Positions 1 through 64,000 of a DNA stretch of 64,000 nucleotides are shown piece by piece. This DNA is from Phorcus lineatus (Eukaryota > Mollusca > Gastropoda > Trochida > Trochidae): the NCBI GenBank assembly GCA_921293015.1, contig OV121094.1, positions 2,036,764-2,100,763 of the forward strand, read 5' to 3'. The position numbers and the translations under genes were made by a program. Position 1 is the stretch's first letter, and each line of letters starts with the position of its first letter. The notes under the pieces are model-generated. The model was not told the origin of the DNA. It was given only the letters and a program-made list of their open reading frames with translations, and did not search any database.

Positions 1-339
1 AGCTAGATGTGCACTCAACCAGCCGCAAGGGAGTTTACCGCAAACATTTTAAATGCAACAAATGCCAATTCCGTTACAAATCCCAACTTTTAGTGTACCA
101 AAATACAAGTTCACCTTGGGTCTTATTAATAATTCAATTATATGATTACATGTATCTAAGTTATCCAATAAACTGATTGTATTTCACATCTCCCCTTTTA
201 CGGGAATATAATTAGGTATACTTGAATCGCTGAAATAACTCCGATAATATTCGTTATCAAGCATTAAACTATACATTATATATATCTAACTCCCCTTTCA
301 TGCAATTAAAGATGTAAAAAGTATTTTAAAAGCATTTTT
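1..339. other. AT-rich sequence without a recognised feature
   Basis: I see no coding pattern, repeat or RNA structure in this AT-rich stretch ahead of the G-rich repeat. Confidence 0.5.
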
Positions 340-475
340 GGAGGGGGGGCGAATCTATTCTGGGGGGAGATTTTATTTCGTGGAGGGGGGCGATTTTATA
401 CTGAGGGGGGCGGTTTTGTACCGGTACAAAATCGCCGGGGGGAGATTTTATACCGGCGGCGGTTTTATTTCGTGA
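340..475. repeat. G-rich interrupted repeat with a palindromic core
   Basis: Runs of five to seven G alternate with short AT-rich pieces of the type GATTTTATTTCGTG or GATTTTATAC. The centre holds the near-perfect palindrome TTTTGTACCGGTACAAAA. The block sits exactly where the adjacent LINE reading frame is cut off, so it is probably the end of another mobile element or a rearrangement junction. The G runs could form a quadruplex. I do not recognise the family. Confidence 0.5.
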
Positions 476-1488
476 CACCAGCAGCAACAGGTTTTAATTC
501 GGAACTATAACCGTTGATGATGACGCTTTGTGACCGGTCCTCGAGATAGCTTTCGAACCACTGCAGTAGTTGTCCGGAAATACCATAAGATCTTAATTTA
601 TGAATAATTCCCTTATGCCATACTTTGTCGAAGGCTTTACTTATGTCACAAAATACCGCTCTTATTTCTTTGCCTTTGTCAACTTCCCTAGCTATAAAGT
701 CATAAAGAAAAGTCAGTTGATTAGAGGGCGAATCTCCCGGGATGAATCCGGACTGTAGGTTTGTTAATAAATTGTTATCTCTGAAATCATTAAATACATA
801 TTTGAAAACATATTTTTCGAAAACCTTGGCTAGGCAGCTTGTAAGAGCTACAGGTCTATAATTGTTACATTCGTTTATGCTTCCTTTCTTATGAATTGGT
901 ATTATTGCCGCTATTTTCCAAATGTTTGGAAACGTTGACTTTGATAGGGAGGTGTTAAATATTTTGGATAATGGATCAGATATTTCTGAAGCGCTAAGTT
1001 TTAATAAACGGTTACCGACACCATCATGCCCAGTAGCTTTCGTGATGTCAACGGAGAGTAATATATCTTTAACTTCGTGAACAGTCAATGATATAGAAGA
1101 TAAAGTTTGGTCTGTTTTAGGAGTTATGATCGGTAGACTCGGGATCTTTTACGGTTGCCTGGCCGCTGAAATAGTTGTTCATTATTGTAACTATATCTTC
1201 GAGGTCGTCATATACGGAGTCTTGATACGTAATTGGTGGGAGAACTGTGTTGTTGCCAGTGGATTTCATGTAGTTCTTAACTAACCGCCACCAAAGCTTG
1301 CTGCCGTATGATTCATTTATCTTATTATCAATCTTAGATACGTATTTTCTCTTTGCGGTGCGAACAGCCGATATAACTTTATTGCGAATTTTACGGAAAC
1401 ATTCCCAATCTGAGGGTCGGTTACATCTTTTGGCTATTTTGTGCACACGGTTTCGTTTTCTTATCAAACTGCGCACTTCACCAGTTAT
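465..1488 (-). pseudogene. CR1-like LINE reverse transcriptase, 3'-truncated and frameshifted
   Basis: This is the N-terminal half of a non-LTR reverse transcriptase, which copies LINE RNA at the target site. Visible motifs are SLIRKRNRVHK at the start of the linker, SVDITKATGHDG, YRPVALTSCLAKVFEKY, LQSGFIPGDS and CDISKAFDKVWHKGI. The frame changes near 1117, splitting it in two. It ends at 465 just before the expected PQG and FADD motifs, so the catalytic aspartates are missing. A 3' truncation is unusual because LINE copies usually lose the 5' end, and the cut coincides with the G-rich repeat. It is the continuation of the endonuclease at 1648-2412. Confidence 0.85.
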
Positions 1489-1647
1489 CCACAGTGGATC
1501 TTTCGGCCTATTAGTAACGATCTTATACGGTATATGGCTGTCGCATATATCAAGAAAGGACTTCGTAAACGCCGTCGCTGCTTCATCACTAGTATCTGTT
1601 GACAGAACGTTTTGCCAGTCGACTGAATGTAAACTAACATTTAGCTT

Positions 1648-2412
1648 TTATTTATCAATCATATTGTAGTTATAAATTTTCCTTTTGAAGTGATTATTGC
1701 TGGGGATGTCATCCTTGACAATTACACTTATAGGACAGTGATCACTACAAATAGGATCAGACACACCTGAACTAAGCACACTATCAGCATTAGATACAAA
1801 CAATAAGTCAATCAAAGTTCTAGAAGTGGGTGTGATCCTAGTTGGTTCGGTGATGAGCTGTGTTAATCCATACATTGCCTCAAGACTGTTAATTTTGGGA
1901 CTATTTTGATTTAGAATATCGAGGTTGAAATCGCCCGTAATTATAGTTTGCATTTTTAACATCATTGCATTGGAAATCGACTGATCTAGTAAGTCCCAAT
2001 ATGCTTCACTTTTGTCTGCGCGGTAAATATTACCGATTAAGTATTTCTTGTTTTTACTTTTTATCTGTATCCATTGCGCTTCAAGTCCTAGTATAAAGAG
2101 ATTATCCATATTAATGACATAAAAGTTATCTTTAACATATATAGCTACACCCCCGCCCCGGCTTGGACGATCGTGACGGTACGGCAGATGGAAATTTGGA
2201 ATAGAAATGTCACTCTGAAGAATACCGTTATGCAACCATGTTTCTGCCAGACAGATTACATCATAGGAATGAAATTCAAACGATAGTAGATCTACTTTAT
2301 CTTTAAGACTTCGGACATTTAAATGAACGATTTTCAGGTTGTTTATTCGTGGACCAGGATTTGGGTGGATATCACCGCAACATAAAAGTAGAATATATAT
2401 GAAAACAAACAA
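1648..2412 (-). pseudogene. CR1-like LINE ORF2 N-terminus: 2A-like leader plus APE endonuclease
   Basis: A hydrophobic leader ends in CCGDIHPNPGP, which resembles a 2A ribosome-skipping motif. An AP-type endonuclease follows, with LNVRSLKDK, ICLAETWL, DRPSRGGGVAIYVKD, ITGDFNLD, a TLIDLLFVS stretch and SDHCPISV. In active elements this domain nicks target DNA to prime reverse transcription. The frame stops after about 254 residues and coding resumes in another frame near 1640-1476, so ORF2 is broken. The same leader type recurs in the plus-strand element at 62.9 kb. The family is recognised from these motifs; CR1 rather than L2 is an inference. Confidence 0.85.
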
Positions 2413-3619
2413 GATAACGATTTGTAGAACTGTGTGACAAAACAGATGTTTTTGTAGTAGAAATAAACATAAAGTATAGAGATAAAAAACAGATTAAGAT
2501 CATAATCTGTGGTAGATTATCTTTGGTGGAAATAGAACTCCGAGTAGGTGATGGTAAGCGACCGCGCTACCTGTTGAAAACGCGTCGTGAGTATCGTGGT
2601 GCACGTGCATGCTTGTGAAATGGATAGCGATACTACTGTATGTGTATGACATTTTGGATATATCTTGATATGGATGGATATTTACTGTGTGGGAATTTCT
2701 AAAGACTGTAAGTTATTTCTTATGTCACGTTTTTTAACATTAGTATATGTATTCAGTGTAGATGTTATTCAGTAAGAAAGTATAGTATAGTGTTAAATAA
2801 TGTATGTGTTATCCATTGATAATTCATCCGGACATTAAATACTAAATGATAAACAATAAATCAATAGTGAAAATAGATAAACAAGATAATTCCCTGTAGT
2901 GTAAGAAAGTATAGTATAGTGTTACATAATGTATGTGTTATCCATTGATAATTCATCCGGACATTAAATACTAAATGATAAACAATAAATCAATAGTGAA
3001 AATAGATAAACAAGATAATTCCCTGTGTTTAACATGCTACCCAAAAAGCGAAAGTAGAAGCTCGTAGTGTACTACAATGGGATATGTATATATGTATGTA
3101 CTCCAATTGCACTTCGTGGCGGGCGATAATAAAAAAAAATAAAAAGCTCACAACATCGTTGATAATAGTAATAATAGAGAAAAAAAATCAAACCAAAACA
3201 GCACACATAAGGTCTGCAAAAAGACTTAATATACCAGTAGCAAAATGAAAAGGTATCTGCAGATGTATGCATGTAGTTGTCACCGTGATCTCACTACTAC
3301 ACACCAAAAAGTGATATCAGATCATACTCAGCAGAGATAAAGGTCAGGCAGAAATCAATCATACGATGCTAACTAAACACCATCATTGGGGAAAATGATA
3401 ACAAATAAACGACATTGAAAAGAAAACAGAAAATTGCTACTGAGTAATTTCGTGATTGAACCGATTTGGATTACATTGAAGCGTACATCACACATGCACA
3501 ACACTATTTGTGTTAATAGTTCTGAGGTCGATTTGTTGTGTCCATCAAAGTTACAATGACATCGTACAAGTTTTTAACTTGAACAAAAGAAGAAATGAAT
3601 CAATCAGCGGGGCAAAATG
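2413..3619. other. Spacer between LINE ORF1 and ORF2 remnants
   Basis: About 1.2 kb of AT-rich DNA separates the ORF1 remnant from the endonuclease, much longer than a usual CR1 inter-ORF gap. The only structure seen is the 129-bp tandem duplication. The rest has no supported gene, so the region may be an insertion, or the two halves may come from different insertions. Confidence 0.4.
2772..3026. repeat. Tandem duplication, 2 x ~129 bp
   Basis: A unit starting GTAAGAAAGTATAGTATAG at 2772 is repeated at 2901, and both copies end ATAATTCCCTGT. The two copies are nearly identical (a TTAAATA/TTACATA difference is visible), so the duplication is recent. Confidence 0.9.
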
Positions 3620-4480
3620 TTAGTTGACAATATCCTGGCTGAGATTTATTGTCATTTTAAGCTCAGTAGCTGACAGTATCGTCTGGAACTGGGTATTTGC
3701 CGCCTTTTTCACAGACCCATCTTTGAGTTTGATTAAAATTACTCCACCGGAGTCAAGCGGAGTCAAACCGCCCTTCCTTGACTAATCGCCGGCTCTCGGT
3801 TTTGTCAGGTCTTCGTTTATGAAGATGCGTCCAGAAGAAAAGTCAGTTTTGGCAAACTTTAGTTTAGAGCGATTTTGTAGAAAAGCTCTCTGCGTCGCGT
3901 TGCTCACAAATCGTGTTAGGATAGGTCTAGAAGTTTGCTGAGGTGTGACAGGGCGACGGGGCACCCTGTGGCTGATGTCGATGTCCTCGGCGGCAACTTT
4001 AAGCCCGAGCGTTTCGGCGACTTTAAGGACGAGCGCATTTGTATTTTCCCCCTGGATTTCCGATATACCAGAGATACGGACATTGTTCCGGCGGGAGTAC
4101 TGCTCACTCCGATCGAGCCGCTCGTTTAGTATCCTGATCTCACCTGTCTTCTCCTCTAAAGATTTCTTTAATGTGCACACACTAGTTTCCAGGGCCTGGT
4201 TTTTTGACATTAAAATCTCCAATTCCTGCCTAATCATAGGCCTCATGATTTCAGACACAGTGGAGCAGATTGTAGCCATTACGTCCTTACTTTGTAATAC
4301 TTTTAGGAGTTTATCCTGAAACGTATCCTCACCAATGGGGGCCGGACTGACATTTATATCTTCCATTACAACTGAAGTATCCGAACTATCAAAGCTTATG
4401 TCGCACTGCCGTTTAACGTCCTCAGACTCGGGTGTTGACACTTCAGAGCGGTTCTGTTTCACTCTTGGTGTGTTTTCCAT
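3620..4480 (-). pseudogene. LINE ORF1 protein, frameshifted near its end
   Basis: This is an ORF1-type RNA-binding protein of a non-LTR retrotransposon, which packages LINE RNA. Residues 1-60 are polar, a coiled coil covers about 75-130, and the characteristic RLDRSEQYSRRNNVRISGI segment follows, then an RRM-like part and the start of the C-terminal domain (FINEDLTKPRA). The main frame stops at 3782. The rest of the domain, with GGVILIKLKDGSVKKAANT, is open in another frame and stops at 3620-3622, so a single frameshift near 3750-3785 explains the break. It lies upstream of and on the same strand as the ORF2 remnant, so it is probably ORF1 of that element. Confidence 0.8.
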
Positions 4481-4814
4481 ACGGAAAATAATTTTAAAGT
4501 TTCAATGTTTTTATATTCGATTTGGATGGGCTCGTGATTAGAGATAACAAAAGAAGTTCAGATAGCAAAACTCACATCAAGTAGTTCACGCACATTGAAG
4601 ACAGGTGGATGAAAATTTACATAAATTTTCTCAAGTCAATCCGTCGTCGTTTATTTCAATGTTGATGTACCATCCACTCACATAGTATCAAAATTTGGTA
4701 ATTATAGTCGATATATAACACATACCGTACATTTGTGGTCAATAGAGTACATAGAATTCCACCAAAGTTGAAAAGTTTACATCACTCCTCGAGAGCTCAT
4801 ATTGCTGCGTCCGT

Positions 4815-4836
4815 CCATCGTGACGTCACCGGAAGA
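4815..4836 (-). promoter_or_regulatory. Candidate LINE internal promoter: CRE next to ETS site
   Basis: The palindrome TGACGTCA (4821-4828) directly abuts ACCGGAAG, a CRE next to an ETS-type site. It lies about 340 bp upstream of the ORF1 start in a locally CpG-richer stretch. The position fits a LINE 5'UTR promoter, but this is inference from the motif only. Confidence 0.35.
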
Positions 4837-5102
4837 ATTTAATTCACGTTTATAATCACGTGCTTCAGTTAAGCCAATGGTTAGGCATACCCAACAATTT
4901 TGAAAATTTTCGCTATGCTTTGTTTTTTATAGCACAAATTCTCACAAGTTTTTTACTTCTCTAATTCGTTGTTATGTTCTGTATCCATGTATTGTTAAAT
5001 TTTGTATTGGAACGGCGTTAAAATAGGCCAAGACTTGTTCGCCAGTCCAAATTTTGTACGAAATAAAAATATGGTTCTTAAACAATTTCATACAATTAGA
5101 TA

Positions 5103-6632
5103 TACTATCCCAAAAAAGTAACGCATAGGTGATTTTTCATAATTGAAATCGAAATATTTTTATTTGTATTATTTTTATTGTCCAAAAAAGTAATGATATT
5201 GATGATACTGACAAGTTGCTTTCGTTTTCTTTTCCAAAAATGGATCTTACATGGAAATGTTGACTTTGGTGAACATTTTAAGGGTAAATCAAAAACGCTT
5301 CGCCACAACGCAACACGTGCAATTACGCACGTGAAAGTTTTGTGGAAAATGCATGCAGTGTGTGGCTATAAAAAGGGATGCCGCATTCGGATTTGCCACT
5401 TGTTTGGAGATTGATTGTAAGACACTCCATGGTGGCACGTCTTGACGCTATAACAAGAAACATCGCCATCGGAAGACTTCAAGCTGGAGAGTCCCAATGT
5501 TCGGTGACAGGACGTCTCCACCTTAGCCAGAGCACCATTTCAAGACTTTTCGACAGGTTCTTTCAGACCAACACGACAAATGACAGTCCCCGTTCAGGCA
5601 GGCCATGTGTCACCACACCAGCTCAAGATCGCTACATCCGGGGCATCCATTTGCGTTATCGCACAACTACTGCCGAGAGTACTGCAGGCAACATACCAGA
5701 ACTGAGAAGAATTTCAAGCCAGACTGTAGGGAACAGCTTGAGGGAGGATGGATTGAGAGCCAGGAGACCCTACGTTGTCAACGTTCCACGTCGTCAACAC
5801 CGTGCCAATCGACTTCGTTGGTGTAACACAGTTGGTGTTTGGAATCTTCGCAACTAGCGCCTAGTTTGGTTCGGTGATGAATCCAGGTTCCTATTGCGGA
5901 GGCGAGATGGCAGAAACTGTGTTTAATGGCGTCGGAACGAACGTTTTGCCGCTTACTGTGTTCTTGAGGTGGACAGATTTGGTGGAAGCAGCGTTATGAT
6001 GTGGGCGGCGATATCGTACACTGGTCGCACCAATTTAATCCACGTTCATGGAAATTTGACGGTCGTACGCTACAGAGACAACATCCTGCAGCCACACCCC
6101 TGCCCGTTATTGACGTCCAATGTGAACTGTTCCAGCAGGACAACGCCAGGCCACATGCTGGACGAGTCACTGGAGATTTCCTCGCCAGAAACAACATTAA
6201 TAAGTTCCAATGGCCGTTTCGTTACCAAGATTTGAATGCAATTGAACATCTTTGGGATGAACTTGATCGACGTCTTCTTCAGCGTCAACAACAGCCTCAA
6301 ACTCTACAAGAACTGGCTCTATTTGTGCAGCAGGAGTGGCAGACGATTCCAAAACCAACCATATAGCGTCTAATCCAGTCGATGCCAAGGCGGGTGAGAA
6401 CTGTCATCAACGCACAAGGTGGCCACAACAGATGCTAACTTTCTACGGACGTGTGTGAAATATTGTGAAAGCCATATCTAATGTTTTTACGTAATTTCGT
6501 TAATTGATATTTCCTTAAATCTGATGTAAAAAATCACACTTGTAACTTCATTTCCTTTCAATTTATATGCGTTTGAAAATACAACAATTTCTCCTAACAA
6601 ATCTGGCTATGCGTTTCTTTTTTTGGATAGTA
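5103..6632 (+). mobile_element. Tc1-like DNA transposon A with TIRs and TA target duplication
   Basis: The left end starts TACTATCCCAAAAAAG followed by TAACGCATAGG. The right end, inverted, reads TACTATCCAAAAAAAG followed by AAACGCATAGC. TA dinucleotides flank both ends (5101-5102 and 6633-6634). The length of about 1.53 kb is normal for the family. The transposase inside is broken, so the copy is non-autonomous. Confidence 0.9.
5429..6366 (+). pseudogene. Tc1-like transposase (DD34E), inactivated
   Basis: Cut-and-paste transposase of the Tc1/mariner superfamily. The N-terminal helix-turn-helix region reads ITRNIAIGRLQAGES...STISRLFDRF, followed by the GRP linker SGRPCVTT. The catalytic core shows WFGDESRF, FQQDNARPH and LNAIEHLWDELDRR. 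The second aspartate and the glutamate are 34 residues apart, which defines DD34E. The most plausible start is the ATG at 5429; an upstream in-frame ATG at 5378 adds 17 atypical residues. There is a stop after WNLRN near 5855, a TAA near 5924 and a frameshift near 6100, so no full protein can be made. Confidence 0.9.
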
Positions 6633-6634
6633 TA

Positions 6635-7158
6635 ATACGGCTTACCTTGCTAAGTAACTACACAGGTCTCTCTGTCAACTAAGAGAGAGGATGTTGCACA
6701 ATTTTATTACATGGCAATTAACCGTTCATTACCTAGTCTAGCCGACAATCAAGGATGTCTCTCTGATCTTAACATGACAATAAACTTGTTGGGCGTGTGT
6801 GAGGGGCAGGGAGAGAGTCAGCAAAAGAAGTGACGTTGATGAACGAGATCAAAATAAGAAGTGAATTAATTAATAGGGCATCCCCCCCCCCCCCAAGTAT
6901 GTCAATGGTTTCATAAAAATATAATAATATATATTAATCTTTACGTCATACATTCTTCAGAAACTGTTGTTAGAATAAAAAATAAATAAATTCATAAAAT
7001 TATTCTCGAATATTGAAAAGGTTGGTTATTTCAATGAATGTCTTTATTCAACTAGAAAAATTCATGCTTTGGGTCATCCACATGACTACATGTATGTCAT
7101 GTGAACATTATTTGGAAAAAAATCTGCCTGTTAAATTTAAAAGCATGTGGACTGAATT
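6635..7158. other. Repeat-poor AT-rich spacer with a poly-C run
   Basis: No gene is visible. A run of 14 C lies near 6881-6894 and AT-rich sequence makes up the rest. The last 14 bases form the left target-site copy of the next element. Confidence 0.5.
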
Positions 7159-7462
7159 TAGCAATTAAAGGGGAACAACAACCCTAGCCTTTCAGACCTA
7201 ATTGACCAGCAGTTACGTAATTGCCATAGCCGGGAAAGAGGTCACATGACACAGACTGGGCACCGGCCAAGCGAGCAATCGAAACACCTCGGCCCTCTCC
7301 GTTACATTCACAAGTGCCACGCGTGGCTCTCGTAGTTTCGAATGGCCAAGCGAGGTGCGGTCATTGTGACAGGGGAATCCCCTTTATGACATGCGATCTT
7401 TGATTGGCTGATTCATTTTCGTTCCTCTGTTTATAAACAATGTCGTGTGACATGTTGCCTAC

Positions 7463-7608
7463 TCTCTTAAATACCATTTTTTTGGGTACCACATATCTTA
7501 TTCCAAATTTTATTCCTTATATTCGGCTATAACTAAGTATGGGCCCCCACGTCGGCGACATCACCAAGAGGTGGAAGCAGACGCTTAAACCCCAACCCAA
7601 CAACAACA
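7463..7608 (+). mobile_element. Short AAC-tailed SINE-like insertion nested in the retroposon
   Basis: A 146-bp unit is flanked by perfect 13-bp direct repeats ACATGTTGCCTAC (7450-7462 and 7609-7621). It starts TCTCTTAAATACC and ends with the (AAC)n tail. The same unit is found inverted at 15036-15195. Its 3' half matches the tail of the larger element, suggesting shared retrotransposition machinery. Confidence 0.85.
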
Positions 7609-7760
7609 ACATGTTGCCTACACAGTCGTCTGAGTCCTCACACTGCTCAGACGTCTTTTCTACAGCTCTCACGAGCACTGGTTAAGGAGACCTCACTGCA
7701 CACTGCGCTCGCGGACTCCATTCCCGTCCCTCTCGCCACGCTACACTCATCCACAACACC

Positions 7761-8981
7761 ATGGATCGCTGGATTTCCCTGGATAAAGCCCTACCGCGCC
7801 ACCTCACTCAGACCATACAGCCATGCCTCAATTACCGTGTATCGGACTTCACCTCTAAAACAGATTACACAGCCAACAGGATTATTTTCACCATTAACTT
7901 TGATCTATCCCAACATAAAAGTAAGTCTAATCCCCGCCAACCACAACCCCCACCACCTATCAACAACCTCCTGCACCACCCCGTAACCAAACCCGCCAAA
8001 TACCAACTATCAATCTACCCACCCACCAGGATACACCCTCCCTACCTCCCCCACCCCCCGGGAATAACACTCCCCCCCTCAATATCAACCCCCTCAATCC
8101 ACTCAACCATCCAACTCCCACCCAACAACAAACCCTACTAAGCCCAATACTAAACGACCCAGGGTCGGCTCTACCCCCTCCCCGGCCCGACCCCAATCAA
8201 CTACTCCAACCTCAGTCACTATTTCCTCACCTTTATGGACCAAGACCCTCCCACTGAACTTCACCCCCCACCCACGCTTCTACCCATGGATAACCCCCTC
8301 AACCTAGACTCTATAACCCAAACCCCACCCCCCAACCAATCTCCCTCACCCCCCTCTAGCTCTCCATCTCCCAGCCCACCTACAGCCAATCAAACCACTC
8401 CATCCATAAAACCGGCTCCAGATCCCAACTCAGCACCTAACGTTAATGTACAGCCCTCTGATCTCGATCCACCTGCCTCTGATCCCGGATTTCGATCCAC
8501 TGAAACCAACAACCCACTCCGAGCTGCACGAGAACTTCTCAGACCACTACCCAAGGACAGTCAAGATAAACAGGCCATTCAAGCTCTTAAAGACGCAGTT
8601 CACGCTCACCAAACTCCTGAACTATTAGCCATCAGAAACATTAATAACCAAAACTACTACGTTGCACCAGTAAAAGAAATTGCAGGACCCATGACCATCC
8701 TTACCAAACAGTTTCGCACGGACAATCGGCTACAACATATTCACATCACTGACTGTCAACATCTTCTCCAGCTCATGGAATCTCTACAATTCCCCATGTA
8801 TTTTCAACAAAAAGTCCTGGCCCGATACCTCTACTATGTCAAACCAGCTAAACTATCCAATGATACTACCATCAAGGCCTCCTATATTATGTTTCTGGAA
8901 TTAAAACACAGCTTCAACCCTACCCCCCACCACTTCTTTACATTTTTTATAGGTTTTTTCCTCTTTATCTTTGCTGCTTAA
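7761..8981 (+). pseudogene. Hypothetical proline-rich protein of the AAC-tailed retroposon
   Basis: I do not recognise this protein. The 5' part (7761-8141) starts MDRWISLDKALPRHL and runs into proline-rich sequence. The 3' part (8235-8981) is in the same frame after two stops (TAA near 8139 and 8148). Between them another frame stays open and contains a basic TKRPRVGS stretch that looks like a nuclear localisation signal, so a pair of frameshifts is a plausible cause. After a long P/S/T region (about 80 residues) comes a folded-looking domain with AARELLRPLPKDSQDKQAIQ, YYVAPVKEIAGP and QLMESLQFPMYFQQKVLARY, then a hydrophobic end. It may be an ORF1-like RNA-binding protein or captured host sequence. 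Confidence 0.45.
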
Positions 8982-9475
8982 TCAGCACCCCACCTACCCC
9001 TTCTAATACTTTTTCTTTATCTTTTTTTTTTGTTAAGCCCTCCTTTACCTGTGGGGCCCCTGACCTCCCCGGGGGGGTCGCTTTTTCGTGCCGCCTTGTG
9101 CTGCTGCTTTCGGGGGCCCGCCAAAGGAGGACTACACCATGCTGACCCTGCTGTGTCGGTTCACAAAGTATCACTCTACTATTTCACTACTACCTTCCCC
9201 CCTATAACTAAGTATGGGCCCCCACGTCGGCGAAATCACCAAGAGGTGGAAGCAGACGTTAAACTCCAACCCAACAACAACAACAATATGTTGACTGAAT
9301 TCCAAATTCCAAATTGATTTTATTTTTTACCACTTTAAAACTTGTATTAACTTTATTTGGCTGTCTGTGACCTATTCTAACAATTCTAAAATCTAATAAT
9401 TTTGGTATTTAATTGATGAAAATGCAAATATTTTGACATGACTTGAACTTTATGCAGGACACATGGTATATGATT

Positions 9476-9660
9476 TAAACAGTATTTTATTTCCATAAAA
9501 CATGTGATACACAACATTCAGAATATATATACAAAAAGGAAAAAGGATTAGCAAACAGGCAGCAAATGCCTATATAAATGCTTCTCCTGAAACAAACATG
9601 AAACGATTAAGATATCAAATATATTGGTGGAAATATATATTTGCAATTATTCTTACAAAA
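9476..9660 (-). mobile_element. 3'-end fragment of a CR1-like LINE
   Basis: The stretch TTTAAACAGTATTTTATTT..GCAAACAGGCAGCAAATGCC resembles the 3' ends at 11283 and 15656, where the same order of TTTAAAC, GGCAAACAAGC and TAATGCCTCTCC is seen. Only the 3'UTR remains. Confidence 0.55.
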
Positions 9661-11282
9661 CTCAAATTCATATTAAGCATTGTCTACCTTTATACATGGT
9701 ATATTTGTTACTAATTAAGCGACATAAACAATTTTGAAGCATACTCTGCGTCACTTTAAAATTGTCTCACTAGTTATGAATAAATATTTCAATATTTTTA
9801 TTTCAGTAAGGTGCCTAATTACGCCCACATACAATGATATACAAATAAAACAGAATTAGGGAGGAAGTGAATTGACAATGTTTATTACAGCTCGTCAACT
9901 GAAAACATGGGAGTAGAGCGAGATTACAGTGACTGTTTAGACCAGACTTTCCAAGTACTATATAACTTCCTTGAAGTGTTATAAACAACGTATGTGATCG
10001 ATCTCTTACATAATATCCTTACTATCATTTCCTGTTCCGAGGACAGCTGTGCTTTATTGCTCTATGCCTGGCTGGCTGGTTGATAAATTAGATAACATCA
10101 TTGTTCATTTAAGCCTTACCGTTCATGCATTGTATATTGTCTGAGAGACTACGTGGAATAAGATATATCTATAACAAAATGTAAATGATGCAGTTTTCTT
10201 TATGTTCAAGATGAATCCAAATATATTTCATATTTTTCACTATCTTTTAAATGTCAAAAGCATGTGTTCATTTACTGTTAATTGGCGAAAAAAATCAAAA
10301 CAAAGTAACTATTTGTCAATCCGGTATTAGGACGAGATAATTTTTATTGTCATTTACTAAAGTGAATCTATCATTTGTAATAGCTCAGATTGTTGGTGCC
10401 CTTTTCTCTGTAAGACTGGTAAATACATGTACGTTAACAATTACTGCCAGGTTTGTATACATCATTTTTCAAGTCATTCTTATTCTTATCCATTCGTAAT
10501 CAGAAATCCCATATCTGAACTATCGGGACGCATGATGTACGAGGTGAATCCCTTGTCGATGACTATGAAATAATGAAAATATTAAATCAATGTTCGATTG
10601 TATCATCAATACATCATGGGATTATACCTTAAAATTTTACTGATGAATAGTCAACTCAAATGCGATTTTTACAGTGTTGTAAGACATACTAAACCGGACC
10701 CAAAATAACAGTTTAAAACACCCTATCATCAAGGTAACCCTTTTAGTTAAACTTTATAACTAGTGACCAGGTTATCCTTCATATATTCATTTTTTTATAT
10801 CATCAGTGATATTTTCAAATTATGGCAAACGTTTCTTAAATTTCTGAAAAATGATTGTGTCTTTGTTAAATGTCAACTTGGTGTTCAATTATGCTTGTAA
10901 AAGTTGGATAATTATAAGAGAATTGTATCAATATTAAAAGTGCATTTATTTTACAGTTGTTTAATCAAGGTTCAAGGCCTCTCTAATTAAACACTGGGAG
11001 TTAAAAATTAAGGTTGCAGACCCCCTTTAACTATTTTCAACTGAAGACAAGTTATGATTACCAATAATATTGCTTTAAATCAAATCCTTTAGTATAGAAA
11101 AACATGTTTGGCGAAAATCACTAAACAATATGAAATAATGAAGAGAGTCTGCATAATTAACGCCACAAGAACAAGCTGATGTTGGAGATATAAAACGTTC
11201 ATTTTATATTCATTTAGGTCGCTGCATTCAAGTCGAAGACAGCAATATAGCAATATATTATTTGACAAATTCTGATTCTGGT
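9661..11282. other. AT-rich intergenic DNA
   Basis: No gene or clear element is visible apart from the dispersed repeat at 10032-10112. Confidence 0.5.
10032..10112 (+). repeat. Dispersed repeat, inverted partner at 57455-57520
   Basis: GTTCCGAGGACAGCTGTGCT, followed by TTATTGCTCTATGCCTGGCT, matches the reverse complement of 57455-57520 with few differences, while flanks diverge. The family is unknown. Confidence 0.7.
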
Positions 11283-14150
11283 TTAAACATATTTTATTAC
11301 ATGAAAGGGATCGGCAAACAAGCCATATGGCTTATGTTAATGCCTCTCCCATACAATACAAAAACAATTGACATAACACTAGAATGGCATGCAATCTTGA
11401 TACAAAAGTTCTATAAAACAATCATTAGTATGTAATATATAAAAAGATATCACAATTCTGGTAATCATGTGGCCGTTCATTCATCATTATAAAAAGACTT
11501 GTAAATTGTTTAAAGAGTTTAACTGTTATTAAATCGTTTTGAAGAATGAATAAAGTAATGTACAGATTCTAGTATTTTCTGGTTTATTTCTCTCTCTTTA
11601 TTTGCGTTCCCAAAAAGTACACTTCTTAAATCAAAACCGTTCTTATAAAAATAACAGTTTGGTCTCAGCAATAAGTTACAGGGACAGGTAAAAAAGTAGT
11701 TAAATGCGTCTTCGTTTGGGTGACCACATGAACAGACGGGTGAATCAAAGATATATCGTTTGTATTTGTCTGCATTTAAATCACTAAACCCTAGCCTAAG
11801 GCGACAGTGTAAAATTTGTAGGAGTCTGGGTCCAGAGTTAGAATCAAAGTGGAGAGGAGATGACAATTTGTTTAGTAGCATTAGTTTGAAATCATGTAAA
11901 GAAGTTGCTTTCTCCACATTGTCGGGAAGCTCGTTCCAGCGTCTTATTGTGTCTGGAATAAATGATCTGGCATATAGTTCTGTCTTACAACGTATGTTTT
12001 GAAGGTCTGAATGGTTTCTTAGATTATAGTTAGAATTGAGGCTGACTGAATCAGGCACAAGATCACTTAGATAGTCAATTTATTGATCATTTTATAAAAG
12101 AGACATAGTTTTGAATCAGCCCTTCTTTCTCTTAGGGGCTTTGAGTTAGTTTCCTTATAAATGTTTTGGTGACTTGTCCCTCTTACCGCACCGCATATAG
12201 TTCGTAGTGCGTCAAGATGTAGTTTCTCAAGTTGGAGCTCTTGTTGTTTAGTACAGTTGTCCCAGATAATACTACAGTAATCAAAATGAGGTAGAATAAA
12301 AGAGTTAAACATTATTTCTAAGCTTTTTCTAGTAAGACGATATTTGAAGCTTCTAAAACAGTTGATAATGGGGCTTACTTTTTTAATAATGTTCTCAATA
12401 TGGGAATTCCATTGGCAGTTATGCTGGAAGGTTAGACCTAGGTGTTTGTGTTCTTTGACTTCAGATATCATGGTACCACTCATTTGTAATGGAGGAATAG
12501 CTATAGGGTTGACTTTACGCGAAAAAGTAACTGCTTCCGTTTTTTCTGGGTTAAACTTAACCTGCCATTTATTTGCCCAGTTTACGATGCGTTCGATGTC
12601 AGAGTTAAGTTTTAAAGCAGTACTAAGTGGGTTTTCAACAATAACATATAGTGATGTGTCATCAGCAAATAATCGAATATTACAGGCAATGCCTTCAATG
12701 ATGTCATTTATGTAAACGAAAAATAATAACGGTCCGAGCACCGATCCTTGAGGTACGCCAGCCAAAACTGGATTTGATTCTGAACATTTCCCTTGAATTA
12801 CAACTCGCTGTGTTCTGTTACTTAGGTAACTTTCAAACCAACTAAGTAGTGAGCCACGAATACCTTTCGACTGAAGTTTTGAGATAATTCCCTTATGCCA
12901 TACTTTATCAAAAGCCTTACTGATATCGCAAAATACTGCTTTAACTTCCTTACCATTATCTAATGCACCGGCAATTGAATCATACAGATAGGTTAGTTGG
13001 TAAACTGTCGAGTCTCCAGGCATAAATCCTGATTGAAGATTGGTGAGTGAATTATTGTCTCTTAAAAAGTTAAATACATATTTAAAGATACATTTTTCAA
13101 AACATTTGGATAAACAACTGGTCAAGGCAACAGGTCGATAGTTACAACAGTCATGAATAGAACCTTTTTTGTGGATTGTAATTATCGATGCTTTCCATAC
13201 GGTAGGGAAAATAGAACTTTGAAGAGAGACATTAAATATATCACATAAAGGTATAGATATTTCACCTGCTATGATTTTAATGAGTTTATTGCTTATGCCA
13301 TCTGGCCCAGTAGCTTTACTAATATCCACAGACAGAAGTATATCTTGTACTTCCTGCACTGATAGATTTATGTCACATAGAGTCGGACCAGTTGTAGACT
13401 CCGTGTGGGGTAATTCTTTGTCAGGAAAAGATACTTTTGACTGTTCTGAAAAGTAATCGTTAAAAGTATTTGCGATATCTGTAGTATCATCAATAACATC
13501 GCCGTTATGATACAATGGAGGAAATTGGATACATTCAGATTTAGTTTTCATATATGTCTTTACCAAACGCCACCATAGTTTAGTATTAGGTAAGTTATTT
13601 ATATGATTATCAAGTTTGGAAGTATAATCTTGCTTAGCTTTTCTGATAGCTGATATAACATTATTTCTCATTCGTCTGAATTTAGTCCAATCATCTATTC
13701 GGTTCTTATGTTTTGCGAGTTTGTGTTGGCGATTTCTTTTACGAATTAATCTGCGTATTTCTGAATTCATCCACGGCACGTCACGAGTCCTTATAAGGAC
13801 CGTCTTATTCGGTATGCAGTTATCTCGTTCTTTTATTAGTATATCATAAAAATGTTCTACTTTATTGTTTACAGTTGTGCATTGGGAGAGTGCGTCCCAA
13901 TCGTTATCGGCCAAATGTTGTTTAAGTGAGTCAGTGTCAGCCTTAGCGTAGTCATAAATCTTCCTATAATAGTTAGGAGCGATATTGACATTAGTTTTTA
14001 AATGAGCGAACACTGGGAAGTGGTCACTACAGAACGGATCCATAAAACCCGATTCGACAATAAGATTTGGGCATGAGACAAATATTAGATCAATCAGAGT
14101 TCACGTTAGCGGAACTATCCTTGTCGGTTGAGTTATAAGTTGTAATCACT
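11283..14150 (-). mobile_element. 5'-truncated CR1-like LINE
   Basis: One insertion contains the end of the endonuclease, the whole RT and the C-terminal domain, followed by a ~230-bp 3'UTR ending ATGTTTAAACC. The 5' end is lost within the endonuclease near 14150, the usual result of incomplete reverse transcription. It belongs to the same broad family as the elements at 0.5-2.4 kb and 62.9 kb. Confidence 0.9.
11519..14150 (-). pseudogene. CR1-like LINE ORF2: endonuclease end, reverse transcriptase, C-terminal CCHC
   Basis: The reading frame begins within the endonuclease (LITQPTRIVPL, then SDHFPVFAH). An in-frame TGA sits between PLT and TLIDLIF, where the relatives at 1.6 kb have SRTLID, so a CGA to TGA change is likely. 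The RT contains SVDISKATGPDG, NYRPVALTSCLSKCFEK, CDISKAFDKVWHKGI, PQGSVLGPLLFFVYINDI and LFADDTSLY, with the catalytic FADD intact. The long frame ends at 12067 (INKLTI), and a one-base frameshift near 12080 joins it to the C-terminal frame (11519-12058). That part carries a CSCGHPNEDAFNYFFTCP zinc-knuckle-like motif. Only these two lesions are obvious, so the copy is fairly young. Confidence 0.92.
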
Positions 14151-15035
14151 TACCTCAGAATGAAGATGGTCTGGCGCATTCGGGCTAGTTCCCTTCGAAC
14201 TTGCTATCCAACAAATTCATAAACACATTACACTCTTGCTTCTGGAGCGGCAAAATGTACACGCCCTATTTAAGAATACATATTGTAATAGACTTCCCCT
14301 ACTCTTTTCTGCAATGTTCTTCTGTTTCTGCTATTGACAAAGGGTCATTAACAAGCATTTAGTTAACAGTAATCCTATCTAAAACAACATCAAGATTGAC
14401 CTATTTATCTAGACCCAAGCTCACTGCTACTCCGGCATTCTTCTAAAAGCTTTATTATCAAAACAGAAATAACAGATTACACTGCATACCCACTTTAAAT
14501 TAAATAATTTTTTTTTTCTGCAGGGTTCTTAATTTCAAACTTGTTTTCTTATATTAATGGCTAATGAAGAGCATATGACAAAAGTTTATCATATCAACTG
14601 TTTATATATGAAAATAACTTGATGCCGTTTACTTTAAGTGGCTTTATTCTAAGTTAAATTGTTTATTTTATGAAAAGTGGTACCTCATCAAAATTCCTCT
14701 ACCTTAAAACATAGGTTTCTATGTTCATTAATATGTTTTGACTTGATACCTCAAGCAAAATATAGAAAAAACAGCCCGTTGTTATAAACTCATGGTGAAA
14801 TTCAGAATGTCACTAAATATTTTAATTTCAGAGGAAATCATATGAGATGTGTGTGCTGATCTTTTTGTTATTATTATTTATTTATTAAGATGTATGTTCA
14901 TCCTTCTTCGTGCCTCTATTAAAAATGATTTTGAGTGGTCATTCTCTTTCATCTATGTCATCAAGCATTCAATATTATTTTCTACAGTGAGTGACTTATT
15001 TTTCTGAGATCCGCATGGGCAAATTTAGATTTTAT
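14151..15035. other. AT-rich intergenic DNA
   Basis: I see nothing that can be supported as a gene or element here. Confidence 0.5.
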
Positions 15036-15195
15036 TATTGTTGATGTTGTTGTTGTTAGGTTGGGGTTTAAGCGTCTGCTTCCATCTCTTGGTGATGTCG
15101 CCGACGTGGGGCCCATACTTGATTATAGCCAAATATAATTAGTAAAATTTGGAATAGGATATGGGATTCCCAAAAAAATGGTATTTAGTAGAGTT
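15036..15195 (-). mobile_element. Short AAC-tailed SINE-like element
   Basis: Read on the minus strand it starts CTCTACTAAATACCA, passes CGGCGACATCACCAAGAG and ends in CCTAACAACAACAACA. It is the same unit as 7463-7608. The two copies differ at scattered positions. Confidence 0.8.
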
Positions 15196-15655
15196 TCTAA
15201 ATAGATAAAGATTTTGAGTGAAAGCCAGAGGATAAATAAATAATTTTGAATTTTGATAATAGGGGAAAGAAAGAGAAATTTAAAATATAAATATAAGAAA
15301 ATAAAAAATAATAAATAATAATAATAAAGTAATAAGATAGTAGTAATTATAGTTTAGTGTCTCACTTTGTGATATGGCGTCGTACCTGCAAAAGATACAA
15401 AGACATTTTTAAGCGTATGGGAACACTTAGTTTGTAGTTATGAACGGTAGGTTAAATAATTTTGAATTTGTTTATAAAAGATAGATTGTAAGTTATATTT
15501 TGGAATTATTTGTAAATTTTGGTTAATTATAAATGAATATTTAAGTTATATAAAGTTTTTGAGTGGAGTTTTTATATGATAATATTTAGATATTTAGAAA
15601 TTGTTGTTATATTTGATATATATTTATTATATGAGAGTTTTGGAATGATGGATAT
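15196..15655. other. Very AT-rich low-complexity DNA
   Basis: Purine- and AT-rich sequence with runs such as ATAATAATAATAAAG. No gene is visible. Confidence 0.5.
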
Positions 15656-16030
15656 GGTTTAAACATATTTATTTCAGAAAAGAACTGGATTGGTAAACAA
15701 GCTAGAAGCTTATGTTAATACCGCTCCAAAATACAAAATATAGAACATGTCATGGTGATTGTATAATGAATATATATACTTATCTATACATACGCCAGCA
15801 AGATAAAGAACATGTCATGGTGTATATAAAAAAAATATATATGAATATATAGTCGCCAACAAGCTTTACCAATATAACAATGAAATATATCAATTATGGA
15901 TCCGATGCAAATCTGCCTGTTAAATCTATAAATTCGTGCACAGATATCAATAGTTCGTGATTTACATAAGAGGAACAATTTGGGTTTCCAAATAGGACCG
16001 ATCTCAGGTCAAAACCTTTGTTATAGAAAA
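15656..16030 (-). mobile_element. 3' fragment of a CR1-like LINE
   Basis: On the minus strand the start encodes FFYNKGFDLRSVLFGN, matching the C-terminal YKNGFDLRSVLFGN of the element at 11.5 kb, and the 3'UTR motif TTAACATAAGC..GTTTAAACC follows. It is strongly 5'-truncated. Confidence 0.8.
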
Positions 16031-16177
16031 ACATATTTTCCCTTATAATGATGGATATTTATGTAAGTTATATAGAAAATCAAAGTAATACTCATCTTGT
16101 TTGTTGCTGTTCCATTGTTCTGTTTTTTGTGTGCGTAGTTATCTTCGCAATGTGCTATTTTTCTCCTTGATGCTACC

Positions 16178-16848
16178 ATTCCCCCCCACTCCTGTGGGAG
16201 GGGTGAAAAGAGGAGATCCCCCCGTGGGTTCGTTTCTCCTGTCCTCGAGCTTTTGATTGGTTGCGAACTCCCCCCGTGATGGATGGAGTTCCATTATTGT
16301 TGTTAGTTAACTCCCCCCGTAATGGGTGGAGTTTATTAGTAATTGTTGGTAGTTAGCAGGAAGCTGATAGAGGAGATCCCCCGTAGGTTCGCTTCTCCTG
16401 TTAGCAGTTGGCTGGTGTAGTATCCGTGGTCTTATAACGGTCCTTATATAGTATAGTTGGTTGTTATTTGTTGTTATAGTTGTTATTTGCTAATGCGTAC
16501 ATTATCAATTAGTTTGGTTTGGCTAGCAGTTCTTGTGGTTTACTAGCGTGTTAAATTTGACTAACAGTTCTTGTGTTATGTTAGCTCTATTGTTATCTTG
16601 CATTTGCCCATATAGGGACTGCGTAACAAGATATTGTTATATAACAATTCTTGTGGGATGTTATGTGATTTTGATATTAATTGCTTGCATTTGCCCTTAG
16701 TAGGGACTTCGTAGCAAGAAATTAAAATGTATCTTTATTTTTCTTGCATTTGGCCCTTAAGGGGACTACGTAGCAAGAAAATTAGCAATTAATAGTGATA
16801 ATATTATGTATTGTTATAGGCTATCAGTTCTTGTGGTTGTGATAGCCT
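16178..16848 (+). repeat. Array of about twelve short hairpins in three loop families
   Basis: Family I has the loop AGTTCTTGTGG (one copy AATTCTTGTGG): stems GCTAG/CTAGC (16522-16547), CTAAC/GTTAG (16561-16584), ATAAC/GTTAT (16641-16664) and AGGCTATC/GATAGCCT (16818-16848). Family II has the loop ATTTGCCC..GGGAC..CG: stems ATCTTG/CAAGAT (16595-16632), CTTGC/GCAAG (16684-16718) and TTTTCTTGC/GCAAGAAAA (16738-16782). Family III has loops with CCCCCGT: AGGAGA/TCTCCT (16211-16240 and 16371-16399) and AACTCC/GGAGTT (16266-16290 and 16309-16333), plus a CCCAC/GTGGG hairpin near 16185-16200. Within family I the stem sequences differ but still pair, while loops stay the same. I know of no named element that matches. 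Confidence 0.7.
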
Positions 16849-16940
16849 TTGGGTTATGTTTAACAGTTTATTATCATTGTTATGTTGTTCTGATTTAAGA
16901 AAAATTAACAAATGTTACTAAAACAACGAGTCCTCGTTAG

Positions 16941-17174
16941 CGTCAGATAATACCATTTAGCATCTCAGACCAATATAACCTATCACACTATGACCAGTTG
17001 TCAGCTTCAGGTATTGAGCAGGTGTCAACCGTGCTGTACAAACACATGCAGGTGGCTTGTAGACAAGTGACCATGTATCAGTCTGATTTGTCAGGACGGT
17101 GTCTCTCGTGTCTTGAAACAGCAGGATACACTGCTTTACCGCATCCTGTTATCCAAAGAAATCTGAGAGGTTAG
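16941..17174 (+). CDS. Small unrecognised open reading frame, possible exon
   Basis: A 77-residue frame is open between TAG at 16938 and TAG at 17172. It reads smoothly, with SHYDQLSASGIEQVSTVLYK, HMQVACRQVTMYQSDLSG and RCLSCLETAGYTALPHPVIQ. The composition looks protein-like (six or so polar/charged positions between hydrophobics, a CLSC pair). The first ATG is internal at 17046, so it may be an exon: GAG/GTTAGA near 17169 could be a donor. It lies just after the hairpin array and may be part of the same unknown element. I cannot name a family. Confidence 0.3.
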   Translation, partial: RQIIPFSISDQYNLSHYDQLSASGIEQVSTVLYKHMQVACRQVTMYQSDLSGRCLSCLETAGYTALPHPVIQRNLRG

Positions 17175-17917
17175 ATAAGAAATTATCAAACGTATTTAGC
17201 ATCGGCTCTCTTTTTCTCATCTGGTCGCCATTATTGTTTGAATGCGATAGCTGGATGTAGAGATTGTGTCGTTTATCTGTTTAGCCACTGATCAGTGATG
17301 GGTTTATGTTCTGTTCTTAAGGTAAAAAGGACTTGGATATTTATGTTCTTGTGGATACATTCACTGAAAAGGTACGTTTAACTGATCAACTAACACATGC
17401 TTTATTGATTTATGAAATGAAGTATATGAGGCAGCTTTTCACTTTTACCTAACTTAATTAAGCACTTTGCAAATTCGCTACTTTCAGAGTAATGCATTTT
17501 GAGCATGTATTAGTGTGTGGAAAAGTGGCATAAAACTATCCATAAAATTATTATAACAAATACATTATACGTTAAATAACTATATAGTAAATCCCTTTAA
17601 TGACCTTTATAGATATGTGAACTATGTTATCCAATTAAATATGATACTGTTTCTTTATATATGCCTCTCAACCACTCGATTTAATACATGTTGAACTACT
17701 AACTTAATTCAAAATGACTTCTTAACAGCTTTTCATTTCACTTTTCTCCTAGTTATTAATTTTAAAATAATCGTTGATAATTATCTTTCCACGTCCAGGA
17801 TTAACACAGTTTCATGATCTCGAAATTTCTTGAAATCAAATTCATGTTTCAAATAATTAAAAAAACCTTTTAAACCATACTGCTTAGAATTGATAAAACA
17901 TAAAGTGCGATTTTATG
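17175..17917. other. AT-rich intergenic DNA
   Basis: No supported feature. Confidence 0.5.
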
Positions 17918-18051
17918 CGCGCTTCATTGACTTAATCGATTTGGAAAGATAGGCAACGGAAAGGCGACCTTTCCTTAGTGTGGAAAGGACGTCTTTCAGT
18001 TTTTGGCAAGAACGCCTTGCCAAATGTGGAAAGTTATGGAATGAACGCGCG
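17918..18051. repeat. Inverted repeat enclosing three small hairpins
   Basis: The outer arms are GCGCGCTTCAT at the left and ATGAACGCGCG at the right. Inside are GGAAAGGCGACCTTTCC, then a weaker GAAAGGACGTCTTTC, then GGCAAGAACGCCTTGCC. This looks like a foldback element or structured RNA. No coding potential is seen. Confidence 0.6.
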
Positions 18052-18099
18052 TTACTCCAGTGAAGGTGTTTACAGATTTCACTTTAAATTTTAAGATGT

Positions 18100-18679
18100 T
18101 GTTATGAGTATGGGATTGTTCATAAGTTTAACATTGTATAAGATTTTTGTATTGTTTAGTGGGTCACACTTGCACTTGTTTTTGTAGTCTTAGCTGGCAG
18201 TGTCTAGAATAAATTATTCTAGAATGTTTTATCTATTTCTTGATTGCTTGAGTTATATACTTCTGATTGAAGTTTGTCGTGGAACTTTATAGAACATTCT
18301 AGAAGATATCTAACCTATATAAAGGCCGGCATTAGAACTCTTACTCATCTTGCTTCTTACAATCAACTTTGCGATCATCTGCGGTGCCACTGTTTTTGGA
18401 TACCTTTACAAGCCGGATTCATCTATCTCCTATCAAGACCCACTGACTGTTTTCTACATTCATCAACTGTGTGATTCATAAGGACTGGTGAATATATTTA
18501 GTTAGCTAATTAGTGTGACTCATTTGATATTGTATTATAGCTTGTATTAGCTTGATCTTGTACCCTTAAACACTTTGTTTATTAATTGATTGATGAAATT
18601 GTAATTAATATACAATTGTCTTGTTATATTTTGCTGGTTTGACTGGGGACATTTTCCTATTCCAAATTCATTCGTAACA
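18100..18679 (+). mobile_element. Solo LTR (580 bp) with 4-bp target duplication
   Basis: The unit begins TGTTATGAG and ends CGTAACA, giving the TG..CA ends and the 5-bp inverted repeat TGTTA/TAACA typical of LTRs. The flanking 4 bp are ATGT on both sides (18096-18099 and 18680-18683). No primer-binding site or internal region follows, so this is a solo LTR left by recombination. It contains a TATA box and heat-shock-like elements. The superfamily cannot be fixed without the internal region; a 4-bp duplication is compatible with Gypsy-type elements. Confidence 0.8.
18281..18325 (+). promoter_or_regulatory. LTR promoter: heat-shock element plus TATA box
   Basis: Five contiguous 5-bp units, GGAAC TTTAT AGAAC ATTCT AGAAG (18281-18305), fit the alternating nGAAn/nTTCn heat-shock-factor pattern with one mismatch. 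The central three units are perfect. The TATA box TATATAAAG starts at 18316. A second site, TTCTAGAATGTTT, lies at 18217-18229. Transcription would start near 18345. The function is inferred from the motif pattern. Confidence 0.6.
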
Positions 18680-18954
18680 ATGTAAACCAAAAACTCCAAG
18701 GAGTTTTTTGTCTTTGAATTGTCAACAAAACGCTATAATAGATTGTTTGACAAAAACACGATTTTCCCCCCAATTGCTTGGCTTGTTCTTATATACATTT
18801 GATTGGATTGGAATACGTTTGGAATACAATATGAACTTGTTACCATGGCATATAACTGTATGGTTTGGGGGAGGTGGATGCATATCGTCCAAGGACCTAC
18901 AAAACGTCAGCAATATATTCAAGCTGTTTTTCATTCGCGATGTTTCAGTCACTT

Positions 18955-19085
18955 AGTTCAAGATTTGACATGATAACGTTTGTAAAGTTTTGAAGCACGA
19001 AGAGGCATGGCTCTATGAAGCATATTGTCCAATGATAAAACATGCGCATGCTCAGGTAAACGAACAGGTGATCACCACACCCACT
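18955..19085. repeat. Dispersed repeat, copy 1 of 3 (CATATTGTCCAATGATA)
   Basis: The stretch GGCATGGCTCTATGAAGCAT, then ATTGTCCAATGATA, a CATGCGCATG and GAACAGGTGATCA, recurs at 29640-29710 (shorter) and 29985-30075. The inverted CCAAT core suggests an old promoter-bearing duplication, but no gene is attached. Confidence 0.6.
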
Positions 19086-19088
19086 AAC

Positions 19089-19344
19089 GATATTGATATG
19101 GATATCTAACGATATTGATATGGATATCACGATATTGATATGGATATCTAACGATATTGATATGGATATCTAACGATATTGATATGGATATCACGATATT
19201 GATATGGATATCTAACGATATTGATATGGATATCTAACGATATTGATATGGATATCTAACGATATTGATATGGATATCTAACGATATTGATATGGATATC
19301 TAACGATATTGATATGGATATCTAACGATATTGATATGGATATC
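19089..19344. repeat. 22-bp satellite, 12 units
   Basis: Twelve identical copies of GATATTGATATGGATATC are separated by TAAC, except for two AC spacers after units 2 and 5. Units 1-3 and 4-6 therefore form a repeated 64-bp higher-order block. No coding potential. Confidence 0.95.
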
Positions 19345-19499
19345 GTGTATGTACTTGTTGACGCACCCTGTACAACATCTGGAGAAATATCATTTGCAGT
19401 GACAAAAATAGAAAAACAAAGCAACAAGAGTTAATTTTATATAAAAAATGACTACCTTATTGATACAATCGATTTATTAATTACTTTATTTCAGATCAC

Positions 19500-20065
19500 T
19501 CCAATCTTGTACTTTATGTTTTCCCAGGCGCGGATTATTTATGAATTTAAGACTAAATTGGATCTCGTATAGACCTATCACAATTGAACAATACAAGCGT
19601 ATCAAATAATAGATTAAACACGTTCTAATAAAGAGACAAATGGTTTTCAACATGTGATAATATCTTTGATATTCAAATGATGATTCAGTAAAAAGACACT
19701 CAATGCTTTATTTGTAGATTTCTTGAAAATATTTAATAAAGTATAAAGAATTGGTCGGTGGCATTAAGTAGCAAAATGTGGAGTAGCTGGACGATTTTGC
19801 ACTCTCATAAACAATATGTATCATGATATAAAATCTAGATTTAATATTGGAAATACCGTTTCAGATGAATTTCAGTGTTGCGGTAAACCGAAGATCTCTC
19901 GACTCTCTTGTTGTCCTTCTACGATTTTGAACAAAACCTTTTTGACAGGTGGTGTAAAGGGTTTCATTATTTGTCACAATCGAACCATATTGACACATAA
20001 CACCAATTGCTTTTTACTCATCGATTTTCGATTGGGGAAAATCGCGCTATTGGTATTGACATCCT
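19500..20065 (+). pseudogene. Eroded LINE reverse-transcriptase relic
   Basis: The DNA aligns by eye with 46670-47290, and both resemble the RT of the element at 27.3-28.7 kb. Recognisable pieces are the block for FVDFSKAF (near 19710 here, clearer at 46920) and the block equivalent to RQGxNLS..LLF..FNDLEQN (near 19900-19970). Many frameshifts and stops prevent any protein. It is an old insertion. Confidence 0.55.
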
Positions 20066-20074
20066 AGAGCAATC

Positions 20075-20230
20075 AACATTTCTTATCGGTCTTTTGAAAT
20101 GAACTCCTGCCACAGCGTTTGATCAATCTTTCTACAATTTAAGACACGCTTTGGACATACATGTATGTAAGTAATACGCATCACTCCTTTTGGACATGAT
20201 TCAATTTATAATCATGAATTTTGGCTCTGG
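20075..20230. repeat. Defensin-flank duplication (also near 38560 and 50540-50720)
   Basis: Pieces such as GAGCAATCAACATTTC, GTTTGATCAATCTTTCT and TTTTGGACATGATTCAAT recur at 50600-50700 and partly at 38590-38640. This suggests that the defensin gene duplications carried several kilobases of 3' flank. Confidence 0.5.
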
Positions 20231-20670
20231 TTTAGAGCAGTCCACTTTCCAATTTTAGAGATTTAGCACCTCTCTTGCGAAACATTTCCTCCCATAAATT
20301 TGTAACATCATGTAGTTTTTTACAAGTCTCAAGTATAGGTGATGCGCACCTAGAAATTTTGGATATTGAAGGTAGATTGAAGGGAGATCTTGGGCCCAAA
20401 ATGACATATAGGCGCCCACTGTAATGATTGTGATCACCAGAGTTATACCCCTTGCCTTGGAGCACATGTTTTAAGGATATATATATATATTAAATATTAA
20501 ATATAACATACTTCACATAGTCGTTTGAAGAATCATTTTAATCCGATACTAGTATTTCGTCAATAGTATTCACTCATCAGGGATGAAACGATATGATCGT
20601 TAACATCGCATTACAAGCGTTTTTATAACAAAATATACGTACAATGTACAAGGATATATTGTAAATTATG

Positions 20671-21631
20671 CTAATCAGGTGACATCATGGTTCTTCCTTG
20701 TTGGTCTTCTGATACTGTCATAGTTGCTTCCTTATTAGATGGATGACGGGACCTGGTGTTCTGAAAAGGCTGTTCTGTGGTTGCTTCCCATCTTCTTTTT
20801 GTGGTAGGGGCATGACTTTGGTTTGTTGGGTTCTGGTGTTGGAAAGGTCCCTGCCTCTGTTGAGTAGTTTGGTCCCTTTGTTCCTGCCACTGTTGAGTAG
20901 ATTGGCCCCTTTGTCTTTGTCTCTGTTGGTGAGGTTGGTCCCTTTGTGGTCGTCCGTGTTCTCTGTGCCGGTGTTGACTCCTGTTTTGTTGAGGCCATTG
21001 TTGTCTGCTGTTTTGTTGGGGCCTTTGTGGACACCTTTGTTGCCATCGTTGTCCACGTTGATGGTTCCCCATTGGGCGACTGTCAGTGTTGATGTCTCGT
21101 GTTGGAGCTTCCATCAACCATGTTTCTGTTTTGGCCCACTGGTTCATTATTTTGTTGTCAGTGCGTTGCGTATCCAATTTCCAGAATGATTGTAGTTTTT
21201 CTTGGATAGGGCCGGAAGATATCTCACTCAACAATATGGTCATTTCCTCGTCGATATTTGAGTACTTTTCAACACTAACCTTGTGTTGTTTGAGGAGTTT
21301 TTCACACTCCTTTTCCATTTGGCGTATTCCAAAGCTTGTTATTTCATCTAAGCTTTTCTCACAGTCAAAGAGTACCATGAATTTATTTGGAATAAACGGA
21401 GTTTCTCTTTCTAAATATGCTTGGAAAATGTCTGCTGTTCCCTTTGTCCGAATAGCTTCATTGTAAGCTTGCCTTCGGCTGTTTAGCTGTCTCTTCCATA
21501 ACTTTATGATTGACTGCTTCTTTTGGGACGCCGCCTGGGTAACTTCTTTTTCTTCTCTGTCTTTGAAAATATGTCCATAGGTGTTTTGGATGTATCCAAA
21601 TAATCCATATAGGTATATACTTATTGATTAC
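20671..21631 (-). CDS. Hypothetical Q/R-rich protein, no family recognised
   Basis: One frame is open for about 320 codons from a stop near 21630 to 20671. The first part, with GYIQNTYGHIFKDREEKEV, KKQSIIKLWKRQLNSRRQAY and FIPNKFMVLFDCEKSLDEI, looks helical and globular and continues into a predicted coiled region (QMEKECEKLLKQHKVSVEKY). From about residue 190 it is low-complexity, rich in Q, R and H (RQQWPQQNRSQHRHREHGR). No start ATG lies near the 5' end, and TAATCAATAAG just upstream could be a splice acceptor, so it may be an exon or a 5'-truncated copy. The basic Gln-rich tail suggests nucleic-acid binding, for example a gag/ORF1-like protein. The length of intact frame in such AT-rich DNA argues it is real or recent. 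Confidence 0.45.
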
Positions 21632-21744
21632 AACCTAATATGTCATTTATGGGTAAATTGTCTCCTTTAAGGTCACAGGTCAAGTCAAGGTTTTGAATGA
21701 ACTTCCTGTTAATTATGACACTGCTTACACTTCCCATTCCAAAT

Positions 21745-22408
21745 GGGTGCGTTCGATTAGACAACACTGGACAACACGAGTGTAAATTTTGCGCGTGCGC
21801 TCTGGTACCGCTCGAGTCCAGTAAATAAAACGTCAAGTGTTGTTTACATAGTGACGCAAGATGGCGTTCCGGCGTTGCAATCAAATTAAAAGTAACTCAG
21901 TTGATCACTAATTCTATCATAAAACTGGGAAAAATAAAAAAATCAATTCCTTTGGTGCGCAGATATTCATTATTGATAATATTTTTTTAATTTTCAGTCC
22001 TTTAGCAAACAATTGACAACAAAATTTATAATGTTATGCTGCTCTTTTTAAAATGATGACAACTACACTTTGACAAATCTAACATGTGCTGTACATAAAC
22101 TTATAAATAAAACTGCACTAACTCGTGCAATGTAGCTGATGCAATGTGATATAACTAGATTTACCTTCATGTAATCAACAATGAACATTATTTGTTCCAA
22201 TGTAATTTAAAAAAGAGCAAAATATCACATTTCTACATTGTCAACTCACTTTTCCAAATGTTTGGACGCCATGTTTACACCCGCTCACTCCTCGTCTGAC
22301 TAAGAGTAAATTCGCGTCACCCGTGTTTGATACTAGTGTTCTGCACGAGACGTTTTTTTAATCAAGTGTGGAACACGAGTCACAGGTGTTGTCTAATCGA
22401 ACGCACCC
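21745..22408. mobile_element. MITE with ~23-bp TIRs and 3-bp target duplication
   Basis: The ends are GGGTGCGTTCGATTAGACAA and its inverted copy TTGTCTAATCGAACGCACCC. Flanking AAT triplets (21742-21744 and 22409-22411) are duplicated. Subterminal ACACGAGT/ACTCGTGT-like motifs repeat inside. The 3-bp duplication and GGGTGCG end resemble PIF/Harbinger elements. The paralogous flank of defensin D (about 51560-51600) lacks the insert. Confidence 0.85.
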
Positions 22409-22549
22409 AATGATTTTGAAGTGTCTTGCTTTGAAATACTGACCAAACGGTTACAAACTATTGAGAACACTAAGTCTTGTGCTATAAGAGTTTGACAGTG
22501 CAACACGTTGATAGAAATTAAAAGAAATAGAATTGAAAGAAAGGAAAAT

Positions 22550-22622
22550 GAAACGGCTTTGTTATGCTTTATTTATTAATACCCGGGTATTCAGCGTATT
22601 TCGGATGTCCGTATCTTGTCAT
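22550..22622 (-). terminator. Defensin A 3'UTR exon and polyadenylation signal
   Basis: Acceptor TATTTCAG precedes an exon starting ATGACAAGATACGG at 22622. It contains the palindrome ATACCCGGGTAT (22579-22590) and overlapping AATAAA signals (22568-22577). Equivalent exons occur at 39138, 51812 and 62060. Confidence 0.75.
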
Positions 22623-23444
22623 CTGAAATATACAAATGAAACAAATATTGAGATTGATTTAGTAGATTAACGAAAATAGAATCATTTTACACAGTATGTT
22701 GCCGTTCTGCTACATATTTTCATTCACTCCAAATGAATATACCTCCTGTTTGGATCTCAATCGAAATCATATTTATTTTACATGAAAGTTCGTTTGATAC
22801 ATCAACATCTCTGTTATCTATGTACAATGGACTGACGAGTTCTTTGAAACCCGGATTCAAGAGTGTTTATTTCCTTTCATGCAGAGTATAAATATCAAAC
22901 GTTTAAAATCATTCACTTCTTCGAAATAGTGTCAGTATAATTGTTATCTGTACATATCAACTTCTTGTCATTTGCGCACAACAAACATAATGTGCGTTTA
23001 TCAACCCATGCTCTACCTGTTTATTGATGATAACCTTACACGCTGATTTAATAAAACTGGCTATGTGTCTCATAAAAATCTGCTGTGTCCCGATTAATAC
23101 AACTTTTTGAAAATTAACTCTACTTGGATTCGAACTGGTTCTTTCAGGGTTTGTTTCTCCACTATGGTCTGAAAGCAGCCCCATTCGTTGCATGTTCTCA
23201 ACCATGTAAAACATTAACGATGGGGTTTTGATAGAAATAAAACGGTTATGGGATGTATTTCATTGATGAGAACAAGGGTGCTACAATTAATTTTACTAAT
23301 GTGAATGATAAGTGAATAACGCTTACACAGCAGAAACGTGTTAACGTTTTGGCCTGATGTATATCTGCGCCTTTTTGTAGGTCTCAGGGACACGTTGTAT
23401 GTTGGCTTGACATGCGATGTTAGTACATCTATACTGACCTTGTA

Positions 23445-25797
23445 CTAGCCATTGATGCACACGCAGATGCCTCGGCTGTTGCAGTAACCGCCGCCCCTCC
23501 TCAGTGCGTAGCAGTGAAGTGTACACGCCCGGGAACTGCCAAGGATGTCACAAGTGAATCTCTTGTCGAGTTTCACGTCTAAAACTGAAAAAAAAATGCA
23601 AACTGTATCAACTCGTTTACCAATCAAGTCAAAGATAAAGGGTCCGGGACTGAAAATCACTGTTCAAGTGATGAAATAATGTTCCAATATTAAATACATG
23701 CAGTTTAATTAGAAAAATGAAAATTATATTTTAATACAATCATAAGCAATATGTTAAAATACAAATCACAAACATCATGTAATGTGTCGGTAACGACTAC
23801 CTGGCATCGATGACAAAGGAAAGTCTACAGAATAAAGAATATGTATCTCATTATGCAATAGTATGAATAGTCTTTTTTGTAGCATCTGAAATTCTTATAA
23901 GCCACTCATTGTATATCGATGCGGGTTTTTTAAAGTTAAGGGACAATATACCTGAAAGAGACAATAATAGTCTCTATTCAAAGTTATTTTTGAAAATGGA
24001 GATGTCGAGATTGAAATAAATCTTGTAAAAGGACCACATGTATTTGTATAGTTGCTAAGTTTTCAGATACCTTGTCATATTTGATTTCAACATTGATTCA
24101 GAAGAGGGTAAGAATACAAGTTGTCCAGCTTCTCTCTCCTATTCATAGGACGGACATATGTCGAAATGTATTATATGTACATGAATATATAGAGAATACT
24201 AAACGACGTCCCGTTTAATAACCTATTTATTTTATTTTATTTTTTTTTAATTTCCATATTTGTGTTACAGGAAAAAATAAGTAATATGTTTAATCAAACA
24301 ATCGTCACATAAATAAAGATACAAGAAATCCACAGTTGGCTATTACATTTTTAAAAAAAGAAATCTAAATAACATTATTTTCCAAGTAATAAGTGTAAAC
24401 TTGACCAATATTGAAAAAACTTTGTTTCAGTTTCGGTTGATAGAAAAATATGTCATAATAACGTACAATTTCATCTTGAAGATGTTCTAACTTTGGTTTG
24501 TAACCATTAATGCTACATCTATGAATATACTTTTTGACTAGTAAAATGATTGCATTTACAGGATTATTGTTCTTTCCGTTTATTCCCAGTATAACAATTC
24601 TATTAGTAAATTCTAATTCATAACCTATTTATGGTGTGTGGTTTGGTATTTAACGAGTGAAAGCGAGCAAGATACCGATACCATTCATGCGTTTCATAAA
24701 AATGTAATTACAAGTATACGGGACTGAGTTTACTATTGTATTTATTACTCGCTGAATTATATCAAAGAAAAATCATGAAAATCCCCGGGATAACCATTGT
24801 CGCTGCTCCGCTAATATTGTGACGTCATGCTTAATGATTGTGACGTCAGGTGACGTCAATCAACACGCGATGTTATTACACAATGTGTAGACTTATTAAA
24901 CGGCGGTATCTTCAATGGGAGAGTAATTAATACAAATATAAACACAGAGATGAAGTGTGTATAGACACAGATGAACAGATAAAGGAAAGTAAAGAAGAGG
25001 CAAATAACGATGACATTACAAGTGTACTGTAGGTTGAATACCAATGGTTCTAATTTTATTTTCCAATCTTTCAGAAAAAGATATGTATTTGTGGAGACCT
25101 TTAAAAATGAGGAAGCTCTTCATTGCCATCTAACAATACATCTAGATTTATCAATGTTCTTTGCTGCAGATTGTTCTAATATTACAAAACATTTGTTATC
25201 CAATAGAAGAATAAAATACTACCTTCCATGAAATATTGATATAAAAAAATTCACAAACCGATTTGACATTACATCAAGGATAGTCTGCTAGACAAACACC
25301 TTTCTCAGGCTATTGCTATCATATGTCTTTGGTAATTTGAATTTGCCTTTTTCTTTAGGTTTATCATTGACAATGTGTTTAATTCAGATATTATAACTGT
25401 GCCTTGTAAAGAGTCAAACATTGAATGAGCTCGCCCTGCACTACAGTGCTACCCGGAAAACTTGGCCAATACAGGAAACCAGGACCGATACGAGAAAAGT
25501 GCGTCAATACGATTCTAAGCAGGCACAGATGTAGCAACACTATCGCTTAAATCATTACATTATCGGAACAATTACTGGGAATTCATTTTGTATATACCTC
25601 ACTTGAGTTCAAAGACGTGGTACACTTAAATTTCGTGTCAATAGGGTTAAATTCAAATCTTGCACGCTATGCAATAATGTGTCTATGCAATAGATGATAG
25701 GTGCTAGATAACAAAAACAGTTCACATTACCTGAACGGCGAGCGTCTATCACGCTGGCTCCGACGATAAGCAGACAAGCAATCACTAGCAGTTTCAT
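23445..25797 (-). CDS. Defensin A: secreted six-cysteine antimicrobial peptide precursor, intact
   Basis: The precursor is predicted to be a 66-residue secreted defensin that disrupts microbes. Exon 2 (25731-25797) encodes a signal peptide, MKLLVIACLLIVGASVIDA then RRS. Exon 3 (23445-23578) supplies VKLDKR and the mature chain. The intron is phase 1 with GTAATG donor and TTTTAG acceptor. KR is a dibasic processing site. The mature part begins FTCDILGSSRACTLHC, continues RRGGGYCNSRGICVC and ends ING (37 residues). The cysteine spacing C-x8-C-x3-C-x9-C-x5-C-x1-C and GGGYC gamma-core fit CS-alpha-beta arthropod/mollusc-type defensins. The ATG follows directly after a TTTTTCAG acceptor, and 5'UTR exon 1 ends at 26323. 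An L1-like insertion lies in the 2.15-kb intron. Copy A is the most divergent of the five at the helix (YALRR) and loop (SRGI). Confidence 0.9.
24231..24619 (-). mobile_element. 5'-truncated L1/Tx1-like LINE end, in defensin A intron 2
   Basis: The minus strand encodes the C-terminal tail of an L1/Tx1-type ORF2 (NAIILLVKKYIHRCSINGY, KPKLEHLQDEIVRYYDIFF) and then a T-rich stretch on the plus strand that is the poly(A) tail. Perfect 13-bp target duplications ATAACCTATTTAT flank it (24218-24230 and 24620-24632). Confidence 0.85.
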
Positions 25798-26322
25798 CTG
25801 AAAAATATTTTCAATGATATTATTTACATTAACGCCAAATCTTAAGAAAATATCGTTTCGATTATAGCACACCCAACATGTCCTCATTGCAACTACACAT
25901 TTTTCAGGAAGTGATAATTGTTAAATCTTTACCATCTTTGCAAGTTGTAAGGATTGAATCATCAGATAAATATAACAAATTACAGTTATGAGATTTTTTT
26001 GACAGTAATTATTGCAATAAGAACAGGAGCCTGACAAGAGCAATGTTGTTATTATTTACATTTATTGAAAGCTTTAAGCCAAACGTTTAGAGAAGAAACA
26101 CATATAGCTCCGATCATTGCACACCTAGCATGTTCTAATTGGAAGTAACTGCTAATTGTTAGATCTTTATCATAAGCATCTATAATGATGATGTATCTGA
26201 GTTTTGTAAGAACTAAATCATCATATTGATATAAGAAATTACAATTATAAGATCTCAAATAACATTGACAGAAATTATTGCAATAAGAACAGGAATTGAC
26301 AAGAGCAATGTTGTCAACTTAC

Positions 26323-26362
26323 CTTGAAGGTTGGAGGCCTGTACCACTTGATATTTCCACCA
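26323..26362 (-). other. Defensin A 5'UTR exon 1
   Basis: The exon ends ACCTTCAAG at donor GTAAGT (26322 downward). Its start is set about 27 bp after the TATA box. Copies C (46069) and D (55387) have the same exon in the same place. Confidence 0.7.
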
Positions 26363-26388
26363 CTGCAGATATAGTTTCTTAACCTGAC

Positions 26389-26491
26389 TTTTATATGTTT
26401 TTACGTGTAAAGCCAATCAACTCACCATCTGCTCTAAAAGCGTTGTTGTGGTGTTTACGAGCGATTCATCATAAGTCACAGACCAGGATGT
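26389..26491 (-). promoter_or_regulatory. Defensin A promoter
   Basis: TATAAAA (26389-26395) is preceded by an inverted CCAAT box (26413-26417), an E-box-like CAGATG and, about 83 bp upstream, ACATCCTGGTCTGT (26478-26491). The same order occurs upstream of copies B, C, D and E. Confidence 0.75.
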
Positions 26492-26893
26492 CTGTTGCGT
26501 TTATCACCGATTAGGATTTTGAAGAATTGCTAATCACACTTAGTTAATGCAACGTTGCATTTTTTCGTTTTACAATTTAGAAAGCTGAAATGTTAAAGGT
26601 TTAGTTAACTAGAAATTTGCTTGTTGGTGCAGTCACAGGTCCAGGACGTTATCAATGATTTTATTTTATCAAAACTTGCTGACTGTTGCTGAAAATATTA
26701 TTACAGTGTCTTTCAATTGACTCTAGTAAAAAGATAAAGGTCGTCTTATTAGTAAAACGGAACATGTAACATTCTGAGAGCGTCATATTATAAAACAGAA
26801 AACAAAAAGAAGACAGATTCGGTTGGTAGTATAGATTGATTCATGCATTTAGACTGTATTTATTCATGTATAATTTATTCCCCATCAAGGTTG

Positions 26894-26951
26894 GTAGAGT
26901 AAAAATATGTTGTGATGTGTAAGCAACATAGTTGAGACATTTTTACTCTAC
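26894..26951. other. 58-nt perfect-stem hairpin
   Basis: Arms GTAGAGTAAAAAT and ATTTTTACTCTAC pair perfectly over 13 bp, and an inner TATGTTG/CAACATA stem adds 7 bp. One side has an unpaired GTTGAGAC. Size and shape are compatible with a small-RNA precursor or a tiny foldback element. Confidence 0.5.
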
Positions 26952-27206
26952 TTTGAAAAACATCATTAAAAAAACCTTTATTCACTGTTAGGTGTCTTGT
27001 GACATCTCTACACGACAGGTGAATATATATTTCACAGGGATTGTCCTTTGTTTATTAGTTCAGAGATTGAATTGAGGCCCACATGACAGAAGACACAATC
27101 TTGATATCTTACAAGTTATAGAACCATAGCCAATAATGATCAGATCACATGCACCATAACTGGTCTCTGAGAGTTGACTAGTAATCACGCTGTACCACGG
27201 CATCTA

Positions 27207-28690
27207 CAATCAATCAATCAATCAATCAATTTATTCCCGAAAAACCACCATCGGTGGTACATGAGAAAATAACATAGAACATACATGGTAAATATATATA
27301 GGTAGTCAAGATGGACAGTAGCAAGGATTAACATTTTTTCGTTACCTGAAGTATAACATTGATATATTTAGCCAAATTTTTTATGTCACTGGTTTGAGAT
27401 GAAGTGAATAGTCTTTTTATTTTGAAAGAGTTGATGTGCTGTATGTAAGCAGGTAGATATAGTTTTCTGTATGATGTTAGCATTTCACATACAAACAGGT
27501 AGTGGAGTTCGTCTCCGACAACATATGAATTACATATATTACACATACGGTTTTCTCTTGGAACATTTGCCCAACGACCAACTTCCACAGGCAGGTAATG
27601 ATTACTTGTTCTAAATTTTAAAACGGGGATGTACATATTTTTTGGTAAGAGAAGGTATCTTTCAAAGTCAAGATTGTTTTTCACAATACGATAGAACAGA
27701 GATTTAGGACTTTGTAAAACTGTTGTATTCCATTTTTGTAGAAATTGGTCTTTGAGGTTTTGTTCGATCTTAAACGAGAGGTTGGTCGTTGTACATAGGA
27801 ACGGGTTGAGGAAAATCTCAGATAATCCACAGCCGTTTAGAGTTGATTTAACAAATTCAATCCAAGGACATGAGTAATGTTTTTCATTCCGTTCCAATAA
27901 TATAGAATACATACTTAATGACAGTTTGCTCTGATTAGTATTTGTTACCATATTATGCCAAAAGCTGATGAGGCGTTTACGTAATCTGATATTTATGGGG
28001 TATCGTCCAAATTCTCCATATAACATATAATCGGGGGTTGAGTTTCGCAGGCCTGCTGCGAGTTTCAGAAATTTTATATGTAGTCTTTCAATTGAGGTTG
28101 TATTTTCAAAACCCCAAATTTCACAACCATATAACAAGATTGGTTCTATCATTGCATCAAAAGCAGAAAAAACACAATCAATTGGTAAATCTACATTACG
28201 TGCTTTTTTCAAAAGAGAAAACATTGCCTTTGTAGCTGAATTTACAAGTTCTTTGATTGCATAGTTAAATCGTCTGTTACGGTGAAGATGAATACCAAGG
28301 TAGCAATAGGAATCTAATATGTCAAGCAGCTTTTCGCCGTAGTATAGTTTCACTTTAGATGACTTCGCAGGGCCGCTTCCAAAAATCACAACTTTTGTTT
28401 TTGCTAAATTAACAGTTAGGTTCCATTCTGTACAGTAATGATGAAATGCATCAAGGGATTTTTGAAGATCATGTAAATCGTCACTAAACAGAGCTGTATC
28501 ATCAGCATACAGTAATATTATAAGTTGAAGCCAAAGAGTTACATAGCAGTCTGTAAAATAATGTAGTTTTAAACCCTGGCAATCACTGTTTATCAAAAAA
28601 GCTTCCAAGTCATTGATAAAAAAAGAGAACAGTAGAGGAGAAAGGTTCTCTCCTTGCCTTACACCAGAGTTACATTGGTCACACAAAGGT
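27207..28690 (-). mobile_element. 5'-truncated non-LTR retrotransposon with (ATTG)n tail
   Basis: The insertion holds the C-terminal half of a reverse transcriptase, a short 3'UTR with a CCACCGATGGTGG hairpin, and a (CAAT)n stretch on the plus strand (27207-27231) that is the element's (ATTG)n tail. Confidence 0.85.
27328..28686 (-). pseudogene. Non-LTR reverse transcriptase C-terminal half
   Basis: The 452-residue frame starts in the RT palm with GVRQGENLSPLLFSFFINDL, continues to the catalytic LLYADDTALFSDD and thumb (LNLAKTKVVIFGSG-type segment reading NLTVNLAKTKVVIFG), then YLGIHLHRNRRF, MIEPILLYGCEIWGFE and a C-terminal CNICNSYVVGDELHYLFVC zinc-finger-like motif. It is open to the natural end, so the copy is young apart from 5' truncation. 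A short extra segment (LHYFTDCYVTLWLQL) lies just ahead of the YADD box. The clade is not certain; it is clearly different from the CR1-like PQGSVLGP elements in this window. Confidence 0.88.
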
Positions 28691-29625
28691 ATAAATTATC
28701 ATTGATACCTTCATTCTTCATGTAAAAATAAGGTATTATCTGGGGTAACTATGTCACACTGCAATGAAAATGATAACATGACGTTTATGTTATAAACATA
28801 GAGGTAATGTTTTCTATAATGGTTTGATGTGATGACATTCATTTTTTCTATTTAACTCTATATATTTCATGTTGTTCAACTGTATCACTGTTTTCATGAA
28901 ATATTTTAAAAGTTCATGACTATTTAATTGTTTCATGAAGATCAAAAAGGAACTAAGGTGCTGCATATGAATAATTTACAGAAGCAATACATGTGATATT
29001 TCTTCATTGATTTTTATTTATTCTGTCAGATAGATTGTTCGCCTTTATTTATAAACAGATGTTTATATGCAGATGCCCATAACTAACATATTCTAACTGA
29101 CAAACCTGTGTTAGTCTTCATATTGGAAAATGTCATTTTCAATTTAGTTGCTTTCAATCATATCATATATTCCTTTTCAAGGACTTACACATACAAACGC
29201 TTAACGCATATTTGTTCATTTTGATTTGGCAAACCTTTTCATTAAAATATACTTCATGACTACATATCTTGTTTGGTAAATACAACGTTTAGAAGTTTGA
29301 TTATATTGTATTTGACTGTATTTTAACATGGTTTCAGATATTGAATGCAAAGAAAATAACAAATCTAAATATAGTCGAAACATTGAATGAAATACATGTC
29401 ACGTGAGGAGATGGGCATGGCCTAAATACTTTATTGGGGTGGTATCAACTCATGACTTCATTATGACCTTATTTGCATTGTAAATGTACAGCAAGCCTTT
29501 GCAAACGAATAAAAATAGAAATACATCGTCATGTTGGCAAACTTATGAGTTTTCATATAGAAGATGTTTTCAATAACTATTGCATTCAAGGGAAATGGAT
29601 TTCAAATGAGTAATATGCATACGAT
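28691..29625. other. AT-rich intergenic DNA
   Basis: I see no supported gene or element. Confidence 0.5.
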
Positions 29626-29629
29626 TAGA

Positions 29630-30075
29630 ACGTTCGGCGAGGCTATATGAAGCATATTGTCCAATGATATAACATGCACATATATTCGAGATGTGTAACA
29701 TGACAAAGAGCATGCTTGCCCTTTCCAGGAGTGTTAATTCATGATCAAAGTCGCTCAAATTTCTCGTTACTGTACATATGAAATGATTTGATAATTGTCA
29801 GAAGGAAAATTAATACCATAGCCATCACATGATTCTTCTTTAGATTTGTGAACAGTGATTGTTTTCAATGCATCGAATAAACAGGATATAGCAGTTAAGT
29901 GACTTGAATAACGTAGTGCTAGGATCCATAATGACTGCAAGCGAGGTGCATGATTTACCGATGTTTATGTATCCATTTGATAATAGACAGGGGCGTGGCT
30001 CAATAAAACATATTGTCCAATGAAAATGATACACATGCACAGGTAAGGGAACAGGTGATCAACACTGTGACTCGC
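29630..30075. repeat. Dispersed repeat, copies 2 and 3 (CATATTGTCCAATG)
   Basis: Copy 2 (29640-29710) has GGCTATATGAAGCATATTGT then CCAATGATATAACATGC. Copy 3 (29985-30075) has GGCGTGGCTCAATAAAACAT, ATTGTCCAATG, then CATGCACAGGTAAGGGAACA and GGTGATCAAC. Both resemble 18955-19085. Confidence 0.6.
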
Positions 30076-30433
30076 GATATTTGCTTTGTATTCTTTTCTT
30101 GGAGAAAGATCATTTATCAAAACAATAAGGGAGGATAAACATTGGTTTGGTAAAGAATGAAGAAAAAGTAAAGAAAAATCTTTCGCCAATCTTAAATTTT
30201 TTAAAAAATTGTTCAGATAAAAACATACGAAACTAGATATCAAATTAAAATATAATTTAGCAAAAGTACAGGATTCACACAAATTCGTTAACACCCCTGA
30301 TATGAACACTTTTTCTTATTTCTTTAAAATGTGTGAAGAATTTTACAAAATCGAAGCGATCATACAAGTACGCTTGAACGGTTTATCTTAGTAGACACAT
30401 AACACGTGAAGAAATAGAAATTGGATTAATAGA

Positions 30434-30709
30434 ATGAGCAGGATGAAGCCAGATGAAACCCTGGTGGAAGTCCGTAGCAATTCTGACGTGCAAATAGCTA
30501 ACGCTCGTGAGCCAGGACTACTGTTCAAAGTACAGGATCTGCCGGGACTGCACGTAAATACGGATTTTGCCTGTTTTCAACAGGTAACATTTAACTCGAA
30601 TTTAAGCCCAGGGCTATACAACGAAAATACTCAAAACAGTCAAAAGTGTTACATATTCACTGTTTTATTTAGAAATATAAATACGATTAGAAAAATAGGG
30701 TTAGGTTAA
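30434..30709 (+). CDS. Unrecognised small ORF, possible exon
   Basis: The frame starts MSRMKPDETLVEVRSNSDVQ and continues ANAREPGLLFKVQDLPGLHV up to CFQQ, where CAACAG/GTAACA could be a splice donor. The first ~50 residues look like ordinary protein; the part after the possible donor looks like intron. No family is recognised and no neighbouring exon is evident. Confidence 0.25.
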   Translation: MSRMKPDETLVEVRSNSDVQIANAREPGLLFKVQDLPGLHVNTDFACFQQVTFNSNLSPGLYNENTQNSQKCYIFTVLFRNINTIRKIGLG

Positions 30710-31143
30710 TTGCTTACATCTCCTACCCTCGTTATTTGCCATCATCTGTTCAGACATCTTCTGAGGGTCGTTCGATCAATGCCTAATTCTTTAGGAGCTT
30801 TGCTCAAATTCCCTTCATACTCACTTTTTAACTTCCGAATAGAGACTAACTTCTGATTTATTGTAAATGATTTTCTTGTAGACATTTCTAAAAGTCTACA
30901 TGTATTTCTTGCAAAAGCTGTGGATATTTATTAATGTCTTTTTTACTTCCGATAAATATAAAAAGAGCAGGAATTTGTAGTCTACCTTGTGAAAGATACG
31001 AATGAGTTGAGTGATTGGACATAATTTCCACTTCAATTGTACCTCCACGTTGGATAAACAACTTATTACTTTGCTGCACAGGAACGTGACGTTATTGTCT
31101 AAAACAGACACTGAAATGACTCTAATTGCATTAACTAATTTAC

Positions 31144-31215
31144 GCCCATGGGCTTAAAAACATTTTTGTTTTCAATTATTAAGCCCATGGGCTTAATAAC
31201 GGGTGGGCTTAAATA
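31144..31215. repeat. Palindromic GCCCATGGGC repeats
   Basis: CGCCCATGGGCTTAA, then the perfect palindrome TTAAGCCCATGGGCTTAA (31179-31196), then GGTGGGCTTAAA. The two palindromes can also pair with each other. Confidence 0.7.
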
Positions 31216-32700
31216 CGTGCAGTCCCGGTGAGTGTTCTGCAACAAATTAATTAATGAATTAATTAATAGAAACAATGAGGTAATCATATTCTATAAAATC
31301 CACTACAGAGTTTTAATTTTTTTACTTGTTTTACCTCAAATAGACTCTCAACCTCGTATCTTCTGATATCAGTTATATCAACACTCGTTGATAAAAGTTA
31401 GAATATCCTCGGTGAGCCTGAGTGAGATTTTGTATTTCACTGATTTGCCAATAAGAGACATTATATTTTTACGTCACAATCAGAGTGTGAGGAGGAGCCG
31501 CTGTTTAAACTAAAAGATTGATGTAAAAATGACTTGACAAAGCAACTAAGCAAATGAAATAAATTGCCATGAATTACCTTTCAAATGCTTTGTCCATGCT
31601 CTACATCACAAAGGGTAAAACTCATAGAAAACCAAGACATCAACAAACATTTTAATATAGAGTCTGAATGAACTATTCCAAAGACATACTAAAATGCACT
31701 TCTTATGCTGTAAACAAATTAATTCGATTAAAAAACGACATTCACCCAATATTGTACCCTTTTTTACATACCACAATATAAATGAAATATGTAAAAGAAA
31801 CATCATTTCAATTCAATAATATGCAACTGTTCATAACATATTATGGATATTATTTACAGTAATATTATGCTTTGTAAATATCCATGTTCGATATATATAA
31901 TAAATATATAAATATGTTTGGTTTGAACAAAGGTAACATACCATATTTCTAAGGGGCAGTGTTCTGTAAAGTAATTTACAAAATAGTACATTTTATAACT
32001 ACTAAACATGATGTGCATTGCTAAGATTGTCATCGATATGCAATGTCTTATTCGTAAGCAGCACTGACATTTTCTCGGAAGAGAACCAATGTATCAAAAA
32101 GGATTAAGTTTCGACAGAGTTGGGTTATTTTTTCGACACAGTTTGGTGATGCACCTAACAAACCATAATGAAGGGTAATTGATCCTCTTTCCTTCAACAA
32201 CGATACTTTAAAGCCAATTTCTCAACACCCAATGAAGAAAACACTCAGTGTCAATGGCTCAACACCCAATTACAACGTTTTTGCCTTTTCAGATTCTCCT
32301 CAGAGGATGCCCAGTTGCAGCTTCTGCCTTACGAAAACTCGGAGGAATTCGTATAATTGAAATAGTCATATTGAAGGAACAAGTTTCTTCTAATTGTCAC
32401 TGCAGGATATGATTAGTTCCGTACGATTGGCAAGGGGTTCTGAAGGCTAAGAGCATATTCATAAACGAAATGGATAACCTCATTCTGATAAACGGTTTGC
32501 CACATATAAAACAATGAAACATATAATTCCACCAAGAGCAAGTACCTTTTAACAAATGATACTTCTGAAAACGTTTGGCATTTGTAACAAGAAACAACAC
32601 CCTGGAAATAATTGCTAACTATGCAGTTTATGCTTAGCCAGTTTATGTAACATATGTCTTCAAAACATTTTGACTTTATCTTCATCAACACAATTACTTG
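31216..32700. other. Intergenic DNA
   Basis: No gene is supported. From about 32630 the sequence begins to resemble the upstream region of defensin E (58880-59000). Confidence 0.5.
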
Positions 32701-32757
32701 ATTAATAACGCGGGATGAGCAAGTTTCGACACCTCCATCAAGGACACATGCAACAAA

Positions 32758-33480
32758 ACATCCTGGTCTGTTTAATAATAATAATAAGTCTTACTACACC
32801 TCTCTATTGTCTCATCTATATGTGTCATTTAATTCACACTATCGGCGCAGATGGTTGGTTGATTGGCTTTACACTCAAAACTTATAAAACTCAGGATAAG
32901 GAACTCAGTCCGCAGTATAGGACATCTCCATTCGTACTGTCCTCTATCATTCAGGGTAAGATGACTTACTCTTCATAATCTTTCCCAATAAAAGGTTCTA
33001 TGGCAACAATTCCCTTCAGGTTTAAAAAAAGCATGAAGGGAATGTTTTGCTCCATTGATGTTATGATACTATCATTGAAATGATCGTGCTTATTAATATT
33101 AAAGATCTTGTAACAAACACTTCCCGAGAAAATGTCTCGAAGGAATGTGGGTATTTTTATTCTCTAAAGTTTGGCTTAAAGGCTTCTATTGTTTGCAATA
33201 ATATATAAATATTATTAAACTTAATTTTGATGCCCGCTCGCAAGGTGACTTGAAATGTTTTATTATCATATTTTCAATATGTATAAATCGTCACTTTATC
33301 TGAATTGCTAAAAAAAACAGTTGCTCTTTTTTCTTTTCAATTTTAGAAGCAGAAATCCAGAAGAGGTTTACTTGTGACATACTCGGCAGTTCCCTGGCAT
33401 GCACTACTCATTGCTACCTGCTGAGGAAGGGCGGCGGTTACTGCAACTGCCAAAACATCTGCGTTTGCAACAATGGCTAG
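32758..33480 (+). pseudogene. Defensin B: copy without its signal-peptide exon
   Basis: The promoter is present, with ACATCCTGGTCTGT (32758), an ATTGG box (32862) and TATAAAA (32883-32889), followed by 5'UTR exon 1 ending at 32955 with GTAAGA. Exon 2 is gutted: compared with copy E about 50 bp are missing, removing the CAG acceptor, the ATG and most of the signal peptide; only GATGCCCGCTCGCAAG before the GTGACT donor (exon end 33244) remains. Exon 3 (33347-33480) is full length and open, with AEIQKR, FTCDILGSSLACTTHC, RKGGGYCNCQNICVC and NNG. The second CNC replaces CNS, giving seven cysteines. No 3'UTR exon was found downstream. A secreted product is not expected. It is closest to copy E. 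Confidence 0.85.
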
Positions 33481-34104
33481 TACAAGGTTATTGTAAAATG
33501 TCACAAGTCATATCAGTATATTCAGGCCACCCTAGAAACCGACAAAAAGGTCTTGATGTACAGGAGGCCATCAGGTCAAAATAATTTCTACGAGAGTATA
33601 TTTATTGTATTATTGTATAAATAGAGTTTATTGACCGAGGAACTACGACATTTACGAAACGAGAGTGAAGTTTTTTTATTACCCAAGGTTATGAACAAGT
33701 TAGCACAAATTTTGTAAAAGACATGTGCCACGCTTCCGAGTTTAATAATTTCTTTATTAACGATTCTATTCCGTCTAAATCGCATCGAAATATGAACACA
33801 ATGCCTGTTTCCCTTGTGACGAACGGCCACAGTGACGTCACAAACAATGGTTTTAAGACGTGACAGACGGTGACGGTAACTCGCGCTGAAACAATGGTTG
33901 CTCGGAAGTAGTGATGTGTGTACATGTGCTCATATTGAAATTATGATTAACCCTATGTCCTTCAGAAAAAAAACCCACTTCTTGTGAACAAATAAACGTT
34001 GCAATGGCATTTTTTCGGAGCAGAGAGTTAGTTACGTTTGAAGCAAAAATATACATAAAAAGTCATATACACTTGATAAATCGGTTTTGAAAGAACTTCA
34101 GTTC

Positions 34105-34316
34105 ATCACGTATAAAATATTTGAGAAAAGATAAGGGATTTGAAAAAAGATAAAGGATATGAAAAAAGATAAAGGATTTGAGAAAAGATAAACTATTTAA
34201 GAAAAGATAAAGCATTTTAGAAAACGATAAAGGATTTGAGAAAAGATAAGGATATGAGAAAAGATAAAGGATACGAGAAAAGATAAAGGATTTTAGAAAA
34301 GATAAAGGATTTGAGT
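34105..34316. repeat. ~20-bp minisatellite, about ten units
   Basis: Units of the type GAGAAAAGATAAAGGATTT repeat with small variations (GGATAT, GGATACGA, CTATTTAA). Confidence 0.9.
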
Positions 34317-35158
34317 TGAAGAGTCATATTTGATTGATTTTAATAATGTATATAATCTTAGCTTTTTGTCGCAGTAATGTACCATGGTATGTCAAATGTT
34401 CAAGCCATGTTTATTTCATTTGATTATCATATTACAACACTTGATGTTTATTCTTAATATAAATGAAAATGCATTTTGTATAAAAACGTAAATGATAAAG
34501 CTATGTGTATTTCATTTGATCGTTAATGTATAACAACTCAAGTGTTTACTAAATATAAATAAAAAATCCTTTGTAGAAAAACTTGATAACAAAACTGATT
34601 TTCCCAACTCTACTGGATCAATCACAATAAGTATTGAAAGCTATGCCTGCTTGACAGTTTAAAGTGAATTAGTATTAAACTTTTAAGCTTCAAGGCGCAG
34701 CAGTTTGTGGAAGCTAAGAACTCACGAAAATAATACGAATATTACGTTAAAGAACATGAACTTTGTTATTGGAGTCAAATTTATCAAACTTTATTAACAA
34801 TGTTAATTTATCAAGAAACATCGGTTGATACTAAAAATCAAAATCTTAGAGCTTAGAAGGTTCAGTTTAGAGACAATAAGCAGGTTTAAATTGTAATTTG
34901 TGATCGAAAACCGGACAGTGGCGCGCGCGGATGACTCAAACGTAATTTTAGAATGTTTTCTACTGTAGGCACAAAGACAAATATTTAATGGTAGTGTTAA
35001 GTATGCATTTTAACTGATAATCGTGTAAAGTTGACGCAGATTTTCCACTTATTAACATCTATATGACTGTTGTTGCACTATCACTCATAAAATATCATTA
35101 TCTTGGTACTTTAGAGATAAAAATTGGAGGGTAGTTGAATATAACTCAGGACATATGG
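34317..35158. other. AT-rich intergenic DNA
   Basis: No supported feature. Confidence 0.5.
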
Positions 35159-35165
35159 TATTTTT

Positions 35166-36525
35166 AGCTCATCAGGTCTGAAAGACCCGATGGGTTTATG
35201 GCATGGCAAGGCGTCCGGCGTCCGTCCGTCCGTCCGTCCGTCCATCCATCCGTCCGTCCATCCGTAAACTTTTCACTTTTTCGACTTCTTCTCCAGAACC
35301 AATGACTCTAGAGAGCTGAAATTTTATGTGCATACTCCTTGGCAAATGGGGATTCTAAATTGTAGATTTCGTGACCCCATGACCCCAAATGGGGTCACAA
35401 GGGTCAAAACCTTAAAAATCTATTTTAATCTTCTTCTCCAGTTCCAAAAGGTCCAGAGAGCTGAAAAGTTGTGTGTAGACTCCTTGGGCACTGGAGATTC
35501 TAAATTGTAGATTTTGTGACCCCATGACCCCAAATTAGGTCAGAGGGGTCAAAACATGAAAAACCTATTTTCATCTTCTTCTCCAGTTCCAAAAGGTCCA
35601 GAGAGCTGAATAGTTGTGTGTAGACTCCTTGGCCAAAGGGGATTCTAAATTGTAGGTTTGGTGACCCCATGACCCCAAATGGGGTCACAGGGGTCAAAAC
35701 CTGAAAAACCTAATTTCATCTTTTTCCCTAGTTCCAAAAGGTCTAGAGAGCTGAAAAGGTGTGTGTAGACTCCTTGGCCAACGTTCATTCTCAATTATAG
35801 GTTTGGTGACCACTTGACCCCAAATGGGGTCACAGGGGTCAAAACCTGAAAAACCTAATTTCATCTTCTTCTCCAGTTCCAAAAGGTCTAAAGAGCTGAA
35901 AAGGTGTGTGTATACTCCTTGGACACTGGGGATTCTAAATTATGGGTTTTGTGACCACTTGACCCCAAATGGGGTCACAGGGGTCAAAACCTAAAAAACC
36001 TAATTTCATCTTTTTCCCTAGTTCCAAAAGGTCTTGATGGCTTAATAGTTGTGTGTAGACTCCTTGGACAATGGGGATTCTAAATTGTAGGTTTGGTGAC
36101 CCCATGATTTCAAATGGGGTCACAGGGGTCAAAACCTAAAAAACATAATTTCATCTTTTTCCCTAGTTCCAAATGGTCTAGAGAGCTGAAAAATTGTGTG
36201 TAGACTCCTTGGACACTGGGGATCCTGAATTGTAGGTTTGGTGACCGCTTGACCCCAAATGGGGTTACAGGGGTCAAAACCTTAAAATCCTACTTTCATC
36301 TTCTTCTCCATGCCGGCCAGTTCCAAAAGGTCTTGATAGCTTAATAGTTGTGTGTAGACTCCTTGGACAATGGGGATTCTGAATTGTAGGTTTGGTGACC
36401 CCTTGACCCCAAATGGGCAATGGGCATTTTTAATTTGATTGTGAATACACTGCCCATGACCCCATGGTCTAAACCCAAACACCTATTTCTATCAAAAGTC
36501 TGATGAGCTACAGAGCCCATGGCTC
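35166..36525. mobile_element. Repeat-filled element with 145-bp internal tandem units
   Basis: The edges are flanked by the direct repeat TATTTTT (35159-35165 and 36526-36532). AGCTCATCAG at the left matches an inverted CTGATGAGCT near the right end. After a (TCCG)n stretch (35215-35265) come eight units whose GACCCC block begins at 35381, 35526, 35671, 35816, 35961, 36106, 36251 and 36405. The spacing is exactly 145 bp until a 9-bp insertion in the last unit. Each unit carries the palindrome TGACCCCAAATGGGGTCA or a decayed form. The period is not a multiple of three, so the ORFs across it are not real proteins. Confidence 0.8.
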
Positions 36526-36780
36526 TATTTTTCATCTTATCTTAGCCACATGAAAAATCATAAAAAATACTCTGTGTCACTTTAACGAGACACTCGGTGG
36601 ACACATTTGTCAAACGCCATCAAAGGTAATCTTGGTAACATAATCTCGAAGTACTGACCGCTCCTAAATGACTTGTGCACGTCAACGAGTCGAATGAGTT
36701 TCAAGCAAACTTATCTCAAGCAAATAGCAGGGCAGATTGGAATTTATAGCTTTTTGAAAACTAGAATCGTTGTAAATGGG

Positions 36781-37102
36781 TGAGGTGAGGTGAGGTGAGT
36801 TGGTGTTTAACGCCGCTTTCAAGATTATTTCACTTATATCGCGGCTGCTAGTATTATTGCAGGGAGAAAGCCCGCAACACTATTGTGGCTATACATTGTG
36901 GTGAAACCTGCGAGCATCGGCTGGAACTAGCGAACCATGGGTGGTACTGCGCTGAATTTCAGTGTAGCATTGCACCCAAACCTGACTGCGTGTAGAACAG
37001 TTCTCTACTGCAGACAAAGTTGCCGAGCCCCTGGCGGGATTCGAACCACGGACCTCCTGATCCGAAGCCGAACGCGCTAACCACTGCGCTATCCCGCCCC
37101 CC
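36781..37102 (-). mobile_element. tRNA-derived SINE
   Basis: The minus strand begins with a tRNA-like head: A box TAGCGCAGTGGTTAGCGC and B box GGTTCGAATCC, with GGCGGGA..TCCCGCC ends. The body runs to a (GGTGA)n-type tail (GAGGTGAGGTGAGG on plus). Perfect 11-bp target duplications TTGTAAATGGG flank it (36770-36780 and 37103-37113). Confidence 0.9.
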
Positions 37103-37113
37103 TTGTAAATGGG

Positions 37114-39085
37114 ACGTCTGTTGATATATAATCTATTTTCAAGACTATCGTATAATAAAAGCACTTTGGAATATCAGCACAGATACAAAATGGCAAAGAT
37201 TAGTAGATGGACCACTTGTTGATCTTACACGTTAGTAGATTCGAGATAATACATATTATTACAGATATTAAAATTGTTTGCAATCCCATTAGATAATTTC
37301 TATCTTTAAGTAAGTCTACTTTATAATGTCCACATATACTATCAAATTGCGATGTTTGAAATAACAAAATTATATATTCAAAACGTTTAGCTTATACAGT
37401 AGATTAGAATGCAATTACCACAATTTGGGGGTAATGGCATTATATTTGTTTTTAAGCCAACTTATTATCTAATTATTTATTGTATGTGCAGGTAAAATAT
37501 ACTTTATAAATTTTCACTATTCATGTTTGCAGAAGTCTTGACTTGAGAACAAGTATATTTGTTGTGAATATATTTATATATTTTATTTGTTATTTATGGA
37601 CCAGATTCTGTCTTTTAGGCACTCAGTTTAACCAATATATTCACCGTAACATCCTTGACATATAATGACACATATGACGTATTTGGCCACACAATCAATA
37701 TTGGAGCGGACATAAAAGTCCGCGTCTATAAACAAATAAATGTCCTGAGACATGTTGTATACCACCCAATGCCCACTTGGATACCTTTGCAAAAGACAAA
37801 GACATTAAATTTTAAATATTCTCGTTCTATAAAATGGATACAAATGATAGACACATTCGTCAATTGAACGAAGACCTTTTCATTAAAATGTTGAAACCTT
37901 AACTCCATGCTTAAGAATAATAACATTTCTTTTCTCCATCATTTCCTTAAATTTGTCCATCCTATGGCTAGCTATTGATTTTGACATAAAAAAAACCCTC
38001 ATTGTTATGTCACCATTACCATTACCATTGTTTATATAACGTCATAAATGGTATTGTAAGACCCCCTGAAGATATCAATGAAACATGTTGAAGTAATGTT
38101 GGCTATGTTTCATTTTCAATCTCTGCATATATTTTACTGAAAACTTGTGAACCATTTAAAAAAAATTGTCTGAGTGTGTATATATAATGGATTCCGAAAA
38201 CAATCATTTTCATTTTTTGCTCAACAGTTTTAATTATATAATCATAAGTCATGTTTTTTTCCATTCACTAAGTCAATGTGATGGTGCTGATTTTTTTGTC
38301 GGAGATTGGAACTGGAATATTTTTATGGAAATATATAGAAAAGATGACCCCTTCAGTCAATTTCATCATGTCCAAATTCTAGTTATTGCATGAAAGATAA
38401 GACGATTCCAAAATAAATTTACTAAGAATGGTTATTTTACCCATTGACAATAGTTGATTTATTGTCAGTTTTGCCGAAGCTATTTTATTGACGTCCAAAC
38501 AAAACCCGAATTACATGATATTTGCACCGCGATACAGTGAACAAACATTTTGTATGCGACCACGCGATACAGTGATTCCCATCTCCCGTTTTGGACATGA
38601 TGCATTTAACATTTATGGAATCCTAGCTTTATCGATAACTACTAAATTTAGAAGTTATGGTTAAACTTTTTTTTCAAGGTTACCTTGAACAGTTTGATAG
38701 TTTCATATGAATTAACTGTAAAGCTATCTTGCAGGCACATTTTAAGCTTATGCATGGCGACAAAAGAATCAAAGAATGATTATTCGTCTGTTGTCTGTGA
38801 TGTTGTATATCTACTACACCGTAAAAACTACAGTTCCAGTTCCAGAAAGAATTGCTGCTCATCAAGACTTTCTAAAATATGGGAACGAGGGTCATTATAG
38901 CATCAAACTATTGGAAAATGACAATACTATTCTTGAAGATTGAACCAATATTAATCAATGAATTGAAACAAAACTATAGTAGGAACAATTCACTTCGTGT
39001 GCTATGACGATGTTCAAAGATTAGTATATCAAACATCTAGATGGAAAACTCATTATTGAAAGAAAAAGGAACACTAATGTTTTGA
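37114..39085. other. AT-rich intergenic DNA and defensin C 3' flank
   Basis: No gene is supported. A block near 38560-38640 (CCATCTCCCGTTTTGGACAT then GATGCATTTAACATTTATGG) resembles the 3' flanks of defensins A and D. Confidence 0.5.
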
Positions 39086-39138
39086 ATGCTTTATTTATCA
39101 ATATAATCATTGGATTTCGGATGCCTGTGTCTTGTCAC
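39085..39138 (-). terminator. Defensin C 3'UTR exon with AATAAA
   Basis: The acceptor TTTCAG and exon start GTGACAAGACACAGGCATCC match the exons at 22622, 51812 and 62060. AATAAA is at 39090-39095. The ATACCCGGGTAT palindrome of the other copies is lost. Confidence 0.65.
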
Positions 39139-39569
39139 CTGAAATATACAAATGATCAAAATGTTGTGATTCATTTCGTGGATTTAAAAATCGAATAAAA
39201 CACAGCTTGATCATTTTACATATTGCATGTTGCTACTAAAAGCTTATTCAATTTACATATTTTCATGCATTCCAAATACATATACCTCCAATTTGGATCT
39301 AATGGAAAACCACAAACCTTTTTGGGTATATATTTGATACAATCTCTGCTGTTTAACATTGGCTAAATTATTCTTGAAACCGCGGTTTTGTGAGTAAATT
39401 TCCCTTCATGCAGAGTGTAAAAGTTAAACGTTAGAAATCATCTTTTACTCACAATGCAATTATTTTTAGTTCTGGTCGGTATGCCATAATTATTGAAGTT
39501 CAAAATACACTGTAACTTCCACGAATGTATACAAATGACGTACATGTACTATAAATCTCTACTCAATTT

Positions 39570-42166
39570 CAGTGTTTCATCCAGAGTGCGCGATTGCGGG
39601 ATTCTCGCTAATTAGTTAATCAGTCACGCACTTTTACATTCATAGTGGGGGAGAAATCGCGCAAATAAACATTATTTCACGCAATTTTCAAATGCTGTGC
39701 GGTACCTACCTATACTTTATTATAGCTATTGATTACCAACATCGCGATCGAAAAGTCTAGTTATCAAACGAACTGAAATAACTTCCTGTTTAGATTACAG
39801 ATCTTCGTAAGTTTCCGTAATATCAATCCCTAAACATCGTTTTTCCCGTAACAGCATTGTTTTAATGTTACGTTCGAGGTTCATAGATCAAATACTAAGT
39901 TCCAATTGTTCAGACATGCGCAGTTTACATTTCCGCCCAAAGTGTTTTTTTCTCGATGGAGCGTCTGCTACAAAATGTCAAAGCGACCTAAAAGAATAAC
40001 CGACTTTTTTTCACAAAAAACTCCTTAGGCCGCTCCTGAAAATAATAATACAAATGAAAATTCAAAAGAAACCGAGGTAGAGGTGACTGAAAACGAAAAA
40101 GAAAATTCTTCTTTGACGGCAACTGAAGACCATGCGTTGGAATCGGCGCCAAAAAAACCCAAGTACGATCCTAAATTTCAAAGTTCTTGGAAGAAAGACT
40201 ATCCTTGGTTACAATTAAATGAAGATGGGAATATGGTGTGTGAAACTTGTATTTCTACCGCTAAAGACAATCCTTTCACCCACGGATGTTCGAATTTCCG
40301 AACTTCAACTTTGGAACGGCATATAGTGACACGAGACCACGTGCAAGCTTTGAAAGACAAAGTTTCGCAAAGTAATTTTGAAAAAGCAAGAACGTTTGTT
40401 CATCACAAATATTGTGAACAAGAACAAGCAATTATTTGTGCAATGAGAACTGCATATTTCATTGCCTATGAAAACATTTCATTAGATCTTTACAAGGACA
40501 TGTTTTTATTTCAACAGGAAAATGGGCTTGATTTATCAAAGCTGGATGTTGGTGACAATGCTACATATACATCTTCAACAACTTGCTCAGAATTCATAGA
40601 TATTTTTACTGAGGTTATTGAGAAAAACATGCAGGAGAAAATAAATGAAAGTGACTTTGTATCAGTCATGATTGACAAAAGTACAGATGTATCAGTGCAG
40701 AAGAAAGTAGTGATCTATCTGACAATTGTGGATGATAACTTAACACCAAAAACATTGTTTCTAGGAAATATCAAGTTATCAGGGGTCAGTGTTACCGCAG
40801 CTGTGTAATTTGATTCACTTGGGGAATTCCTTCAGGCGAAAGGTATTCCATGGCAGAAAGTTATTGGTTTTGGGTCAGATGGGGCTTCCATTATATGTGT
40901 ATGGCCCACAGGTTAAATCTATGCACAAGCAAAGCTGCTGACAGGGTTCCCTACTTGAAGGATACTTTTCAAAAGGTACTTACAGACTTATATTATTATT
41001 TTTCCAAATCAACCTCACGCACAGAGGAGCTAAAGGAAACACAGGAAGTGATTGGCTCAAAGGAAATGAAAATGAAAGAGGTCCATGAAATTAGATGGAT
41101 GTCATTTTACAATTCTTTAAATGTTGTGTATCACTCTCTAAAACCTCTTGTTACATACTTCAAGAAGCATAAGGGAGACAGCAAGAGAGCAGAACACCTG
41201 TGTGCAAGCCTGACAGACACCTTTGTTGCAACCCTGTATCTCATGAGCGATCTCATACCCCTCTTGCTGCCCTGAATATGGTTTTCCAGAAATCAAACCT
41301 AGACATTGCAGCTGTTCAGCCAGCTATTGATGGCATATATTCTGTCATCAAACAAGCTTAAGAAAAGTTACTTTCAACAACTCTTCACAATGTCACACTG
41401 TAAAGTCAAAGATGGAAAGATGACAAACACCAAGACAGTTAAAACTGCCAAGACAGAGTTTGACTCTATCAGAAAGGAATTCCTGAAGCAGCTAGAAACT
41501 CAGATGACAAAGAGGTTTCCAAATGACAAGACTAAAGTAGCAACAGCTTTCCATGTTTTTCGACTTAGGCCTTTGTCATTTCTTTCTGACGAAGAGGTAC
41601 AGAGATATGGCGTGGATGCTATGGAGACCATTTTGCAGCATTATGGCAAGAAGAAAGGAGAGAGTGAGCCACTAGTGAACCCAGATGCAGCAAGAGTTGA
41701 ATGGACACTTGTCAAGCAGGTTGTTTTGCAACAGATGTACAGAAGAGACCAAACACATATATTGTGGCAGACAATAACAGAGAACCATGAATCTCAGTTT
41801 CCTAATTTGCTGAAAATAGCAAAACTGTCTATGTGCATATACCCTTGCAAACGGCAGACTGCCAAAGAGGATTTAGCTGTCAAAACAATGTGCATACAAA
41901 TCTCAGAAACAGACTTGATCCAATGACAGTGTACAAGCTCATGCTCATTCAACTTGAAGGAGGAAAATCAAAGGACTTTGATTTCAACAGTGCTCTGCTT
42001 CTCTTCAAACAGAAAAAGGATAGGCGGATATTTTCAAAGTGTTAATTTGTATATGCCATTTAAGCTTCTTGATTATGATTTAGTGAAGAGGTTGTAGGTA
42101 CTCCCCAACTTTCATGAATGTACGGGGGATATCCCCCACTTGTAGTAAATCCTGGATGAAACACTG
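39570..42166 (+). mobile_element. hAT-superfamily transposon in defensin C intron 3
   Basis: The TIRs are CAGTGTTTCATCCAG at 39570 and its inverted copy CTGGATGAAACACTG ending at 42166. A 5-bp direct repeat AATTT (39565-39569 and 42167-42171) flanks it, compatible with hAT groups making 5-bp duplications. The 2.6-kb length and transposase inside support the call. Confidence 0.85.
40083..42045 (+). pseudogene. hAT-like transposase with N-terminal zinc finger, inactivated
   Basis: Resembles the hAT-derived proteins with a TTF/BED-like finger. The N-terminus is acidic, then WKKDYPWLQLNEDGNMVCET with CETC..H..H positions. The RNase-H-like core starts at VMIDKSTDVSVQKKVVIYL. CMAHRLNL and VHEIRWMSFYNSL follow, then the C-terminal dimerisation-type motif TADCQRGFSCQNNVHTNLRN. 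The frame breaks near 40806, between GSDGASII and CMAHRLNL (a deletion near 40890), near 41260, near 41345 and near 41850. It sits inside the defensin gene's intron but is unrelated to it. Confidence 0.85.
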
Positions 42167-43453
42167 AATTTCCCCTGCAGTTTGTCTGCATCAATGTTTG
42201 TAAGTGTTTATATAGAAAATGTTTACCTATAAATGAAACGTATCGTATCTGTCTATGTATTAATAAAGAAATCATAAAAAAGAAATCATTCACTGTTTCG
42301 AAAGAGTGTCATTATAATGGTTAACTGATAACATTAACTTATTTTTCTAAATAATAAGTCAACCTGTCATATGGGCATGAAAAGTCAAAATGTTTTCTAT
42401 ACACCATGCTTTAGTGTTTAAGGATAATGACCTTAATCGCTGACATGATAAAACTGGTTACATGTCAGTCTGATTAAAAATTGACCGCGTTACGACGAAT
42501 AAAACCTTTGAAAAATAAACTGGGATTCGAACTGGTTCTTTATCCTCTCCAAAACGGTCTGATCTCACCCCTATTTGTTGTATGTTCTCAATCATGTCAA
42601 ACATTAACGGTGGGGTCAAAATAAATATTATTATAATTATAATTATGACTATTATTAATCTTTACATAATTGTATGCTGGTTTGACTTGTGATGTAAGTA
42701 CATTTACACTGACCTTGTATTAGCCATTGATGCACACACAGATGTTTTGGCTGTTGCAGTAACCGCCTCCCTTCCTCAGAAGGGAGCAGTGAAGAGAACA
42801 CGCCACGGAACTGCCAAGAATGTCACAAGTAAATCTCTTACGGATTTCCACTTCTGAAATTGAAAAATGCAGTTCTAGTAATGAATTTTTAACAAAATCA
42901 AAGCCTATGGGTTATATTCGAAAAACGAAAAATTTATTTTAATATTATCATGTAGATATACTAAAAACACAAATCACAAACATAGTCTAACGTGTCAGTA
43001 ACGATAACAATCTTATAAACAGGACAGATGTCTTTTCTTAGGTTATATATGTCTTTTGCATTTTCGGATTACCTGTGTTTCTTTAGGTTTATTATTGACA
43101 ATTTGTTAAACTCACATATTCAAAGAGATACCATTGAATACATTTTAACAAAGCAACAAACAGTGCCTTGTAATGAGTGTTCAACTTGTTGTAATGACCT
43201 CGCCCTGCACTGCCATGAAAACTTGGCCTATACAGGAGAACTGGGGGCAATACCAGAAAAAGTTGGCCAGTGGGATACTTAGCACGCGCAGACTTGCCAT
43301 GCTATCGCTTCAAAACTTTCATCAGTTATATCAGTTCAACAATCTATTAATAAGTTTGATTTTGATGAAAATGAAATCTTAACGATGGTTCAAGTAAGTT
43401 ACATAGAGGTTTTATGAAATATCATAAATTAAGTATTTCCCTATAACATTATA

Positions 43454-44938
43454 TACTCACTCAAAAAAGAAACGCACGGGGGTAAAATTGGATACAACAT
43501 TGCTTTATTTTGACGTATCATAAGTTACTCGTGGTAAATAGCACTCAAAGCAAACTTTGCAAGGCAATAGTCATTTGTTATCTGCAATAGATAATTGTGT
43601 TGTAGTGTCACGGTGACGTCAACCTTGACGTGACGAAATCTCTAACGTCAGTACCTATTATGACCTCCGTTTGCTTGGAGCACTACTTGGCACCTCCTTG
43701 GCATGGATCGAATATGTCTTTGAATCTGAGTCGGGGGTATTCTAGCCCATTCACCCTGCAAAGCGTGTTGTAGTTGTAGAAGAGTTTGAGGTTGTGGATG
43801 ACGCTGTTGAAGCCGTTTATCTAGAATATCCTACAGGTGTTCAATAGGGTTTAAATCGGGCGATTTAGAGGGCCAGGGAAGTACAGTAATGTTCTGGTTT
43901 GCGAAGATGTTCAATGTGATGCGTACTAGCAATGTCCTGTTGAAACACATGCCTCCGTGCGTCATAAACTGGACGTAGGTGACGATGCAAAATTTCATCT
44001 CTGTAACGAATTGCAGTTAAGTTCCCCTGAACATGAACTAGGTCAGTTTTTTGCTGGTGAGAAATCGCTTCCCACATCATTACACTTCCTCCACCGAATC
44101 TGTCAATTTGTGCAACAAGCTTAAGGTTACGGGCGTAACGTTCATTTCGGCGCCATTACACTCGAGTTCTACCATCGTCACGATGTAGCATGAAACGGGA
44201 CTCGTCACTGAACCATACCCTTTGCCAGTGTCTTAAATTCCATTGTTGGACATTTCTACGCCAAGGTACACATGATTGGCGATGGTGACGTAGTATAGTA
44301 GTACGCATCCAACGTAAGGTCGTCTTGCATGTAATCCAGCTTCTTTTAGAGGATTTCTAACTGTTTGTGCTGAAATATTTCGAAGTCCTGGGACATGTCT
44401 AGAGATTTCAGTCGATCTTGTACTGGAGTTGTAACCCTTGGCCCACCACTTCTTCGGCGGTCCTGGGTGCATCCAAGTTGTTGATAGCGAGTTTTAAGGC
44501 GAGAAATAGTAATGTGATGGACATTGAATGTCGTGCAACAGAAGTAACAGATTCTCCAGTCTGCAAACGTCCTATTGCAATATTTCGATCTTCCGTTCTC
44601 AGTCTTTGCATTTTAAAGGTCGACGTGTACGCGAAATAATGCGAATGAAAATACCACACTGGAATTTTTTAATAAACCTTAACTCAGAGCACAAGTTCAA
44701 CAAGTTTCCCGCGCATCACTCATTCGCACGCTTCTCCAATCATGCATTTCGGAAGAAACCTGTAAAGGTTAATATTTTTTTAATAAAGAGTTACGTTTTG
44801 GCGATGGAATAATAGTTTAAACTTATATATATTAAGTATATTAAGTACATGATATCTTGAATTTGTTAAACGTTCGTTAGAAAAAGTACCAAAAACAACT
44901 TTAAAAATTTCCGTGCGTTTCTTTTTTGAGAGAGTGTA
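43454..44938 (-). mobile_element. Tc1-like DNA transposon B in defensin C intron 2
   Basis: The left end is TACTCACTCAAAAAAGAAAC and the right end inverted is TACACTCTCTCAAAAAAGAA, both continuing ACGCACGG. TA dinucleotides flank it. The CAAAAAAGAAACGCA core is shared with element A. Confidence 0.88.
43680..44613 (-). pseudogene. Tc1-like transposase, multiply frameshifted
   Basis: Fragments in order are MQRLRTEDRNIAIGRLQTGE (44613), STEISRHVPGLRNISAQTVR (about 44400), LKEAGLHARRPYV, MMWEAISHQQKTDLVHVQGN (44080) and HVFQQDIASTHH, where the second catalytic aspartate is present. Several frames are needed. The protein is related to the transposase at 5.4-6.4 kb but more decayed. Confidence 0.85.
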
Positions 44939-45069
44939 TAATCCTCTAAGTTTCATGATATTGAATCTGATACTGAAAAACGGTTTTTGTTAGAATGAAA
45001 TTAAGTTCCTATTTTGAGAATGCCATTTGAATGTCCTAACAATTACCGGGAATTAAAAAGTGCATCAAT

Positions 45070-45600
45070 ATGGTTTTCTGTCGACTGACACGTGACCACC
45101 ACTCGACCAATCGGAATGCCGGAAAAATAAGCTCGCATAATACTATACAATTAAATAGTGGTGATGAGGTCAATACCTGTTGTTTTTATAGACCCGAGGA
45201 AAACAATATTGAAAACAATAATGTTTTCCTCGGGTCTCTAGAAACAGGTATTGACCAAACTCACCACTCCATAATCGTTTTCATATGCCTCGTTTATAAA
45301 ATTAAAGGTAACACAAAGATACGGCCATGAACTGAAATTTAGTTCGATTGCTAACGACGACGGGCCAGTGACGTCATGATAACAATAGCATAACGTCATG
45401 ATTCGACAGTTTGACGTCAGCAGGTCGATTTTAGTCACTCAAGTCAATATCACTTTTGGTCGAATCCGGACTGAAAGTCAATAGGATTTTCTGTCGACTG
45501 ACATGTGACAATCGACCAATCGGATTGCCGGAAAATATTGATTTCTTCGGGTCTTTTAAACAGGTATTGACCTAATCACCGGTCTATAATTTTATATAAT
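45070..45600. repeat. Direct duplication containing a long hairpin
   Basis: TTTTCTGTCGACTGACACGT..CGACCAATCGGAATGCCGGAAAA at 45073-45127 recurs at 45488-45535. The hairpin has outer arms GGTCAATACCTGTT (45168-45181) and AACAGGTATTGACC (45243-45256), and inner arms AGACCCGAGGAAAACA and TGTTTTCCTCGGGTCT (45190-45237). One arm is repeated at 45550-45575. Probably a foldback element. Confidence 0.7.
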
Positions 45601-46068
45601 TACTTACCTGGGTTCAAAGACGTAGTAATTTTAAGTATTATTCAATTTTATGTTATTAAGGCAATATTCTAAGCGTGCATGTTAAATAACTTAATGTGTT
45701 TTACATTAGATGAATACTCTCAACTCTTTACACAGTCTCGAATGATAGATAACAAAAACGGTTTACATTACCTGAAGGGCGAGCTTCTATCACGCTTGCT
45801 CCGACGATAAACAGACACATGAAAAATATTTTCAATCATATTATTTACATTTATAGAAACTTTTAACCCCAAAGTTTAGAGAAGAAGAAAATGTCGTTTC
45901 GATCATTGCACACCTAGCATTTTCTATTGGGACTACATTTGTTGGGTTAATTTATCATAAGCATCTAAACATGTGTATGACAAATTAAATACATGAGATC
46001 TCATTTTACATTGAAAGTAATAATTGCAAACAGAACAGGATATTATAAGAGCAATCGTATCAACTTAC

Positions 46069-46262
46069 CTTGTTTGGAGGATGGTACCAATTGAAATGTC
46101 CACTACTGTAGATATAGTTTCTTACTCCAATTTTTATTTGTTTTATGTGTGAAACCAATCAGTCAACCATCTGCTCCGATAGTGTAAAATAAACGGAAAC
46201 AAACACATGAGATATAATGTGGCGTTCACCGGAGATTCATTATAAATCACAAACCAGGATGT
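46069..46262 (-). promoter_or_regulatory. Defensin C 5'UTR exon and decayed promoter
   Basis: Exon 1 ends at 46069 with donor GTAAGT. The TATA position reads CAAATAAAAA. CCAAT (46155-46159), CAGATG and ACATCCTGGTTTGT (46249-46262) are retained. Confidence 0.65.
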
Positions 46263-46639
46263 CTGTTGTACCCACAGGCCCTCGGATCATTAAAAACAAT
46301 TAAAAAATAAAAAAAATTGTTTTTGGAGAACACCCCCTGAATAGAATTGTTCCTCTGTTAATAGTATATGGAAAGGCCAGACACTCCATTCGCCCCCACC
46401 CGCTTTCTTGACCGAATGCTACAATAAATACGCACGCAATCAATATAAAATCTATGCAGACATGATGTCAAATGATTTGCCTTTCTACTCCAACTCACTT
46501 AAACAAATAAATCTTTGGGGTTATTTAATGAGGACGGCCGAAAGACGATTTCCACGCTCAACTTAATGCTGATGGGACAAATGGCCGCCCGTCACCTTGA
46601 CCTTACGGGGTGTGTGGCCGCAGCGAGAGAGTTCATTGG

Positions 46640-47295
46640 TTTGATGCAAAGTTCAATTGATTTATTAATTACTTTGTTCGAGGCGTTGACTATTTATAAA
46701 GGTAAGGAAAGTATATTGGATCCTCACTCGTATAGACCTATAACAATGAAACTATACACGAGTATCAAATAATAGATTAAATACGTTCGGAGAGACTAAA
46801 AATACACGTCACAGACAGGTTTTAGGTAGGGGTTTCAATATGTCATAATATCTTTCTTATGCAAATAATGATTCAGTTACTAAAATTCTCTAAAAAGAAA
46901 CTTTATGCTGTATTTGTAGATTTCTCGAAAGCATTTGAGAAAGTATTGTGAATTGGTTTGTGGCATAGCAAAATGTCGAGTAGCTGGAAGATTTTTCACT
47001 CTCATAAACACTTTGTATCATTTGAGATCTTGAATTATTATTGGAAATACAGTTTCAGATGAATTTCAGTGTTACGAATGTGTGCGGCAAGGCAAAAATC
47101 TCTCGGCTGTCTTGTTTCCCTTCTACTTTAACGATCTTGAACAAAACCTTCTTGACAGTTATTGTAATTATTTAAATATTAATCACGGTCGAACCATTTT
47201 GACACAGTATACACATTACTTTTTACACATCCATTTTCGACTACAGTGTCAGATGGTATTCATTGAACGTATTAAAATAAATTGTTTAAATTGAA
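46640..47295 (+). pseudogene. Eroded LINE reverse-transcriptase relic
   Basis: Readable pieces are AVFVDFSKAFEKVL (about 46912-46950) and MRQGKNLSAVLFPFYFNDLE (47082 on), equivalent to RQGENLSPLLFSFFINDLE of the 27-28 kb element. The catalytic YADD block is not preserved. It aligns with 19500-20065. Confidence 0.65.
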
Positions 47296-48816
47296 TAAGG
47301 CCGATTAGTTAAATGTATCAGAATTAGTAGGAAAATATGGGACTTCTTTAAAAGTAAAAGGGCATCAGTAGATTAAAGTAATTAAGCCATTGATTTTAGG
47401 AATAATTTATACATTTTATTTATCTAAAGTATTTTCTAAAATGACATGAAGGTTTGTCTAAAAAGGCAGGACATTTTGGAAGTCTTTGTACATATATCAC
47501 TCCACATATATTGTCACTGAAAAAGATGAAAGATAGGTTGAAAACTGACATTATGATTTCTTGAATTCCTGACTTCAGTACTTGTGATATTAGAAACTAT
47601 TCAAATTATTCTATCTTCAAGACGTACACACATATCACCCATCTTATATCAGTATCCACCTTATGTCTACATGAATTGCCAGTCAAAATGTCCATACAAT
47701 CCACATCAACTTGAAAAACTGTTCGAATGCATATCATGTATTGTATTACCCTCCTTCACTCTAAATTAGAATAGAAAGTATAATACGGGGAATTATCACC
47801 AGAAATATCTTAACTGATATAAACCATCCCCGTTGGTGTTTATTTATTGGTGTCATAAATACCAAATTATGTAACCAAACATTTTAATGAACATTTCTCA
47901 TGCTCATGATTGTATTTCCCTATTCGTTATGACTCATGTAAGGGTTATTATTTCCAAACGTTTATAATCAAAACAATTAAAATTATTCCGTATTAAATTC
48001 AATTTTTGATTTAAAGATTATTATTTTTTAAACAGTTTTGCTGGAAAAATATTCTGAACAACAGACGAATGTATATAAATATATTACTTTTCTTCCGATC
48101 AGTGTCTTTGAAATGTCAAGTAAATATGTGTATTAGTATCTTCATTGTAATGTTTGTTATTCACATTGTTTATAAACATGCATGGCTGACTACTTTATTC
48201 TTCCTTATATGGGTTTAATAGTTTTGCGATCTTTGAGTTTATAGTCCTGAAATGTCGGGTTAAAATTATTCATAAAGATTGTTTTTATGCACAATCGGCA
48301 ACGTGATTAATACAAATGCACTCATGTCTACGCGGACACAATTCGAATGCAAAATTTCCGTCAAATATCTTTGAATTTACCACGAATATAACTATCAAAA
48401 ACAAAGATTGGTAGCTATCCCTAGTTGCATTTCCCTTAATATTGTCATTTCTATTATCCCTCGGCAAGTTTTCATGTCTGATTTTCTTTTAATTCATGCT
48501 TATATACTCGTGTCTAGCCAAAGGAAATTCTAAATAAATGCAGCCATTACGCGAACCAGGAAGAAGGAAGCGGTCTTATAGCCTCGGTTTGGACTTGAGG
48601 TCATGGGTAGTATGCATGCATAAATATTGAGAATCCTCTATTGTCGCTTTGGTGACATCATCAGCTCTAAGCTTATCACTTGTCTTTTGAGATAGAAAAA
48701 CATCATATCGCCATTGTAGTTGTGCCACTCGTGATATAAATATTTTTCAACCTCAATTACAATTTTCGAGTGTCAACCAAAGATAATATTGCCACGTGTA
48801 AAAGGGATACAAACAA
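47296..48816. other. AT-rich intergenic DNA
   Basis: No supported gene, RNA or element. Confidence 0.5.
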
Positions 48817-49314
48817 TCAAGGGGAAGAGGGGAAGTTATTTGTTTCCAGTTGCTCTGATGATACTAAGTCTATGTAGCACAGATTTCTAATATTTTGCGT
48901 TATTTCGTTCCTTAAATGATGACAATAAAGTTCTAAAATGTCAATTGAATTGATTTTAGGCAGATTCATTTCAATTAAATTAGACCAAGATGTTGGTTTC
49001 TTATAGTAACGTCTAAGGACGGGTAGCTTTTGCGCTTGGATAATTTCTTTTATCTTGGGAACATTGAAGCCTCCATCATCTGTATAGCAGATAACTTGGC
49101 CACTTTTTATTCTATCAGGTTTATTTTTCCAAATGAATTTGAAACATTTGCTTTGGAAATCTTTAATGACATTTTCAGGTGGGTTTGTGATTGTTGAAAA
49201 AAGATGGTTAAGTTTCGGAAGAATAAGCAATTTTAATACAGTGTTTCTTCCAAGCGGAGTGAGTTTTCTGGCAGACCACAGGTTCATTTTAACAGTTTTA
49301 TCACGACACGACAA
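48817..49314 (-). pseudogene. L1/Tx1-like LINE ORF2 C-terminal fragment
   Basis: The 165-residue frame contains NLWSARKLTPLGRNTVLKLL, NPPENVIKDFQSKCFKFIWK, NKPDRIKSGQVICYTDDGGF and NVPKIKEIIQAQKL. These are the region after the RT in L1/Tx1-type elements. The RT itself is absent. Its 5' edge abuts a defensin intron relic at about 49318. Confidence 0.8.
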
Positions 49315-49317
49315 AGC

Positions 49318-49560
49318 ATACCATGCTTAAATTGTTTATTCATATTGACCTTACTCGCGCATACGGTAAAACTGGTAATATGTTATTCTAATTAAAATCT
49401 ACCGTGTTAAGAGAATAAAACAGTTAAAGAAATTAACACTACCGGGACTGGAACTGGTTCTTTCAAGGGTTACCCCTTCACAAGGGTCTGATAGCAGCCT
49501 AATCCATGTTCTAAGTCATATCAAATATTAAAGGCACTAGTGCACGCTTTTACGGTTTAA
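49318..49560 (-). pseudogene. Relic of a sixth defensin copy (intron 3 fragment)
   Basis: CATGCTTAAATTGTTTATTC, GACCTTACTCGCGCATACGG and the block GGAACTGGTTCTTTCAAGGG align with intron 3 of copy A (23000-23220) and copy C (42410-42610). No exon is left; the LINE fragment begins where exon-ward sequence should continue. Confidence 0.5.
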
Positions 49561-51480
49561 ACTGGCTATTTTAAGGCTTACAAGGACTTATGCATTCACT
49601 TAAACTTTCTATCGATGCAATGAAATACTGAACATTCTTTACAATTGACCTGCAATCAACAGTGAAAACGTTAAGACAGCCTCTGTCGGGTTGGACATAT
49701 AAAAATCTATTGTTAGCTATGCACAAAACAGATCAATTATTGACACTTGGAAATGGCTTAACTAGTATTGTGTGCAGGTATTGAATTTATCTTAACTGAG
49801 AACAAATCATCCACCTCGTCACAATATGAAACCTGAAAACGGGATATTTAATCTACGGCAGTTATCAATCATGAAACATGTTTTATGAAACCAATGTTGT
49901 AAATTAACCGATTAAATAACACAGTATTAGCATTGTTATTAAATTGACCATAGCGGCTGCCGTTTCCGCTTTTCTGGTTATGAGCAAAATTTTAATATTT
50001 CCCATATCGAAGTTCATGCGGATTTAAAGTAACGTTACATTAAATACTTCCGGCCTTTAAAAATCCACTTTACTACCTTAATAGATTACTTGAATGAGGA
50101 TAGTGATTAATATCGAGAGATATGCAGTATGTGTGCATTCGTTGTGTTTACGAAATATTGGCGTGCACGAGTGCGTTTAGCGATGGAGTGATGTTACCAT
50201 GGTCGAAAACATACTTTTTGATAGCTTGTATGAGGTCATTGGTACTGGTTTATGGTGTAACAGTACCAGTTTTCTGAGACCATACTTTAACCGTTGAATC
50301 AAATTATACACCGTAGCAGTCTCAGAACCTAATAAGTTGTACTTAATAGCTAGTTGTAGAAAATATGAAACCGGCAATGGTCAGTTTGGGAGATTAACCC
50401 GGACATGTAGGCTGGGTAATGAAGAACACCTATCAACTGTCGTTCCTTGAAAATGCTTTTATAACTTTTGCCTTGTGAAATCAACTCCTCACGTAGTTTG
50501 ATCAATCTCTCTGAAACTTTTCAAATGCTATGGATATATATCAGTGATGCCCATCTCCTATTTTGGGCATAATGCATTCAATATTTTTGGAACTATGACA
50601 TAGAGAGCGATCAACATTTCGACTCCAAACTGACAGTATCTGTCTTTCGAAATCAACTTCCGCCATATGTTTGATCATTCTTTCTTAAATTTAACACATG
50701 CTTTGAGATAATTTTAAATCATTCCCCTTCTATAAAGTCATGTCAAACAGCGATGAAAAGAGAAAGATGAAAGAACATTATTTCATTAAACTTTTCAAGC
50801 CACAATTAAATGCAATTAATGTCACCTAACTATATCCATAACTAAAAACTGCTGTTAGTATCATATATGTGATTGATGTAAAGTAATGACTTCACCAACC
50901 TGTGGGTACGCATCGATTGTCATGAGTTATGCGCCCCTTGTTCTGTGACGTCATAGCATGGCAGGTCAAAAAGACCCCATGATGATCACTGAATAGTGTG
51001 AAACCGGTCGGGGATTCAAATCATTTCCAGACTTTTGTTTTTTTTATCTATTTATTACTTGAACTATGAACAAGTTTTTTGTATATATGTCAAAAGCATG
51101 TGTTAAATTGAAGAAAGAATGATCAAATACATTGCAGAAGTTGATTTCCAAAGACAAGTGTATCGGTCTTTTCAAGTATGTTTGACAAATGGTCGATAGA
51201 CAGGTCGAAATGAATTCATCGTACTGTGTAAAGAAGATTGATCCAGTCAGAACCATCCGATGTTGACTCTTTCTCACATATAACTTTCCTTCACGTGAGA
51301 AACCTATTGTATATTACTTATTCTCCTCTTTTGAAATATATATAAACATATGATATGGATATATCAGTGTACGCAGTTCTCCTACTTGGCATAATTCAAT
51401 TAATATTCATGACTAATGGCTCTTTAAGGACCAAGATGTTTAGGAACTCCTATACCTTTTGATAACTGTTATGTATATTA
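49561..51480. other. Intergenic DNA with defensin-flank similarity
   Basis: No gene is supported. The part 50530-50720 resembles 20075-20230, and 51480-51690 resembles the flank of copy A on both sides of its MITE. Confidence 0.5.
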
Positions 51481-51764
51481 CTTATGATTTAATGTTCTTT
51501 AAGTTTAAAGGTCAAGGTAAATTTCACGCCTCAAACGAATTTCCTGATTACAATGGCACTGCTTACATTACCCATTCACTTTAAATTATTTTCTTGAAGT
51601 TAAAGTGTCTGGCTTCGAAAATCTAGAACCAGGTTTTCAACACAATTATTACAAACCATTGAGAACAATTAATCTGTTACTATAATGATGTTCACAGTTT
51701 CCTATCTTAACCACTTTGATGGAAAGTTAAGATTATTGAAAAGAAACGACTTTTGTTTATTTGC

Positions 51765-51812
51765 TATTTTATTTATATATACCCGGGTATTCAGCGAGTT
51801 TTGTCTTGTCAT
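51765..51812 (-). terminator. Defensin D 3'UTR exon and polyadenylation signal
   Basis: Acceptor TATTTCAG, exon start ATGACAAGACAAAACTCGC at 51812, palindrome ATACCCGGGTAT (51779-51790) and AATAAA (51768-51773). Confidence 0.75.
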
Positions 51813-52221
51813 CTGAAATATACAAATAAAACAAATATTATGATTAATCTCATAGATTATCGAAAATCCAATAAGACAAAGCTTGATCATTTTTCATAGA
51901 ACGATAGAACGACTTTGGCTTAAAAGTCTATTTAGGCTGAAGTATTCCTGAAACCGCGAGACAAAATGTCCTTCCATGTAGACTGCACATTTCGAACGTA
52001 AGAAATCATTCACTTCTTCGAAAAGTGCTTCAATAATGGTTAGTGTTCACATTAACTGCTTTTTAAAAATAAAAAGTGAACATGTCATGTTGGCACAACA
52101 AATCATAATGATTTTTATCACCCCATGCTGTACCTGTCTCTTAATATTGACCTTACTCTCTGAGGGAGACGTTGTATGCTGGTTTGACATGTGGTTTAAG
52201 TACATTTATACTGACCTTGTA

Positions 52222-55096
52222 CTAGCCATTGATGCACACGCAGATGTTTTGGCTGTTACAGTAGCCGCCGCCCTTCCTCAGCAGGTAGCAATGAACAGAA
52301 CACGCCCGGAAACTGCCGAGAATGTCACATGTAAACCTCTTACGAATTTCCATTTCTGAAATTGTAAAAGTTGTAACTGTAAGAAATCATTTACCGAAAA
52401 AATCGGAAACTCCAAAGTTATGCCAGGGGCTGAAAATCGTAATTCTCTGTTCTAGAGATTGAAAATTGTTCAAATATTTAGGCCCAGGGTGAAATTCGAA
52501 AAAAGAAAAATAGTTTTTGATTAAATCATGAACATCTACTTAAACACAAACCAAAAACATTGCCATGTGTCAGTAACGATGACAAAGCATGCATGGTTGT
52601 CATTTACAGTTATCCCCAAACTGTTAACAAATCAATCTTCAATCCGGATTCCTAATGGACTTTAGAAGAGTGAGTGAGTGAGTGAGTGAGTTGGGGTTTA
52701 ACGCGCTTTGAACAATATTTCAGTTATTAAACACGTGGATGACAAGCATCCAAAAGAGAGTGGACAGATCAAGGAGAAAGGGATCGAAAGGATGAGGGTA
52801 AAGACGGAAAGAAAGGCATAGTGAGGGATAGACAACAGGTTTTAGATGGACGCAAATTTAGTCTGGCTTCTACCCGTCGACCTGTCCAGCTTGGGAGTCC
52901 CTACCAGGAGAATGTAAACTCCAGCTGGCATAGCTCTCGGGGTCACTGAAGCACGCAAACCACCACACCACGATAAGGTATTGAGTCAAAGTTTAGAGAA
53001 TCAAAGGATCAAAATTACTAATGTAAACAATAATCGTTTATCAATGAGTATAAGATGAGATATTGATAAGAAAAGACATTCAAAATCAATAGAAATTGAA
53101 TATATGAATTAAATTTAAATAGATTTCTCAAAAGAAACGTCTACAGAATTAAAGCATAATGTAATTAATAATGGAATGGAAACCGTCCTTAATTCTTACA
53201 AGCCACTCTTTGTTAATTGTGGCATTATTTCATAATTACTTGAAAGGGAAAATTAAAGTGACGATTCAAAGTTTTGTTGAAAATAAAAATGTCAAAAATT
53301 GATTTCAATCTTGTGACAAGGACAACGTGTCTTTTCTTAGGTTATAAATGTCTTTGGTAATTTTTGATTACCTGTTTTTCTTTAGGTTTATTATTGACAA
53401 TTTGTTTAATTCACATATTCTAAGAAAAATCATTGAATGCAGCTAACTGACTGAGGTGCGGACGGTAAATCGATTCAAATATTTTGAAAATCTGCATTAT
53501 GAAAGAATAATTTGAAGAAAACATCAAAGGAAACTGTCAAGAATTTTTAGTTTTTTTGGGGGTGGGCATTAGTTTCTTAAAGTGAAAAATTGTATGTAAA
53601 TTATTCGAAAATAACGGTTGTTGTTGCCTACATTAAATTGCCTGAAGTTCGGACAGTTCTGACCTAACATCTTTTCGCACCAGTCCCAATTGTGGTGTAA
53701 CGATTCATCGATAGTATCGATGTTTGCATCGTCTACTACGCGATACGAGTGCATCGATTCAAAACACCTTAATACAATATATCAGGATATTTATATCGTG
53801 TATCGCCTTAAGATACAATATAGCCCGATACTGTTCAAACAAATAACTATATAAATATAAAACAGTTTTCATTCTATTTCGGAGATTACAGTGATTAGAC
53901 AAACATAAAATATATGATATTTCTGATATTTTATTTGCAATTTCACAGTCTCTCTCATTTTGTGATTTTCCTTCTTTTAATGTTTATGGCAGTTATATAG
54001 TTAAGAAATAACATTATTTTTCTATGTCCTTTGTATTCATCTTTCATACACTGTAGACAATCGGGATATGTATTGTATCGCAACCACTGTATCGTGATGA
54101 TAATCGTCTCGCAGGTTAATTGGCAATACTTCCACAACATATTGTCTCGCCTAATAAAACTGGAATCGGGATACATTGTCTCGCCACTATAGCCACGATG
54201 CACCGGTCTCAGCCCCAAGCTTAAGCTATTTATCAAAATGATGTAAGACATTCCAAACCACGCATTGAGTAGTTCATGTACAATAATACTTGTACATCAA
54301 GCTTTTTCGGAAACAATTAATCTCCTCCTTGGCCTAGGAAAACTAGGGGCAATACGAGAAAAAGTGGGCCAGAACGATACTAAGCATTCGCTGTTGCTAT
54401 CGCTTCAAAACTTTCATCAGTTATATTAGTTTATCAATCTCATTAATAAGTCTGATTTTACGATGGCGCAGGTAAGATACACCTACATTAATATAAAATA
54501 TAATTGTTTATGATTTCCATTTTAATGTCCGAACAAATACATATTTGCGTGTATTTTACCTTGATTCAAAGACATGGTATTTTCAAGTATTAGTTTATTT
54601 AATGTATTTAACAGGGGCGTAGGAGCGAAAGTGGGGGGGGGGGGGGGGGGGGGGCTTGAATTGAAATTTTGTAACCAAAAAAAAAAAAAAAAAGGAAACT
54701 TGCTGGCTGCTAATCCCATCTTATCATCAATTAGGACATAATACTGAAGTCAGTTTAATTCCTTTTTTTGATTATCCATTACTAGCATCAGTACAGATAT
54801 CCCAGCACTTGCTGCATGTAGGGTGTAAGGGTGAACATACACGTAACAGTGACTTCATCATACATTGTTCTCGTCTATCACGAAAAAAAGTCCCCCCTGT
54901 TCCTACGCCCCTGTTTAAGGCAATATTCTGATTGTGCATGTTAAATAACGTAATGTGTTTACATTAGATGAATACTCTCAACTCATTACACAGTCTCGAA
55001 AGACAGAGAACAAAAACGGTTTACATTACCTGAAGAGCGAGCTTCTATCACGCTGGCTCCGACGATAAGCAGACACACGATCAAAAGCAGTTTCAT
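52222..55096 (-). CDS. Defensin D: secreted six-cysteine antimicrobial peptide precursor, intact
   Basis: Exon 2 (55030-55096) encodes the signal peptide MKLLLIVCLLIVGASVIEA then RSS, starting right after a CCAAG acceptor and ending at GTAATG. Exon 3 (52222-52355), after AATTTCAG, gives MEIRKR and the mature chain FTCDILGSFRACSVHC, RKGGGYCNSQNICVC, ING. The precursor is 66 residues and the mature peptide 37. All six cysteines, the GGGYC core and the KR site are in place. The 2.67-kb intron carries a GAGT-type repeat, a probable hAT-like insertion and a hAT MITE. Expression is predicted from an intact TATA promoter and an intact poly(A) exon. It differs from copy E mainly between cysteines 1 and 4. 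Confidence 0.9.
52671..52985. repeat. GAGT-headed dispersed repeat in defensin D intron 2
   Basis: (GAGT)n at 52671-52690 is followed by TTGGGGTTTAACGCGCTTTG and a body ending GCACGCAAACCACCACACCA. GAGTGAGT plus TTTAACG(CC)GC is a common head or tail of mollusc SINE-like repeats. A related tail occurs at 58010-58078. Confidence 0.7.
53440..54300. mobile_element. Probable decayed DNA-transposon insertion in defensin D intron 2
   Basis: Copies A and C have continuous intron sequence here, while copy D has about 850 bp extra. It is rich in ATCGAT motifs (TAACGATTCATCGATAGTAT, GCATCGATTCAAAACACC, ATCGTGTATCGCC). The ends are not clear, so the family (hAT-like?) is only a guess. Confidence 0.4.
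54612..54913. mobile_element. hAT-type MITE with 5-bp target duplication
   Basis: TIRs are CAGGGGCGTAGGAGC and GTTCCTACGCCCCTG (inverted). TTTAA is duplicated on both sides (54607-54611 and 54914-54918). It contains a poly-G run and a poly-A run. The matching position in copy C (about 45655) is an empty site. Confidence 0.85.
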
Positions 55097-55386
55097 CTTG
55101 GAAATATTTAATATCATATTATTTTCATTTGTCGAAACCTTTAAGTCCAAAGTTTAGAGATGAAGAAAATATCGTTCTGATATTTGCACACTTAGTTCTA
55201 ATTGGGACTACATATTTTTTTGGAATTGTTAATTGTTAGAGCTTTATCATAAGCATTTATTCACGTCTTCTTAATGATTATATCATCAGATTTATATGCA
55301 AAATAAACATATCAGATAACATTTTACATTGAAAGTAATAATTGCGAAAGTAACAGGATATTATAAAAGCAATCGTATAATCCTAC

Positions 55387-55576
55387 CTTGAAGGTTAGAG
55401 GACAGAACCAATTTAGATGTCCTATACCAAAGATAGAGTTTCTTACACTGAGATTTATATGTTTTACGTGTGAAGCCAATCAGTTCAACATCTGCTCCGA
55501 TTGTGTGAAACAAAAGGAAACTAACACATGAGATATTATTGTCGCGTTTGCGAGAGATTCATAAACCAGGATGTCA
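55387..55576 (-). promoter_or_regulatory. Defensin D 5'UTR exon 1 and promoter
   Basis: Exon 1 ends at 55387 (TTCAAG, donor GTAGGA). TATAAAT is at 55453-55460, CCAAT at 55476-55480, a CAGATG E-box at 55489-55494 and ACATCCTGGTTTAT near 55562-55576. Confidence 0.75.
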
Positions 55577-56045
55577 GTTGCACTTGTCACCGATACGGGT
55601 GTCGAAACATGTTCATTCCGTTTCGGTAATGCAACGTTGCAATTTTGTTGCTTTGAAATCAGAGAGCTCGAAATACAGACAGACATTTTTATTCAGTAAC
55701 AAAATATACATACATAAACTCTTTGCGCATAATTATCTATTTTCATTTAGATTTGTTTTTCTTTTCAACATAGTATAGGTATAGACAGACATCCTTCATA
55801 ATATAAACATTATTACTCTTATTATTGATGTTGTTCTCCAGCTCCGTCAAGAATCTTTAAATGCCAAATACTATAACTTTCCAGTCACGTCCATCAAACA
55901 AATAACTAGCTACCACGAGCAATACAATCGTAAAATCGTCTATTTCTCATTCATGTATCTAATTCTTCAAGAAAATTAATTTACATATTAATTTACATAT
56001 GTTTCGATTTACTCTTCAGGGAGAATGACTACATTGTCTATGACG

Positions 56046-56047
<2 letters not shown>

Positions 56048-56103
<56 letters not shown>
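56048..56103. repeat. (TA)n microsatellite
   Basis: About 28 TA units directly border the MITE that starts at 56104. Confidence 0.95.
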
Positions 56104-56106
<3 letters not shown>

Positions 56107-56654
56107 AGACTCGAATCCATGGCAGGCCTCAAATCTGTGGCGTATTTCCAAATCTATGGCAGATTTTCAAATGCCTGACATTTGTACCTTTTTTGTATTT
56201 TTCTGCAATGATTAACCAAACCTTACGCTAGACAAACTTACCCTAAAATTCGTCGACAGGAATCCAAGGGTTACAAAAGATAGTCTTTCAATATCTTAGG
56301 GCTAAAGAAGACAGACTCCCCGAGGGCTAAAAAAATCCTGCAAAATAAACACAATTGATGTGGCATGAAGCCGCAAATGTCTTATTTACATGTAAGGTAT
56401 TGTTTAATGTATCTTCGTAATTGGGATATGGACTCTTATCATTTCGACATTATCCGTTTGCAATATCTCTCTGTGACTTCCCTAATTATTACGCTAGCGA
56501 CGCGATTGAGTCTTACGAGGGGAACAGTTAGGTATTATGACGTCATCGCATAATGACGTCACTTAGCATGACGTCATTAAACAGTCTAACAATCAAACAA
56601 GCCACAGATAAGGAAACCCGCCATAGATTAGAGACCCGCCACAGATCTGAGTCC

Positions 56655-56657
<3 letters not shown>
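56104..56657. mobile_element. MITE bounded by TA microsatellites
   Basis: The left end GTAAGACTCGAATCCATGGC and the right end inverted, GTAGGACTCAGATCTGTGGC, form imperfect TIRs. Subterminal AATCT(G/A)TGGC motifs repeat two to three times at each side. Both ends touch (TA)n runs, fitting a TA-targeting element that inserted into a TA repeat. Confidence 0.7.
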
Positions 56658-56707
<50 letters not shown>

Positions 56708-56713
56708 GTGTGT
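56658..56713. repeat. (TA)n(TG)n microsatellite
   Basis: About 16 TA units are followed by TGTATG and a (TG)n run. Confidence 0.95.
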
Positions 56714-57454
56714 TATTTCATATACGGTTTTACGGTGAATGAAGAATTTTACATGAGTTCGAGCTAATTGGAACTGTTTCATGACAAACAGCAGCGTGTC
56801 ATGTTTTGTCATTTCAAGGTCATTTGAGTTCTTTTGTTATGTTGTGTTGTTACTGGAGTGGCATCTAACGGATTGATTCTTCGCAGGAATAATGTGCTCA
56901 GCTAGTTCAGTATAGTAACATAGAATATAATAGAATATAATAGCAGAAACAGGATGTAGAGATCACTTATCAGGGATCAATATTTTCCTAGAATACATGT
57001 ACACGTATGAGGGGAATTTCTCGACTAGGATTGTGAGAACTATAAAAGGTTCGCTTATACAGGGAATTCTCCTCGTGCTTTAAACAAAACTTGATTATCA
57101 CTGGATAAGAATCAGAATGACTTCATAAATGGTAGCGTAAAACAATCACTAAATCGTTTATTTTTCAATAAGATTATTACTGACACACGTTTCCGTAATT
57201 TCATAAAAAAATACAATAAAAACTAAAAAAAAAAATTCATCTCGAGCATCCGTCATATAATTTGTATTTCCTTTAAAGTATAGATAATATATTCTTACGT
57301 CATCCTTATTCAAGAAAACAATAACATTAACAAACATAGAGCATTTTGAATTGAACATGATTTATATTTCCTTTTGGAATAAAGATATCACATTATCGTA
57401 AAACGTTATATGAAGTTTAATAGGCATGAAGACACCAGTGGCTGAAATCAACAA

Positions 57455-57520
57455 TAGTGTCATCTAAATAATCAACCAGCCAGGCATAAAGCAATAGAGC
57501 ACAACTGTCCTCGGAACAAT
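57455..57520 (-). repeat. Dispersed repeat, inverted partner of 10032-10112
   Basis: The reverse complement reads GTTCCGAGGACAGTTGTGCT, then CTATTGCTTTATGCCTGGCT, close to the copy at 10 kb. Confidence 0.7.
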
Positions 57521-58880
57521 TAACAAACATTTTCCTTATTGTACACTTTTCTCGTGTTCAGTTCACCTTATAATGTTTTAAAAAAACAAGTCATGTTCTA
57601 TGTGAACTGATTTGTCAATCATGGTTAATCAATTCAATTTGTAGCGTATTTAAACACATACAAACACAAAGAGCTTATCGATAATGTAATCAAACTATTT
57701 CATTTTACTTTTGATAAGTTCGAAAGTAGCCATTTTTACAGTTCATGTCACACAAAAATTAATTGCATTAATTAAATGCATAATTTCAACTGCAATAATC
57801 TTAAGACTATCGTTTCAACTTCAGAGCTTTTTAATCACTTTGGTGAACACAAAAGTTTACATTTTCTAAAGGCAATCAATCTTTGTGATAAGTTGTAGTA
57901 TTTTAACTTTTGTATATCAGCTTTTATCTGACACTGGGATATTTGGCTGATGTTTTTACAGCCTTCGTGCTGTAACACCTTTTTGCTATTGCAATCATTT
58001 CGATTTCATTAAATTCCTCGCCGCTAATAGCTGAAATAATGCCCAAGCGGCGTTAAACAATAACTCACTCACTCACTCCAATCGTTTCATGTATTTTTTT
58101 CGAAGAGTTCACTATCTGTCATTTAATGAGAGAAGTGAATTAAACGCGGTGATCAAAAATACTACCTAGACATGAAACCAGCCGGCGTTCGATATAAGGT
58201 GAACTGTATTTCATAGCTATAACACATTGAGAGTTTTACTTTTATTCTTATCATGTAAACTGCGATAGGTTATGATTGAATAGATTTTGACCAATATGAA
58301 TATTCAAATTACGAATGTATTCACAGAATTGAGACGTGGTTTTAAAAATCTCTACGAGTTTAACATCTGAATGAAAGCTGTAATATACATCAACAGTACA
58401 CGTTACAAATCAAACGACGATAAGCTTCCTGTTATATTTGAAGGTTTTTTATTTTCATTATTTCGTGAATGGGAAAATGTTTGCAACTTCGTGACATTAA
58501 GGGATTGTTTATCTTCTGATTATATCTGATGTTGACTGAGAAAGGTTCCTTAAGAAAGGAGTAACGGTACTTTGTCAGGTGATTAAACTGCTTCATTATG
58601 AACTTGACTTGATGAGATTGATGTTAATATGCATTGATGAACCTTCAATCGATTAATAACTTATCTGAAATGTCTAATAACAAATATCCATTACCCTAGA
58701 GTCAGCAATTATGGCAAACTTACAAGCAACTTTAATCTGTACACGTTCACTATAGTGAAAATGGTAATTTCAGAATCTCTTGAGTCAGTATCTCTTGATG
58801 AAATAACACCATTGATAAAGTTTGAACTATGAAACTGCAACCAGAAGCTATATTTTAATATTTCATTATTTCAAACAACG
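57521..58880. other. Intergenic DNA with a GAGT-type repeat tail
   Basis: The only structure seen is CCCAAGCGGCGTTAAACAAT followed by (ACTC)n at about 58037-58078, the reverse orientation of the GAGT-headed repeat. No gene is visible. Confidence 0.5.
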
Positions 58881-59015
58881 CAGTTTATGCTTCGCTTGGT
58901 TCAGTAACATATGTTCTCCAAACACTTCGACTTCCCCATCAACAACATTACCATGTTGTATTATCCAGCGTGATTGTTGTGTTTTGACACCTCCATCAAG
59001 GATGTTTACAACGAA

Positions 59016-59197
59016 ACATCCTGATCTGTTTTCGATAGTGTCTCACCAAACCAACGCACTATTATTATAATCATTCGTTTCCTTATATTTCACACACTTG
59101 ACGCAGATGGCGGGTTCATTGGCCTTACACTTAAAACCTATAAAACTCGTGCAAGCATCTCAGTCCTCATTGTAGGACATCTCCATTATCCTTCACG
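59016..59197 (+). promoter_or_regulatory. Defensin E promoter and 5'UTR exon 1
   Basis: ACATCCTGATCTGT (59016-59029), GCAGATGG, ATTGG (59118-59122) and TATAAAA (59139-59145) precede exon 1, which ends at 59197 before GTAAGT. The region from about 58880 resembles that upstream of copy B. Confidence 0.75.
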
Positions 59198-59476
59198 GTA
59201 AGTTGACTTTGTCTTTATAGCATTTTTCGAAATAATAAAATAATTCCCTTATGTTAGAATGATAATTATTATGTGTATTTTGTCGCATTCATGTTATGAT
59301 GCTATCATTAAATGATGGTGCACGGATGCTTATGAAGTTATGAAAATATACACTAAGAAAATTAAAAATAAGAAAATGTCAGTCAGGAACATGGTATTTG
59401 TAAATTCAAAAAAATTTGGGCTTAAAGGTATTCTCAGTCATGATAATATAATTATATTATTAACCTTAATTTTCAG

Positions 59477-60604
59477 ATGAAACTGCTTGTAATCGCGTGC
59501 CTGCTTATGGTCGGGGCCAGCGTGAATGCTGCTAGCTCGCCAGGTGACTTGAATACTGTGTACATAGTTGAGTTTTATAGCATAACATATACACACGTTT
59601 CGTGATTTAACGTCAATGACTGCAGCATTCCCTTATATAATTCACAACAGAAAAACGATTGGTACGAAAATACTTAGTGTTACCGCCTTAGCGAAGTCTT
59701 CGTATCCAGGAAAAGCATGAACACAAATATACACTTTACAGGCCAAACGTAATAATTTGATTGTATCTGCATGGCAGTTAATGATAATGATAATGCTTTT
59801 AAATGGTTACTCGTTCAAAATCAAGTTAATCACGTTATTTAATGCAACGTAATTCAAAATGGGTTCTCAATTCATTCCAGAAAAGTCTTGATTAAGTATG
59901 GTATAGCGACGACAGGTCTATAATAAAAACGTGTTAAATATATACGGTCTTCAGTGTACTAAAGCAGAATTTTCTAATAAAAGAAATATGGGATCAAAAG
60001 ATTAACTGTCAAATTGTAAATTTATACCAACCAAAATATATAAAAATGAACGTCCCCCCGAATATCGTTTCAACAAAAAATATCCAAACATTGCTCTCTC
60101 TCCCTCTTGAAGAGTGTAAATCAGTTAGAGAAAGGAGAAAGGATTTACGAGATGATTCAATGCAAACATTCTAAGTAGAAGTATTGTCTAATCAAATCAG
60201 TTGGACAGGAGACAATCCTTGTTTTGCAGTCGGCTTTGATACATAACCATAAAACAAACAAGATATTCATCAGAAATTCCCAATCTTGAAAATCTGAACA
60301 CAGCCCTAGAGACATATATATGTCATCATCAAATTGGTAGTTTTTAGTTTTTCTTTGTACTAATTAACAACATCGTCCTTTTTGTTTTCATTGTCTTCAA
60401 AAACACACATATTGCCATTCTATCCTATTTGATCAACAAACCATATGCTATTTTTGTCTTTCATTTTTAGAAGCAGAAATCCAGAAGAGGTTTACTTGTG
60501 ACATTCTTGGCAGTTCCCTGGCATGCACTACTCATTGCTACCTGAAGAGGAAGGGCGGCGGCTACTGCAACAGCCAAAACATCTGCGTGTGCATTAATGG
60601 CTAG
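59477..60604 (+). CDS. Defensin E: secreted six-cysteine antimicrobial peptide precursor, intact
   Basis: Exon 2 (59477-59543) encodes MKLLVIACLLMVGASVNA then ASSP, directly after TTTTCAG. The donor GTGACT leaves phase 1. Exon 3 (60471-60604), after CATTTTTAG, encodes AEIQKR and the mature chain FTCDILGSSLACTTHC, KRKGGGYCNSQNICVC, ING. The 66-residue precursor and 37-residue mature peptide match copies A and D. The helix carries an extra lysine (YLKRK), giving it the most basic middle segment. Exon 3 continues to 60610, where AAG/GTCAGT is the donor to the 3'UTR exon at 62060. An inverted exon-3 fragment lies 100 bp downstream in the intron. Introns are short (927 bp) and free of large insertions, so this looks like the best-preserved copy. 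Confidence 0.92.
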
Positions 60605-60704
60605 TACAAGGTCAGTATAATGTATTTACTTACATGAAGTCAAACCAGCATACAACGTCTCCCTGGGATGTACAAAAAGTCGCTGATATATATGAGGCTA
60701 CAAC

Positions 60705-60741
60705 GCCATTGATCCAAACGCAGATGGTTTGATAGTTACAG
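60705..60741 (-). repeat. Inverted fragment of defensin exon 3 in intron 3
   Basis: The plus strand GCCATTGATCCAAACGCAGA then TGGTTTGATAGTTACAG is about 84% identical to the reverse complement of exon 3's 3' end (the coding strand of ...VCING). The following AGCCAAAACATCTG is in direct orientation. Confidence 0.7.
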
Positions 60742-62059
60742 CCAAAACATCTGAATCTCTTAGTGGCTTGTATGAAATATCTTTCAACTTGCATGCAAGA
60801 CAAATCTGCTTACTCTGGCCTGGATCTACATAAACGGGGTGCCAACAAGTAAAACTGATAGATACTTATTACACACGTGTTCTGAATATCTTTATGAAAT
60901 AATTTTGGTTATTTGAAACAAGTGTTGTGTAACCAATTGAAAGTTGTTCAACGAATGCTGTGTAACCAAAACAGGTTATTCAACGATAGTGACGTCATAA
61001 TGCCGAACTACTTTTACAATCGATCGATCGAGTACAAGTGATCTTTCCGTTGCCACCTCGATATTTCAGATTTACATCACACCTATATTCAAGCAGCTAT
61101 TAGCAACAAAGCACAACCAAACATGACATTAAATTTGTGAATAATAAAATATTGACGTAGGTTATTTTTTGAAAAAGTATTATTTGTGTTCAAGGTAATT
61201 CTTAATTGTTAATTTCATCGATGAAGCAGTTAAAGCCTGTCAGTGTTTATCAAATCTTTCTACATTAAACCATATGAAAAAATATAAATTATATTTCTGT
61301 TACGTAAGGCTCTTTGATTCTTTTACAACTATAACGTTGCCTATGTTTCAGATAAGAGAGGAAGTGTATTATTGCGCACAATGTATTAATGCGCGCTAAC
61401 GTCTTTCAGTGAACATTTTGAGATCTTAGAAGAACAAGTTGTCCTATCCTGTGTGTAATAAATAGATCACAAAACTCGTGGGTGTTGAATATGGAAAATA
61501 TTCCAACTCAATATTTTTAAACATTTTGATTTAGTCACTCGCTAGGTAATCAAAAATATTATGATTTGTCATGCTCAAAGGACATGTACACTTATCATTT
61601 TGAAAAAAAAAGATTTATGGGAACAGATAAACATTACAATGTTACGTTTTTGAAGAATTCAATTATTTCTACTGTTTGATATTAAAACTCAGCATGAAAT
61701 AACATTTTCTCCTGATAACGTGTTTTAGGAATGATCGATATCAGAGCTTTTGATATGAGATTTTAGATATCTTGTTTTCGATGTAGGGTCCACTTGGAGG
61801 GATATTCATATCGAGAGAATAATATTAAATAGACTGAACTGTAGCAGAGCTGTAACATGCTATGTCAAATGGGGTACAGTTGTATTTTAATTCATTTAAT
61901 TATTACCGAATGTAATGCTTTCTATAAAAAACCTGATGTCTTTATTCAATACAACTACAGGCTCATCTGGTTTAAAAGCAATGATTAAAAAAGAGATTTC
62001 GATAATCTACAAGATCGATCACAATATTTGTTTAATTTGCGTTTTCGTATATATTTCAG
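60742..62059. other. Defensin E intron 3
   Basis: AT-rich intron sequence. No other gene or element is visible. Confidence 0.55.
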
Positions 62060-62130
62060 ATGACAAGAAACGGACATCAAAAACACGCTGAATACCCGGG
62101 TATTGATAAATAAAGCATATAAAAAGCCGT
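62060..62130 (+). terminator. Defensin E 3'UTR exon and polyadenylation signal
   Basis: ATATTTCAG precedes ATGACAAGAAACGGACATC. The palindrome ATACCCGGGTAT is at 62092-62103 and AATAAA at 62109-62114. Confidence 0.78.
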
Positions 62131-62870
62131 TCCTTTTTCTTTCACTAATCTAATTTTTCATTAAGGTGTTTGAGATAGCAATCTTTGAATATCATTATAG
62201 CACAAGATGAAGTGTTCCTACTGTTTTGTTGAAAACATGGTGTCTACAGAATTGAAACGTCTTTGAGGTCAGTGATTAATATTGCTTCAATATTCAAGTA
62301 CTGTTATTTCCGAAGATGAGGTTCAAAGTTGTATGATTTAATGTCTGTTGTGCCGATATTAGAGAAAGGTTGATGAGCAGCTCGTGGAAAAGTCTTATTC
62401 TCGAACTGTAGTTTTTAAGGTATAGTAGAAATAGAAATGTACCCCATTGTAGACAACAGGCGGACGATCATTCTTTGAGTCTTTTGTCGCAAGGTATAAG
62501 TTTACAAAGCTGTGCCTGTAAGATAGCTATACAGTTAAATCATATCATTGAAGTATTTATTCATTCTTAATACTTTAACACAAAAAACATCCGCAAATCC
62601 TTGAATAAGTGAAAATCTCCATTTTTTTTAGTTTTGTCTTTAATTTACATTTTCTTTTTTATTTACAAACCGACGTACACTACTTGCATTCGTTACACGC
62701 ATGTACAAATACCCAGACAGTCTTCATCTTTACTATTTGGTACCAAAAACTTAGTTACTGATTTTTCGTTGAATTGTCGATTTATTATCATGAAGATCAT
62801 ATTCCAGAGCAAGAAAACTCCATTCGCAGCTTTGTCCACTGCCCCCTGCTACATACTTTTGGTAAAATAT
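62131..62870. other. Intergenic DNA, probably including the LINE 5'UTR
   Basis: No gene is supported. The last part leads directly into the LINE ORF2 leader and may be its 5'UTR. Confidence 0.4.
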
Positions 62871-62874
62871 ATCG

Positions 62875-64000
62875 ATGGGGGTTGACATAACTCAGTATAG
62901 GAGGGCAGTTGGGCTGTTTGCTGCTGTTACTTCTAGACGAAATAGTCGCCGCTTTGATAGTTTTACCTGTTTTTGTATAGTTTTATGCAAATGTTTGGGT
63001 GTTCGCTACTTTTTGATGATATCATTGCTTCTACTATGCTGCGGGGATGTTCATCAAAATCCAGGTCCTGAACTGAGTATTATTCATTTAAACATTCGTA
63101 GCTTGAGGGATAAAACTGATCTACTCGCTGCCGAGTACAGCCATTATGATGTCATTTGTTTATCTGAAACTTGGTTAAACTGCGATGTCTTAAACGATTC
63201 CATACTTTTACCTGGTTATCACCCGCCACTCCGTAAAGATAGACCTTCAAGGGGAGGAGGTGTTGCAATATATCTTAAGGATAGATTATATTTTAATCCT
63301 GCTACAGATCTTGATGTTCCTGACTTGGAAGCTATTTGGGTTGAAGTTAATACAAATAACAATAAATTTCTTATTGGAACTTTCTACAGAGCTGATTTAA
63401 GCAATCGTGATTGGGATATGATTGAAAACTCGTTTTCAATGGCTGTCAATAGAAATATTAGATTGTTCATTCTAGGTGCTCAGTTCAAGTAATAATAAGA
63501 TACATTATCTCCAAATCATGTATGACCTAGTTCAGATTATTAATGAACCTACAAGAGTGACACAGGACTCTAGCACTTTGTTAGATATTATACTTACTTC
63601 CTCATTTAATATCGTCCATGACTCGGGCGTCCTTACTCCAATTTGCAGCGACCATTGTCCAGTTTTTGTTACATTAAAACTTGGGAAACATTCGACAAAT
63701 GCATTTAAGAGAATAATCTATGACTATAATCATGCAGATTATGAGGGGCTTAATAATATTATACCAATTACTGACTGGGACTCCATGTTAGATGATGATA
63801 TAAATAGTTCTGCTAACGCGTTTACAAACACGCTCAGCAGTTTAATCAATGACTATATTCCAAATAAGGAGTTTGTTATAAGACCTCGAGATTGTATATG
63901 GATGAACGGATATCTGCGCAAATTAATGAGGAAGAGAAATCGTCTGCACAAGGTTGCCAAAAAGAAAAATAATACTTATTCTTGGGATCGCTTCAAAGTA
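62875..64000 (+). pseudogene. CR1-like LINE ORF2: 2A-like leader and endonuclease, running off the window
   Basis: The frame contains MISLLLLCCGDVHQNPGP, a hydrophobic leader with a 2A-like end, then the APE endonuclease with IIHLNIRSLRDK, VICLSETWL, DRPSRGGGVAIYLKD and FLIGTFYRADL. At about 63480 the frame changes, and the expected GDFN segment is missing (the frame reads LFILGAQFK then stops). The sequence resumes in another frame with YDLVQIINEPTRV, TLLDIILTS, ICSDHCPVFVTL and the linker LRKLMRKRNRLHKVAKK, still open at 64000. A small deletion therefore removed one catalytic motif. The RT would lie outside the window. Confidence 0.88.

Follow-up and report, generated by a model that had tools for sequence, protein, structure and literature searches.

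An array of predicted six-cysteine defensin genes with intact and leaderless copies in a mollusc

Known defensins and the present locus

Six-cysteine defensins are known from the molluscs Crassostrea virginica (Cv-Def) and Mytilus edulis (available parts of PMC5484132 and PMC2866484), and a complete gastropod defensin has been reported from Haliotis discus (available part of PMC5116183). The cited C. virginica and M. edulis peptides, likened to the present copies only by their description in these excerpts, have the same number of cysteines and a mollusc host, and the six-cysteine state is therefore not unusual among molluscs. The eight-cysteine defensins MGD-1 and Cg-Def share the CS-alpha-beta fold and the multigene family with the five copies (A to E) found in the window, the whole 64,000-nucleotide stretch of DNA analysed, but the window copies have two cysteines fewer; six cysteines (seven in B) exclude them from the mussel and oyster type with eight cysteines and four disulfides. 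Insect defensin precursors have an N-terminal propeptide with a dibasic site at its end, as do the window copies. MGD precursors, as described in the available part of PMC5484132, consist of signal, mature chain and C-terminal extension, without the N-terminal propeptide of the window copies. The signal peptide of Cg-def is divided between exons 1 and 2 in the available part of PMC2823732, whereas the window copies have the whole signal on exon 2. Mollusc and arthropod defensins alike have been described as having the mature chain on a single exon beside a phase-1 intron (available part of PMC6435467), and the junctions of A, D and E show the same undivided exon with a phase-1 intron before it.

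The closest likeness is to arthropod six-cysteine defensins such as insect defensin A, sapecin and lucifensin, which share with the window copies six cysteines, the C-x3-C and C-x-C elements, GGYC, and a helix with two strands (predicted here for the window chain). The first loop differs, with 8 residues in the window copies versus 12 in lucifensin and the 2ny8 defensin, as aligned. The resemblance is to the arthropod type, but the host is a mollusc, since the molluscan haemocyanin domain was found 16 times in the genome, as two loci of eight units each; on general molluscan biology, it is neither a mussel nor an oyster. An arthropod origin of the genome, considered in view of the insect-like look of the defensins on contigs C5 and C1, was rejected on this haemocyanin evidence and on the lack of any cuticle match, in a search without a positive control. 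The window genes are very probably secreted six-cysteine CS-alpha-beta defensins of a haemocyanin-bearing mollusc, belonging to an 11-copy birth-and-death array in which B and C are most likely pseudogenes.

The mature chain and its family

The five window copies of exon 3 encode a mature chain of 37 residues with the spacing C-x8-C-x3-C-x9-C-x5-C-x-C. This spacing, proposed by an earlier sequence-only reading, proved exact in all five, at 23457-23552(-), 33373-33468(+), 42732-42827(-), 52234-52329(-) and 60497-60592(+), and the proposed KR directly precedes every mature chain (5/5). Four of the five have exactly six cysteines; B retains the pattern and has a seventh, a residue that the earlier reading had not mentioned. 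The conserved GGYC...CxC end is present. The calculated mass of the chain, disulfides not yet formed, is about 3.94 kDa in A and E and 4.02 kDa in D. Pfam Defensin_2 was found above its cut-off of 20.4 bits in all five proteins (24.1-34.3 bits). Defensin_big (PF14862) was absent from their Pfam matches and gave no match genome-wide at E up to 0.01, in a search without a positive control. A chance origin of the exons, or their membership in an unrelated cysteine-rich family, is scarcely credible: a relaxed cysteine motif had no match across 60 first-order Markov simulations of the window, the curated family was matched by every copy, and exon structure and promoters are conserved.

When the proteins were searched against the PDB with phmmer, the top match was the venom polypeptide 6px8 (E 8.5e-7), with cysteine spacing identical across 33 aligned residues. 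It was followed by eight insect-type defensins, some ordinary and some engineered; the matches included insect defensin A, sapecin and lucifensin. The AlphaFold2 model of copy D (mean pLDDT 83.6, pTM only 0.48) predicted a helix at residues 9-20 and strands at 24-26 and 31-34, the CS-alpha-beta order of elements. Taken together, the Defensin_2 matches, the insect defensins in the PDB and the predicted helix and strands uphold the assignment to six-cysteine CS-alpha-beta defensins of arthropod type. The first place of 6px8 and the low net charge of the mature chains on the window's contig (+1 to +4 as K+R-D-E, ten chains examined) would suit CS-alpha-beta peptides recruited elsewhere, either as toxins secreted against ion channels or as signalling peptides, instead of antimicrobials. 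Such recruitment is nevertheless unlikely in view of the eight insect-type matches that follow, the Defensin_2 cut-off passed by all five, the retained GGYC...CxC end and the longer-loop copies in the same genome, which match insect defensins better. The annotation of 6px8 is that of a venom polypeptide; the window locus shows no pointer to a venom role.

The antimicrobial function is modelled on the family. Each intact gene carries TATA and inverted CCAAT boxes in its promoter. Its exon 1 is non-coding, exon 2 codes for the signal peptide, exon 3 for a short KR-terminated propeptide together with the mature chain, and exon 4 is again non-coding. The product of the spliced exons would be secreted and then cleaved after KR, and the mature chain would form three disulfides, C1-C4, C2-C5 and C3-C6 by the pairing of the family, with the helix packed on a two-stranded sheet. 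The folded defensin would be expected to kill bacteria, mainly Gram-positive ones. Expression, splicing, cleavage and killing are all presumed for the window genes.

Gene architecture and promoters

The four-exon plan that had been ascribed to all five loci holds for A, D and E, which appear intact as proposed; it fails for B, where exon 2 is a 16-nt stub and exon 4 was not found with blastn at 1e-4 or with nhmmer, and for C, where exon 2 is truncated. Copy A (minus strand) comprises a promoter and 5'UTR exon 1 at 26323..26530 (exon 1 ending at 26323; inverted CCAAT, TATAAA), signal-peptide exon 2 at 25731..25797 (phase 1 at its end), exon 3 at 23439..23584 (propeptide to KR, mature chain 23558-23448, stop, donor after TACAAG) and 3'UTR exon 4 at 22555..22622. 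The corresponding features of D (minus strand) are at 55387..55595, 55030..55096, 52216..52355 (mature 52335-52225) and 51750..51812, and those of E (plus strand) at 59000..59197, 59477..59543, 60471..60610 (mature 60491-60601) and 62060..62125. The fourth exons of A, D and E carry AATAAA, and their 3' ends are approximate. In these three copies the signal-peptide exon is open and the junction of exons 2 and 3 is in phase 1, as had been read.

The six junctions listed earlier for A, D and E do lie at GT/AG sites, but the donors are numbered inconsistently, some by the last base of the exon and some by the first base of the intron; two of the six (26322 and 55386) are of the latter kind. The start of A exon 3 had been placed at 23578 (minus strand); the acceptor is a tandem one, and a second AG 6 nt upstream gives a start at 23584. 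Because c2, a near-identical copy on the same contig, lacks the downstream AG, 23584 is the more likely start on sequence grounds, with 23578 as the alternative.

Exon 1 and the promoter were located for all five window copies. In four of the five (A, B, D and E) an inverted CCAAT starts 21-22 nt before TATAAA, and the element ACATCCTG is present in all five promoters. A strict pattern for NF-kB-like sites matched none of the five promoters; a loose pattern gave scattered matches, one of which B and E have in common close to where exon 1 ends. The window was also searched for Rfam families and tRNA genes, and none was found.

The wider cluster, its leaderless copies and its history

What had been described as a five-copy cluster is the middle of a larger array, the number five being an artefact of the window. 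In the part read, the contig (C29) carries 11 defensin copies between 1,981,072 and 2,131,223 (~150 kb), seven of them with all four exons complete, and defensin relatives also occur on other contigs. A Defensin_2 profile search of the genome (E up to 1) gave 18 matches above the cut-off, all 11 cluster copies among them. The leader end is missing in four of the 11 copies, namely the window copies B and C and, beyond the window, c3 and c11; three of these losses are deletions over the same splice-acceptor and start site, and in the fourth case no leader was found.

The loss of the signal-peptide start from B and C was borne out. Copy B (plus strand) has a promoter and exon 1 at 32745..32955 (exon 1 ending at 32955), an exon 2 stub at 33229..33244, left by deletion of the acceptor, the ATG and the larger part of the signal-peptide sequence (recognised by alignment, the profile match being non-significant at E 5.1), and exon 3 at 33347..33486, with a mature chain of seven cysteines at 33367-33477. 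Copy C (minus strand) has a promoter and exon 1 at 46069..46280, with TATAAA missing at the conserved place, an exon 2 remnant at 45772..45820, where a 20-nt deletion removed the G of the acceptor together with codons 1-6, the start codon among them, and left an in-frame junction ATG at 45820-45818, exon 3 at 42714..42853 (mature 42833-42723) and a 3'UTR exon 4 at 39075..39138 (AATAAA; 3' end approximate). B, C and c11 retain an open mature frame, and c3 has a stop in exon 3. The nearest intact copy to both B and C is c4 (pN 0.043 and 0.049, respectively), and mature exons so well conserved fit a recent loss and also leave room for some remaining use. The most likely status of all four leaderless copies is that of pseudogenes, which in B and C would be of quite recent origin.

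That B and C are alive, with their mature exons spliced to the leader exon of another copy or translated from other starts, is very unlikely. The open frames of B, C and c11 speak for it, as do the accidental ATG of C and the position of D, the candidate leader for C, whose exon 2 lies on the same strand 12 kb upstream and shares with C exon 3 a compatible phase-1 junction. However, C has lost its acceptor and TATA, and B has no acceptor, start or findable exon 4 and has gained an odd cysteine. B also lacks a nearby intact copy on its strand, the nearest one found upstream being c1 at about 87 kb; none was found within the 19 kb read upstream of c11, and the exon-3 stop of c3 accompanies a similar leader loss. 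The related proposal that the leaderless copies form a retained reservoir, their mature exons being spliced to a neighbour's leader (for C exon 3, that on D exon 2) or serving as gene-conversion donors, is improbable to the same degree; if true, leader-exon decay would be part of how the family diversifies.

Constraint was not distributed as had been suggested. Changes in the mature chain, said to lie mostly between Cys1 and Cys4, have equal density on both sides, with 8/22 interior positions variable there and 4/11 after Cys4. The supposed contrast between helix and sheet disappeared among the seven intact copies (pN/pS 0.29 vs 0.31); the values were 0.35 vs 0.23 in the window five alone and 0.36 vs 0.19 in the same five when split one residue later. 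Pooled pN/pS was 0.33 in the window five and 0.33 in the seven intact copies. Between window copies, coding exon 3 diverged by 7-21% and the compared intron segments by 23-63%.

The head-to-head block c2/c3 aligns piecewise to A/B at 83-91%, and in the promoter tree c2 is sister to A (99.9/100) and c3 to B (86.2/90), which points to growth of the cluster partly by copying of a head-to-head gene pair. In the same tree, the six minus-strand copies of the contig with a promoter form one clade (97.6/98). The promoters of c4 and c10 are of the minus type but their exon 3 is of the plus type, which at sight made gene conversion of this exon between the two strand subfamilies seem likely; that reading was set aside, a single minus clade not being rejected (AU test p = 0.222). 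The idea that the head-to-head pair is conserved for its function was likewise discarded, as the minus-strand partner retains no defensin frame at any of three places examined on contig C9.

The defensins on contigs C5 and C1 look insect-like. This one genome has defensins with first loops of 16, 8 and 5 residues side by side, and such coexistence would help the study of how defensin loops change. The cluster adds members to a known kind and leaves the concept of a defensin unchanged. Mussels and oysters are the well-studied molluscs, and the cluster offers a contig-level view of a six-cysteine defensin family from a mollusc of neither group. Birth and death of genes shape this family, in part through duplication of a head-to-head gene pair, and the cluster is a good example of growth and decay in antimicrobial-peptide families.

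Gene plan of the copies in the window

The sequence-only reading had placed the six-cysteine spacing C-x8-C-x3-C-x9-C-x5-C-x1-C at five loci, and a six-frame scan of the 64-kb window matched it at exactly five places: copy A at 23457–23552 (−), B at 33373–33468 (+), C at 42732–42827 (−), D at 52234–52329 (−) and E at 60497–60592 (+). A relaxed cysteine pattern gave no further places in the whole window and had no match in 60 simulated windows. The exons around the motifs were located by blastn and by nhmmer with exon profiles; exon 1 with its promoter and exon 3 were found in all five copies, exon 2 in A, D and E, with a truncated match in C, and exon 4 in A, C, D and E. The four-exon plan claimed as common to all five holds for A, D and E, in which all four exons are complete, but not for B, with no exon 4 detected by either method, nor for the damaged leaders of B and C. 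A tandem repeat (7.8 copies of 145 bp, window 35285–36417) lies downstream of B, where exon 4 would be expected.

In the intact genes, exon 1 is non-coding and is preceded by TATAAA and an inverted CCAAT box (box starts 21–22 nt apart), exon 2 encodes the signal peptide and is followed by a phase-1 intron, exon 3 encodes a short propeptide with the KR processing site at its end, then the mature chain (FTCDILG...ING) and a stop codon, and exon 4 carries the 3'UTR with AATAAA. The stop codon is placed 6 nt upstream of the donor of exon 3, a distance at which nonsense-mediated decay is, as a rule, not expected. Intron 1 of A (window 25798–26322) is longer because about 260 bp are tandemly duplicated inside it (25820–26062 with 26062–26325, 67%), and c2, a copy outside the window, has a repeat of this kind. 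Three related elements of the non-LTR class, with domains of an endonuclease or a reverse transcriptase, occupy window positions 465–2493 (−), 12067–14100 (−) and 62866–63492 (+); the first and last contain an HPNPGP or HQNPGP stretch that resembles 2A-like sequences. Intron 3 of C holds ORFs with a zf-C17orf113 match (40029–41926, +), which are transposase-like, and its intron 2 holds a relic (43644–44391, −) of the Tc1-like element at 5.7–6.4 kb, 60% identical to it.

Intact and decaying members

The earlier description of living and dying members was supported, the precursors of A, D and E being open and 66 residues long (68 for A if the upstream acceptor is taken), with B and C lacking the signal-peptide start. 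Exon 3 of A has two acceptors, 6 nt apart, and more likely begins at 23584 than at the previously proposed 23578, since c2, a near-twin of A, lacks the downstream AG; the mature peptide is identical whichever is used. In C, a 20-nt deletion removed the G of the acceptor, codons 1–6 and a further base; the join makes an in-frame ATG, the acceptor beside the ATG is gone, and TATAAA is missing from its conserved place. In B, the acceptor and the start codon are deleted together with the greater part of the signal peptide, and the mature chain has a seventh cysteine. Both leader losses look recent, since the mature frames are open and differ little from those of intact genes (c4 being the closest of these, with pN 0.043 for B and 0.049 for C).

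Extent and growth of the cluster

The assembly searched comprised 957.8 Mb in 74 contigs, of which C29, the contig of the window (C29:2,036,764–2,100,763), accounts for 45.7 Mb. A search with the mature chain found 13 places, of which C29 holds 11 and contig C9 the other 2. Rather than the five copies first described, exon profiles gave 11 within C29 1.97–2.15 Mb, in the order c1(+), c2(−), c3(+), c4(−), A(−), B(+), C(−), D(−), E(+), c10(−) and c11(−), a count valid for this 180-kb stretch, with 69 kb elsewhere also read. The cluster is real and well preserved, and it extends past the window. All four exons are complete in 7 of the 11 (c1, c2, c4, A, D, E and c10), all with open exon-2 and exon-3 frames; the leader end is missing in B, C, c3 and c11, c3 also having a stop in exon 3 and c11 showing no exon 1 or 2 by exon profiles up to C29 2.15 Mb. 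Genome-wide, Defensin_2 had at least 18 matches at E up to 1 (11 on C29, 3 on C9, 2 on C5, 1 on C1 and 1 on C16), the C16 match being weak (E 0.29) and lacking an evident gene. One more copy on C9, a truncated one (33,421,209–33,421,287), was found by exon profiles only.

In a promoter tree, the six minus-strand C29 copies with a promoter formed one clade (SH-aLRT/bootstrap 97.6/98), and c2 paired with A (99.9/100) and c3 with B (86.2/90). The c2/c3 block (C29 1,987,435–1,999,419) aligns with the A/B block (2,059,175–2,070,407) in six pieces at 83–91%; the head-to-head gene pair was therefore duplicated together. The A/B spacer includes a stretch of about 1.46 kb (C29 2,063,971–2,065,435) that has no counterpart in the c2/c3 block and closely coincides with a reverse-transcriptase ORF (window 27,328–28,695, −); most simply, this insertion is likely younger than the pair duplication, given its absence from the other block. 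C9, too, has plus genes that stand head to head with a minus-strand promoter relic, at three places, with no defensin frame remaining behind the relics; the C9 and C29 pairs may share one ancestor, the node uniting the C9 plus and minus promoters having values of 71.2/69. Across the 132 coding positions of exon 3, A and c2 (C29:1988381–1988544) show a single difference and no synonymous change, although identity is 87% in the 1.4-kb piece of the duplicated block around it; a recent gene conversion of exon 3 between the two is possible.

Constraint, family identity and comparison

Among the window copies, the exon 3 coding sequence differs by 7–21% and the compared intron segments by 23–63%, with a pooled pN/pS of 0.33. 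The proposed difference between a variable helix part and a conserved sheet part did not hold: 8 of the 22 positions enclosed by Cys1 and Cys4 vary, as do 4 of the 11 that follow Cys4, and pN/pS was 0.29 and 0.31, respectively, for the seven intact copies. The difference is not stable and shifts with the copy set, the helix and sheet values being 0.35 and 0.23 for the window five alone (0.36 and 0.19 when split one residue later), and 0.18 and 0.24 with two C9 copies added.

Assignment to the defensin family was confirmed, all five window copies passing the Pfam Defensin_2 cut-off. Sequence matches of the window chain in the PDB were a venom polypeptide of identical spacing (6px8) and insect-type defensins, and an AlphaFold2 model of D with a five-row alignment (mean pLDDT 83.6, pTM 0.48) predicted a helix at 9–20 and strands at 24–26 and 31–34. 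The first loop, between Cys1 and Cys2, has 8 residues in the C29 copies and C9 copies 1–3, 5 in the more cationic C9-4 (C9:33465736), and 16 in two C5 copies (33647573 and 33652967) and one C1 copy (2711769); the loop may have changed in the order 16, 8, 5. In the PDB, a C5 copy matched an engineered defensin with an E-value of 7.4e-9 and insect defensin A with one of 1.2e-8, and the best match of C9-4 was 0.0016. Genome-wide searches, run with no positive control, gave no match for big defensins or for the arthropod cuticle domain. The molluscan haemocyanin domain had 16 matches, eight at each of two loci (C12 7.646–7.661 Mb and 16.558–16.572 Mb). Haemocyanin of eight units typifies gastropods, chitons and protobranchs and is not known from mussels and oysters. 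The host is accordingly a mollusc, though probably outside the group with the eight-cysteine defensins to which the sequence-only reading compared the chain.

Six-cysteine mollusc defensins have already been described in reviews, as excerpts of PMC5116183, PMC5484132 and PMC2866484 indicate. The undivided mature exon beside a phase-1 intron, common to mollusc and arthropod defensin genes according to part of PMC6435467, is shared by the present copies, whereas oyster Cg-def, of high copy number, differs from them in exon plan (PMC2823732, in part). Passages of other reports describe four exons in mytilin genes (PMC7168163), tie a zebra-mussel defensin to foot and byssus (PMC3934898) and name bivalves without big defensins (PMC7203481). 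The interest of the cluster lies in its evolutionary detail.
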